A stretch of 64,000 nucleotides of DNA from Allacma fusca (Eukaryota; Arthropoda; Collembola; Symphypleona; Sminthuridae). The translations under genes were made by a program, and so were the position numbers. Shown piece after piece: positions 1-64,000 of the stretch. Positions within the stretch are counted from its first letter, which is position 1. Every line of letters starts with the position of its first letter. A model generated the notes under the pieces. It did no database searches and was not told the origin of the DNA. It saw nothing but the letters and a program-made list of their open reading frames with translations. The DNA lies in assembly GCA_947179485.1 (NCBI GenBank), contig OX359248.1:52648386-52712385 (forward strand), given 5' to 3'.

Positions 1-3000
1 TAAGAGTAACTTGGGAAGACTTGAGCAATGTCAATATGTACTGTAGCATGCACATGCAATTTACATCGGAAACATATGACAAGTCCTTTCTAACACCTCC
101 ATGATGTTCCAGTATTTTCAGATATGTACATGGTGAAGAAAATGCCCGGTGACTTTTGTCACACACACACACGGGGATGATAGGACAAGGACAAACCCAA
201 GGAGGGAGTTCATGCTGTGAATAGGAAATTACCTTCATTAATTTCCTTCAGAAATGTTTTTGACCCCATATCTCCATATCCTGGTGACAAATTCGAGCGG
301 GGAAGTCCCAACCTGCACACAACTGCAACTTTGCTTTTATTTAAAGGGGGACCCTGGCGGGAAATTTAAAAGTGCTTGTTGTTAATGGGAATTTTTCCGG
401 AGGAACTCCTCCCAAAAGTCGGAGGGCAAAATGAGAAAGTCTTTCTCCGCCGCTGAGTAGACAAAGTGAAAGCATTATGGCTCCAAACTACTTTCACTTG
501 TAAGTGTGCATAAGCACAAACTTCCCATATTACCTTCCCAAAATCTTACTTTCCCCATTGAGGTGAAAGTATGCGTGTGCACCCTTTGTTAAGGAGTTTT
601 AACGCAAGAGAAAGGGATGAGTTCAAGTTCGGGTTATTTATTTGAGCGCTCTTGCAATTAGATCCATTCCAAATTTAATTTTCTTGTCATCAGATTTTGC
701 TCAACCATGAGCGAAATTTGAGGCACGTATGTTTAAAAATTTTCCGCAAGTATGAGTGAAAATTAATTGTATCATTTGCAGTTTTATAAATCCGTTCAAG
801 CTTCTCATTAAAATATATCCAGTCATTACAAACTACCATTTAAAATTTTAAAAATTTTGTTGTTCACAAATTTAAATGCGGTTCAATTAGACTGCAAAAA
901 ATTTAATGCGTTACAATTCAAGTTGCATACACAGAACTTTAAGGTTTTTTGAATTGTGTGTAGTGGTAAATATAAAAAAAATTTTACATGATTTAAGTCA
1001 AAGTAATTATTATAAAATCCTAAATTTTAGGTACTATCAAGTTCAAACTGATAAAATTTAATTATTACCATTTGTGAATTTCACACCGAAAAATGAAAAA
1101 TCAAATAAATATTTGAACTCAATTTTAAAACTACATAATCAAATATTTTTCCAGTTTAAATTTATAGCTTTGTCTTTATAGAAATTTAATAATTTCGAGT
1201 TTTAAAACTCGAATATTCAATATAATGATTGAACCTACGGATAAGAATATAAGATCAATGATACTTTTATAAATCAAAACTCACGCATCGTTCAAACTCA
1301 TATATGGACCTCAAACTTGAGCGACCCTATCTCTAGAAAAGTCTGAACAAAGCTGATACGAGCATGTATTTGTAAGTGAGAGATTCCTTGAGGGAGAATG
1401 AGCCTTTGGGCGTATGACCGTATGAGTATATACGTAGATTCGGATATATACAAGATAGGGGATAGGAATAGAGCATAAAGGCGTAGGACAGTGCCAGAAA
1501 TGACAAGGAAAGAGAAAGGAGAGAAAGTTGATGTTGAGACACTCACGTTCCTCTCGTTCTCCTCCTCCTCCTATTTCTGCCAACTCCGTTAAGCTGAGAC
1601 TGTAAAAACTTTTCACATATCCCAGAAAATGGACAGGAATAGAATAGAATGGAGTTGGAGAAATCCAGTTTTATATTTTCCACTTTTTTCTACAATGGCC
1701 ATGTCAACTTGAATGATATCATATCATATCCCATCCACTTTCTAAATTCCAACTCCCGTCATTTCCTCAACAAGTCAGGTCTCCTCACTTTTTACTTTTC
1801 TCCAACTTTCTCCCATTACACTCTTCCTTATATCCTACACAAACATTATACTCCTAAGGTCCTTTCCCTGTATGGCAGACCCCCCTAAAAATCCTGTTCT
1901 ACATAGAATCTAATAATTCTTTAAGACCTCCCATGTACCCCAGTGCAAGACTTTCTCCAGGTAAATACATTGAATTTTTTGTCACTAATTTCGGAAGCTT
2001 TCAAGGGTGTCGTTATGAGTAAGGCTGACTGCATGCAGTTGCATAAGGGTTTATATACTTTATATGCACTTGCAATTCAAAGCATGTGAAAGGTCCCAAC
2101 TTTCACCCGGCCAAGCCAGAGGTCTTATGAGGTGGAAAAATTCCCGTTTAGACCCCATTCCTTCACAGGATTAGCCGAGAGGAACAAAAGGGTGGGAATT
2201 TTGAAAGCGAATCCCTCACGATTATCAACAAACGACGGGTGTGTGCCGAGGATGCCAAAATGAGCGAGGAAATTTAAAACTATTTTCCTTTCATCCTTCA
2301 AAAGCTTGTATTACAAATCCTTTGCTTTCACTTCCAAAGCTACAAATTGTAAAATCACTGGTATGTAGCTCCTTGACGTATCAAAGGCAATTACTATGAG
2401 GGAAAAATAAACAAGTGTAGTGGCCTCTTGCTATGAGCGACTCTCGTAGCAGCATTTTATCGTCATGGAAAATCTAATAATATCATTTTTTATACTTTGT
2501 AAAAATATGCTGGATTTAAGAGCTAAAACAATTGACAATATTCTACAGATTCTGAGGACACTGCTATGCAGAGGAGCTTCAGAGCTTAATGCCAATTTAA
2601 AACGCAAATACAAAAATCCATGAAAGCAATATTAAAAGTAAAAATCGAAGCTAACATAGGAAAAAATTAACGAGTATTAGAAATCAGAATATTAAATGTT
2701 ACTGCAAAAAATAGTCGAGAATGAAATTTTTGAATTCAAAGGTAATGCGGATGTAAATCTTTCTAAAAAAATGACGGAACACTTGTGAAACCAAGACCTG
2801 CTATTGAAGGAAATATTGTGTTTTTCGAATTGCTTCGTGTATTATATGAAGAAGAGCCTCTCATTTGAATCCCACTGCCGACTTATATCTTGGATTTTAC
2901 GTTCTTTTGAGTAAAACTTAAGCGATAGCGATTTGCTGGGGAAATGAGGCAGAGCAAAGTATTCTATTCTCAGTGATGTCTCTTAAAATGACATTTCCAT

Positions 3001-3508
3001 GACTGAGCTTACTAAATACGAAGTATTTATCATCTTCTTTTCCTATTCCTTCTTTATCCATATAATTCAAGCATAACTCGTAATGTCAAATACTTTCCCC
3101 AACTTTCTCCCCTTCCCTTCATCCTTAAATTACGGTCGGCGTTTGTAACTGTTCAATGCCTTCTGCTTTCAATAACACTAGATTATTCAGTGCTTTCATG
3201 CTTTCTTTCAATTATCCAAATTTTTTTGTACATGATTTGAGTTTAATCTCAAATGCTACGTTTAGCTTTCTTTTAAATTTTCGTTAGCACTCACTTTCAG
3301 TTTTCATTTCACTTTCTCTCAACTATCTTTAACATTAGATTTTACTCTTTCCTTTGCTCGAGTTTCCCTTTTTTAATTATAAAATTAAAACCATAGTAGC
3401 GTAAGTACGAATATAAAATAATGTGTTCATCTTCATGCTGTCTACAACTGCTCAAACTAAACAAAACTAGTTGGTATGTAACCCTTGTTGGCGTTCATCA
3501 AGGGATGT
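1..3508. other. no gene recognised
   Basis: AT-rich intergenic sequence. It holds a CTCCTCCTCCTCC run near 1558 and one solo MITE end at 2418. Short open frames here show no known domain and no splice context that I trust. Confidence 0.6.
2418..2453. mobile_element. solo MITE end
   Basis: TAGTGGCCTCTTGCTATGAG then CGACTCTCGTAGCA. It shares its second block with the end at 7701, pointing to a subfamily. No partner end recognised. Confidence 0.45.
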
Positions 3509-3841
3509 TTACTTTGCTGAATTATTCAGCCTTCTTTCACTTCGCTTAAATATGACATACATTTCTATGATAAATTTCGAATCTGCCCATTTAATGCGAT
3601 GGTTCAATTTCATCATATGTAAATGATTAGCTACAGCAGATATCTTCCAAATGTTCTTTTCTACATGAATTCTCAGTTGATTAATTCTGACTTCTAGAGG
3701 ACGTCCCGTTTCTCCAGTGTACTTAGCATTGTATGAACTAAATCTGTTCTGGTATATTCCTCCCATGTTCAATTCTTCATTGTCTTTCACAGTATTTAAA
3801 AATGTATTTACTTTGACTACAGGAGTAAATGTATTACAAGT
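3509..3841 (-). pseudogene. GIY-YIG endonuclease remnant of a Penelope-like retroelement
   Basis: The translated fragment reads GGIYQNRFSSYNAKYTGETG, then RPLEVRINQLRIHV, then SAVANHLHMMKLNHRIKWAD. This matches the layout of the GIY-YIG endonuclease at the C-terminus of Penelope-like elements: GIY, then YxGxTGRxLxxRI, then a (S)AVAxH...NHxIxW segment, ending in a charged helix (FKRSERRLNN). The linker TFTPVVKVNTFLNTVKDNEE precedes it in frame. The cysteines usually found between GIY and YIG are replaced, no reverse transcriptase is readable upstream, and the frame ends soon after the domain. I read it as a decayed fragment rather than an active gene. Family assignment is from motif layout only. 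Confidence 0.72.
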
Positions 3842-4388
3842 GAGGCCTTTTTGATCTTTATTTGAAACCAGGGGTTTTGTTCTCTCTTACCACGCTTTGT
3901 CTGCATAGCATAACCCCTCCCTCCCATTTGAAAAACTTGTGCACAATTACTCATCAAAAATCTACATAAGCACAAAATTGTGTCAGGATTTGTGCACAAA
4001 AGTTGGGGTACATTAGCTGGCGCACAAAGTTCTGTTAGCATTTATTGCTTTGAGGAAATTTCCATGGTTGGTGTAAAAATTAGTTTGAACTTATTGTTTC
4101 CATTGTGTATAAGCAATATTTGAACATAAATTGTGACCAGCACAATTAGTGACAGCACAAGAGACTGGAAAGGTGCTCGGCAATGTAAGTGCACTCACAG
4201 CTTTGTTGAAGTATACCATGCGCGAACCACTTTAGGCAAAACTCTACTACTGTGACCAGAAAATACTCAAAGCAGGACTGTTAGAATATTCCCCTAAATT
4301 TGAGCACAATTGTGCACGAAATTGTGGGCAAACTTCACTTTACTCCCGAATTCTCACAGGATTTTCAAACGGAGTATGCAATGAATAC

Positions 4389-4491
4389 ATCGTGGGCTAA
4401 ATTCTAAAAAGTATCATTTTCCATTCGTAGCCTATGCTTTTTAAATGGGCTCGCAAATGAAAATGGTACTTTTTAGAATTTAGCCAACGAT
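4389..4491. repeat. near-perfect hairpin (inverted repeat, arms about 44 bp, loop about 15 nt)
   Basis: The left arm contains GGCTAAATTCTAAAAAGT and the right arm its complement ACTTTTTAGAATTTAGCC. About 27 bp pair continuously with one G-T wobble. Pairing continues outward through TCGT/ACGA with one mismatch and inward through a small internal loop to a terminal AGCC/GGCT stem. It could be a foldback transposon remnant or a small-RNA precursor; sequence alone does not decide. Confidence 0.75.
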
Positions 4492-5670
4492 ATGTAAAAC
4501 ACTAGCTTTTTCCACAATGTCCCTCATTGCTGTAGAGATGGTCATTATATAGATTAGAAGTAGAGAAATTCTCATTATTTTTAGCACAGTTAAATTTTCA
4601 GCTTAGAAAAATTATTAGCCCTAGCATCAATTGGGGACGGTCTTCAAGGGGACTGTAATAGAGGGCCTGGACTGCACCTGCTTCGGTCATAGCGTAATTA
4701 TATACATATGTAATTATATATGTATGTATACAAAGATGATGAAGGAACTATTAATAGGAAATTCAAATTTCTCCTCCTCTTTTCCTCCTATCTCCTTAAT
4801 GGTATTTGCTCAACGTTATCCTTGTGCTTCAGCCTCGCGTAATTTGTTATCGTTCCGGGATTCAGCGAAGCGTGTTAAAAGTGAGGCTTCTGTAAGTTTA
4901 CATGTGCATGAGAGGATCCCGAAGGCCCGCAGAGTATTGATTCTATTCTATTCACACAAGCCCAGGGCTAATTACTACTTCATTATAGATCCCAGTAATT
5001 GCTCCCATCCATAACCTCAGCTTCTTCTTTTCCACCGAGCTTATCCCTAGTTACATAATTCCGTAGTCTCTCTCCCTCCATGTACAATTTCCTTTCCAAA
5101 TACCCCGAGCTTATGCCAGATTTTTATTTCAAGGAATTTCCAGGGATTTGTACTGGAACAGTAAATATGCACAGTCCACTCAAACCATCCCGACTCCTTT
5201 AAAATCCCCCAAATTTTACATTATAACCTTATACTCCAATGACAACAAAAATTATCGTTGTGAAAAACCATTCCTCCAAATACGGTATCCATGGCCGTTG
5301 AGCCAGAATCAACTGCAATAACATTTCCGACAAAACAATGACAATATTATTGTAGTAGATACTAAGCAGAGCTGCTTCTGAGAAGTAATTTTGGGAAGGA
5401 AGAATATTCCCAATAAAAAGCTGGAGGCTGTCCAGAATGAAAACACGACCTGGAAATGAATGAGTAATGACACTGTAATGATCCATTAGAAAATAAGAAA
5501 AGAAAAGGAGGTGAGAATAGCGCCTGGGATTTATGAAAAAGGAGTTGATTCCTCTGTAATTAAATGGGAGACGGAGTGGGATGAAGCAGCTGGAGTTTGC
5601 ATGTCAACTTTGAATAATAAACAAAGACTTGAGATGGGAAGAGGAGGTGGAGGAGAGCGAGCGAGCAGTG

Positions 5671-5834
5671 CAGTCTCTTTATAATGCTCCGCAAAAAAAA
5701 AACCCTAAATTTGACTATGATCATTGAAAAAATATACATAAGATTTATTTTAGTGCAAAACAGAAACGTATGACCAACTGGCGCTCCTATGGGAAAAATT
5801 TGATAGGGAAGTCCGTTACAGGAAGAGTACACTG
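5671..5834. mobile_element. TA-CAGT MITE copy
   Basis: Left end CAGTCTCTTTATAATGC; right end, read inward, CAGTGTACTCTTCCTGTAAC. The flanking TA has decayed on both sides. An A-rich run follows the left end. Confidence 0.45.
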
Positions 5835-6000
5835 GAAATGAGAAAGAGGGAGATAATAATTCCTAGTTATGAAGGAAGGGCGAGAGAGGAAGAGGGACAT
5901 GTGAGTTTTAATTACTGCAAATGAAATAAGAGACAGGGACGCATTAGAGCGTGCTTCAATGGAAAAGTGCCTCAGTTCATGTTCTACAGTCTCCTTTGAA

Positions 6001-6124
6001 CAGTCAAGTCTCGTTATAGTGACCTCCCTCAAATTTATGCACACTGACTTAAAATCCCATGTTCCATAAAGTTACACTAAAATAGTCCCTTTTCCAAGAG
6101 TTCCCTTATAACGAGGCTGCACTT
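6001..6124. mobile_element. TA-CAGT MITE copy, short
   Basis: Left end CAGTCAAGTCTCGTTATAGT; right end, read inward, AAGTGCAGCCTCGTTATAAG. Shorter than the typical copy, probably by internal deletion. Confidence 0.58.
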
Positions 6125-6254
6125 CATAAAATCATACAAGAATGTGAGGTAAGAGCGTAGTAATTGCTCAAATTCTCATCACAACGTGCATACAACCGTA
6201 GTAATGACATTCATGTCCAGGACCCGGTTGTAGTCTTTAAAGTGCTTTAGGGAG

Positions 6255-6435
6255 AGTGAATGTCGCCTCTCGTTAGAACGGACCTCTGCTTAAGAACTTT
6301 CCTTTATAGGGTCAAAATATTTTTTCAAAATTCCCCCCTAATACTGTAATAATTTTTTGGTGGTGATAAAGATCGAGCTGGAGAGATCCCAAATTTTGTA
6401 AAATTGTATGTTGATTTTATAATAAGAGTACACTG
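6255..6435. mobile_element. TA-CAGT MITE copy
   Basis: The right end is clear (inward TACAGTGTACTCTTATTATA). The left end is diverged and best matched by GTCGCCTCTCGTTAGAACGG. The length fits the family. Confidence 0.48.
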
Positions 6436-7285
6436 TACAGAGGGATCTTTGTCATGTGTACTGTGAAATTGTATTTGAAACGTTTCCATTTCTGAAGGAA
6501 GGAATTGCAAGCATTTACAATGTCTTGAAACGTGAGGGTGCTCACGTGTCTAATTTATAAAGCAAGAGCACTGAAGAAGTTCCAGTTGTAGTCAATTTGA
6601 AAGGGGAATCTTTATATAGTGCACTTCCCCCAATTACAGTTTACATACCCCAATTTTCAAGAGCATTTTTTCTATACTGTTTAAAAATCCGTACCCGCGT
6701 TGAAATTTCAGAATTTTGCTGGAGAATTTTGCCCGGAAAAAAAGATAAAAGGCTTTTATAAGGAGGTCCGTTATAGTGAGACTTTCTATTCTCACTTTTG
6801 AAGGGACTAAATTTGCAATTGTGGCTAATGAGAAAGTGTCCAACATTTTTTTGCCCTATTATCTCGAAACATTTGAGAAAAATATTTTTTTGGAAGTCCC
6901 TTATAGTAACGTTTTACTCGAACCCTACCAACGTGCCTGTGCGGTACTTTTGGTTAAAATGCGCTTGAGACATACAGTAAATTAGGAAAAACATATTGTC
7001 GCTGACGATTGGAAAGATTACGATGGTAGATTTCTGTAATGGCCATAAGAAAAATACAATGGCCAAGAAATGGGAATATTTTCGAAGGGGAGTTTCCGCA
7101 AAATGCAAGCAAATAATGCAATGATGGATAATAAATGTAACAATAAAAATATTTTATGGGACTCCCAGTCAATGGAATGTCAGGTGTCAGTTCCAGAGCG
7201 TCCTTGTCCTTCCCTTATGCCATTTAAGTCAATTGCTAGCCAAGTCTCGACAGCTCTGCTTACTCAAGCTGAAGCAGCCTCCATG

Positions 7286-7547
7286 GAGTGACCTATCTTT
7301 ATAACGGTACCCCTAAAATCTACAATATTGGAGTTTGCTCAAAGTTTTGGGAATTACGGGAACGTTCTCAAAGATTTTAGCCCTATGTGAAACTCTATTT
7401 AGTAGGAAAATGTTTCAATGAGATTTTATTGTGAATATTGTTTTAAGAAAAAAATGTACTTTGTAGTAAATGAAAGTTTTTCAAGATATTTTTGCCCCCA
7501 TGGATAAAATTCTGTAATGAGGGAGTGCCTTATAACGAGTGTCGATG
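7286..7547. mobile_element. TA-CAGT MITE copy, long
   Basis: Left end GAGTGACCTATCTTTATAAC then GGTACCCCTAAAATC; right end inward CATCGACACTCGTTATAAGG. The interior is somewhat longer than in most copies. Confidence 0.6.
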
Positions 7548-7700
7548 TATTCAGTCAATTGCCTGCTCTTCAGCTAATTATTCTTTCCGGCCTTAAGCCC
7601 GGAATATTGTCCACAGGGTGCCAAAATTGTTCCTGACAGTTTTGTTTCCTTTAAGCTCTCCAAACCAAATTCTTATAGAAAGTATGAAGGAGCTTCTCAA

Positions 7701-7735
7701 CAGTGGCCTCTCGCTATAAAGGCTCTTGTAACAAA
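7701..7735. mobile_element. solo MITE end
   Basis: CAGTGGCCTCTCGCTATAAA then GGCTCTTGTAACAAA, a near-consensus left end. No matching right end was found within 400 bp. Confidence 0.5.
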
Positions 7736-7739
7736 GTGT

Positions 7740-10700
7740 CATGTTGCATTATTCCAGGAACTGGAAAAATTGCCCATACATAAATATTTAACTGGAAAAT
7801 AGGATTAGTACGTCCTGCCAATTGTGTCGATTAGTATGTACATGAACGTATTTTTATGGGGAGGTTCAGACGGGAATTACTGGAATCCTTTCTTTGGGGA
7901 ATCCACCTCATTCGAATTTCATGACCCAATCTCTTAGACAGAACCCCTTCTAATTGCAAATTTTTATCAACATATTTGCGTTATGAGGTGATTCAGGAGC
8001 GTAATTGTGATAGTAAAATGTAGCCCTAATTATATTTCCAATGTTCTCAAAAATCCAGGGTCCTACAAAATATTTTTCTCCTTCAAGTTTGTCAGTGGGG
8101 TCCCGGGAATAAGCTTCCCACCCTTGGCTTCATCGTGTGAAAGGGACTAAATAAGTTTTGTCATTTTTTGTTTATTATTTTAATTCCTTTCATCATGTAG
8201 AATATTTTTAATGCTGTTATGTATCAGCTTGTTTTAGAAAATTTCATACAAAAAATTGATATCAATTTAAATTTTTGTAATGGGAAAAGTTTGCTGCGTC
8301 AGATTCTACCCAGAATGATTGAGTATTTTAATACAAAGGTAAAATGTTTCTTGTTGTGTTGGACATATGTTAAGTATGCACAGTAAGGGATTTTTAAATG
8401 GGTGCAACATATAACACAAATACAATGTAAGCAGTAGATAGCAGCCAATAAATAATATAGTAAGCTTTATTATTTAACTGCACAAATCAACATGCGATAA
8501 CATATTTCATTAGATCTGAGTAACTTTTATGTCTATTTGAGCATTAATAATTAATTGTATGAAGAAGTAAGTTAACCATTATTAATTGAATATCTCAATC
8601 GTTCCTGTACAAAAGATTACAATAATTGTTATTTTAGCCAACTAGGCATTCAAGTCGCCTTCCCTTTGTATACATAAGTTCGAGTAATTATAGTGAACTT
8701 TAAAATAAGACTGGGACTATCCCAGGCTGCACTGCTGCTTTTATAGCCTTTCCAAGAAATAATGATTTGTTATGCCTAGCTGACCAGTGAATTTGACTAT
8801 TGTTAACTGGTCACAAAACTGAACTTCAATATTGCATTATTTATAAACAAATTCTCATGTTCATTGTAACACGGGTAATTATAGAAATAGTAAATATTTT
8901 ACAGTACGTATACATTTTATACATGTATTATTATGTTTACAAGAGAGCTCTTACACAAGTTTTACGTTAGCATGTAATTTCATAATGTTTTACCGATCCG
9001 AGGCTGTACTCTTTAAATCGGTTGCACATAATATTCATTGACAAAAGTTATAAGTAATTAGTATAATTATATCTAATTATTCATATTCATTTTTTATAAT
9101 TTTCATATAAAAATTAACTAACGTACAACCCATGCATTGTAATTTCTTATGTAAAGTCAAATTTGGATCCTTTATGAAAAACCCATGATGTATTGTTCTG
9201 TAGCCGTTTCGAAGAGGAAGGCTCAATTTTTTCGGGACTCTGTATGCTTCGCATGCACGTGTGCATTTACAAGCTTGTTGCATAGAATTGGAGCCCATAT
9301 GGGCCGTGATGTGTGTTGTAGAGGGAGTTTTTGGAGGATAATTTGGCTGTGATCCGTAATTAAATTCCGTTCCGACGATTGCCACCGACTGTGGACCAGA
9401 CTCTCGCAATATCATTATCCCACACAACAAATTGACAGTGTGCATTCATCAAGGACTTGCCCTGAAATGAAGCCCGTAATTGGCATACATTTCAATAAAC
9501 AAATGTTCCGGTCCTTATGAGTCCATTCAAATTGCACATTCCGCTCCAATTAACCGTTTGCGAGACGATACCGAATTCCACTCAATTTACTCAACACATG
9601 TTCCACCACGTTTTCCAAGCCCGATTTGGGTCAATTTAAGCCCAGTCTCACTACAACACTCCCTAATTCAGGTACTACTCTCCCACTATTTTTCCCCACT
9701 CACATTTTCCCCTCAACAAAATTCACAGTGGGGAGGGATCTTTTTAAAGGCTAAATATCTTTGTCTGGGATTTACCCCTCAAAGGGACTAATTTACTCGA
9801 TTCCGACGATCCTCCACGCAACTCCCTTAAGAAACAGTTTTGATAAGACAATTTTATTTACACCTGAAATTGTGTGCTGTTACAAGGGAAGTTTCATCAA
9901 GGAACATGATTTTGGGGGTAAATTCACCTGCCTGATTAGGATATTGTTAATTAGTTTTACGTGGGAATGGTTTCGGAGATCCGTTTTAGTGAGGCTGCGC
10001 TGCATGCTAGTAGTTCTTTTCAATGGGGGTTTATTACAGTGGGATTTCTTGACATTTTTCTGTATGAAATTCAAATAGCTAATCTTAAAGGGAAAAATTC
10101 GACCCAGGAATGTATGGAAAATTCTATTCTAATAAAAACAGTGTGGATGTTGGAAAAAATCGTAACTTTCCATTTAAAAAGTGATTTTTGAGGAAAGCTG
10201 GAGGAAAGTTTTGAGGAAGGGCGGAGTCTTGGCGTGGTAGAATATTTGAAGGAAATAAACCTCTGTGGGTTAAGTATTAAATTGAAGGTAGGGTGAAAAG
10301 GAAGGCGAAGAAAAAATGGTGAGGAATTTCATTTCCCTCAAAGGCGACGTGTTCATTACCCGGCGCCCGGGAACAGATTTAATTTTGGCATCAGTTCTTC
10401 CAGGACTGGTTCGCTTTTGCTCTTAACTTGGGCTGGTTGGGAGAAAGTGTATTTATATGAGCATGTGGTTTGTGCATGATGGAAAGAAAGCCCTTTGAGA
10501 TGAAACGGATTGGAAGGGGAAAAACAAAAATGTATATATTAGCTTATTCTATTTGCTCTCTTCCCTTGGATTTACTGCTTACGAATCTCCTTCAGGGAGA
10601 AAGTAAATACCCGATGGGTGCTCAACCTTATCATTCCTGCATCCTTCCCCGTAAGTGATCCTTTCAAGTTCGGGTTCTATTTCAATTAAATTATTTATCA

Positions 10701-10744
10701 ATTTATGGTTAAGTAAGTTAGTTAAAATGTAGATTTAATGTCAA
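7740..10744. other. no gene recognised; relatively repeat-poor
   Basis: 8.1-9.1 kb is AT-rich without visible tandem repeats. A 122-codon open frame on the minus strand (9445-9077) is not repeat-derived but matches nothing I know. Loose MITE-like words occur near 9985. Confidence 0.5.
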
Positions 10745-11690
10745 ATAAAAAATACACAGAGATTTAGGTCAAGTGAAGGTCAAACATTGAGGTATACAAT
10801 TAAAGGTCAAACATTGAGATATACAAGTGAAGGTCGAACATTATGATACACAAGTCAAACAGTAAGATTTATGTCAACTGAAGATCAATCATTGGGATAT
10901 ACAAGTCAAGTGAAATAATAACATTTAGGCCAAGTAGAGGTCAAACAGTCAGAACTAGGTCAAGTGAAGTTTGAACATTGAGATTTGCACGTGAAGGTCA
11001 AATAATCAGAACTAGGTCAAGTGACGTTTAAACATCGCGATGTGCACGTGATGGTTAAATATTGAGAAATACAAGTGTAGTTCAAACATTAAGATATACG
11101 AGTGAAGGTCAAACATTGAGATATACGAGTGAAGGTCAAACATTGAGATATACGAGTGAAGGACAAACATTGAGATATACGAGTGAAGGTCAAACATTGA
11201 GATATACAAGTGAAGGTCAAACATTAAGATATACAAGTGAAGGTCAAACATTGAGATATACGAGTCAAAGACTAAGATGTATGTCAAGTGAAGGTCAAAC
11301 ATTGAGATATACATACAAGTCAAACACTAAGATTTAGGTCAACTGAAGATCAATCATTGGGATATAAAAGTGAAGTGAAATAATAACATTTAGGCCAAGT
11401 AGAGGTCAATTAATCAGAACTAGGTCAAGCAAAGTTTAAATATTCAGATGTGCACGTGAAGGTCAAATATTGAGATTTAGGTCAAGTGAAGATCAAACAC
11501 TGAGATTTAGGTCAAGTAAAGGTCGAACACTGAGATTTAAAGTGAAGGTCAAACATAGAGATTTAGGTCACGTGAAGGTCAAGCACTGATATTTAGGTCA
11601 AGCGAATTCAAACTGAGATTTAGGTCAAGTGAAGTCCAACTGAGATTTAGGTCAAGTGAAAACCAAACGTGTGGGTTAAGTTGACCAAAC
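10745..11690. repeat. 27-bp minisatellite with GGTCAA core
   Basis: The core at about 11070-11275 has seven or eight near-identical 27-bp units of the form GAAGGTCAAACATTGAGATA then TACGAGT. Diverged units extend to both sides, where AGGTCAAGTGAAGGTCAAAC and ACTGAGATTTAGGTCAAGTG recur. Because 27 is divisible by three, the array is open on both strands and gives repetitive pseudo-proteins. These were not taken as genes. Confidence 0.9.
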
Positions 11691-11882
11691 AGAAACGGGA
11701 AATAGATTAGAATTAGTAGGAAGGTTACTTTGGGGTCATGTAAATGAAGAGAGCTCCAGCAGAGCCCTATAAATTGTGAGGATTGGAAAAGTTGGGCTGA
11801 CTGTGAGGAAGGTAAATTGTGGAAGGTGATATTATGATTATTAGGTTGATAGAATTGAGTGTAGGTAGGAGAAAAAGAGAAC

Positions 11883-11907
11883 GAGAGAAAGAGAGAGAGA
11901 GAGAGAC
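11883..11907. repeat. (GA)n microsatellite
   Basis: A GA run with one interruption, about 200 bp after the 27-bp minisatellite. Confidence 0.95.
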
Positions 11908-12327
11908 GAAGGGATGGTGAATGTGGAATCCTATTACGAACTCTCAAAAAGTTATAAAACTCGGTCTCAGTGTCTGTGCTTTGGTTGTAATTCTGATTTG
12001 AAATCTCAACGGGGGAGACGTCCACAGCAATACGTTCGTGTTCACAAAAACCAGTATTTAGCGTCTTTGTATTTTTTCCCAACTATTCTGTCTTTCTCTT
12101 ATTGCAAGGAAATGGAGCGGAAGAACCAGCGATCAATTAGAATGTGGAATCATTTCTGAATCCACACTCCATACGCTTCCCCAATGAAACAACTTCAATG
12201 CAAAGAGGGGAAAATTAATTACTTTTTCCTCCCAAACAGACCTATTGATTTTCCACAAATCTTTCTCCCCATAAACCATAGTCTTCAAAACTTTCCATTC
12301 CCTTAAAATAATGCACTTACGTACTTA

Positions 12328-12504
12328 CAGTGGGCTCTCGACACAGGGTCCCTTCGTTTTGTCACGCTTTAAAACACAGCGTTAGGTAACACAAAGTAAG
12401 TAAAAATTCAAGTTGTACTTGTAAAACGACGGATGCGGGAATTTATTTATTTTTAAATCGGCCATTAAAGCAACAGTTCGACGTATATGGTCCTATAGGG
12501 ATGC
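12328..12504. mobile_element. TA-CAGT MITE copy
   Basis: The left end CAGTGGGCTCTCGACACAGG is flanked by TA; the right end is diverged (inward AGCATCCCTATAGGACC). Length 177 bp matches the most common family size. Confidence 0.6.
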
Positions 12505-13256
12505 TAATAATTACGTTTGTGTAATGTACATATGGGAATGGGTCACAAAATATTGGGCCAATAATTTTCAAAAAATCCAGCGCAGCTCTGTCAAAAAACT
12601 AGCAGGAACGGAGTGTGGCACTGAAGTCCCAAAATTATTTGGGACAGGAAAGAAAGGCTCTTTGTGAGTATTTTGTGTAGTTCTTACCAGCACTGTATTT
12701 TAGGTGTCACTTTATGTTTTTTAAACGTCCATAAAAAAATTCTCACAGATTGAGCATTGTGTTTACAATTAGTCCTACAATTTTGAGTTTGAAGCTGAAG
12801 TTGTTTATTTTTATATTCTGAAGTCAATGAAAGTATAATTGCCATATGATGATTCATTCCATTTTGAAGGTAGTGAATTTTAAAAATTCTCATCTTATTT
12901 TCTGTTTTAAGTTTCAAGTTCTGAATTCCGGTAAAATTACAGTTTTGCCAGAATTTAAGTATAAAGTAAGGACAAATTTGCTAAGTAACACATAAATCGA
13001 GGAATGGCTGAGTATCCAATCATTTCGTACTTTTCAAGGCTGTATCAATCAATATGCCCTCCAATATTACTACTTACAAAGCTTTCAAAGATTTACTGGA
13101 TTGAAGTTCGTCTTAAAGAGGTTTGACTTTAAAATTGGATAATGCTTGTGAGAGTGTCGTCCATGAAAATATTTATAAGGAAAAAATTAAGGGGCTTTCT
13201 GGAGCAAAAAAAACAGAAGTAATGGGGAAGAGTTCCATAAATACAGGATCATTTTA

Positions 13257-13432
13257 AAGTGAACTCTCAGTACGAATGAGCTCAATATAAGAGCATTTTT
13301 TAATAGAAACAAAATTGCTGAGACACGCTCTCGTTACCTCACAATACGATAATTTCTTGGTTTTGAAAATATGCCTTAACAAGTCTCTAGCCCTATTGTT
13401 TCAAAGGGCGTTCTTTCAGGGAGGTTACACTG
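13257..13432. mobile_element. TA-CAGT MITE copy
   Basis: The right end is intact with TA (inward CAGTGTAACCTCCCTGAAAG). The left end is AAGTGAACTCTCAGTACG after TA. It is 176 bp and lies about 180 bp from the next copy. Confidence 0.65.
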
Positions 13433-13612
13433 TAGTAGTAATCCATTGCATACGCAAAGCGCCTTAACTTTTGCCCACGGCAGCTGCTTAATGTCTCCGC
13501 GTCCACATACGTTTTGGTCATGGGTTCATTCCTCACCCATGTCTTCATGCCAACTTTTTCCCCTGCATATCTCGAGGCAGCATAATCTCCAGCATCGGGC
13601 CTTCAATTCCTA

Positions 13613-13786
13613 CAGAGCACCTTCGCTATCAAAGTAAGTCCTAGACCCCAGAAAGCCATCCCTCTTAAAATTCCCTGCTTTCATTTGAAAATAAAACATT
13701 ATTTCATTAAATGGTCATTTGTGCGTGGCAGTTTCTTTTGGAGATAAGAATATTTTAAGGGGGTCCTTCATAGCAAGCGTACACTG
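13613..13786. mobile_element. TA-CAGT MITE copy, well preserved
   Basis: TA flanks both ends. Left CAGAGCACCTTCGCTATCAA; right inward CAGTGTACGCTTGCTATGAA then GGACCCCCTTAAAATATT, the best match to the subterminal family sequence. 174 bp. Confidence 0.82.
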
Positions 13787-14328
13787 TATAGAGGAAATCC
13801 TTCGCGTCTCTGACGCTGTAAAATCCTTCGCTCCAGCTTTCTCAACCTTTTCCCACTGATGACTCTTACGTTCCTTAATGAGTCCTCAAGGCTTTTCTTG
13901 AGTCTTCAACGAGTAATTCTAGCTTTCAAGAAATCCTCTCCCGTAAACTTCTTTTGACTCCCATTGCCCCTCATTTTATCTGCACGTATAATTATGTATA
14001 GCTATAGGAAGTTACATCTACGGGGCTCCGTCAAGGATTTCTTTCCTTCTGACTGCTGTAGTACCTGAAATCCTGACGAACAATTTTTAATAGTCTATTT
14101 GTTTCAATTTTCATTAAAGGTTTGGTGGGCATTTTTGGTGCTAAGTTGTTCGACATTCTAAAGTCAATTTAATTGAACGATTCAGTTGAAATGTTGCTTA
14201 AATAAATAATTGTAATTTCTGTGGCAAAGTCTGTGGTAATGGCTGTTGCAGAATTCATGCAATTCTTTTTGCAAAGTCTGTCGTAATGGTTGTTAAAGAA
14301 CTGATGTAATTATTCTAGTTGCAAAATT

Positions 14329-14520
14329 TGGTTTAATTCTTGTAAAATTTGCTTAAATTCTTGTAAAATTTGCTTAAATTCTTGTAAAATTTGCTTAAAT
14401 TCTTGTAAAATTTGCTTAAATTCTTGTAAAATTTGCTTAAATTCTTGTAAAACTTGCTTAAATTCTTGTAAAATTTGCTTAAATTCTTGTTGCAAAATTT
14501 TCTTAAATTCTTAATGCAAA
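14329..14520. repeat. 21-bp minisatellite
   Basis: About eight units of ATTCTTGTAAAATTTGCTTA plus A, nearly identical, followed by diverged copies. The period of 21 makes an open frame repeating LQEFKQI on the minus strand, an artefact of the repeat. Confidence 0.92.
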
Positions 14521-14850
14521 ATTTGATTAAACCCTTTTTGAAAAAATTGGTTAATTTCTTATGGTAAAATTTATTTAAATGTTTTATAAAAATAATTTGC
14601 AATTTGCACAATTTATCGAATTTTTAATTGCAAAATTTGTCAAATTTATAATTGTAAAACTTGTCGAATTTATAATTGCAAAATTTGTCGAATTTTTAAT
14701 TGCAAAATTTTCAAATTTTTGATTGCAAAATTTGCTGAATTTTTGATTGCAAAATTTGCTGAATTTTTAATGGCTAAATTTTCACAAAATGTTTTTGCAA
14801 ATGTTGTTGAAATTTTGTTTGTAAAATGTCTTGGAAATTTGTTTTTGGCC
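14521..14850. repeat. degenerate TTGCAAAATTTG repeat
   Basis: Irregular units of about 24-29 bp (AATTGCAAAATTTGTCGAAT, then TTTT) continue from the 21-bp array and are probably an older, decayed part of the same expansion. Confidence 0.75.
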
Positions 14851-16039
14851 AATTTAAATAAAAACAGATTTCTTCGTACACGACTGTAAGTCTAACTTTA
14901 TGAGTTGATGCTCAAATCGTTCGGGAATTTCGACCGATTTTGAGAACTAATTTTTATCAAACATTTTTACTGCTTATAGAGAGCCAGGAGGGATAAAAGT
15001 CTATGCTGGGCACCCTGTACATGTTGAAGTTGATATTTGGGTTTAGCCATTACATCCTCCCTGATTTTAATGATAGGCTCATTTGCTTCCACCATATTGA
15101 CAAAACTCCTGCCCGCTCACGTGCTATATGCTTTTAGGAAACTTTTCGGCCATAAAATGTGACAATTATGAAAGTCTATACGTAGGTAGCTTTTCACGCA
15201 TGCAATCCAGTGCCACCCTAAAAACAAGATCAAAAACTTACTCGCATAAAACCATATGGAAGAGGAAGGGAAGCCCCGGAGAAAAAAACAGCATGGAGAA
15301 AGTTAGGGGCGAAATTACTTTCCAAAATTATTATATTCCACATGAACAAAATCCTTACAACATTTTTACATGTAACTTCTCCCTCCACTGTCTCTCCATG
15401 CACTTTCACCGTACAGTCTCCTCTTCAAAATAAGGATCCCCTAATAACAGAACTATGTCTTAGAGAAACAAAATCATTTAGACATATCCCACTTTACAAA
15501 ATATGTTTTTTTCCTCATAAAAGTCTCCTTTCCCCAATTCATCAATTAATAAAAACTACATAAAAGATCCAACTGTCAGGATGGAGACATCATTAAATCA
15601 AGCATTGGAGGTTCACCATGAGAAGAAATTGATTTATGATCCTTGTTTACAATTCTTTAAGGAAAGATACAACATTCAGAATGTAGGCGTCCTGATACAT
15701 TTCACATTTTAAGGGATCCCGAAAAACGCTCAAATTACTCAAATCTGTAAGAAACGAAATAATGTTTTCATCTATTAGAGGATCGTGTGATGAATTCAAA
15801 ATCTTTTGATTAATTCTTAAAAGCAAAAATTGAATTCTATGTAAAACAGTAATTCATTTTCTGACAACAAATCCAAAGTTTTTTGACTACGCTAAACCTC
15901 ATTGAGATGTCACAATGAGTTCAGCATAGCTTGAATATGAGCAGGATTATTATTCGAAAACTTGCTCTATAATAAAGCTGAATTCCACTGAAGCCAAATT
16001 AACAATGAATGCCAATTGTAAATAAACTTTTCGTGTACT

Positions 16040-16058
16040 CGCTCTCTCTCTCTCTCTT
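16040..16058. repeat. (CT)n microsatellite
   Basis: A short uninterrupted CT run. Confidence 0.95.
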
Positions 16059-18893
16059 GTTCTATTTACTACGGTATGATTCCCAGACCATCCATGTAAA
16101 TGAAAATCCATTGCAACGCCAAAAACACTGCTTATGGGAGGAAAGAATTTATAAACGAGAAAAATACCCAGTCCCAGGAGAATTCTTAAAAACATGATTT
16201 TTGTTAGAAAGTAAAAATGAGAGGATTCCTTCTAAAATGTGTCAACATAATCACCTTTGAAAGAACTAGCTCAGCTTTTTTACTTCCTAACATTTTTGCA
16301 AGATAGGAAATTAAAAATGATAAAAAAATAGTTCGTTATACAAAGACTACAATGATTACTCGTATAAGGCGGTGTGTATTAGCCAAAGCCCCTGTGTACA
16401 CTCGTTCTATAGAAGTTACACATAAAAATAAAATTAGATATTTGCTATCTATAATTATATATATGGTTCGTTATAGGAAGAAAGCTGCATTACAAGGGAG
16501 ACCTTTACAACGACGTGTAACAGGGCTAATCTGGATTTGGGAACGAAGACAAAGTTGGGAATTGTGTCCAAGTTTTGAGCCTGCGTCTTTGCATTCTAAT
16601 GAGCCATTATATCGTAATGGGTGTTTGCTTTACATTGACGATGACTCATTGACCTGTGAGAGAAATTGGAATGGAAATAATGATATTGACGGAGGATCTG
16701 ACTGTTGACTTCCCAACAGTCTACAACTCATTAGTGCCCTGACAAGGTCGAGAGAGTGGAAGGATTTTCTCTGAGGATAACTGTTGAGTCAACGCAATTA
16801 ATTTCTCATATCAATCCACTCTCACATATTCCCATTTAATATAATTTCACGGAGTTACATAATAAGTAGATATGTACATGGGCCATTACCTTTACAAGAA
16901 TTTGCTCAGGGGAAGAGCTCAAGCTAACATTGATACTGACAGATGTTCGGAGTCAAGTGAGGAGCTATATCATTTGTATCTCTCTCCATGTATTCGTGCA
17001 TAAACCCGGAGCCACATCGATTAGCACTTTCTGTTCAAAGTGAAAGGGAAAACAAACATTCGCATCGACGGTTAGCAAAGCGAAAGAAGTGCTCTTTCAA
17101 CATTTCCCAATTTCCACTCACTGTCTCTCCATCTCTACCTTTGTAATGAGGTGTGTTCAAGTTTCCATTATATTTGATTATTCAAGTGAGGTCAGGTCAG
17201 TGGAGTCAATATATAATTATTTCTTGTACTGGTCCTTGGAAAGTAGTCACAACTCATTAGGAATCGAATATGTACAAGTTTGGGTCAAATCAAAGTCAAA
17301 TTCAGGTATCTACGGGTCAATCTTATAGAAGTTTGGGTCAAGTCAAGATCATATCCTCTAGCTCTGAAGTATTAAGTGAGAAGAGTAGAAAAATGTGCTA
17401 TAGTGTAGGTATAATGTGGAGGATATCTTTTTACACCAAATTTTATACAGAAAAGAGGGAAAATAGTTCAAACTACTGGCTCATAATAAAATTACAGAAG
17501 CAATGACAAGGATGCAAACAATCAATTTAATAAGACGTAAAAAACCGGATTTTGTGCAACATTTTCCGAGCTTCAAAGGTGAAAGATGTCTTCATCCGTC
17601 CACAATTGCATGAAATTTACTAACCACATCCTATCCTGACGGTACATTGAAACTAGCAAGGGTTCGCACTCCGTCTGTCTGTATATAATTATGTAGAAGT
17701 GTCTCAAAACGCTAAAAAAAGGCTGAAAAAATACTTAATTACATATTCAATCTAAAAGTTTTCAGCATTAAAACTTAGCAATTAACTATATTTAAAAAGC
17801 GAGTGAAGATTTCTTCATGCAGGAAATGCAGCTCATATCTAGTCGCTTAATAAGAAAATATTTGTCAAACCTTGTACTTGCAATTAAAAGCAGGCATCAT
17901 GTAACTACCTATTATGTAATTATACCAATACGTATGTCAAATACAGTATGCATGTTCAAAAACGAGCATATATGTATATGTTTGTTCCAAGACCGGATTT
18001 TTTTGTAAGTTGTGGGTTGGATTTCCGGCTCCCAAACTTTCTCCGGAATTGGAAGGTTCAGAAAGGAGGGAGAATTTTTTTTATTATTTTACTTTCCTTG
18101 AAGAGCTCTTTTGATATAGCGTCTTACAGAATATTTTTTGTTTGTTTTTTTTCTAATTTCCGTACTTTTCACAGTCCAAACAAAAAAGGTCGCTCTTCGC
18201 CCCTTATTTTAATCCTTTAGAATAATAATGCAGTGTACTATATTTATGAACTCATCCCTAAAATAAGGAAGTCTAGATTAGTTTTCACAAATTTTAAAAT
18301 AAAAATTTAATTTATGCAATTATGAATTTTCATTTCCTCTCACAGCAGACTTTAAAATTATCCAGTGGCAATTGATACAATGGCATTCTCGATCATAGTA
18401 ATTTGTAATGAATAAAATTCTGATTACATGAAACACTCTTTACAACAAATCCGCTTGCAAGATTTTTCAAATTACATATGTACTGAAGCAATACAACTGT
18501 GAATGACTGAGGGGTGCTGTTGCTGGAAGAAGTGACTTTAATTTTTTCCTAGCGCCTCCAGCTTTAAATTTTGATAGAGTTTTTAGCGGAAGCCGGCTTT
18601 CGGCTTGCTTCTATATACAATATAGATCTGATGAAATTTTATTACGAAGGAAAGGCATGAAAAAATAAGGGGTAGGAGCGTCGTAAGACTGGGACAGGAT
18701 TTGGTCCGAATTTGGACGGTTATGCATTTGAGTGGGAAGGAAGAAAAGAAGGAGGGATTGATTTACTTTAAATCCCCTCAGGCTTAAAGCATGTCAACGG
18801 AAGGAAAACAGAACTCAAATCCAAGCCTCATACCTCAGGCAAGACCAAGGCAATATACACATAGTTTCCTCTTTGAATGCTCTCCACAAGTTA

Positions 18894-18930
18894 TAGTGTA
18901 CTCATGTTATAAAGGACCTCGTAGACATTG
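18894..18930. mobile_element. solo MITE end
   Basis: TAGTGTACTCATGTTATAAA then GGACCTCG, after TA. A weak partner may lie near 19180. Confidence 0.45.
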
Positions 18931-19455
18931 ACGTTGTAAACTTCCCAAGAAAATCACAAGGAACACATTAAGATTGACTATGCGTTTTGGTGCGAATATG
19001 CTCATAACCCAAGTGGAATTGTTGGGACGTTAAACAGCGGAAAATAAGAACACACAACCTGGACGCATGATACTTACCATGTTGAATTTCTCAAACCAAC
19101 AATTATCAATTCACAACATCCGTCTATTCCTACGAGAAATGCAAGGGTATAAATACAGGATTTTCATTATAGGGAACACAACTCAGAATTCTGAAACTAT
19201 TTATTATTTCCCACTCATTGGTATAGGTAAAAACGTTCCCCGTCAAAACAAGGACTATATAATATCCCTATATTCAAAAACCCCAAACTACTCGTTTAGC
19301 TTCTCGTTGGAGTGCTGGGAATAATTATACATGAATTGATAATTGTGGGTTTGTCAGCTTAAACATGTTAAATATAATGAGTCCGGGTCACGTGTTCCAG
19401 GTTTTGGTCATCCAGCTCTTCAACATCGAGACCTTGTAAAAGCATTGCCTCTATA

Positions 19456-19591
19456 TAGTGTACTATCCGTGTGGTTACGAATTGGACCCCGGTATTGTAG
19501 GACGTTAAGTTTGATCCTGACATGAGCATGCCAGAATTACGAGACAATTTGGCTCCTATTAGAGATGTTGTTATAAGGAGGATGCACTTTG
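19456..19591. mobile_element. TA-CAGT MITE copy, short
   Basis: Left TAGTGTACTATCCGTGTGGT then TACGAATTGGACCCC; right inward AAAGTGCATCCTCCTTATAA. Both sides carry TA. The interior is shortened. Confidence 0.52.
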
Positions 19592-20204
19592 TATGGCGGA
19601 ACGCTTATAATCTGAGGAGAAAAATTAGGAGAAGAAAATTTGTGATAAATAAGTTGGCAAATTTTGTGGATGTTCAATATTAAATATAGTAATTATTATA
19701 TTTGTAAAAATGGGGAAGCATTTTGATTGGTTTAAAAATATTTGGAAAACATCTTGAAATTTGATGTGACAAAGGGGTCCTTTACAAGGATGCCGTACCT
19801 TAGTAGAGGTTGCAGGAAGTAAGTTGCAGGAGCTTTAGTGCATGAGGAAAGAAAGTAATTGACTTGGTGAGGACGGTTGTATGAATCCCTTGTTATTCTT
19901 ACGGGAGTACCCAAAGCTTTGGGTCAATACCTCATCCATCCTTATTAGTGGGAGATCTTTGGAGCAGGAGGGTTGAGATGAAACGAAGAAGGGGATATGC
20001 AGTCTTCATATCAGAGATTATTTTTCTCATGCGTCTTTGAGGGCAAGTAAATGCGTTCAATCAAAACAATAAACTTCACAGAGCTTCGGTGGTTTCAGGA
20101 AATGTTAAAATATTGGCCGTTGCAAATGAGACCTTTGGAACTAAACTTAAATCTCATTTACTTTCGGACGTTAAATTGTAATACAGTAAACCTAAATTTG
20201 ACTT

Positions 20205-20360
20205 GAGCATAAACTTGGATTGAACTTAAACTTGGATTGAACTTAAACTTGGATTGAACTTAAACTTGGATTGAATATAAACTTGGATTGAACTTGAACT
20301 TGGATTGAACTTGAACTTGGATTGACCTTAAACTTGAATTAAACTTAAACTTACATAAAA
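20205..20360. repeat. 17-bp minisatellite
   Basis: About eight copies of AACTTAAACTTGGATTG, with a few AACTTGAACTTGGATTG variants. Looser TTGAAC/TTGACC-rich sequence continues to about 20590. Confidence 0.9.
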
Positions 20361-21168
20361 CTTAACTTAAATAATGACAGGAGTGCTTACTTGGCTTCAA
20401 TGTGAACTTGGTTACATCTAATTCTTGCATGAATACAAGTTTACTTGAACTTGACGTGGAGTTGACTTTGAATTTACTGAAGACAAAAACCACCAAGTAA
20501 TTTGAACATATTTTGACATTTTCTTGGTTTTGAAAATTTAACTTGAACCTCCAGTACCAAATAGTTTTATTTACTTTGACACGCATTTGACCTCAGTTTG
20601 ATCATACCCTGACTAAAAAATCATATATTTTTAACCTTTTATGCCACATGTTTAAATATTGTTAATTTTACCTGTCCGTGACATTTAAAATATCTTAATT
20701 TGACAATTTACATTTCTCTACTTCACCCGTGCTTGACATGTTAAACTTCCCTGAACCTGTTACTTGCTAACTGCAATTACCTGATATTTTGATTACCTCC
20801 AACTTTCATAAACTGATCACTAATTAACATTTTAAAGCCTCATTATTTGACCATTAGATACTTACCTCAAAAATAAAATTCTTAAATTCGCAAAAAAAAA
20901 ACAAAGATCTTCCATGGCCTTTTGAAATTTCCATCTGTTTTGATTACAACGAGACTTGAGTCTGGTCTTATTTGACCTGAACCTGAACGCAGCCCCGCAA
21001 GTCATCCCCAGCAAAAATAAATCTCCATTAGTTCCGACGTCTGCCAAAATATGAAAGCGAAAGTACACGTCTCACACATTCCAATCACGTGTGTACAGAG
21101 AATCATGAAGAAATTAAAGCCTTCATAGTCTGGTGCCAGGGTCTCTAATGCTTTTCATTTACCATGTA

Positions 21169-21484
21169 CAGTCCTCCATAGCTATAGTCAAAGACCCCCC
21201 TTTAACAGCCTTTTCTCTACAAGGTCCAAAATATTTCAACATCCTCCTTGTTCCCTCAATGCTATTTTGTCTCCCTCTAAATACCCTGCGCATAGGATTC
21301 ATATTTACTCCTTTCCGGGTCGCTCTTATAAAACAGTTTACAATATTCACATAAGGTAGTTATTTGATATCGCTCCTCTCATACCAAAAAAACTAGTTTT
21401 GTCGTAAATAGGACCGTGTTCAAATATCTTCTCCTCTACCTAACACATCCTGTAAAAGAGGTCTCTTATAAGGAGAGTACACTG
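21169..21484. mobile_element. TA-CAGT MITE copy, long (about 316 bp)
   Basis: Left end CAGTCCTCCATAGCTATAGT then CAAAGACCCCCC; right inward CAGTGTACTCTCCTTATAAG then AGACCTCTTTTACAGG. It belongs to a size class near 315 bp, perhaps a longer subfamily or two overlapping copies. Confidence 0.65.
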
Positions 21485-21653
21485 CATTAACTCTTGTTAT
21501 CAAAATATAAATCCCGGAAAAATGCAAGTCCTTAAAGCTCTATTAAATTTACTTACAAAATGCCTAAGGATAGTTACAATTTGAGACGGGAAAATAGAAT
21601 CCTCTGCTTCCTCAGGCTAAGGACCAAAATTACAGTGATTTTGATTACAACTT

Positions 21654-21664
21654 CCCCCCCCCCC
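21654..21664. repeat. C homopolymer
   Basis: Eleven consecutive C residues, unusual in this AT-rich context. Confidence 0.95.
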
Positions 21665-21848
21665 ATAACGAAACAAATTAGATCCAAAGCACGCTTTTGT
21701 AATTACCGGGAAGATAACACACGCGTCAAATGATTTTACTCCCATACAAAAAAAAAGCATAATTATTGTAAAGTTTTTTTTTAAATAATAAGAATAAGAA
21801 TCCCCGTAAAACACCAGCCATGCATTTAAAACTGCAAATACAGATGTA

Positions 21849-22284
21849 CAGTTCCTATAAAATACTTGAAAAGAGCATTTCCTGTCCTTGGGTTACAAGA
21901 GTGAAGGAAATTGTCCTTCACGCTCAAGTCTAATTTTGATCCTTACAATAAAATGAAGCCATGGTACATGTAAAAACTTCAGGCTATTACATAGCCGCAT
22001 CTGCATAAACTTACAGATATTGTACCTTATTGGGCCTTATTGTTGAAAGGAGCTGTAAACGGGAATGACTTCCTCCAACGTTCCTTTTTGGGACATAGAA
22101 AATTGGCCTACATACGTAATTATCCAGAGGAATCTCTCCATGGGAGTACATATGTATCTATATGTACATATACCTCTTGTCAAGAGTAAAAAGTGCTCAG
22201 AAAAAAATTGTTATAATAATATTTCCCCAATAGCTCCCAATACACAGGATTTGGATAACAACCCTGCATAACGAGAATACACTG
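21849..22284. mobile_element. possible TA-CAGT MITE copy, long
   Basis: Left CAGTTCCTATAAAATAC after TA; right inward CAGTGTATTCTCGTTATGCA. The ends pair, but at about 436 bp this could be two solo ends. Confidence 0.42.
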
Positions 22285-22905
22285 TTTACAAGCGAAAAGG
22301 ATCCGCTCAATGCTCGTTTACACAGGAAAACTTGTATTGATTTCGCAATTTTTTTATCCGGATCTTCCGGACTTCGGCAGAGCTCCAGATAACAAGACAA
22401 GGGGGAAGAGCGCGTGGGAGTCGAAGGAAAACTTCCTGTACGTATTTTTTATAACAGTTCCCCTGCAAAAATAATTCTGAGAAACAGGCATATATGCTTT
22501 AATGCGTAACAGAAAATGTTTCATTAAAAAAGTTTTTCTTGATAAATACCTGCCCTTTTTACTTGTATCAAGAGGGAAAAAATTACTAGTTTAGCCCTAA
22601 TGCTTGAATTTTAGAATATTTTAGAAAACGAGACTAGAGTGGTTTTAAAATGCCCTCAATTATTTGGGAAGTTACGGCGCAGAAGATGGGAGTGAGAAGG
22701 TGAGCCTTGGGTAAGAGTTGTTGCTTCGATAAATCAAGGGAAGACTTTCGGAGAAATTGAGACGCTCGTACGTATACATCATGCGTGTGTTGACACGGGC
22801 ATAGAGAACCTGACGCTGTAAATCTTATAATTGATCACACTTGTCTCCCAGTTTAATGAAACTGTCCAATTGTCACAATTCCCGGAGGCTGCAGTTATAG
22901 TTGTA

Positions 22906-23062
22906 CAGTGCGCTCTCATTATAGCGGATGTCTTCTTTAAGTATTTTCCTCGAAAGGTGGAAATAGCACACATGCGTTGGTCCGAAGATAAAACAATGCC
23001 CTTACAAAAACATCTACAGAAGACTCTCAATCCAAAGTAAACCCTTACCAGAGCATGAGTGC
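22906..23062. mobile_element. TA-CAGT MITE copy
   Basis: The left end CAGTGCGCTCTCATTATAGC with TA is excellent. The right end is diverged (inward GCACTCATGCTCTGGTAAGG) and also followed by TA. 157 bp. Confidence 0.6.
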
Positions 23063-23069
23063 TACGTGT

Positions 23070-26000
23070 GTATCAAAATATGCTTAGCCGCTAGTTCATT
23101 TGACTTTTTATTGAAAACTGCATCTCTTCTTATGCTTTTAGGGATGAGGCTCTCAAAATTACTTCATTCTGCCTTTAAGCAAAAAGTCATTAGTTTCGAA
23201 AATTTCACTGGAACACTTCACCTCTTATACGAAGAAATTATTGGTGAAGGGTCGTCGTCGTCATAGCTGGGCCTTTATTATGTGATCGATCCTTATGTAA
23301 ATGGGCTGGACTGTATATTTTGTATTAGGCCGTTCCTGGATGGAAGAATTGTTTCTGGGGTTTATATGAACTTGGTGATAAAACATTAGAGCAAAATTAG
23401 CTGGAGTGTGGAAGGAAGGCAGAAATAATTATACAGTACACTCGGCTCTCGATAAACATATGTGGTCGGATGTGAGTGTTAATGTGGCATCTGGGTGAAA
23501 GTGACATTTCTGGGGGGTCGTGATATTGAGTGTCGAAGACACGGGAAAAGTTGGAAAGGAAAGCCTTCAGCTCCTCCACAACCTTTTCAACCAAAACAAG
23601 CTTAGAAAACTTTTCACAACTTTCCTCTGTTTTCTTACCTCGTATTATTTCCAACCAGTGGGTTTACGGCTATGTATATCCCATATATGTACATATTTAC
23701 GGTGGAAATTGTAAAAGAAGACCTTCGGGTGGCCTATAATTTCCCAAACCCTACTCCTCTGTTTTTTGTAAAAATCTCCAATTTTTTCCAGGGATAACTT
23801 TTATGCCCAAAATGAATATACGGAAGAGCGTGGATTTTTATTGATCGGTTTTGGGGTCTTCTTAAATAAAATGGCTTTGAAATTTTGGTGCTCTTAGAAA
23901 ATGATTTGTTAGCTTGGGGTTAAATTATTATTGCACTGTAAGTTTTAGTTATCATTTCCGTGAGGTCAAGTTCAGGTCAAGGAGAAAATTATGGGAAATG
24001 CGTTAACGTTCGATGAAACTATGTAATTTGTTTTCAAAAGTTGTTTTGAGGGGACAAAATGAGGGTCAATTAATATTCAATTAAATTAAGTGCATGCTCA
24101 GGTTGGGGTCAAAGTTTAATTAAAGTGTAGTTAAAAGATGAAATGAAGTGTAAATTTAAATTGAAGTATGTAGAGCTCTGAGTAAGATCTAACTTCATAT
24201 AAACGAATTTCTATTTAGGATAATGTTAAATTCCTGTGTAAGCAGAGCCCAAGTTCAAGTGTAAAAATATTTTTCATTTGCCAGGAAGTAGCGTGTACTC
24301 GACGTTGAAAGTTGTTGGCTGAAGGTGAAGTTGACGAATCCTGAAAGTTTCTGTATGGAGCGACAAGTACGTCTAAAAAACAAGTTGAAAGTTGTGAAAA
24401 ACCAGTCCCGAGACGTCAATTCCGAGGAAAGCAAGTTTTATTTTTTGTTGCACTTCCCTCGTACCTAATTTTTTGTACGCAGAAACAAATTAGCCACTTT
24501 CTTCCAAACATTTTTGTTTACAACCCTTCCTCTTTCACGTTCAAGTATTTCCTCGTTTTTTATATTCATTTGGTAATTTATCCTTCATAGTAAAATGGGT
24601 CAAGTGCAATTTGTCTTAAACGCAAAATGAGCCACATACAATTTGAATTAAAAGAGAAATGGGTCAAGTTAAATTTTTACTAAAAGCAAAATGGGTCAAT
24701 TTTAATTTGTATTAAAAGCAAAATAAGCCAAATATAAATTATCTTAAAATTAAAAAGGGTTAGTTGTAATTATCCCAAAATCAAAATGTACTATTTGAAT
24801 TTTTGGCTAACATTGTTACTTCATTTTGACTTTAAATATTATTTTCATGATTTTCCCTGTCAGCGGAGTTGCATTTAGTACATCTGGCCTCCTCACGAGC
24901 GATATGAAGTAAATATAATTTTAAATAAATAAATAAAATGTAGAATAAAAATCAGTGCGCCTCAGAACAATTTGGTTTGATCGAGATTTGCCAGCCGACG
25001 ATGGGTATGACTGTTTTTGAATACTTATGAAATTGTGGAATAAATAATTGGAGGAATTGACAAAGATAGGAAAATCTAGTCAACAGCAACTTTTGTTATT
25101 TGATTAAACGTAATCGTACACATGTCAATAGTTTTCATTACATTACATGAGTTTGAGTAAGTTTATGTTTTTACATAGTATGTACATACATATATATATG
25201 TATATGTGGTGAAAGTTACGTCTATCCCTTCTCCCAACCCCCCTCCTTTTTTCATCTTTACAGACTAATGACGGCTTCCTCGCTTCCCTCCAACAGGTTC
25301 CATATGTATATTATGTATAGTAAATGTACACGCTAAATACACACGAGTACCTCCACAAATTAATAATATTGATTAGTCTAAATTTAATTAACACTTTTTA
25401 CAAATTATTTAGAATTTACACGTTTCCAAAATCAGAGTCAAATCTAACGCCCCAGTTACATTCATTTATTCACAATATGTACAGAGTCACATTGACGAGG
25501 AGCCTTATGTAATATAAGTCTATTTTATTCAATATCCAATATTAGTATGTAATTGTATAATTAATTACCTTATTTTACAATTATTCCATAATACAGTCTA
25601 TACGTTGGCTTTTCCCAAAATCTTTACATTTTTATTTTATTTTATCCCTATGCTCACAAAATCCTAGAAATCTGCTTATTCTTTCTACTAATTATATCTA
25701 ATTCCGTAGGCTAAGAAGCAAGGCAAAGGGGGACTTGGAACTTCAATGCAGAAATGTGTGATTTTAGGACTGGTAAGACGTGGAGGGGAACGAATAATTA
25801 CGGATTTTTGATGCAGAAACTCTTGCGTTTCCAAATTATTTTTAAGCATTTATGTCCTGCATCTGAGGTGTTTTTTGATTTCTTGTTTTGCATTTTTTGT
25901 AAATGTCTCGTTTTGGAATAATTTTTTGAGAACGTGAATATGTTGTGGTTTGCATGGGATCAATGTGAAGAATATATTGTGTACTGGATGTCCATAGGGA

Positions 26001-26400
26001 TAAGAATGCCTGACCCATTTTGCATTCTAACAATTAATTTTTTTTTCGTTCTGCCACCCCAAAAGCCTCAAAGACACGCAATTCCTAACTGAGGAGTTCC
26101 AGTGTCTCCACTCGGTTTTGCTTCTTAGCCAACCTCGTTTTAATGGTATGGAATGCGTGGGAATTGACATGTTATTAATTACAACGGCTTATAATACATT
26201 CTTAAATATGTGAGCTTATGCATTAGTAATGTAAAGTATATGTTTGTAATGGACACATAGAGGAGAAAGTATCTCCCTTTCTTAGCATTGTCGTACATAC
26301 ATAAATATGTATCTATATATGTATGTATGTACGTGCACTCAAGTCTTTGGGAGGTACTACCGGGTGTTGGCGTACTTGGATTTATTATGTATACACACAT
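23070..26400. other. no gene recognised
   Basis: Apart from the GGTCAA-rich part (23.96-24.8 kb), this holds AT-rich sequence and ATGTATAC-type runs near 25190 and 26300. A lone left-type MITE end (CAGTACACTCGGCTCTCGAT) lies near 23435. Confidence 0.55.
24590..24800. repeat. degenerate repeat of about 33 bp with GGGTCAA
   Basis: Five or six diverged units of the form AAAATGGGTCAAGTGCAATT then TGTCTTAAAAGCA. Looser GGTCAA-rich sequence precedes it from about 23960. Confidence 0.65.
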
Positions 26401-26431
26401 TATTATGTAATTACGCGACTGCCTCTGTGTA

Positions 26432-26626
26432 CAGTGTACTGTCTCTATGAGAGCACCCCTCAAAATATCACATTGTGTTTAGGACGCTCTTTTCGAGGGA
26501 AAAGAATTGTCATGTCGTTTGTCAGATTATATTGTGACAAAATTAAGATTGGGGAAAGTTTTAAATATTTGTCTGTCTTTGGAGAAAGTGATACTTTGAG
26601 GGGGCCTTCATAGCGATAGTGGACTG
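26432..26626. mobile_element. TA-CAGT MITE, best-preserved copy (family reference)
   Basis: Both ends are flanked by TA and begin CAGT. The first 45 bases of each end, read inward, align closely: the left carries CTGTCTCTATGAGAGC and CACCCCTCAAAATATCACA, the right carries CTATCGCTATGAAGGC and CCCCTCAAAGTATCACT. Length is 195 bp with no coding capacity. The family end is close to CAGTGNACTCTCGNTATAA followed by GGRACCCCCTCAAAATNTC. A TA target site and terminal CAGT are typical of Tc1/mariner and pogo/Tigger elements, so this is probably a non-autonomous derivative of that superfamily. No transposase is present in the window. Confidence 0.9.
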
Positions 26627-27101
26627 TACATGGACTTGTTTCCCAGACCGGAAGGGAAAGTGACAGCTTAATTTTATCTCCATGTATCAGCTCCATGGGG
26701 ACTGACTTCCATGACAAATTACTTTTGTAATGGGCTTAAACGTCTTGAGAGATACATATGCTATTGGGTGGATGTACGTCCATGCTGAGTATACAGGAGA
26801 TATTAGAAAATACACTTTTTTGTCACTGACTCTGTGTTGCTCACAGCTGTGCTTTTTTCCTATTTATGATAATTATTTTTCTTTCGCTAAGGTCACACAC
26901 ACACTCTCACTCAATTATTATCTTGTTCCTTCCCTCTTCGCATGGCACAGCTGGAGATGTGGCTTTCGTCGCAATTCTAATCTCCCAAATCAATTCCCAC
27001 TTGACGGTAGTGCTCTTCTTTTCCTGCAGATTTCCATTTTGTAATAACAACAGTGAAAAAATACGGAATATGATAAAGAATGCCGTTGAGGGCAAGGGGA
27101 C

Positions 27102-27552
27102 TGACCTTTGACCTGAGGATAAGAATGGGGTCGTTCATAAATTAGTTAGCATTCTGTGTATGTAGGGTTCTGTCCGTATACAAATGTGCTAAATATATCT
27201 TGTATAGACTGGAATTACGAGTTTGACCTGACCTGACCTTTGACCTTCGGCTGATACTGAACCATTCTTGGACTAATAGGTTGGACCTATTTGCATTGTC
27301 TTTAAGTATTAGGTACATACATGCATGTATCATACAAGAAATCCTATTGTGCATAAGCATGGTAACTTTTACTTGACCTATGACCTGCTAACTCCACCTG
27401 GCTCAGTTTTCTATAAACAGCTATGACCGGACCTTTGACCATTGAGGAAAATTCTTAAGAAAAGACCGAAGAACTATTTCAGTTTTACCGAATGCAGAGT
27501 AATAACATGACTTGAATTGACGCAATTTATTGAAAGGTCATGACCTTGACCT
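27102..27552. repeat. TGACCTTTGACCT cluster, minus orientation
   Basis: Perfect TGACCTTTGACCT occurs at 27102 and 27234, and TGACCTATGACCT at 27374. AGGTCATGACCT, a perfect inverted pair, occurs at 27535, overlapping TGACCTTGACCT at 27541. These are the DR1, IR0 and DR0 arrangements of the AGGTCA half-site bound by nuclear receptors in animals. GGTCA-rich repeats are common in this window, so binding is not implied. Confidence 0.6.
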
Positions 27553-28176
27553 AATTCATTGACCTTTCAAATCAGTAAGTAGATAATACAGAGAAAAGGA
27601 TAAAAGAATCCGTCAATTTGAATAATATTGTAAATTAACCAAAAGGTCATTATCTGGACCTGACCCTTTAGTAAAAACCGGATTAGTAATTTTAGTAGGA
27701 AATTTAGAGATATATGGAATATGCCCTATAACCTGAGGCTTGTAACTTGCTTATTTGTGTAGCGCGTGTTAATTCTCATAGGGTTATAATTTATACTTAT
27801 TTTTAGGACTGTACGACATACGTATGTACATGTAACCTAAAGCCTTAATAAAGTTCCTATTACAATTTGTTTACAAGCTTCCACGCTAACTACAATTTAA
27901 ATATACTTTATCAATTCCATTGTATGAAATGTAAAATAACGATAAAATAATACTAACCTTTGACCTCGTCTTGCAGCGACGTGGCTCCAGCCAATCGTTT
28001 GTTCGAACAAGATCAAAATACGTTTTTGACCTAATATACGCTCAGGTTTCCATTTTCATTTAACCTAGGTTATTCGACCCAGTTATTTTCTTGATGAAAG
28101 GTCATTACTCGCGCTTAAAAGTTCCTATAAGCTTGAAACTACATGAGCTCCTATGATATATTCTTCTTTCATTTCC

Positions 28177-28464
28177 AGGTCAAAGGTCAAGTTTCTCTGT
28201 TCATCAAACCCTTAAATATTTTTTAAAGCTTACATGCTACTGTCTAGGGTAAATCAAAATCCGTTTTGCATTGAGCTCATTTTCTCCAGCAATGCAACTC
28301 ACCCCGGTCAAAGGTGAGGTCATGGTAAGGTCAAAGGTAAACTCTTGCACTAGCTTTCTCAAATTCTTGAATATTATTGCTCTACATGGTCATACTCAGA
28401 GAAATCCGATTCTTTAATCAAAAATGCCGAGCCATTGCCTACATTCAATTGAGGTCAAAGGTCA
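28177..28464. repeat. AGGTCAAAGGTCA cluster, plus orientation
   Basis: Perfect AGGTCAAAGGTCA occurs at 28177 and 28452, with near matches CGGTCAAAGGTGA at 28305 and AGGTCAAAGGTAA at 28328. The orientation is opposite to the cluster at 27102-27552. Confidence 0.6.
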
Positions 28465-28469
28465 GGAGC

Positions 28470-31049
28470 CAATATTGATATTATTTATACCTTTTGGATT
28501 CGTATTTCATTTAGGTAATGCTAACATATGGTTGCGTGGTAATAAATCATTGTTTTCCAGGTTCTAACTTATGGTAATTAATTATAATAATTATAGATTA
28601 TAACTTATGATTATTCTGGTTACCTAGGTTATAACTAATGGTAACTTAGGTTATGCCTAAACATTGAAGTACAATTACCTCGGACTCCCAAGCACAGACA
28701 ATAATAAGGAAAAAAGTCAGATTTGTACGTTTAAGAATATTAGTATTTAAAAAAACACATCACAGCTTTCAATTTGCCGCAAAAATTCCCTCAACAGCGT
28801 AGAAAATCACTTTCATTAATTCACATTGAACACGCAAATTTGTTAATATTTCCCGTCCATTAATTACTATTTAGTAGGTTTTTTTACACGTCGAACACTA
28901 GCCCTTACGTACACTTATATGGGCAAATTAACATGTTAATTATAATATCAACCGGAAATATAAATTGCACCAATCCCACACCTTAGTCAAATTTCATATG
29001 TACATAATACATTTTAACCCTCATTGTTGGGACAAAATTTTCCCTATGAATTGGTTTAAAAATTCCAGACCAAATTACAGAAATGTTCGGAAACAATTAT
29101 CACTTTCTTTTAGACAGCGGACTCCGACCATTTGACACCCCCACCCCCATTAAAAGCAAGTCCCATAAAACTTTTTTACTGATTTTTATCCGTCGCCCAA
29201 ATACGTTATTTTTTCACGGAGTCATACCATTTTTAGTTATATTTAGCGTCTTTTAGGGGTGCCTTTATAGCAAAAGTGCACTGCAAAAATTTTCAGTTAT
29301 GATCGGACCCAACTGTTGGGACACTTGCAAATGAGTACTTATAGTTTCTGGCATAAATGTATCCGTTGATATTGAATTTCTTCAATAATTTAAAAATCCA
29401 TTCACACTTGAGTACAATAGCGTTTTATATGGTTAGAGTTAGAAATATTTAAATTTTCACGGGAAGATTTTACATGATCGGCTCAAAATGTTTGATCCTA
29501 TTAAATCCACTTTTTTTAAAGAAAACACTGCTATGAAGGAAATTAATAACCTCGTCAAAGGTACAGTCACGATTTTTCTTGCCATTTATATAGTTTCAAG
29601 AAATTCGGGCAAATTTTATGAAATTCAAAGGATGTGTCAGAAAATTTATTGTTGGTTTGGGGAAACCAGTTTCAAATTTATTTGTGTCATTTTTAGGAAA
29701 CCCAAATCTTTTTGTTTGAATCACGCCTTTTTTAAGGAATTTAGAGTTGTTCAGGAACTGGTTTTTTTGATGAAATTTTGTCAATATTAGAAATTTTTGC
29801 TGCTTGAACAAAAATCGGTTGGGGATTTCAAAACTTAATTAGTTTTTCAAAGGATATTATTTGTTTTGAAGTTTTTTTGCGTTTTCAGTCATTTTTGAAA
29901 AACTGTTCTGTTGTCAGGAATCGTTCGCTTTAAAAATGAATTCAATTTATGGTTGATGCTCACTTTTTTACGATTTAGAAAATGACAGGATTTCGAATAA
30001 AATTTCCTCACATTTTCTCCATGAATATTTACGCTGTCGGGTTTAATTTCGTTTTCAGCTCGATTTGGATTCAGATTCTTGTCAATGACTTTAATGGGGA
30101 AATGACACTTAGCTCCAGTTTCCTCATTTTTATTTCTCTCTTCCTGCATAAAATTTCCTGGCCACGTCCAAAGGTTGAGGTTGAACAAAGATGTATTGTG
30201 AATTTTCTTGTTGGAAAATGCAATTCCCTGTTTCCCCATTGCTAGTTTCAATGGCATTTCCATTCCATTTGGTGTCGAAAACGCCTGAGAAAAAATGGGA
30301 TGATTAAATAGCGTAAGAGGAAAAGCTGGCAGTCCTTTTTTTTGTACACGAGTGTAATATTTCCGCCCGTCAAAATGGGTCGTTGCTTGAGGAAAAAATT
30401 GGGAAAATTCAAGAAATAAATAATACGTTGAAAACAATTTCTCTGGCGTGTGAAACGATGACGTTGAATTTCATGGAATTTTTGCAACTGCAGATGGTTT
30501 TCAATGCAATTGCACTTCTCAGTGGTGCTTTTCTTTTTCAAAGAATGTGCATTTTCCCCATTTCTCCTTGAACTTTCTCCAACGTTTTTCCATTTGGTCT
30601 CAAAATTTCCCTTGGACTTGAAGAGCCCTATTATTTTCCATCCATACGGGGGGAACTGGCTGGCAAAGAGGAATCTTTTCTGGTGAAAATTGATTTTCCT
30701 GCGTCAATTTTAGGCCTTTCAATGGTTAATAAATTTTGAAGTACTAGGACTCTCCCTGACGTATTATTTACTCAAGGAAAAAATGACGGAAATGTTTTCT
30801 TGTTTTCGGCAAATTTAATGAAAGTAGGAAAAGCCGTTTGTGAATCCTGGGAAATGGTTTATTTGAGCAGAGTATGGTTCCGTACTTTCGTTGGATATGC
30901 CCGCATTAAGTTTTACAGTTGTTGCAGTTTGATTTTATATTTTCTGTTCGTATAGAATTTAATAGGAAATTTTCGTGGAACAATGGGTTATATTTATGTA
31001 ATTCAACGTCATTTGATGGGGGCGGAGGTTCACACCGATTCGGATGGTT
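28470..31049. other. no gene recognised
   Basis: Intergenic sequence 3' of dpr with one MITE at 29115. A 182-codon minus-strand frame (30437-29889) looks like chance: it has no domain or repeat and is low in diagnostic residues. Confidence 0.55.
29115..29283. mobile_element. TA-CAGT MITE copy
   Basis: Left CAGCGGACTCCGACCATTTG then ACACCCCCACCCCC; right inward CAGTGCACTTTTGCTATAAA then GGCACCCCTAAAAG. 169 bp. Confidence 0.75.
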
Positions 31050-31600
31050 CTCAGTTGGTACGTATTTACTCCCATAGATTTCAATGGAATGGTTGTGCTT
31101 CATGGATTTAAATGGAACATATTTTCTCATGTTTTTAAATTGGGTTCGTATTTCCCCTTGTTTTTATATATCACGTTCTCATATTCGTCTGTTTTTGAAC
31201 GGGTCACTATTTTTTCACATGGATTTAAATGCTAGGGAATTTTTTCACCCGTATAAAATGGGACAATGTTTTATTCCAAAGAATTAAAGGGGACACTATT
31301 TTCTCCCATGTATTTCAATGGAGCACTATTTTCCCCAGCATTTGACTATGTGAAAATTTTCACGTGTATTTCAAACAGGATATTGTTTTCCGATGTATTC
31401 AAATTGGGCTTGTTTTCCCTAAAATATTTAAACAGAGTGTGTTTTCCCATGTACTAAATAGTAAGTATGCACTCACATGGATTTAAAGGTATTCCCCCGT
31501 AGTTAAATAAACCGTATGTACTCACACGTCTGTAGATGACACACTCGAATATATTAATACCCATTTATATAGATACATATGTACTCCCATGCATTTAAAC
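31050..31600. repeat. degenerate repeat, about 30-35 bp, CCATGTATTTAAATGG type
   Basis: Irregular units contain CCCATGTATTTCAATGGAGC and ACTATTTTC in varied forms (CATGGATTTAAATGGAAC, TTCTCATGTTTTTAAATTGG). A looser relative may occur at 37.9-38.5 kb, where TATAAATGGGACC and TTTATGGGACC recur. It yields spurious open frames. Confidence 0.6.
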
Positions 31601-31801
31601 GACAAATATGCACACACAAATTTTCATCCCAAGTACATTTATGATTTTACATGTAATTAAATAGCAATGTCACATTTCCCTCCACTCAAATATTCCCCAA
31701 ATATTCTATTTACTTTTTACATAGGAAAAAATTCCAAGACGCCATTTTCATTCTTGCAAGCACCAATACCTGAAAAATTGTTGGGGGATGAAGCTAGTAT
31801 T

Positions 31802-31837
31802 TTTATTCGCACTCGTCGTTATGTCTTCACATTTATT
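31802..31837 (-). other. dpr: candidate poly(A) signals of dpr
   Basis: Two AATAAA hexamers on the minus strand (31837-31832 and 31807-31802) lie 320-355 nt after the stop codon. AATAAA is frequent by chance in such AT-rich sequence, so this only suggests where the 3' UTR could end. Confidence 0.3.
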
Positions 31838-32156
31838 TTCTGTAAATAATTTTTTCCTCTGAAATCTTATTTCAAAATTTTATCTCGACGGCTGCCCCAT
31901 TTCCCCCATAATAGTGTATCTATATAGCATTAGGGCCATTTACAACGATATCAAATACACACAATATTTTGTACGGTAACATTTTCACTCGGGAATTTCA
32001 CTTTTGAAATTTATCCGTCACTTTTTGGTTTTTTTTGACGTTCCTTTTTTGCACACACGAATATTTTTATATAGAAATACGTCCGGGATTTTTAATAATT
32101 TCTGGGGCTGTCCAATTTTTTCTCCACGTTTTGGTATTTTTGTGGAATTAGCACGG

Positions 32157-32281
32157 TCACGTGAGAGGCAAGGGCCAGTAGAAAAGATGAGATAGGAGGA
32201 AGATGAGAAATACATTTTGCCATATAAACATCGAGTAGTTGGAGCCACTCGAGCCTTGCTGCATTGCTGCGGGATGTTCCC
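32157..32281 (-). CDS. dpr: dpr exon D: terminal exon, GEHPAAMQ and hydrophobic GPI-type tail
   Basis: This short terminal exon is too short and too spliced to stand out as an open frame. The acceptor is ttgttaattacag before GGGAACATCC; its first two bases complete Gly217. It then encodes EHPAAMQQGSSGSNYS, followed by MFIWQNVFLIFLLSHLFYW, then PLPLT and TGA. (G)EHPAAMQ directly after HVLN is the conserved end of Dpr ectodomains, so the exon assignment is firm. The small residues G226-N231 followed by about 20 hydrophobic residues and no cytoplasmic domain suit GPI anchoring; a single membrane pass with an almost absent tail is the alternative. N231-Y-S is a possible sequon. Confidence 0.95.
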
Positions 32282-32389
32282 CTGTAATTAACAATAATTT
32301 CAAGTGTTAGTGCATACTTAAGTAGGTCATACATTCCCTCTAAAGATTAATTCCGGTTCCTGAATTGTATCAAGAGCTTCAGCTATTAA

Positions 32390-32690
32390 TGGTGGAAATG
32401 ACCTCAACACGCATTTTATCCTGAACTTAACCAAAAGGTGAATTTTATGTTAACATGAGGTTTAAAGCGATCCTTTTCTTCAAACCTTAACTTAAAATGC
32501 AAGAATTTGGCATTGGCCTGACCATGGATTAAAACGAACCCTGACCTGCACTTGACCTGTTTTTGGATTATCCTCACAACAAACTTGAACTGCATGGTTA
32601 CCTTAATCGGAAAAAATCAAGGACTGAATTGGGCCTAAATTGACCCGAATTTGACCTGATTTTGATCCAAATTTGATCTGAGTGCGAATT
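32390..32690. repeat. TTGACCTGA-rich degenerate sequence in dpr intron C-D
   Basis: Many half-site-like words recur irregularly (CTTGACCTG, TTTGACCTGATTTTGATCC, AATTTGATCTG). Similar stretches lie at 42110-42260 and 62640-62960, the last containing TGACCTCTGACCT at 62662. Confidence 0.5.
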
Positions 32691-33406
32691 TACTCAAACA
32701 TTATTGTGAACATCAAGAGAGACGAATAACATTGTCTCACAAACATACTTTTATTTCGACCTCCTCGAATTCTTTTGACCCGAACACATAACTCGGGCAC
32801 AATTTGAAATTAGCCTACATCGATGCAAGTCAAGTTTGACCCCTTTTAAAATCGAACACTCATCAGATGGAAGGGTGACCTGATTTGAAAACAGCCATTT
32901 TAGCCGGGAACTTCAAAAGCTGGATACAAAATCTTACAGCTAAGGGCCTACTATGCATCTGCATCGGTGGGAATGGAACTTGAATCGGCAACTTCGATTT
33001 TGCATTTAACTTCCCTTTTCCTTGCAAAAGGGCTCGGGAGCTGTGAGTGAGTGTAAATTTATGGAAATACAGCATGAGCAAGTAATTTTGTGGGGCTTAA
33101 GGGAGCCTGCATGGAGGAGAAGTGAGAAAATCCGAGGAGAAGAGGAACACGGAATGAGCTGCGGATTGGTTAAAAACTTTAATTAAAAAAATCACTCCAG
33201 AAAGGGAAAGAAAGTGAGGTGAGCGAGACATGGCTGAGACTTCAAGTAGGAATGAAGCACGCGTCGCGAGCTTAAATATCAAAAGAAACCTAAAATCGGA
33301 TAGGAACGGAACTTGATAAAAAAAAGTTTCAACTTTTTCCATCAACCTGTCCCATTTGTAACCTCCACGCTTCCCAATAGGGTGTGTGTGCATACGCTCA
33401 CATCTA

Positions 33407-33607
33407 CAGTGTAACCTCTCTCTAGGCATCACTACCAAGAGACACTTTTATTAAGTAAAGCTCGACTATTCCATGCACTTAAATTCCATTTGCAAGGGAA
33501 TTATCGTTAAAAGAAATCTCCGTGGATAGGTAATTACAGTTTCGTTATAAGGGATTCTTGTTCTTGTGCAATCTCTTGTTATTAGGGGGCATTATAATAG
33601 TGCACTT
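33407..33607. mobile_element. TA-CAGT MITE copy inside dpr intron C-D
   Basis: Left CAGTGTAACCTCTCTCTAGG with TA; right inward AAAGTGCACTATTATAATGC then CCCCTAATAACAAG. The interior repeats the end motif (TTTCGTTATAAGGGATTC), as in the tandem end-like units at 45692. Confidence 0.75.
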
Positions 33608-33840
33608 TGGCTACTGTTTATTATGAAGCCCTGAAAAAGAGATTTAACTTCATGTAACATAATAATTTATGTACATACACAACAAAGTATAATTTTTATA
33701 TGCAAGGAAGTTACTCATCAAATTATTTTTACTACAAAATAATGAATAAGACTGTCTTTAGCACTAATTTCTAGCAAATATTTCTGGCTATATGGAAAAA
33801 AGGAGCCTCTGAAAGAGGTCCTACGAGAGAGATTATACGA

Positions 33841-34000
33841 CAGCTTTGGGCGCGGTTACATCAAAACAGTACAAAATACTTGCTTTTATAATGGGAGTAT
33901 CTAAACGTGGGCTAAATAGGAAGTTTTCAAAATTTTTGCCTACTGGAGACTGGACTGTAAATCGTCTTACAAGGACTCCTTGTATAAAGGTAATACACTG
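33841..34000. mobile_element. possible TA-CAGT MITE copy inside dpr intron C-D
   Basis: The right end is clear with TA (inward CAGTGTATTACCTTTATACA then AGGAGTCCTTGTAAG). The left boundary is guessed at CAGCTTTGGGCGCGGTTAC. Confidence 0.45.
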
Positions 34001-34424
34001 TAATTTTTGCATGACGTCTGGAAACGAATTTCACAAGAGCAAGGATCCTATCTACATATAAGGACGATTGGAAAGCGAAACTTTGGTTCACTATGCCCCT
34101 GAAAAGGTGTGAGAGGACTTGTTCCTACGCAATGTCTCCTCCAGTCACACTTTATTATTGCTTCGAGTGAGGTAATAAAGATATGGGGAAAAAATCTGCT
34201 CCCAACAAAGCCTTATATTTTCTTCTTTCCCAACTACTTTTCTCACGTTGCTTTCAATTTAACCCTGACGTCCAACATGTTTTGTAAACTTCCACTTATC
34301 GTATTTGGCCCTCGTTTGTTCCAACCTTCGAAAAGAAAACTTTCTCTGTGAGTGATCCCGCAACTTTCAAATCCCGTTACTGACACTGCTTCCATTCACT
34401 ACCTATCTACACATATCCGTATCT

Positions 34425-34442
34425 ACTCTCTCTCTCTCTCTC
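34425..34442. repeat. (CT)n microsatellite in dpr intron C-D
   Basis: A CT run of about 16 bases, transcribed as (AG)n in the dpr pre-mRNA. Confidence 0.95.
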
Positions 34443-35124
34443 ATGTCAAACTATACGCAAGGAATACATACGTCCGCTAACTAAAACATAAAGTGCAATC
34501 TCCCTGTAAAGACCCTTGTGAAGGAAGCAAAATTTCACCTTTAAGATCCTATGATAGAGAAAAAATTACAAAACAAATCTATGGAAATTTATGCAGGACT
34601 TTTTCCCCTACAAACGAAGCTCGTTTCACAATACATTCGTAAACTTCACCTGGACTTTAAAGTAGATACATGCCCTCAAGTATCTGTTTACATGTCTTCA
34701 TACAACAGAAGATTTCCACGAATTAGTTTTCACATGCTTGAGGGTCCGTGTGTGTGGCGATGGGTAGGAAATAAATAGAATTTTATTCAGTATAGCAAAA
34801 CCACTTTATAAAGGCGCCCCACATTTTAAAAAAGAAACCTTTGAAGTATCCGTTATTAAGAGCCCAATGGGTACATTTTCCTCTAGAAACTCTAATTTAG
34901 CTTTGTTACAACGGCTTCGTAAGGAGGTCCCTCACAGGGAATTTTTTTTCCGAGGAAATATTCCTGTTTGGAAATTTTGAATTTGGAGTAATGGTTGGCA
35001 TAGAGGTAACAAAATGCTTTTATAAATAGATTGCTTATAGCAATGGTTTCCTGTACATTTATATTTGCGTGTATGGTATTTCGGGGGGTTTATTTTAAAT
35101 GAGGAGTTGCGAAAAAAAACTGAC

Positions 35125-35248
35125 CATTGAGCACGTGTAACATAACGCTGGCTGAATCCAAGTTGGACGGGGCACATGTGTAATTGCCCGAGTCCCGTTT
35201 CTCAGTCGACTTAATGACCAGTATCCCAATTGTGGTATCAGAAGTCAC
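35125..35248 (-). CDS. dpr: dpr exon C: second half of Ig2
   Basis: This exon encodes residues 176-216 plus the first base of Gly217. The acceptor is tctatttttcag before GTGACT (phase 0) and the donor is CTCAATG followed by gtcagt (phase 1). The peptide runs VTSDTTIGILVIKSTEKRDS, then GNYTCAPSNLDSASVMLHVL and N. DSGNYTC holds the second Ig2 cysteine (200), and APSNxDxASVxxHVLN is the classical last strand of Dpr Ig2. N197-Y-T is a sequon. Joined to exon B, the distance from WYH to YTC fits the family, so no further exon is needed between them. The phase-1 end is completed by GG at the start of exon D. Confidence 0.95.
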
Positions 35249-38096
35249 CTGAAAAATAGAAAAACAAGTCATTTATTATTCTTTCAGTATCAATTTCTTT
35301 CTCCGTGTCTTTATTCAAAATTTTACCAAATGCATCAAATATACGCTCTCGATATAAAATTCACACCGTTTGAGTAATATTATTCTTCCTTCATTTAACA
35401 ATTTTCTCCATGTAATAGTGCCTTATTGGAATAAAATATTTCCATTGAAAACTCCCTAATAAATGAATTTTCTCTTTAACGACAAAATTTGTTTGAACAA
35501 TGTCGTTTTTACTACTGTGACATTTTCCCGCCTTATAAGAGCAAAGTTTGTAGGTTCGTAGTGACAGTCAGTTGGTGTGTTGGAGATTTTTGTCATAGAG
35601 TGAGGGCACTGTGTACAGATTTTACAGCATATTTACAGCAATCAAGAAGAAATTAACCAGAGCATAATCTAAAAAATTGTCGTTCAGAATCAAAACGACT
35701 TTTTCAACTGAAATTCCCTCCTTATGTCTCGTTGGCGCAATTCCGCCCCGAAAATATTCACCAAAATAGTTTTCAGTTTCGGATGTCTTGACATTTGTAG
35801 GTTTAATATTTTGAACGGGAAATATTTATAGATTTGAAGGGACAAAAGTGAGAGTTGAAGGAGTGTCTCTAGACAACAGATAGTGAGTAAGGGGCGATGT
35901 AGTGCAAGAAAGTGTTGAAAGGTTGCGTCAGAAATAAAATGGGAGGAAAGGCAAATGCGATTTTTTTTGTTGGAGTAAAGAGAAAATGCGAAATGGAAAA
36001 ATACATTCATAAATGTTTATTACATATGTGAAGGAACATTCGGGGACGGTTAAGGAGAGGAAATTGACTGCATTCCAAAAGTGAGCCGATGAAGCTGCAG
36101 GGAAGGAGAAAGGAAGCGCCAAGCACGAGCCAGCCGGTGGGAGTATTATCTTTCTTAGAATTTATACAGTAAGCTCAGGCTGTACTGGATGCGCATTGTG
36201 CAATTAAAATCGATTGCCAAATTTTTATGAGCGCTACAAAATATTAATGGAATATTAAATGGTAGTGTTTTGCCCCAGAAAATATATTTTGGAGATAGAT
36301 TTGCCTTGGATTTTCCAGTTGCCGCTACAAGGAGGTTTGACGGGAATTTGGCGGTAGGAAAGGGAACAGAGCCGCAGTCATAACTAATAATTGCCCTCGC
36401 TTTATCCTCTGTATCTGGAAGGACGGATTTCGATTTGTAGTCAAGAGAACTACAGACACTTCAAAGGAATCAAATGTTCTTGTTTTCAAATCTCTCCTTC
36501 CGTTTATATACTCCCAGTTTGTACAGGGTTCCGGGGGAAACTTTCCATTCTCCAGTTTTGACATACAATTGAGTTGAAATATGGGTCTGAGTAAATTTAT
36601 TACATACTACAGTACATTTTCAACATCAAAAGGAAAAATTATCTTAATTATGAAAAAATCATAAAATCGAGTTGCTTTTGCACTCTTAAAAGTATAAAGC
36701 AGTACGCACAACATTTTCTTTTGTAGACAGCTTTTAAGAATTTTCGCCAAAATTTGATATTTTAAAAATTCAAAACGGCATGTATTCAGTACTTTTAGAC
36801 TCCTTTCTCGCTTTATAAAAGTTCGTAAGCTATTTCTCTTAAAATTTATTAGAGCTGATTAATAATCATACGATATAGATAGGTAATTACATTTCCAAGT
36901 TTATTTTCTTATCAAAATATCACTTTTTGTATTCAAGCATTCAATATCGTTCAAATGTATGTCAAATTTGATATAATTTCTGAAAATATCAACGACCTTT
37001 ATTTCCTATAGAAATCCAAAGTGGGTGAAAGGGGTTTTTGAATTGGAAAGTGTCGAGACATTTTTCCATAGGTAAGGACATGAATGTCTTAATTTTTGGG
37101 CACACGAGGGGGTAGTAACATTTTTGGACAACCCTGTAATAATGTGCGTTGGAGTGAGCCGCCTGTAGTCACGAAAGTCAAGGATATTTCCAAATTTTTT
37201 GCATAAAATTTTTAATGAAAAGCGGCTCTCCTGCGGAGTTCAAAAATATTCCTTTGCGTTTCTCCATTTGAAAGTTTTGTCGGGGCTGGGAAGAATCAAG
37301 GTGAAAGTTATGGGCATGTTTGTACGCTTCCGCCCGCTCTTTCTCCCTGTAATTGTGTCTTGAATGGGAAGAAATCATAGCACGAGAGACTCCAGTGGAT
37401 TTTTAATCCTAGAATTTCCCTATTTACAATTTCTCTACTTTGAACTTCCAATACGCTCCAAGATACGGAATTTAAATTACATGTAGATATGAATTGCTAT
37501 TATGAATTGCTATTCTCAAAGTCATGATTTTAGTTGGTTTTTATATTTGTGCTTTAAAAGATCTACATGTGCAAGTACCTGTTCAAAATACATATTTCGG
37601 TTTCATTACAACACTGAGAAATATACACTTGAGAAATACGACTTTTATTAGAGTTTTGAGTTCCAAGAAGTTAAAATTATTAAATGTGAATAAAATTTAA
37701 TTTTAAATGATTCTGTTTTATTTTTTCCCTTGCAATTGCATGGAATTAAATGGAACTGTCCCTAAGAAATTTTTGCCATGAAAGAGAAATCTCTCCAATA
37801 AAAATGAGTCTGTTGGAAAAGGAGTTTACTGTATCAAATTTACAAGGACAGTGTGGGTTGCTGATTCTACAAGAAAAAAAAAATTTGAATGACAAATGGC
37901 TCAAGTTTTCCTCCACACGTGGAATCAAATTTCTTCCCAGTCGTGTTTTTTCCTGTATATAAATGGGACCGTATTTCACACATTTTTCTACCAGTTTGCA
38001 TGCATATGGGCCCGGGGAAAAAAACAAGTGGGGATTTTTGTGGATATGTAAAACATGCCCTTCCTTTGTACTATTGGGTTCTTGGTTCGAGGTGGA

Positions 38097-38136
38097 AAAT
38101 AATAATAATGGTAGTAAAAGTAATAATAATAATAAA
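38097..38136. repeat. (AAT)n microsatellite in dpr intron B-C
   Basis: AAT repeats interrupted once by GGTAGTAAAAGT. Confidence 0.9.
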
Positions 38137-38787
38137 ACACAATGCAGACATGAATTTCAAATGTTGGAGCGCATGTTGGCGTGGAGAGAGGAAATTTGCC
38201 CAAGACGTTTTTTTCCCTTTCCAGTCCGAAAATAAAAAAAAGAGGAACGAGAAATCAATCAATAATTCATTTCTACAACTTTTCCATAGCAGGTGGCATG
38301 TGGGGCGAGAAGAAAAAACCAAATCAACATCTTTTCATAATCTCCGTCCCCTGCTGAACAATTTTCTTCCCTGTGAAATCACCTTTACATACCCCATTTT
38401 TCCTCCCTATAAAAAATCTATATGGCAGGGGAAAAAAAATTTACGGGCATATTTATGGGACCAAGTATTTCAAAATTCAGTGTGCGCCATAACTTTCCTG
38501 AATATCAATTTTTGCCGAGCCCACAAAATTTTTTAAGCACTCGCTGGACACAACTGGAGTGTGTGGAGGAGAAAGTCCAGCAATTGGGAACGATGGGGAA
38601 AAATGGCTAGGATTTTTTTCTAGTAAGGAAACCCAGTGGGGAAAAAATTCTGGAGTACTTTTCACTTCCAAATAGCAATTCATTTTATCTTATCTGTGGT
38701 CACATTTGAAGCTGGTCAATTTTTTTGGCGTCTCTGGAAACTGAGACGGACTGAGGAAATACTACAGCAGGGTTTTAAAAATGCTTA

Positions 38788-38822
38788 CAGTGTAGTCTTG
38801 CTATGGAGAACCCATATTTATA
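38788..38822. mobile_element. solo MITE end in dpr intron B-C
   Basis: CAGTGTAGTCTTGCTATGGA then GAACCC after TA; right partner not recognised. Confidence 0.5.
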
Positions 38823-39758
38823 TTGAATTCTCTTTACAAAGGAAGAAAAATCTGAGCGTATAAGTATATATCACATTAATTCTCCCTTTTGGTTCCACGT
38901 AGCAAAATTTGACGTAAATTTGTGACATATTTTGTAAATTATTTGAAATATGTTTCAAAACGCTTGTTAAGGATTTTGGGGAAATTTTGAATGTTTTTCG
39001 GGCCAGTTTTTGATTTTCACACCCAATTTTTGTGTTATAATTGCTAAATAAAAGTGTCACACTTTATTATTAATTTAAATTAGGATTAATTTCTCTGACA
39101 TTTAATGAGAAAAAAATTCTTGCAAGGAAATCCATTGAAGCAAATTTGCTACGGTTTTCAAGTTTTTTCAACGTAAATTAAAATTGTGATAATTGTGAGA
39201 AAAACCGAGAATAAGTTGGACCTCAAAATTTTCACGTTTTTGTTATACTAAGAAATATTGTCCCACTGAGATGAATTCTAACCAGGCTATATACACTCTC
39301 AAATTTCGGGATTGAAATGATAGGTGTGTGGAAGATTGGGTGCTACAATTGTAGTGTTTCTAAATATGTACATCCCACGTTAGAGATTAGGGACTGAACA
39401 ACGTAGAAAATCAGGGCGAAAGGTGCATGGGAGGCTTCCATCACGCTCCCAAAATATTTCCCTTTTACGATCCATTTACGACTACGACTAGTTCGTCCAA
39501 TGACGCCAAAATCCTCTCCTCAACACTCCGCTCTACTTGTCGTTCAATCACAGACCTGTAGTTACGACCCTCGAACACATTTCACCTTTATACGCCTCGC
39601 ATACAATAGGAGCTTTGTAAACCGGACCTCCTCAACTCCCTACTACTCTTTTTCGTCTTTGGCCCAGAGAATGTTCGTCCCCTCGAGGATAGCATCACTT
39701 ATTTAACAAACAGTGAAAGTTTTGCTCGTTTAGACAGAATCTTTACGGTGAGCATGCA

Positions 39759-39873
39759 CAGTACTTTGCATCCAAGTAGAGGAACATCCTTCATTGTGGC
39801 GCCACTTTCTCCCCTGAACCTGGTCATGAGTGAAAAGGCTTTCCAACAGATATCCTCGTTATGGTAGCGACTG
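39759..39873. mobile_element. TA-CAGT MITE copy, short, in dpr intron B-C
   Basis: The right end is strong with TA (inward CAGTCGCTACCATAACGAGG). The left end CAGTACTTTGCATCCAAGT is weaker. Confidence 0.5.
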
Positions 39874-42800
39874 TAATAATTTTACTATGTCAGAATTGCT
39901 GCATGATAATTGCACTATTTATGACTCAGCAGAGCTGTAAGCAGGGGCTTCTCATCATGGACAGTCTTTTCGCACCGGATTAGACCAAACGTGACCGTAT
40001 TTCGGTCATGCCCTAACCCTACCTTGATTTTAGATTAGTCTGTAATTCAATCCTAACCTGACCCATATTTATGTCAAATTTGAGTCTAAAATTGTAACCA
40101 TTATGGGTTCCTTTCACATCCATAGGGGTGAAGGTTCTTGAGGAGCATAAATTGGCTGGTGGAAAGTCCTTGAGAGACTCTGCCACAAGTAATTTTCTTA
40201 CATCCCGTTTACTGCCCTAACACATGTACATGATCCCACCTTTGTGGACCGGTGTGAAGGAAGAGAAGGAGCCAGGTCAGGGATTTGATCAGACTAAACC
40301 CCTAAGCTCCCTCAATAACTACTCCGGATGAAATCCTATTCTGGAGTACAACTCCTAGTATTTTAGTACGGAACAAAAGCCCCTATTTCGAGGACTCCTT
40401 CAAAACAAGACGCCAGGCTGCAATTATTAAAGAAATCTACGCGGGAAATTGAATTAGACCCCCTTTTGTTCACAGCCCCATCTCATTTTCGGCAGATTTC
40501 TCCCAAATAAGTCATTTGCAGTAAAAACGACAATTTCCACGAACCACATTATTAAAGCCTAATTCCACCTCGACAAGCTGCGCTTCCAAAACTACAAAGG
40601 CTATTCAGTCCAAATTGGTTTTGTTTTCCTCAAAAATTTTACCAACAAAAATGTATTTTTCTATCTACGCCCCATATTTTCAATTTCAGGTTAAAAATTT
40701 TCCCCTTAAGTTTTGCAGCTAAAAGTAAAATATAATTTATTTATTTATTTTTTACTATTCACTTTTCTAGAATACCGTTCTGATGGATTTGTGTTCAAAA
40801 ATTGTTACTACAACATTCTCTGAAGAAAAACAATAATATTTTACAAGCAGGAAAAAATGAGAGTAACTCTTCAATGTTCTCCTAAAATTGTCAATGGGTT
40901 AAACAAATTATAAATGGATAACCAAAGTTTCTAAAATTTGGTGTGTCGAAACATCTGCGGAACAATATTCCTGAATATTGCCTCATTTTATTCTGATTTT
41001 GACATATCTACACTTACATTAAAAATCTCCTTATAACCCGCCCTGTTGTTGGCATATAGGGGCAAAAATTGGTAAGATTAAATTTATAGAATAGAAAAAT
41101 TTCAGGAATGGAGGCATGGAATTCGGGAGTAAAATTTTGCTGTCTTTAGGGTTCCTGTGATGGCATGAGCGCTTGGTGTACGTTGAAAGATCAAATGTTA
41201 TTCCAGGATTTATTTGGAGCCGTTGTTGGAAGACGTCAAATTTGATTTAATGAATGTGCTGGAGGTTTATGGGAATCGGGAAAAGCGGGTGCGTTGTGGT
41301 TCGTGGGAATGCGGGGCTTTTGGAAAACAAGACGAAGGATAAGGAGCGTTCCTGTGAAATGTGAAGTCACGTTCCACATGCCTCGGTCTTGTTTACCTTT
41401 GAAAACAATGCTGGAGGATATGCAATAGTTGTAAATGCACTGTATGCATTGGAGCCAACTTGCACTGTTATGGCTCTAATCTGACGGGGAATCTGAAACG
41501 GAGCTAAAAACTTTACGCACGCACCCTTCACCTCCCACATACAAATAACTCCAAGCAAATGTTTAAAGCCCCTACTGAATTGCAAATCACGTATTTTCCC
41601 CGTTACTCCAATTCGAACATTTTCCGAGAATCTCCGTTCGGCAGTTGACATATAAGTATCGATATGTAAATACATATGCATCCCAGCCTTCCAAAGAAAT
41701 TGGAAGGTGCAGGTTCAAAGCGGCAGTCGCTATTCTTAGGGTTGCGTTCGCGCCAGTTAACTTTAAATAGCCCGCTTTCAATTCGATCAAACTTTCGTGA
41801 AGAAACTGAGTCAACTTTGACCTAAAATTGACCTGGTAGTGGAAATATTTTAATGCGTAAATAGCCTCAATTGGATCTGCGCTAAAGCTAAAAAGATTTA
41901 CTGTAATTGGAGCACAGTGTTAGCAAATTTATTCAAATTTGAAAAAATAATTATTGGATTTCCACAAAATCTTAAAACATTTTTGACCCCTTTTTTCTAA
42001 AAACCTGTCCGTTTCTAATTCCAATCCGTACTAAGCTGTGGCTGGTTATTTGAGAAAATGTTTAGAATTTCTGTGCACATTAATGTTGCACTCTTGACAA
42101 TAACCTCACATTGAGCGCACAAGCTGAATTTTTACTGGATTTGACCCAGAATTGACCCACATTTGAAAGAAACTTAAGGAAGGGAAACCTGCCACTGTAC
42201 CTAATCGTGCATCATCAAAACTAGGTCAAAATTGTTCTAAGCTGAACTGAAACTTGACCCAGGGCATCACTGAAGTTGGGGATAAAGCGTTGAGATATTA
42301 CCAGGTCGTGGACGGAGCTTGAGAGTAAGAAATAGGAGTCCCGTGCTAATATGTAAATCGGGGGAAAGATTTAGGGATGTTTTTGCGTCCGCCTCTAACA
42401 AGACACATGGTTGAGGATTTGTGTAGGAGAAAGTTGGTGTTGTGTTGTTGTAGATGTAAGTTGAGACGTTATCTGGGCTTAAGTGCTGGTCTAATCTGAA
42501 TCCCGGAGGTACATCCCAAGGTCTATTTACTCTTCAACTTACAGCCTCCCGAAACATTAGCCTTTTGTTCCGACCGAGCCTTCCCTTTGTCCTCCTTGAA
42601 ACGGCTCCCATAAAACTTCCAAAATCCACTGTACTTAGGCTCAATGGGGCCTCTAAGATAAATAGAAAAACTGGGGGATTTTCAAAGCCAAAGCGGCCGT
42701 CATTTCTTGGAGTACTTGGCCCTTTCAAGTTGATGTCAAGCATGGATGATTAAAATCAAACACTCCACCTCCGGTGGGGTCTTTTCTATTGGCTAATCAT

Positions 42801-43571
42801 CATATCTAAATCCAATCCCATATCCCGCTTTCATATTACCCACTCTCCAGTCAAGTGCCAGTATTTATTTTAAGCGATAGCTGGCTCTTCACACATTTCA
42901 AGTCGATAAACGCCTGATAAAAATTCTACTAGGGACAATCCACAACTTTCTCGCCCACAAAAATCTTTTTTTTTGTCATTTTACGATTTTATTTCCAATT
43001 TTTGAGTCCTAGAAAAATTGCTGAATTAGGAATTAGGGGCCGTCCACATTTTACAGAAAAAATCAGAAACCTCAAATTTGAATGTTTGTAGGATAAAATC
43101 AGACGCTCTAGCCAATAATAGGCGGTGATACACAAATTGATTAAATGCTCAGGAGATGAGTCAATTAGAACCCTAAAAAATGTAATATTAGTGTTTCCAA
43201 AAATCAGGGTTGCTGAAACAAATTTTATATCAAAATTAAAGAAATGTGAAGAAATTGCGGTTCCAAAATGTGATTGCTGCAGAAATTATAGCTATAAAAA
43301 TCAATAATGTGAAAAATTACGGTTCCAAATTCAGTCAATAAAATTGAACAGTAAATTATTTATAAAAAAAGGAAGGAATTCAGTAACTTGTTGAAAATAA
43401 AGCATGAAAATTCTAAGGTACCATAAAAAACTGACAATCCTCCTCCAGGCGCCTTGATCTAGTAGTAGCAAAATTTATGATTAGCAATGCTATGTTTTCA
43501 CTTATGGAAGATTACTAAGATGATGGTAAATGGGAATTTGTGCAAGGAATACCCCCAACTGAGAAAGTGAT

Positions 43572-43602
43572 CCGAGGGGTATCTTATAGCGAGAGTTGAT
43601 TG
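43572..43602. mobile_element. solo MITE end in dpr intron B-C
   Basis: Right-type end GTATCTTATAGCGAGAGTTG then ATTG. The left partner could not be placed. Confidence 0.5.
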
Positions 43603-45027
43603 CACATGTTATCATAACAGCTCCGATATTGGTACTTGAGATCGGCCCAGGTTAAGGTAAATAGATCCTTCGATATCCCTACGTAGGTTATTAAGCACCC
43701 CTGCGGAACATAAGTGGTTAATACGGTTAATCCGGAGGTAAGTACAGAACGGATTTTGAGTAATCCCTCCGTTCCGAATATGTACGCATTAGTTGTATTG
43801 ATTACGGAGGATTTCGCAAAGTTAGGCAATTAATCAGGTCAAGGGAGTGTTAGGTGGGAAATGGGGGAAGAGGAACTCAGTAGAGTGGAAACGGTGTGGA
43901 TTCCCGATAGCTCCGCCATTGTCCGACCCAACCATAAAGTGAATTAAATTTTTGTTCAGTCTAGCAAAAGAAGGGGGAAAATAAGAGTGGGTAAGGGTGT
44001 GTGTGAGCGGTGAAAAAAAAAGTTGGGAGAGAATGAACTCAAAGAAAAATTTGGAGCAAGACAAACCTACATCTCCGTCTTGGCACTGTATCTTCATTAA
44101 GACTATAACACAAACTTTTCTAAGCCTACGGGCCTAAGGCTACAACCATAAAGGAAGGTGTAGCAAGGATCGTTCAAATATTACACTTTAGCTCTCAGTA
44201 GTTGTTTTTTATTCCACTCACTAAACCTTTGGCAACAAAGGAAAAATCCCTTATGCCATGTTTTAAGGCATCGTTTGCACAACTAATAAATGTAAAATAA
44301 TTAAAAAATGTAAAACTCAGTTAACAGGCCTCTTCTAGCTGGAATAAAACCTTTCTTTTTATTTAATAACGATGGATTCAAAAACTCCAATGGGTTTTTT
44401 GAGGGGTTGTTACAGGCAGTATAATTCCCAGCCCACAGCGTTCAAGACCTCAAAATTCGTAGCAATGTTTAAGAAAACAATTTTTGGGCAGTAAAGTTAA
44501 GAGCCTAATATTTTAATTATAATAGGAAATTATGGTATCTTGGTAAAACCTATTGACTAAAGTACGAGGCCTCTAAGGCCGGAGGCCTCAAATCAGTTTA
44601 AAGATCTTTTAATCCTGAAGATAAAAAGCGATTTAAAATCAATACCCTCAAATAAGTTTTTGACCACAGCTTACAAAATTATTCCTAATATAAGAGCACC
44701 TGAGAGGCCTGACTCAATTGGAAGGGATTTTTTGGGGGCTGTAAAGGAAATCTTCTAATATGTAGGAAAGGAGGCCCCAGATAATTTTGGGTTTTTTAGC
44801 TGAATTTTTTAGCTGAAGCAATAGAATGTAATGCCTCGAGTAATTTTAAAGGCTTGTGATACTTCCTTGAAAAACGGCTTAAGAATTAAGCATTGAGACT
44901 TGAAATAAAATTTTATGTTATTTTTACATATGTTGCTGTTTTGGGGCCTCGTAATGTGATATATGAAAGAGGCCTAGGTACATGATACTTGGAAGTTTTG
45001 TTGGAAAGTTTTCCAATCGCTGATAGT

Positions 45028-45084
45028 CAGAGAGAGAGAGAGAGAAAGTGAGCGAGAGAGAGAGAGAGAGAGAAAAGAAGAGAG
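45028..45084. repeat. (AG)n microsatellite in dpr intron B-C
   Basis: Interrupted AG repeats begin about 80 bp after the exon B donor. On the transcribed strand this is (CT)n. Confidence 0.95.
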
Positions 45085-45163
45085 AAAGAAAAGGAAAGGA
45101 GGAGAAAAGAAAATGGAGAAGTTGATTTATGGTAGACTTGGATAAAAAGATTATGGAATTTAC

Positions 45164-45538
45164 CCTCTCGACGGATTGATGTTTGCCGAAGAGATTGACC
45201 ACCCGTCCACCGTCATGGTACCAGAAGATATATGCGGGTTGTTCTAAACTCTGTGTGATGATGCATCTAATTTGCACCGTACTCCCGCTCTTCACAAATA
45301 GGTCGGACTCGCCCAAAATCTTGGTCTGAGGAACGACGACTTCCATTTGGACGAAATGTGACATTTTCGGCTCACTCGTGACTTGACACTCGTACATTCC
45401 CGCGTCTCGAGACTGGACGTATTTTATTTGCAGAGTCCAAGTGTCCCCGTTGTGGAGAACTTGGAACCTCTCGTCAGCAATGAACGTGTAACGATCCACT
45501 GTCAAGATGTGCGAGTCTCGTTTCCGGATCCACGACAC
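45164..45538 (-). CDS. dpr: dpr exon B: rest of Ig1 and first half of Ig2
   Basis: This exon encodes 125 residues (51-175 of the assembled product), in phase 0 at both ends. The acceptor is ttggaaattcag before GTGTCG and the donor is GAGAGG followed by gtaaat. It opens with VSWIRKRDSHILTVDRYTF, the Ig1 tryptophan strand (Trp53) of Dpr proteins. It continues through WTLQIKYVQSRDAGMYEC, which supplies the second Ig1 cysteine (101). The linker VVVPQTKILGESDLFVKSG leads into Ig2, with Cys142 in VQIRCII and Trp156 in IFWYHDG. The open frame continues beyond the donor only into a serine/leucine-rich translation of an (AG)n tract, which is intron. This is the most diagnostic exon of the gene. Confidence 0.96.
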
Positions 45539-45691
45539 CTGAATTTCCAACGTCACAATTTTATCTCAACCTTTAACATCATCACTTTACGAATACATGC
45601 CGTGTCCCTCCTTATACCCACGCTCAGTATGACTTTGCGCCTGTCATCTTTTACATACGTGTCTTCCGAGGAGCTCAATTTAAAAAACAAA

Positions 45692-45792
45692 TCTCGTTAT
45701 AAGGGATTTCTCTTTGTGAGAGAATCTCTTCATACGGGATCTCTCGTTGAAAGGAATCCCTTCTTCTGTCCGGTATCTCGATGTGAGGGAAT
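45692..45792. repeat. tandem array of MITE-end-like 16-19 bp units
   Basis: About six consecutive units follow the pattern TCTCGTTATAAGGGAATC with variation: TCTCGTTATAAGGGATT, TCTTCATACGGGATC, TCTCGTTGAAAGGAATC, TCGATGTGAGGGAATC and others. The unit is the inner part of the MITE end. The array lies 150 bp upstream of the dpr exon B acceptor, in the intron. Confidence 0.6.
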
Positions 45793-45824
45793 CATTTACT
45801 AGGGAACTGATTTGCATATATTTA

Positions 45825-46025
45825 CAGGAAACCCGCATTAGATTAGAACCCTCAAATCTTAAATTTTGAATCTAGCAACACTCCATTTGAGGATACAGTT
45901 AAGGAAACAAAATTAACATGTTGTTAAATAGCAATTTGTGCAAACATATTTGAGGCAGTGCTGTGAGAATGGGTCGGATCAAAAAACTCCTTAAGGAGAG
46001 AGACACTTATAGAAAGAGAGCACTG
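45825..46025. mobile_element. TA-CAGT MITE copy in dpr intron A-B
   Basis: Left CAGGAAACCCGCATTAGATT then AGAACCCTCAAATC; right inward CAGTGCTCTCTTTCTATAAG. TA on both sides, 201 bp. It lies next to the tandem end-like units at 45692-45792. Confidence 0.72.
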
Positions 46026-46437
46026 TACTCCCGTGCTATTAACTGGCACAAACTCCGACAGGATAAATTATGAAAATATATTTGAACAAGGCCTTGCCTT
46101 GAGCCATTAAGTTGACGTGACGGAGAGATTTGGGAGCGTGTGCGTTGAGTATTTGAAATGACAAATGTATGGGAGAAAATGATTAAATGCGATTGTAAAA
46201 ATCTGACCCATTCCCTCCACCCCTGCTTTGTATGGGCAAGGAGGTGAAGCATTGGCAAGTGTTTTCATTTCAAGATTTACTTTCCCCGTCCATTTTCCCA
46301 ATTTCAGAGCTCTCAAAAAGCGTGGAAAAGTTTTTATTGGAGGGAAAAGAGCTCCCTTTCAAAGAGCCTCTGTGTTGGGACACAAGAAATGAGAAGAGAA
46401 AGTAAAAAGCGTATTTGTACCCCAAGCCCTTCTGGCA

Positions 46438-46623
46438 CAGTCAAGGCTCGATATCATGGGCAACCTTTTAAATCCCAGTTTTTCTTCAGGGGACGACTAA
46501 GTCTGCCCACAGTCATATTTCCCCCATTCGGTCAAATGCCAATTTTTTGGGACGGGAAAATTTGTTGTAATTCGATAGGAAAATATTTTCTTGGGCCGGG
46601 GACGCTCTAGAGAAAGTGCACTG
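46438..46623. mobile_element. TA-CAGT MITE copy in dpr intron A-B
   Basis: Left CAGTCAAGGCTCGATATCAT; right inward CAGTGCACTTTCTCTAGAGC then GTCCCCGGCCC, with TA at the right end. 186 bp. Confidence 0.75.
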
Positions 46624-46925
46624 TATCCGCGAGAATTTGGAAAGGTGTACACAGCACACGCTCGGACATCTCGATATTAAAGGGCCAGTGCGGAATACGG
46701 AATGAAGACCTTTACTCAAGCCTCTAGCATCAGCAATAGTCGTCCACACAAATGGAAGTAAACATTGACTCGTGATATTAAACTTTCTCCATAGAAATTC
46801 ACGGAATGTCCCTTTATAACGTTCCTTGGGTCGAGTCCAACCCGCATGTTTTCTCTTTCTACTTTCACTAAATGCAAGCACAATACATGGATCATCGCTT
46901 TCAGTCAATATTTTGTCAACACCTA

Positions 46926-47101
46926 CAGACAAATCTTGTTATAACGGAATTTTCTATATGACAGAAATCCTTTACTTAAATTTGTCATCACCTTCTACGA
47001 GCAATTCTTCAAACGGCTTTTAAAAGGATGACCAGACCATTTAATTTTTATTCTCAAAAATCCCCAGAAAATTTCCAACCCCCTATAACGAGATTTGACT
47101 G
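46926..47101. mobile_element. TA-CAGT MITE copy, well preserved, in dpr intron A-B
   Basis: Left CAGACAAATCTTGTTATAAC and right inward CAGTCAAATCTCGTTATAGG match at 16 of the first 20 bases. 176 bp. Confidence 0.85.
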
Positions 47102-47652
47102 TGTTGAAAGCTAATTCAACCGGTAATTTTGAGAGCTTTTGTACTTACACTCATTGGTAATTTTTCCTTTCAGTCAAAATAAAATTTGAAGCGTAGAAAT
47201 GGGTTATTTCCAGACTGCTATTATAGAAAAAGTGCGTTCTACTGTAAAAAATATATACTATACAGAGGTTTTGCTATAATCCCTTTGAAATCATCAGTTT
47301 TGCAGAAATGAAATGATTTCTGCAGAAGAATAATAATTCCTTCCTTACGCAACTTCCCAATTGAGTGTAATTTTTGGGATATTAGTTTCGCAATAATAAA
47401 TCGTTTCTTTTTTTTTGCAAAGCTCGGGGATAAAAAATTGTTACAAAAGCAGCATTTAGCTACTTTTTCTATTGTGACAAATCCGGGCTTAAAAAACTCT
47501 CATACTGGATTTCCACAATTCAGCGAGCTCGGATAAAAAACATATTGGGAATACATGTATTGAAATAGGGAAAAATCGGGAGATTTTAAATGTAGAATCG
47601 GATCTTCATTACTTTGGTGATTTGAAAGGGGAAAAATTTAATAAAACAAGTA

Positions 47653-47834
47653 CAGTGGGCTCTTGCTATAAAGGAATCTTTTACGTATTATTCTCTCTGT
47701 CAGTTTTGGAAGAAACGATTGTAAGTGAGATTTTTTGAATGCAACGGACTACTTCAAAGCAAAACTTTTATTAAGACATTTAAATCTTTTTTGGTTTCCT
47801 TGTACTCGTTTGATTTTATACGAGCAGTGCAGTG
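47653..47834. mobile_element. TA-CAGT MITE copy in dpr intron A-B
   Basis: Left CAGTGGGCTCTTGCTATAAA then GGAATC, after TA; right inward CACTGCACTGCTCGTATAAA, with TA. 182 bp. Confidence 0.75.
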
Positions 47835-48079
47835 TAGACAGGAAACATTTTGAGATTGTCAGTTACTTCCTAAAGGATTATACTGTTTGATGGAAAAGCT
47901 GCAAGACAAAGATAGAAGTTGGACAAAGGGACAGAGAAAGGGATTTCATGGGACCTGATGAAGGAAACTTGATAAAGCGATTATGTACAAAAAGGAGACT
48001 CCTACTACAATCTTGTTGTCCACAATATCAAAAAAGTCGTGCGTGTCATCTCAATTTCTTGTTAATTTCCTCTCCATAA

Positions 48080-49400
48080 AATTAGAAATGCTCCTTGTGG
48101 AAGGAGAAAGTAGGGAAAGGACAAATAATACAAAAATGGGCAAGAGAGACAGAGAGTTCTGAGGACGGGACAAAGTGAAAGCAATAAAATTATATAGGGA
48201 GAGACAAAAAACAGAGTGATAGAGAAACGGAAATGCACGAGACAGACTGCAGGGGAAATGAAGGAGTGCACGGGAAAGAGAGGCGAAAATAGTCTCTGAG
48301 GAAGGCAGTCAAGCTTCCCAGAGCCATAGTCAACCCACAACAGATGGAGAAAGTTTAGACAGAAAAGAAAGTGTGTCAAAGTAAATAAGCCAGAGTAAGG
48401 GCAACAACACATTGCGAGAGAAAATGAGAGCGCGAAGGGACAAGAAACAAAAGAGTGCACGTCAGGACAGGAAAACAGTTACAGAAAAGAGGGATAGAGA
48501 AAAACGTACAAGCTTCAGCCTGAGAAATGAGAGAGAGGCAGTGGAGAGAAAGTATAAGCTAAAGTAGGAGAAAAGAAAGAGAGCTTGGGGAAAGAGTGCA
48601 AGCTAGAGTATAAGCAAGAGAAAAGAGATGGGGAAAAGAGTGCAATTCCCAGGAATAGAAAAGAGAGTGAAAAACCAGTGAAAAGAATAGAGAAAGGCTG
48701 GGGAAAGTCACAGTAAAACGGCAGAGAGTGAGAAAAGAGTGCCAGCTGCAGAATAAGAAAAGAGAGAGAAAAAAGTCTGACCGAGAAGTTGAGTACAAGG
48801 AAAGAGTGCAAGAGAGTAATTATTACGGCGGGAAAAAGGTGAAAGCAGGAAAGGATGCCACCGAGAGAGTGCAAAAAGGAGGAAATCTGAAAAATTGTTG
48901 ATTTGCACATGTTTAAAACCCTAAAAAATAATCTACAGCGTCTAAATTTCATTTAGTGTACGGTTTCTGGAACACTTTCTAGAAACAAAGAATTACTTTC
49001 TCCGAAACTGTAATACTGATTTCAATTAGGATTGAATTTATTTGAGCTTTTGTTCTGGAGAATATTTTTGCATAAATTCCGTCCAGACAACTTGGAGTCC
49101 TGCGCAACCCTGCAGCCGAATAAAAAATCAGTTTGACAGGAAAGATTGAATGAAAAAAAAGCAAAGAGCGTAAGTGTTCGATAGGAGCGAGAGAGTGCAA
49201 GGGAAAAAAGTAGGGTGAAATTATTTCGCAAAGAGAGAGAGCAAAAGAGTATCTCCTAAGAAAAAGAAACAGATCCAGAATTAGTGCACGAGAGACCTGA
49301 AAAACGAGAGAAAGAGCAGAGTTAGCAAGATTGGAAAGGACTAGGAAGGAGGGAAAGTTTGAGACAGGAAAGAGTGAGAGAGGAGTGCATTTGGAATCAT
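48080..49400. repeat. 1.3 kb polypurine tract with AAAAGAGTGCAAG units
   Basis: The plus strand is strongly purine-biased. It contains irregular repeats of GAGAAAAGAGAGWG and GGAAAAGAGTGCAAG about every 25-45 bases. The minus strand therefore reads as Leu/Ser/Phe/Pro-rich open frames of up to 145 residues, which I regard as composition artefacts. It lies in dpr intron A-B, so the transcript would be pyrimidine-rich here. Confidence 0.75.
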
Positions 49401-50196
49401 TGGAAAATTCGCGGGAATGTTGTGATTACAAAAGCCATTTCCAGTCGGATGGTTTCGTAGTTGACAAGGGATTACGTAAGTGCGGAGTCATTTTATTGAA
49501 ATTCCGTACGTGGATTTTCTATCCTTACAAACATATATGTACACAGTGCTGTACATTGAGACACATAGATACTTATACATAAGGACATGTATGTATGTAC
49601 ATCCCATAGGAAAACCCACTCTCTCACTGATAATGACACATTTCCAAGGATTCACATGAATTCCTCCTATAACTTACACTTGAGACACAGCGTTCTCTCG
49701 TTATTACGCACCCCCTTCACATAACAACTCTGTCAGTGGAAAATTATCCTCAAATATTCCTCCTCTGCTAATCCTAACATTTCCCCTTAAAACACCATGT
49801 GGCTAAAAAATTGAAGATTTGCTCCTTCCAGGTTTGTCGTTGCACACAGAGTGTACATTATTCTAAAAACTGTTCCCTTATTGGGCTGAGTCATCCATGC
49901 ATATCAAGATGCTTCCTATTGTATTACACACTCTCACTTGAGCCTCGCCTTTTCTTCCCTTTCTCCGGATTTTTCTCTATTTATTCCAACCAACTCAACT
50001 GGCTTTCTTTTATTTTCCCATCGAATCTCTCCCTTCCTGTCTCTCTGCTCAGTCTTCCATTTCTGAATACAGGAAGCCCCTGCTATAGCAGAGCACCGTC
50101 CAAGGCACAGGCATTCCTTAGAGGAAAACATCTTCTCCTTTACCAGGGAACCGCATTCTAAATTTCTCAACTCATAAGAGCAAACTGAGCAAACTA

Positions 50197-50426
50197 CAGC
50201 TATAACAGACACCCATGAAACATTTTATGTTACATTCTACATTTCACATTTTAAGGGCTGTCCTAACAGGAGAAAAATGTGACTTTTAAAATCCTGTGCT
50301 TCTAGTATTTATCCGAGGAGGGAAATTAACTGCAGGTGAAGAGAACGTGTGAAATAATTTTTGCCCTTGAAGGGAAGTTGCTCTTGTACGAGGAATCCTG
50401 TCCATAGAGAGAGAGAGATTGCACTG
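50197..50426. mobile_element. TA-CAGT MITE copy in dpr intron A-B
   Basis: The right end is intact with TA (inward CAGTGCAATCTCTCTCTCTA). The left end CAGCTATAACAGACACCC is shortened. A further end-like sequence (CAGGAAGCCCCTGCTATAGC) lies about 130 bp before it. Confidence 0.6.
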
Positions 50427-50597
50427 TAGTTTGAGTCAGAAAGTGAACCTGGTGAAGAGGCAGATCGATATGCAGTGAAGCAAGTCAGTGAGCACCCTTT
50501 TTTGCCCACATTTTAGGGAGTAGATGTGTCCGCATTATTTGCACTTCACTGGCTCATCCCACGCTGTACCTCCATTAACACTTCGTACGCACACATA

Positions 50598-50773
50598 CTG
50601 TAGACTCTTCCTAGACTGACGGTCCCTGGAGTAGGAATCCTACAATCAAGTACCTTACAGCGATGGCAGGAATGTCCGGGAAGGATGCTTTTGCATAGTA
50701 AATTCTAACTAAGGCACAAGCCCTGAAACAGGTACTACTACTCCTGGACTGTCATTATAGGGAGAGTTGACTG
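50598..50773. mobile_element. TA-CAGT MITE copy, well preserved, in dpr intron A-B
   Basis: Left CTGTAGACTCTTCCTAGACT then GACGGTCCCTGGAGTAGG; right inward CAGTCAACTCTCCCTATAAT then GACAGTCCAGGAGTAG. Similarity extends beyond 40 bp. 176 bp. Confidence 0.85.
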
Positions 50774-50921
50774 CAAGTGCACAAACACACCCACAAACCC
50801 TCTCACATTCTAGTGAGAACAAAACACAATTTCCGCAATTCTGTTTTCCACTGCCTTAATCACATTCTTACAATTCCCTCTATTTTCTTTGGAACATAAA
50901 TCTGGGTCAAAATTTCATTTA

Positions 50922-51098
50922 CAGTCGGATGTTTGTATCCAAGGAACCCTGAGAGCCGGAAGATATGAGCAAATTAACGCTATTGTTAAAGGTGAATGTT
51001 TCCAAGTGTTTTTTAATCCATAGAAAAATGTTTGAAGGAAAGATCGTCATGACAAAGAAGGCGGTGTGGAAAAATATTGTCCTATTTATGCAAGGCTG
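50922..51098. mobile_element. TA-CAGT MITE copy in dpr intron A-B
   Basis: The left end CAGTCGGATGTTTGTATCCA then AGGAACCC follows TA. The right end is diverged (inward CAGCCTTGCATAAATAGGAC). Length 177 bp is the family mode. Confidence 0.58.
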
Positions 51099-51305
51099 CA
51101 AAAACAAATGAAGATATTATGTTTTTGACCCCTGTGACCTCAAATATTGACACGGGTCAATAGAGTAATTTTTCCTCTCATATATTATTTTAGTTCCAAA
51201 ACCTTTTGTACAATTTATAAAAAATCAAGTTTGTTATAATTATATTACTATAGTTTATTTATTATTCAGTAGTTTCCAGGTGAACGAAATTTGAAGAAAT
51301 GTATA

Positions 51306-53240
51306 ATCCGGCTCGAAGGACCACTATTCCAAAGAGTATGTATGAATTTAATCGTTTTACAAGACCTGAATATTTTTCAGTGGCTTCTAATTGCGTACAT
51401 GTGTTTCTTATTCATAATTTTTAATTGTATTCTCTCAGGCTCGAAAGACCACAGTTACAAGCAATTCCATTGCGTCATTCTAAGTTGTGACGTCTGTCCT
51501 TTCTCATTTGTATCCCTTAATTGTTTGTCTAAATGGTCCTTTTCCTGTAATAATCCATGCATATTCGTTCTGAATTTATTTGTAGAGTTGATTTACCGGA
51601 CGTTTGTTTTCCTGATAATTATTTGCATGCTTCAGGGGATTATTGTGCTTTTGTTTTCTTTCTTTATTATTTTTACATTGGATTGCAAGCGGAAAATTGT
51701 AATGAACATTCAAATAATCAGTGGAAAATCGTTTTAAAAATAATCTATACAAAAAAACGGTGCCTATGTTAGTACTGTAAATATCATTTTCTATATAAAA
51801 CGTAAGTCATTTTTTTACGTATTTGTAGAGTTCATTTCATGTTGTTCAATTTTTTAAGCAAATATTTGGATGCTTCTGAGAATACTTGCATTTCTTCCAT
51901 TACCTTAGCATTTGTGCTTTTAACCGCAGCCAATCCAATAAGTGTTACATGTTCGTTCTACATAAGCGTTACCGTTGTAATTCTCCAAATATTGAATGAT
52001 TGCCGGAATTGTTATCATAAGAATTGATGATTTTCTTTAAAAAATTATTTTCGACTGCTATGTATTTAACTATTTGAGTCGTTTCTGACAAGTTTTGAAT
52101 TCCATATTTAGATGAACAAATTGTCAAATAACTGCTAAACGCTTGAATGATGTCCTAAATAAGGGAATTTCAATATTTTCTGAGTGTCCAAATATTTGCA
52201 CTAAGGGCAGCATATATTGCGTCTGAACTCATCTGCATGGTCAATGCGCTGTGTACTAAGCAATACTGTATTTAGTCCATAAAAAAATTGACAACTGCCC
52301 TCCCCCATTTGCTAACATTTTGAGCTGTTTAATAATAATTGTAATTATATTATACAATATTTAAGTGTAATCCGGCTCGAAGGATCATTATTTTGTAATT
52401 CTAAATCCGCATTAGCGATTATTTAAAATGATACACGTGTTTGAAGGTGTCATGATTTGATGTACAAGGAACACCGTAAATTCATGATCCGGCTCGAAGG
52501 ACCATTTCTATTAATTGTAAACTCTTCCAGCATGAATGAGATTTGAGTCTTAATTTTGAAGATATTTCATGTCACAGAAATCTATATCGAGGAAAAATAA
52601 GGCTTTATTTGGTTTCCGCTATATAAGTTCTATGCACTGTTTCAGAAGAAATAGTAAGCTAGGAGGGAAGCGGGGCTTTTCATGGTTGGACAAAGGTTTG
52701 AAGAGCAAATTGGGAGAGACGACGGGGATCTGGGACAAGAGGAGTCATTTATGAGACAAGCTGTCAGCGGTTTCTCATGCCCTCCCCAAATAAGTAAATA
52801 CAGACTGGGGCTGGGAGGAGAGGAAAGGGGAAAAACAAAGCCTTTAGCCACGCTTCACTCACCCCAATAACCCAGACGCAGGAGGGTAATTATTTTATTC
52901 CCCAGACAAGACCTGGCGAGTTGCCATAATGTCCTTCCAACTCCATTACTAAGCGCATTGACAGACTCCAATGGATCACTTTATATCCATTACACACACA
53001 CAACCCCATCTTCGCCCATTCAACACATCCCTCACACAGCATCCTCCCAATCAATGCACAAACCACTGGTCAATGCTTTTCATCCAAAACGCATTCACAA
53101 ACTCAATGTTTCTGCCAGGTTTGTATACCTACATGTATGTAATTATATACATACCCATATACATCCATGGCAGAGTGCCTGGTCGGATGGTGTGTGTACA
53201 ATTTTAAATAAAATTAATTTTTATCCGGTTCGAAGGACCA
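51306..53240. repeat. five copies of an ATCCGGCTCGAAGGACCA motif
   Basis: The 18-bp motif is exact at 51306 and 52487. It has one mismatch at 52370 (GGATCA) and 53223 (GGTTCG), and a few at 51434. All copies share one orientation and are grouped as two close pairs (117-128 bp apart) plus a distant fifth. Sequence between them is AT-rich and not obviously repeated. A retroelement-derived motif is possible, but I cannot name the family with confidence. Confidence 0.6.
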
Positions 53241-53515
53241 ATCATCTCCGAAATACATTATTATGAATACTTAATGAAACCCGACTGTTTTTCCTGGCCC
53301 CAGCCGTTTGTAAGAGATCCCTAAGGATAGTGCATACATAACGGATATCATTTATAAGGAATAAAAATCCAAAGTCCCGAGAGAGTGCTTTATAGCGAGA
53401 TTTTCCATTATAATGGAAGTTTCCACGTAAAAGTAGTTTCTTTCTGTAACGTATACATCACTGGTTAACATTCCCATTTAACATAATGTTACTTGTTATT
53501 ATTAGAGATTTTATA

Positions 53516-53746
53516 CAGCGAACCTCGTTAGTACTCTTCCAAGAGCATTTTCTTTTTAGAGTTAACTCCTGTCTTTAGCTCTAGATATTCTGGACGTAAA
53601 TTGTTGCTATGATGGAAACCGTTATAAAGAGACTTTCCTTATTCGATGACAAATTATCATTAAATTTAAGGTCATTTTTAAAGTATTGATTTTTTCATTG
53701 ACTTGGGAAAGAGTTGTTTGGGATCCCTTATAACGAGAATTGACAG
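53516..53746. mobile_element. TA-CAGT MITE copy next to dpr exon A
   Basis: Left CAGCGAACCTCGTTAGTACT and right inward CTGTCAATTCTCGTTATAAG then GGATCCC, with TA on both sides. The right end is only 67 bp into the intron from the exon A donor. Confidence 0.75.
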
Positions 53747-53813
53747 TATGCTTGTATGGAGGCTTGGAGGACAGAATCGATGAGGATGAGAGAATGAGAA
53801 ATTGAGGGCGTAC

Positions 53814-53965
53814 CGATTTATTTCCGAGCTGCTTGACTTTGCAGGGTAGGAAAGCATGAGTTCCCAACTGCGCTGTGATGTTGGTGGGAGTGCTGGTGTC
53901 AAAATAAGGTCCAGTGTAGAGTCCCGTAAATCCTCTCCCTTCCCATCCGTTCACCGTCGGACCCA
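53814..53965 (-). CDS. dpr: dpr exon A: N-terminal linker and first strands of Ig1
   Basis: This exon encodes 50 full residues after a codon split with the missing upstream exon (phase 1). The acceptor reads ttgtgattacag before TGGGTCCG; the donor is AAATCG followed by gtacgc, phase 0. The peptide contains TGPYFDTSTPTNITAQLGT, the usual Dpr entry into Ig1, then the first Ig1 cysteine in FLPCKV (residue 41), and ends at LGNKS, exactly where exon B resumes with VSWIRKRD. Sequons N28-I-T and N48-K-S suggest N-glycosylation. A longer reading frame runs past both splice sites, but the extra residues do not resemble the family. Intron 1, upstream, carries a large 24-bp satellite that begins about 430 bp away, and a MITE lies 67 bp past the donor. 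Confidence 0.92.
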
Positions 53966-54399
53966 CTGTAATCACAACAACAACAGTCACATTCAAATCA
54001 AAGACCCAATTCATTGCTCTAATTTCACTCTATGCAAAATATACTAAAGCCTATTATTTCCGCTCACCCGAACCAATCATATCCCTCAATTCGCACGCAT
54101 TCCCCTGTCTCAATGACAGTTTCAATCAAGCTTGTGCCCATGCAAAGCTTACAAATTTTACTTTCATATCCCTATTTGCGTTTTTACACAAATAGATTTT
54201 ACTAGGAGGCATCATGTTACGGGGGTGTATATTTTAATCAAGTCGATCGTAAGGGGAAAAGTCCGCATCAAGCGAATACACTTGTGGATAAATATTGTAA
54301 CAAAATTCGATTGGAGTTAAGCTTAGGTCAAGTTCAGATCTAGTTTAAGCATTGGTTATTAACCATACTCATTCACAGGCTTGGTAAAGTAGAGGGATA

Positions 54400-56015
54400 T
54401 CTTCAGCTTAGAGTCAAATTAATTTCAAGTTCGGGTCAAATTTAATTTTAAGTTGGGGTCAAGTTTAATTTCAGGTTCGGGTCAAGACTAATTTTAAGTC
54501 GGGGTCAAGTTTAATTCCAAGTTGGGGTCAATTTTAATTTCAAGTTCGTGCTAAGTGTAATTCTTATTTGGGTTCAAGTTTAATTTCGAGTTCGTACTAA
54601 GTGTAATTTTTATTTGGGGTCAAGTTTAATTTTTAGTTGGGTTCAAGTTTAATTTTTAGTTGGGTTCAAGTTTAATTTTTAGTTGGGTTCAAGTTTAATT
54701 TTTAGTTGGGTTCAAGTTTAATTTTTAGTTGGGTTCAAGTTTAATTTTTAGTTGGGTTCAAGTTTAATTTTTAGTTGGGTTCAAGTTTAATTTTTAGTTG
54801 GGTTCAAGTTTAATTTTTAGTTGGGTTCAAGTTTAATTTTTAGTTGGGTTCAAGTTTAATTTTTAGTTGGGTTCAAGTTTAATTTTTAGTTGGGTTCAAG
54901 TTTAATTTTTAGTTGGGTTCAAGTTTAATTTTTAGTTGGGTTCAAGTTTAATTTTTAGTTGGGTTCAAGTTTAATTTTTAGTTTGGTTCAAGTTTAATTT
55001 TTAGTTGGGTTCAAGTTTAATTTTTAGTTGGGTTCAAGTTTAATTTTTAGTTGGGTTCAAGTTTAATTTTTAGTTGGGTTCAAGTTTAATTTTTAGTTGG
55101 GTTCAAGTTTAATTTTTAGTTGGGTTCAAGTTTAATTTTTAGTTGGGTTCAAGTTTAATTTTTAGTTGGGTTCAAGTTTAATTTTTAGTTGGGTTCAAGT
55201 TTAATTTTTAGTTGGGTTCAAGTTTAATTTTTAGTTGGGTTCAAGTTTAATTTTTAGTTGGGTTCAAGTTTAATTTTTAGTTGGGTTCAAGTTTAATTTT
55301 TAGTTGGGTTCAAGTTTAATTTTTAGTTGGGTTCAAGTTTAATTTTTAGTTGGGTTCAAGTTTAATTTTTAGTTGGGTTCAAGTTTAATTTTTAGTTGGG
55401 TTCAAGTTTAATTTTTAGTTGGGTTCAAGTTTAATTTTTAGTTGGGTTCAAGTTTAATTTTTAGTTGGGTTCAAGTTTAATTTTTAGTTGGGTTCAAGTT
55501 TAATTTTTAGTTGGGTTCAAGTTTAATTTTTAGTTGGGTTCAAGTTTAATTTTTAGTTGGGTTCAAGTTTAATTTTTAGTTGGGTTCAAGTTTAATTTTT
55601 AGTTGGGTTCAAGTTTAATTTTTAGTTGGGTTCAAGTTTAATTTTTAGTTGGGTTCAAGTTTAATTTTGCTTTGGGGTCAAGTTTAATTTGTATTTGGGG
55701 TCAAGTTTAATTTGTATTTGGGGTCAAGTTTAATTTGTATTTGGGGTCAAGTTTAATTTGTATTTGGGGTCAAGTTTAATTTGTATTTGGGGTCAAGTTT
55801 AATTTGTATTTGGGGTCAAGTTTAATTTGCATTTGGGGTCAAGTTTAATTTGTATTTGGGGTCAAGTTTAATTTGTATTTGGGGTCAAGTTTAATTTGTA
55901 TTTGGGGTCAAGTTTAATTTGTATTTGGGGTCAAGTTTAATTTCAAGTTCGGGTCAAGTTAAGTTTCAAGTTCGGGTCAAGTTTAATTTCAAGTTCGGTC
56001 AAGTTGAATATCTGG
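54400..56015. repeat. 24-bp satellite array, about 65 units
   Basis: The centre (about 54638-55668) has about 43 almost identical units of GGGTTCAAGTTTAATTTTTA plus GTTG. Next come about 11 units of GGGGTCAAGTTTAATTTGTA plus TTTG up to 55930. Both edges carry diverged 24-bp relatives such as TCGGGTCAAGTTTAATTTCA. A homogenised centre with older edges is what unequal exchange produces. It lies upstream of dpr exon A, probably in the first intron. Confidence 0.97.
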
Positions 56016-56550
56016 CTCAACTGATTCCAAAGTTGAAGCCAGGATCAAATTGAAATTAAGTTAATGTTTAAGTGAGGTACTTTAGTTTTTGAAACCTGAA
56101 CTCCACTCTGGTTGAAGCTAACTAGAAAATGCCCATGTAAGCACTGCCACATGGAGGAAAAAAACCAGTTACGAGATAAAGAAACAAGATTAGTTCCATG
56201 CCGTGGCACTTAATTGTGCAGGTTTAAAGTGGAAGTAACTCTGTCCACAAAGCTCCAACACATGTCTTCCACAAAGTAAACTTTCGCTCCCAAATCAAGA
56301 AAATAAATACTCCAAGTGTTGCTAGTCCAGTTTACATCTATATACATGTGTACATATCTACATATAACATGCTTCCCTCCCCATACGCTTATAACAGAAC
56401 ACATATACGGTAACCCATTAAAGCACAAGCGTCCTGAATATAGGGAAGTAGTGTGTTTACAAATTGGCAGTCGCAGCAGAGTACATGAGCAGAAAGAAAT
56501 CTCGTGTGTGCACATTTACACACACATGCAATTATGTACATGTATACATA

Positions 56551-56686
56551 CTGTATAATCTCACTGTAACGGAACCTCGTCTTAAAAAATCCCTTCAATA
56601 AGAGCGTGTACAATATTAAAATCACATTCAGCTTCATTTCGAGGTACCCTTATTAAGATAGGGAACAGTGCCTATAAATAGCACTG
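56551..56686. mobile_element. TA-CAGT MITE copy, short
   Basis: Left CTGTATAATCTCACTGTAAC then GGAACCTCGTC; right inward CAGTGCTATTTATAGGCACT. TA on both sides. Confidence 0.7.
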
Positions 56687-57645
56687 TAATTACCACAATA
56701 CAAATATCAAGTGGGTCAATTTTTATAAAAATTATTCCTAGAATTTTCCAAATTTTTTTTGTTTACCTAGGTCTGAATTTGAGTAACATTCTACCACTCA
56801 AAAGGATCGTAAATACTAATATAGGTCAATAAGAATAATTTTATAAAGTGAATATAAAAATTAGAGGGAATTTTTGATTTGTTTTTTAAATTCTTAACTG
56901 GGGATGGGTAAAATCTTTCGTGGGACCTTGTACACACATTTGGTTAGTTATAGAGAGTGGATATGGAGAATTTGCACACGGTCGAGTGAATAGGGCTGGA
57001 GGAGAAAGTAGGAATTAGATTGACACAGATGGATCTATCTCTTTGGTTCAGTGGGCGTCTTTTATCAGTGGAATTCTCTTTGGGACTATATATGGGCGAG
57101 TGAGCAGGAACAAGTTTAATCGCTATAGTACGGACTTGAATGATTCGAAAATCCTTCGTCTTCTTCCTCCGTCTCTATTTATTTATTTCCTTCGTGCAAA
57201 TTGTAAACAGTCCATCAGCACTGGGAATCAAGTCCCTATTTTCCCTTTACAGAGTCCTTCCCGTTAATTATTTCTTTTTCATCCTTTCACTCCTTTATAG
57301 TGGTCCAAACGTATTCTGTCCCATGTATGTTCCCATTTTGTTTTGGTTCAATATCGAGAGGTCTCCTGCTTTCTCCACTTTCACTCAGTTCCCTAATTTT
57401 AGCAGTATTTTGCAAACAGAGAAGGGTCTCGTTACAGGGAACCCATTTAAAATTATTTTTCACATTTTCCCTTAATATTGTAAAGCATTTTCACTACCAG
57501 AAAGGTATAATTTGTCCGATCGAGTGCAAACATTACAGAGGCAACTTGGATAATAATGGACTACATTTCTAAAAATGATATTTCATTAGAAAGAAAAACA
57601 ATTGGAAAAATTGTCATTTTCTGCCAATCGTTTATTTCATAACTA

Positions 57646-57841
57646 CAGATATGTGTAGAATCGTGTTATAAGGGCGGAATTAAAATATTCAATTTTATGT
57701 AGAGAACCAAATTATTGGGACAAAAATGCAATTTGTTATTTTGCATCGTAATAAAGGATGGCTAGAATTTGTAGTGTAAAAATAGATACTTTATTGAGAG
57801 GATATCTGGTCAAGGAGAGCCGTTGTAGGGAGCGCCGATTG
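57646..57841. mobile_element. TA-CAGT MITE copy
   Basis: Left CAGATATGTGTAGAATCGTG then TTATAAGGGCGG; right inward CAATCGGCGCTCCCTACAAC then GGCTCTCC. TA on both sides, 196 bp. Confidence 0.7.
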
Positions 57842-59545
57842 TACATTAAAGGACGAGCTATAAGACAAGTGTTACGATAGCGAGGATATAAGAGGCTCCA
57901 ACTCTGAGGCCATAAAAGATGGCAATGAAAGGGGGCGGGTAGAATTTGCTGTGAAAACGGTCCTGGCGCAAATATTTCGTGATGAGGTTCGGAAGCCATC
58001 TCTTTGGACATGTCCTTGGTTTATTTGGGATGAAATACATTATCGGGTCGAAAATTTACAGATCACAGCCCCATAATGGCTTTCTCATGTACGAAGGGGA
58101 CATAAATGGGGGAAAGCATCGGAGAGAGTTTCCAAGGATTTCTGCTTTAGCCCTATTTTTCCAGGCCATTAGGCTAACCAAATATCAATGTACAATTGTT
58201 GTTTACCAATTTTATTCCCTCTCATGGCCATTCCCTTGTTTGCACTCCTTCCGTCTTATAAATCCTATCTAAATATGTCCATGTCATATTGAAACTAAAG
58301 GCAAGACTCGAAATTTCCGGTGGGACGGAAACCCCGGGTTTCAACAACTTTCAAACTTCGCCATTGTACCTGGCAATACGTTACATATTTGTTTGCGTTC
58401 ACTCTTCAAATCCGGTCTATGGTGCTTCCGCTGAGGACTGTTTGTGAATCTGCCTGTAACATTAAATGCAGTCCACACTTTCTACAGCGGCGTCACCTCA
58501 TCCTGGATTTTAAGGTGTCCTAAGGAGGTGTGGTAATAGTAACAGAAATCCGAGCTTAAATAATTATGCATATGTTCATACGTAAATTTAGGATAGAACT
58601 GGAATACGTTTTCCAATGCAGGAATAACATAGAAACAACCATTATAAAAAGATTCTAAAAAATGTAATCAAGTTTTAATCAATGTGTACAAGATTTCTTG
58701 ACAATGAAATACTGGTAAAGGTTTGTACAGAAAATTTTAAGTATATTTATCAAAGATGTCAAAAATGATTGCTGAAAATTTTCACGAACCTTATGCCAAT
58801 ATTGTGCTAGTTTTTTGAAAGGAATTCCTTTCAATTTTGCTTCAATTTCCTCCAAAAGTTTCTTGAAAAATTGCCCAATTTTATACAAAAATTATACCTG
58901 CTACCAAAACAAAATTTCCCTTTTAACTAAGTTTTACGGAACATTTTTCATAGGTCAACGTCACTCTCACCCGACCTCAAAATAAAAAACCAGCTACTAT
59001 CTATCTTTGCTTTGAAATGAACTGAAGAGTAAAATTAGGAAAAAATCCCAGAAAAAAATTCATACAATCATTGCTTTGGTTGAGAATGGTTAGTCAAAGT
59101 TTTTGAAGAGCAAAAGTTGAGGAGCGACGCAGCAAGAGGGGAAATGTCTCGTTCCAACAGGAAACATGGATGGAATTAGGGTGGAGAAAATGTCAAGTAT
59201 GTTGAGGTGAAAGAAAGTTGATGCCATTGGTGACTTGGAGTGGGAGAAGAGCTAAAGTCTTACTCATTAATGAGCATTTGAGAACCATTAGTTGGAGGAT
59301 TAATGAGATTGGAAATCATTCCTTGCCTTAGCCAAAGCCTAACAAGCTCTCAGCAACATTTTCATGCTCCACTGGTTTTTCCCCTCTGAAAAAGAAAGTC
59401 TTGAGGACTCCTGTTTTCAAAGCAACTCAATCTGACACTTGTTCCTCACAATTTTTTCTTAGCAAAACTAATGACCAGGATTTCATGGAATTTCCGGGCA
59501 CTTTTAGCAACATTCCTTTAATCTGCAATCCCGTTATGTACAGTA

Positions 59546-59857
59546 CAGTCTTGTTAATACGTTTGCCCTAAAAGTAACCAGTTCCCGCTAGAATTGATAT
59601 TAGTGATAATGGCAAAATAGAATTAAATTCAATAGCTATTTTACTAACTCAACTAATAACTTCATTATAAATTTAACTTCTTTTGGTTTTGTATCAAGAT
59701 TTTTAATTGTATCTACGAAGTTCGTTCGTGCAGGGTCCTAAGGTAGCCAAAGTCTACGATATAATTTACTGTCGGGAAATAGCAAAGGAAAAATAGGGAT
59801 ACGAAAACTGTAGATCCTTCACATGTTTGAAGGGACCGTTATAAGATGGTCCTACAG
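59546..59857. mobile_element. TA-CAGT MITE copy, long
   Basis: Left CAGTCTTGTTAATACG; right inward CTGTAGGACCATCTTATAAC then GGTCCC. At 312 bp it is in the same size class as the copy at 21169. Confidence 0.52.
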
Positions 59858-60609
59858 TACACAAGACTTTAAACGTGGTGGCCTTGTTTGGATGTTGTGT
59901 GCGAATTCGGAGTTGAGTGAAAAGTGTGGAACCGCACACACAACTGTTTTGGTATAAAATGTGACAGACTTTGTAAATGGGATAAATTTATGCTTTCTCT
60001 CGCTCCTTAATTTATGCAATGAATTAATCTTTTTCCACCATAACATGGGATTGTGTTTACATGAGTTTTCACCCGCGCCTACTATATTTCCCTTTGTATG
60101 GATAAATCATTCAACCTTCTCAACTCTGGTCCACACCAGCACACCAGACAAGTCTGGGCCAAAGAGAAAACGGAGAAAATGAAGAAAACAACAACAGCTT
60201 GGAAATAAGTAGGTCTTTCTCACTTTGGGCTTGTTGTGACTTTTGCCACGTCCAATTTCTTCTCACACTTTCTCTTCTGTGGTTCTGAGTCTGTTTTCTT
60301 CCAAAACTTTCTTTCTGCTTGGAGAAAGCAACTTTGAGGAAAACATCTCCTCGAAAACTATTATCTCGAGGGGTAATCTATTTACTTCCATTTTTATCTC
60401 CCGCAAATTCTTCAAAACTTTCTCCCTCCTTTCTCCCCTTTCACTTGTTTACTCAGGCCAGAGATTAGTCTTTGGCAAAGCTGGCTTTTGAAAAATCAAC
60501 TGATTTTGTCAGGGGGTATATGTACCACATATAGACCCTGTGACAATGGAAACTGGTGAAAATGGAATCTTGATAAAACAAACCCTGTACAAGACTGTTT
60601 TCTCCAAAG

Positions 60610-61120
60610 GAGCGAAATGCTTTGATTAGTACTTTACCAATTAGTGCCATTAAAACGGTCACCATTTAAGTCGGTACTGTTAAAGTTTGTTACCTAAATA
60701 TTAGTGCCACTTTATTTACTTGTAGTAATGTTAAAATAGCTACTTTTAAAAGGAGTACCACTCAAATTAGTTGTATTTAAATAAGTATTGCTGAAAAAGG
60801 CACCATTGAAATTAGCACTACTCAAGTTGGTACTACTCAAATTACGACTACTCAAATGTGTCATTTAAAATATTCCCATTCAACTAGTAAAGATTATTAT
60901 GTTTGGTAAAATTAGTGCCAAAAAAAATCGTTTGTTCAAATTACAACAATTGAAATCAGTACCACTACCACAAGTAGCATTGAAGTTAGTAATAATAAAA
61001 TTTTGTGATATTCAAACTAGTGGGAAAAAATCAACAACATTAAGCCCTTAAAACTAGCAGCGCAAAAGGTAACCATTCAAACTACCAAAGCTACTGCCAA
61101 TTAATCTAAGACTTAAATTT
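60610..61120. repeat. degenerate repeat, about 17-20 bp, TTAGTACCACTCAAA type
   Basis: Loose units such as AATTAGTGCCATTAAAA, AGTTGGTACTACTCAAATT and AATCAGTACCACTACC recur through about 500 bp. Too diverged for an exact period. Confidence 0.6.
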
Positions 61121-61651
61121 ATTACTACCCTTTAAACCCAAATAGAAAAATGGTTGTCATTTAAAACGTATCCAATAAAATAGCTTCTTCGTAAAATTTC
61201 AACAAATTTAATTGAAATAAAACTGCCCGAGCAAAATTTAAGTGAGCAATATAAATAAATCATGAATCCCAAACAGATCCGTTGTAATAACTCCTGACTG
61301 TACAAAAGCTTCGAGAATTTATTTCAAGTCTTTTCATCCAGAAATACTAAGAATGTGATGATACGCTGTTGCTTAGGGAAAAATAGGTTTACGACATTGA
61401 ACTACAGTCTTTAAAAATTCACGTCTGAGAATTTCCAAAGGGATTTCTCAGCAGTTTATGCCCTGCATGTTTATAGTTATGTGTGCCTAAAAAAATGGGA
61501 ATTTTCTGTACCTCACAGGACGAAGTAAACCTGGGAAAAGGAGGAAGGAGTAACTCACGCAAGGAGAAAAGAGCACTCTTATCAAAGCAAATTATCTGCC
61601 CGGACTGGACTTTCTTAAGATTCCTCCAGGATAAGCGTCTCCAATAAAATA

Positions 61652-61820
61652 CAGTCTGGGTATAAGAGCAACCCTCAAATTCACAAAACGCGACTCTCGT
61701 AACGAGGCGCTTTTTAAAAGCGAGATATTAGCATTGTGCGAAACGGAAATTTTCTCAAATAGTTTCCCCGTCAGGTGGACACGTTCCTTTATTGGAGTCC
61801 CCGGTATCGACAGCCCACTG
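61652..61820. mobile_element. TA-CAGT MITE copy, well preserved
   Basis: Left CAGTCTGGGTATAAGAGCAA then CCCTCAAATTCAC; right inward CAGTGGGCTGTCGATACCGG then GGACTCC. TA on both sides. The interior has ACTCTCGTAACGAGG, an end-like internal unit. 169 bp. Confidence 0.85.
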
Positions 61821-62002
61821 TAGCATCCCCCTCATATAAATAGCACTTGCGAAGTTCTTTTGGGAAAAAGTTTATAATTCATGTAGTTTTTCTTAAATGA
61901 AGGTTTTTCGACTTTAGGGCTCTCAGACCTGCGGGCTGTCAAATTGGTTTCGCAAGGAGTTTAATCTTCCAGGAATTAAGACGGAAATGTCAGCAGGTAT
62001 TA

Positions 62003-62035
62003 CAGTGTAATCCTTATATAAAGGACTCCCACACG
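62003..62035. mobile_element. solo MITE end
   Basis: CAGTGTAATCCTTATATAAA then GGACTCCC, after TA. No convincing right end within 300 bp. Confidence 0.5.
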
Positions 62036-63496
62036 TATTTTCTCCATAGGGGTGATAGTTTGGTTTCATAAACTCCCGTTTGCGAGTATAATTTTGTAAG
62101 TATACCAGAATTGTGAAAGGAAATATAAAACAGGGTTTTTCGTACTGTATACATATGAGATTTTACCCTCTTGATTCGTGCCTTTGGAACAGTCCAACTT
62201 TATTTCATATAGAAAGAGTACAGCAGTTCCGAAGCTGAGTTTGGAAATTAAGTGGATTGATTTAACTGGTTTAAGGCAAGCCGTCTCTTTGTATGAGGAG
62301 GTGAAATCCAAACGGGAAAAGTTCTGTAAAATATGATGGGAGAGACTTTTGAAAACCTTATCAATTTCCAAACTACTGAGAATTTCAAGCTCGCGATATT
62401 TTTAAATTCAAAAGTAGTAACTTATTGTATTGCCATTCAATTGCAAAACTTCGGGGGGCAATATTTTGAGGCAATCAAAATTCACCTTTTAAAAAAGTTG
62501 AACTTTTGACTTTCTCCAAAACCCCCTTTTCTATATCTCCCCAGTCTTTTAGTGAGGAAGTTTAATCCGCGGGCTTATTCCAGTCCGTACTACAAAAGCG
62601 TACAGGCTTATTCCGTTTTGCATGTAACACACAGTTGACCTAATTATTGCACCCCTTCCAATGACCTCTGACCTTTAAGATTTTGTCCATGAATTTCCCT
62701 TGTTTTAGAGTCCTGAACCTGAATTTGACTCACCTTTGAAAACCTAAACCTTGACCCTTCGAATGCCTTACACCAAAGCTCAAACATGATCCTTACATAG
62801 ATACACAATTGAACTGCACACATGAAAACACTCCTGAATTTGAAATGGACCAAGCTTGATGACCCATGCTTAATCTGGACATCAACTGGAATATGACTTA
62901 CAAATGTATTTGCCCTTGAACAATATGCCTCCCTTGAAACTTGACAACACTTTTGCGCTTGACCTGTTGCTAAAACAAACTGACTAGAATGAACCTGGGA
63001 TTTTATGAATAAAATCATACTCGATGTAGATACTCACTTATTCGAACTTGACCTTTCCCTCGTATCATTACTTGAACTCTACAGAGCCTCTAATGCCTAT
63101 CAATTTACCAGAAACCTGGATATTCCAACGTTTCCCAGCAAAGCGCTCCCACAAACGATTATTCACATTGAGAGTGGCAGTAATTTCATAATTCCATACA
63201 TTTACTCCTTGAAATTGATGCTAATGAAACTACTATTCCATTCAACATTTCCACAGCGCCTGATTTGCCTCACAATTGCAGAACTTATAGTACATACCCT
63301 TTTAGACACACAAACATTCAGCTCAATCAATAGACCTAAATACGATACGGTAGAATCTCGTTGTAACATCCGCTTTTGTATTAAATGCTAGAATCATTTC
63401 CTCCCAAAGCGCAACAAAATATTTCTTTACATTCCAGTTTATACCCAAGTTTCTCCTCCTCCTCCTCAGAGGTGCGTAAATACTTGAGATTCCCTA

Positions 63497-63677
63497 CAGT
63501 GGCCCCTTAAAAACGTAACTTTCTCTTCACTACCAAAAATACTTTCACCTACGGTCCTTTATAGTGCAATGCAATGTTTTTTCATTAAAATTTGCTTGCA
63601 AATACAACCCCCGAAGTTTACTTTCTGAAGACGCTCTCTTAGAAGTCTCTCAAGTCTCTTATAACGAGAGTTCCCTG
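63497..63677. mobile_element. TA-CAGT MITE copy
   Basis: Left CAGTGGCCCCTTAAAAACG; right inward CAGGGAACTCTCGTTATAAG, TA on both sides. An extra left-type end (CGGTAGAATCTCGTTGTAAC, 63350) and an internal right-type end near 63575 suggest a nested or longer element. Confidence 0.72.
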
Positions 63678-64000
63678 TACACTTCCTGCATCTGAATTGA
63701 AATTGCTATATTTTGTAAACACTTGCCATAAAATGGCTTAGGGTGGGAGGAAATGACGCCATAATTTACTCCCTGCTTATTACGCTTAATGACATGCCAA
63801 AACTCTGCCCGGATTAGACCAGCTATAATCTCGGCCGTTATACTGAGAATAATTAACACTCACAGGAGAACCTCCTTATAACCTTCTCCGACCCATGTTT
63901 CCTTCAAAACTCTCAAAATAAATTGTACCCTAAACGTTCCAAAGCTCAGCTCCACAATAGTCCGTGCAAGAGTCAAAATAGCCGTTACAAGAAGGTTCCA

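Follow-up and report, generated by a model that had tools for sequence, protein, structure and literature searches.

The window, which is the whole 64-kb stretch of DNA analysed here, lies at C12:52648386-52712385 of the globular springtail Allacma fusca and carries many copies of a short end motif bounded by TA. When the window was searched with the pattern CAGTGNACTCTCGNTATAA, 22 matches with 3 or fewer mismatches were found compared to 0.07 expected, and none of 100 shuffles reached 22. With an iterated weight matrix 75 ends were detected, about 3 being expected by chance, and at a stricter cut-off there were 64; the reversed window sequence gave 4 and 0 ends, respectively, at these two cut-offs. 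The matrix covers 24 positions and conservation reaches further: the ends are about 28 bp long, and their conservation falls off sharply between positions 28 and 29. The dinucleotide flanking the 64 ends is TA in 37 cases, which together with the counts above bears out the TA-flanked motif of the first-pass annotation, TG or CA in 17 and another in 10. Both TG and CA are one transition away from TA. Outside the ends, at positions -3 to -30, the information is just 0.00-0.16 bits and therefore the similarity stops before the flanks, as it should if the ends delimit mobile elements. A family-specific octamer, with the variants TATAAGAG, TATAAGGG, and TATAGTGG, is repeated within the ends and just inside them. 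Among seven window open reading frames searched against Pfam only an Ig exon was matched, Rfam gave no window match at the gathering score, and a tRNA scan of the window with bacterial settings found none.

When the orientation of the ends was examined it was found that facing pairs 150-200 bp apart numbered 11 compared to 3.8 with orientations shuffled (p = 0.0004). There are 24 facing combinations in the window, some of which have an end in common, and 9 of the 24 have TA on both sides; at the identical cut-off there are 13 outward-facing combinations, which serve as the control. The 29 paired copies claimed earlier were not confirmed, and we take roughly a dozen to twenty pairs as genuine. 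Paired TA-flanked terminal inverted repeats, as expected of miniature elements (MITEs), are found for the set and not for each copy. Twenty of the 24 combinations sum to 4,466 bp, or 7% of the window, close to the earlier estimate of roughly 8%; left out of this sum are combinations of 189, 210, 314, and 319 bp, two of which reuse an end that belongs to a better pair, the other two having a weak end at 6601 in common. The best-scoring pair spans 195 bp (26432..26626, TA on both sides, end scores 25.3 and 30.2). A size class of 174-177 bp, noted earlier, is indeed present and consists of seven pairs, namely 46926..47101 (176 bp, scores 24.8 and 23.6, flanks TA and TG, outer 22 bp identical at 18 of 22 positions), 13613..13786 (174 bp, TA on both sides, 17.5 and 28.8), 50598..50773 (176 bp, 14.6 and 25.5), 36167..36343 (177 bp, 15.1 and 16.6), and the three pairs with facing ends at 6260..6435 (176 bp), 13257..13432 (176 bp, TA on both sides), and 61647..61820 (174 bp, TA on both sides). 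The second class near 315 bp was also recovered, at 21169..21484 (316 bp, 12.8 and 28.5), 59541..59857 (317 bp, TA on both sides, 16.7 and 18.8), and 53431..53746 (316 bp, with a weak left end, 9.1 and 25.7). The other pairs are 63348..63677 (330 bp, TA on both sides, 20.2 and 31.0), 5666..5834 (169 bp, 20.8 and 26.9), 6001..6124 (124 bp, 24.4 and 27.4), 46438..46623 (186 bp, 17.5 and 22.9), 34793..35053 (261 bp, TA on both sides, 15.1 and 18.8), and 12328..12483 (156 bp, TA on both sides, 20.5 and 11.6), and three more are candidates, at 22125..22284 (160 bp, 14.7 and 18.6), 9638..10002 (365 bp, with a weak left end, 9.5 and 22.3), and 45684..46025 (342 bp), whose left end enters a 33-bp tandem repeat of end-like units. 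Many ends are orphans with no clear partner, and these include strong ones on the forward strand at 47653..47680 (score 30.5, best facing partner 7.7) and 22906..22933 (29.8, best facing partner 7.1).

The copies had been described as one family, and this did not hold. When the interiors of 19 window pairs were compared with each other, 3 weak BLAST hits were obtained, where three control sets gave 5, 7, and 1. The interiors thus resemble each other no better than random segments do, and the copies have only the ends of about 28 bp in common. A multi-copy family with a common interior is therefore not what the window copies form; BLAST as well as ungapped and gapped comparisons give it no support, save for the weak trio 6260, 13257, and 61647 (the last in reverse), whose inner arms agree at 0.35-0.46 and whose ends agree at 0.46-0.57 compared to a background of 0.27. 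Descent from a young 178-bp or 157-bp MITE was also considered and is unproven: the 19 interiors were compared with both MITEs in either orientation, and of these 76 comparisons four had a z above 3, the highest being 6.8 for 6260. The one window copy with more than its end in common with the young elements fetched from elsewhere is that ending at 29283 on the reverse strand, whose subterminal part (29173..29283) resembles an end of the ~690-bp family and is matched by L012, L013, and L021 over about 80-110 bp at 66-71% identity (E 3.9e-4 to 6.6e-5).

Across the whole genome the motif had 3,663 matches at 2 or fewer mismatches compared to 44 for the reversed pattern, and the ends are paired at many places, as was expected from the first-pass annotation. 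Two of the elements found, L009 (3,771 bp) and L010 (3,357 bp), are 98.8% identical over 3.19 kb, have a perfect 22-bp terminal inverted repeat, CAGTGCACTCTCGCTATAAGAG, with TA on both sides, and carry a transposase gene in four exons with CENP-B_N, HTH_Tnp_Tc5, and DDE_1 matches above the Pfam cut-offs. DDE_1 was found in two exons of L010 (E 1.9e-16 and 2.7e-27) and in one of L009 (E 5.1e-16); by eye, the L010 exons have GT...AG borders and its reading frames show the DD30D spacing of a catalytic DDE_1 domain and QAQITDYF. A PDB search with one DDE_1 exon gave two weak, seemingly unrelated matches. These gene-carrying, TA-flanked elements of 3.4-3.8 kb coexist with non-autonomous families of about 690 bp and 178 bp. 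The ~690-bp relatives, L011-L018, align to about 220-320 bp of one L010 end and to 360-385 bp of the other, and these young copies have common interiors and a length standard deviation of 12.9 bp. For L013 (679 bp), an empty-site search gave 346 candidates; when its flanks were joined at one TA they matched continuously, at 90-96% identity, in 40 of the 40 places scored. For this one young relative, 40 empty places can thus be set beside the occupied one. A related autonomous element, with a pogo-type transposase and ends of this type, exists in the genome and is a candidate partner, its link to the window layer being almost entirely through the ends; since the window copies except 29283 have no sequence beyond the ends in common with the fetched young elements, the pogo partner of the window layer is assigned by ends alone.

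The distribution of the old ends is highly uneven. Compared to 64 ends in the 64-kb window there were 2 in 75 kb of random samples (15 of 5 kb), a density in the window about 37 times higher, the ratio being rough because it is based on 2 counts; at the looser cut-off of 11 the random samples gave 4 ends and their reversed control 5. A matrix built from 16 X1 ends, without any window letters, found 32 in the window and 2 in the random samples. When the genome was searched for the old variant there were 64 hits and none for the reversed pattern; the hits concentrate on X1 at 2-10.6 Mb and C12 at 44.8-57.3 Mb, and 46 pairs lie within 100 kb of each other compared to 1.0 expected. Local density is thus far above the genome average, as in a transposon island, and the claim that a single abundant family characterises the genome at large is not supported. 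One stretch of X1 picked as an island, L075, has just 3 ends in 8 kb. In contrast, the young family is not clustered on C1 (10 pairs within 100 kb compared to 6.7 expected): of 75 places taken on C1 from the genome motif matches listed, the 74 below 80 Mb number 10, 4, 8, 11, 6, 16, 6, and 13 per 10 Mb, and the first 8.4 Mb of X1 hold 9, no excess over C1. Of 39 DDE_1 hits classed by hand as pogo-type, 1 is in the islands compared to 3.1 expected. General repeat richness was considered as a cause of the islands, but the repeat coverage between fetched pieces says little on this, being 0.00 for 26 of the 30 whether they came from the window, the islands, or random places.

Very likely, numerous short non-autonomous elements were moved here by pogo-superfamily transposases, and the ends are what decay has left of their terminal inverted repeats. 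The TA-flanked ends and the gene-carrying relatives uphold the MITE-like, pogo-driven part of the first-pass annotation, and a single family general to the genome is not supported. A related, older transposase would bind the ends through its CENP-B_N and HTH domains, cut out the short elements, and paste them at TA. The window copies would be remnants of many old subfamilies, and this would be why they have only ends in common; the old layer would have gathered in regional islands through slower loss or preferential insertion. The best reading is an old pogo MITE layer kept in, or originally inserted into, islands of which the window is one, its relation to the gene-carrying elements being suggested almost entirely by similarity of the ends.

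The elements themselves are ordinary in kind. For the islands, we give about an even chance to slower loss of old non-coding DNA in such regions. A less probable, though quite possible, account is that islands reflect targeting, old pogo families having inserted preferentially into certain regions or hopped locally within them. Local hopping would produce clusters of about 100 kb like those observed, and random samples are nearly free of old ends, but the young family with similar ends is concentrated neither on C1 nor on X1 and the pogo-type DDE_1 hits do not favour the islands. Chance or the composition of an AT-rich region must account for some weak ends and pairs (about 3 ends and up to 13 combinations), and the random samples at the looser cut-off do not exceed their reversed control; as a general explanation it is ruled out by the shuffles and by the reversed controls of both window and genome, and we consider it hardly worth entertaining.

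As to the size classes, 7 of the 20 pairs fall within 174-177 bp despite diverged interiors, in contrast to the spread of the young ~690-bp copies, and plain decay does not predict this. It could be that selection keeps the ends and their distance, in regulatory units or in excised elements like the internal eliminated sequences (IESs) of ciliates, while the interiors drift. Length classes with unrelated interiors, TA-bounded ends, and the abrupt loss of conservation after position 28 would agree with such a role. However, in the trio the inner arms are not far below the ends in agreement, which fits plain decay of one family with sites chosen by end score, and many ends have no partner. We therefore regard such a role as improbable, and equally so a pogo-derived system whose lengths and ends selection keeps, or long kept, constant in certain chromosomal regions, above all on X1. 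The island elements would in that case be more than relics, serving as regulatory units that depend on spacing or as segments removed by precise excision. Allacma fusca males are known for X chromosome elimination and paternal genome elimination.

On the preferred reading of an old pogo MITE layer, the places where old copies have survived could be used to map retention and loss of ancient non-coding DNA in an arthropod, and the octamer variants are a testable signature of co-evolution between transposase and site. In the genome of a related springtail, Orchesella dallaii, according to the repeat figures in PMC12693562, unclassified repeats make up 16.69 of the 20.17% interspersed and Tc1-IS630-Pogo 0.07%. 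Ordinary homology would overlook old pogo MITEs with only ends of about 28 bp in common, and part of such a dark fraction could consist of them.

Among known systems, the pogo superfamily (Tigger/pogoR, within IS630-Tc1-mariner) is described in the trait summary of PMC7386202 by TA duplication, terminal inverted repeats of 40 bp or less, a length of 1.2-5.2 kb, and DD29-36D, and L009 and L010 agree with it in TA target, short repeat, length, CENP-B_N, HTH_Tnp_Tc5, and DDE_1 domains, and DD spacing. They differ in the four exons of their gene, their placement being by domains and ends and not by a tree, and in the window copies, unlike these gene-carrying elements, no gene was found. Pogo-type MITEs such as Emigrant of Arabidopsis are short, TA-flanked, and gene-free with CAGT ends, and the window copies are likewise; here, however, the host is an animal, many subfamilies have the ends alone in common, and the old layer is regional. 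Ciliate IESs are TA-bounded with Tc1/mariner-like ends, variable interiors, and preferred lengths, and the window elements, judged from sequence, resemble them in TA boundaries, variable interiors, and length classes but differ in their many orphan ends. MITEs of the ciliate Blepharisma are the subject of PMC9942856. Finally, although the clustering seen in the springtail is that of the most ancient copies with a single type of end, its old copies gather in discrete regions just as transposon copies accumulate in the TE islands that PMC4284661 describes for the ant Cardiocondyla obscurior.

The first-pass annotation had described a terminal motif that recurs in the window, and this was borne out: the window holds 22 matches with at most three mismatches compared to 0.07 expected, and none of 100 shuffles had 22. 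When a weight matrix of 28 columns, running from 4 bases outside to 24 bases inside the end, was iterated, it settled on 75 window ends compared to about 3 expected, with the consensus TGTA followed by CAGTGCACTCTCGCTATAACGGCC. At matrix cut-offs of 11, 14, 18, and 22 the window had 75, 64, 44, and 25 ends, respectively, whereas the reversed window had 4, 0, 0, and 0. The flanks of 64 window ends were TA in 37, TG in 10, CA in 7, and other in 10, the information at the flanking T and A was 0.74 and 0.81 bits, respectively, and with a matrix built without the flank columns TA was found at 29 of 60 ends. Similarity running past the ends, the concern raised earlier, was not seen, as outside positions -3 to -30 held only 0.00-0.16 bits. 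Inner positions 25-28, which lie beyond the coverage of the matrix, held 0.29-0.62 bits and position 29 held 0.07 bits, and from this drop we infer that the common end is about 28 bp long and that its edge was not made by the matrix.

At spacings of 150-200 bp, 11 pairs of ends faced each other; shuffling the orientations gave 3.8 such pairs (p = 0.0004) and randomizing the positions gave 1.1. When both ends had to score at least 9, ends 60-420 bp apart formed 24 facing combinations, and TA bordered both ends in 9 of these; the outward-facing control at the equal score threshold gave 13 combinations at 80-400 bp. In the 20 pairs used for the length test, from which the 189-, 210-, 314-, and 319-bp combinations were excluded, 7 lengths fell within one 4-bp span, 174-177 bp. 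Of 20,000 simulations each, none under the uniform model and 12 under the smoothed model reached such clustering, and the smoothed count was 21 when the 319-bp pair was added and 25 when all 24 combinations were used. This constancy of length in old copies is unexpected because the young non-autonomous copies of about 690 bp, which are 85-90% alike among the matches listed, already vary in length (SD 12.9 bp, n=8). BLAST among 19 pair interiors (the 365-bp pair was left out) gave 3 weak matches compared to 5, 7, and 1 in three sets of random segments. Within the 174-177-bp class there was weak likeness among the copies at 6260, 13257, and 61647 (alignment z 2.5, 5.2, and 4.7). When eight elements were compared without gaps, z 3 was passed in 6 of 28 comparisons, each the best of up to 18 offsets, and the top identity was 0.448 compared to a background of 0.27; these matches would lend thin support to related interiors. 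The sole clear link beyond the ends between a window copy and a young family is at 29173-29283, which is 66-71% alike with the ~690-bp-type elements.

The old ends are regional. At cut-off 14 there were 64 ends in the window compared to 2 in fifteen 5-kb stretches, which sampled six chromosomes at positions fixed in advance; lowering the cut-off to 11 gave 4 ends in the stretches compared to 5 in their reversed control, and the plain end pattern gave 22 matches in the window compared to none in the stretches. A matrix trained on 16 ends of L074, a stretch of X1, contains no window letters, the ends themselves having been located by the window matrix, and it found 32 ends in the window compared to 2 in the comparison stretches and 1 in the reversed control, or 64, 6, and 5, respectively, at a looser cut-off. 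The old-variant pattern CTCTCGYTATAACGGACC with one mismatch had 64 matches in the genome compared to none for its reversed control. X1 (contig C5) had 31 of these where its length predicts 9.2, and 30 of the 31 were at 2.07-10.6 Mb; C12, the contig on which the window occupies 52648386-52712385, had 12, all at 44.8-57.3 Mb; C10 had 9 (11.0 expected), C9 had 8 (8.0 expected), and C1 and C8 had 2 each compared to 13.6 and 12.5 expected. Pairs of matches at most 100 kb apart numbered 46 compared to 1.0 expected. A second old variant, CTCTCGYTATAAAGGACC, had 32 matches compared to 3 for its reversed control, and after removal of 14 common with CTCTCGYTATAACGGACC, 13 of the remaining 18 were within 1 Mb of a CTCTCGYTATAACGGACC match compared to 2.6 expected. 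Two X1 stretches picked from the old-variant matches had 16 ends in 10 kb (L074) and 3 ends in 8 kb (L075). For the young family, 75 places on C1 were taken by hand, one per end pair, from a listing of the first 100 matches, which covers C1 and, of C5, its initial 8.4 Mb; on C1 there were 10 pairs within 100 kb compared to 6.7 expected and 78 within 1 Mb compared to 67 expected. Slower loss, old targeting, and retained function are candidate causes of this regional old layer, of which slower loss is favoured. Hand-classed pogo-type DDE_1 matches fell inside the islands in 1 of 39 cases compared to 3.1 expected.

The window also has an immunoglobulin I-set exon on the minus strand at 44924-45565 (E 2.5e-9), the sequence of which we take to resemble insect dpr genes, and introns of a gene of this kind may make up most of the window. 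A tandem array of 69 copies of a 23-bp unit with 95% matches is at 54419-56009. Short tandem arrays of end-like units of 28-33 bp, at 45690-45763 and at L074:7539-7680, look as if transposon ends had been expanded in tandem. A hairpin-like repeat at 4372-4510 (arms 4389-4435 and 4445-4491), with 79% identity to a segment inside the element of L019, is probably a different inverted-repeat element.

The Allacma fusca assembly GCA_947179485.1 is described as 95 scaffolds including chromosomes 1-4, X1, and X2 (PMC10427803). We searched 392.7 Mb in 91 contigs, where these chromosomes are 81.89, 75.61, 66.08, 58.81, 55.59, and 48.06 Mb, respectively, and the end pattern with at most two mismatches had 3,663 matches compared to 44 for the reversed pattern. 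A transposase gene within such ends, which the first-pass annotation had proposed to look for, was found in two elements on C1, L009 (3,771 bp) and L010 (3,357 bp), which have perfect 22-bp TIRs with TA at both sides, are 98.8% identical across 3.19 kb, and have exons matching CENP-B_N, HTH_Tnp_Tc5, and DDE_1, the domain scan of L009 covering two of its exons. Eight copies of 664-702 bp (L011-L018) keep both ends. When the flanks of one of these, L013 (679 bp), were joined, all 40 scored places out of 346 candidates matched across the junction with 90-96% identity, and therefore L013 lies inside a high-copy repeat of which the other scored copies are empty. L013 and L020 (C1:28.68 and 74.62 Mb) lie at an identical position within a high-copy repeat, and L020 is longer by an additional internal segment. 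C1 also carries repeated copies of a 178-bp family, the ends of which are TATAAGGGATGC/TATAAGGGATAC; among the first 100 of 403 matches, those listed, many pairs have one spacing, and one copy is L048:115-292. Four 178-bp copies at a constant 3,960-bp spacing (G000:C1:36975448-36987491, G000 being the assembly) look like a tandem segmental duplication, and of two adjacent 178-bp-type MITEs about 2 bp apart (G000:C1:53478937-53479274) one is apparently inserted at the end of the other. L030, L052, L053, and L055 are of further pogo-type families with ends CAGTGAATTT or CAGTAAAACTTG and the motif TATAGTGG, and their DDE_1 matches contain stops.

Octamers were compared in 14 hand-chosen elements, which represent four end families. 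The variant that an element has at TIR positions 15-22 is repeated just inside: eight elements of the autonomous and ~690-bp types have 3-8 copies of TATAAGAG, the 178-bp MITE and the 157-bp MITE have 3 copies of TATAAGGG each, and four elements from two other pogo-type families have 2-4 copies of TATAGTGG. Cross-matches were single: TATAACGG in 6 and TATAAAGG in 2 of the eight autonomous and ~690-bp-type elements, TATAAGGG in L003, and TATAAGAG in L048. One end had a deviating octamer in 3 of the 14 elements. Since copies of a family are akin, the pattern counts as four observations, and it suggests that a single domain may read the outer as well as the inner sites, and that the two would change together. 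In the 64-kb window there was no strong excess of octamers outside the ends.

The window elements are interpreted as MITEs that pogo transposases move, or once moved, by cut-and-paste, a reading drawn from the ends, the TA sites, the gene-carrying relatives, and the empty-site comparison, which is that of one young relative and not of window copies. No description of these elements was found in the titles and abstract openings of those papers that were listed from the springtail, MITE/pogo, Collembola transposable-element, and Allacma fusca literature, and neither the genome note for A. fusca nor the paper on genome elimination contains 'transpos' or 'repeat' in its main text; these families may already be catalogued in Repbase or Dfam. 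By eye, the gaps between the L010 exons are bordered by GT...AG and its catalytic spacing is DD30D. A PIP-box has been reported for pogo transposases (PMC5371812), and the QAQITDYF in the C-terminus of the predicted L010 transposase resembles it.
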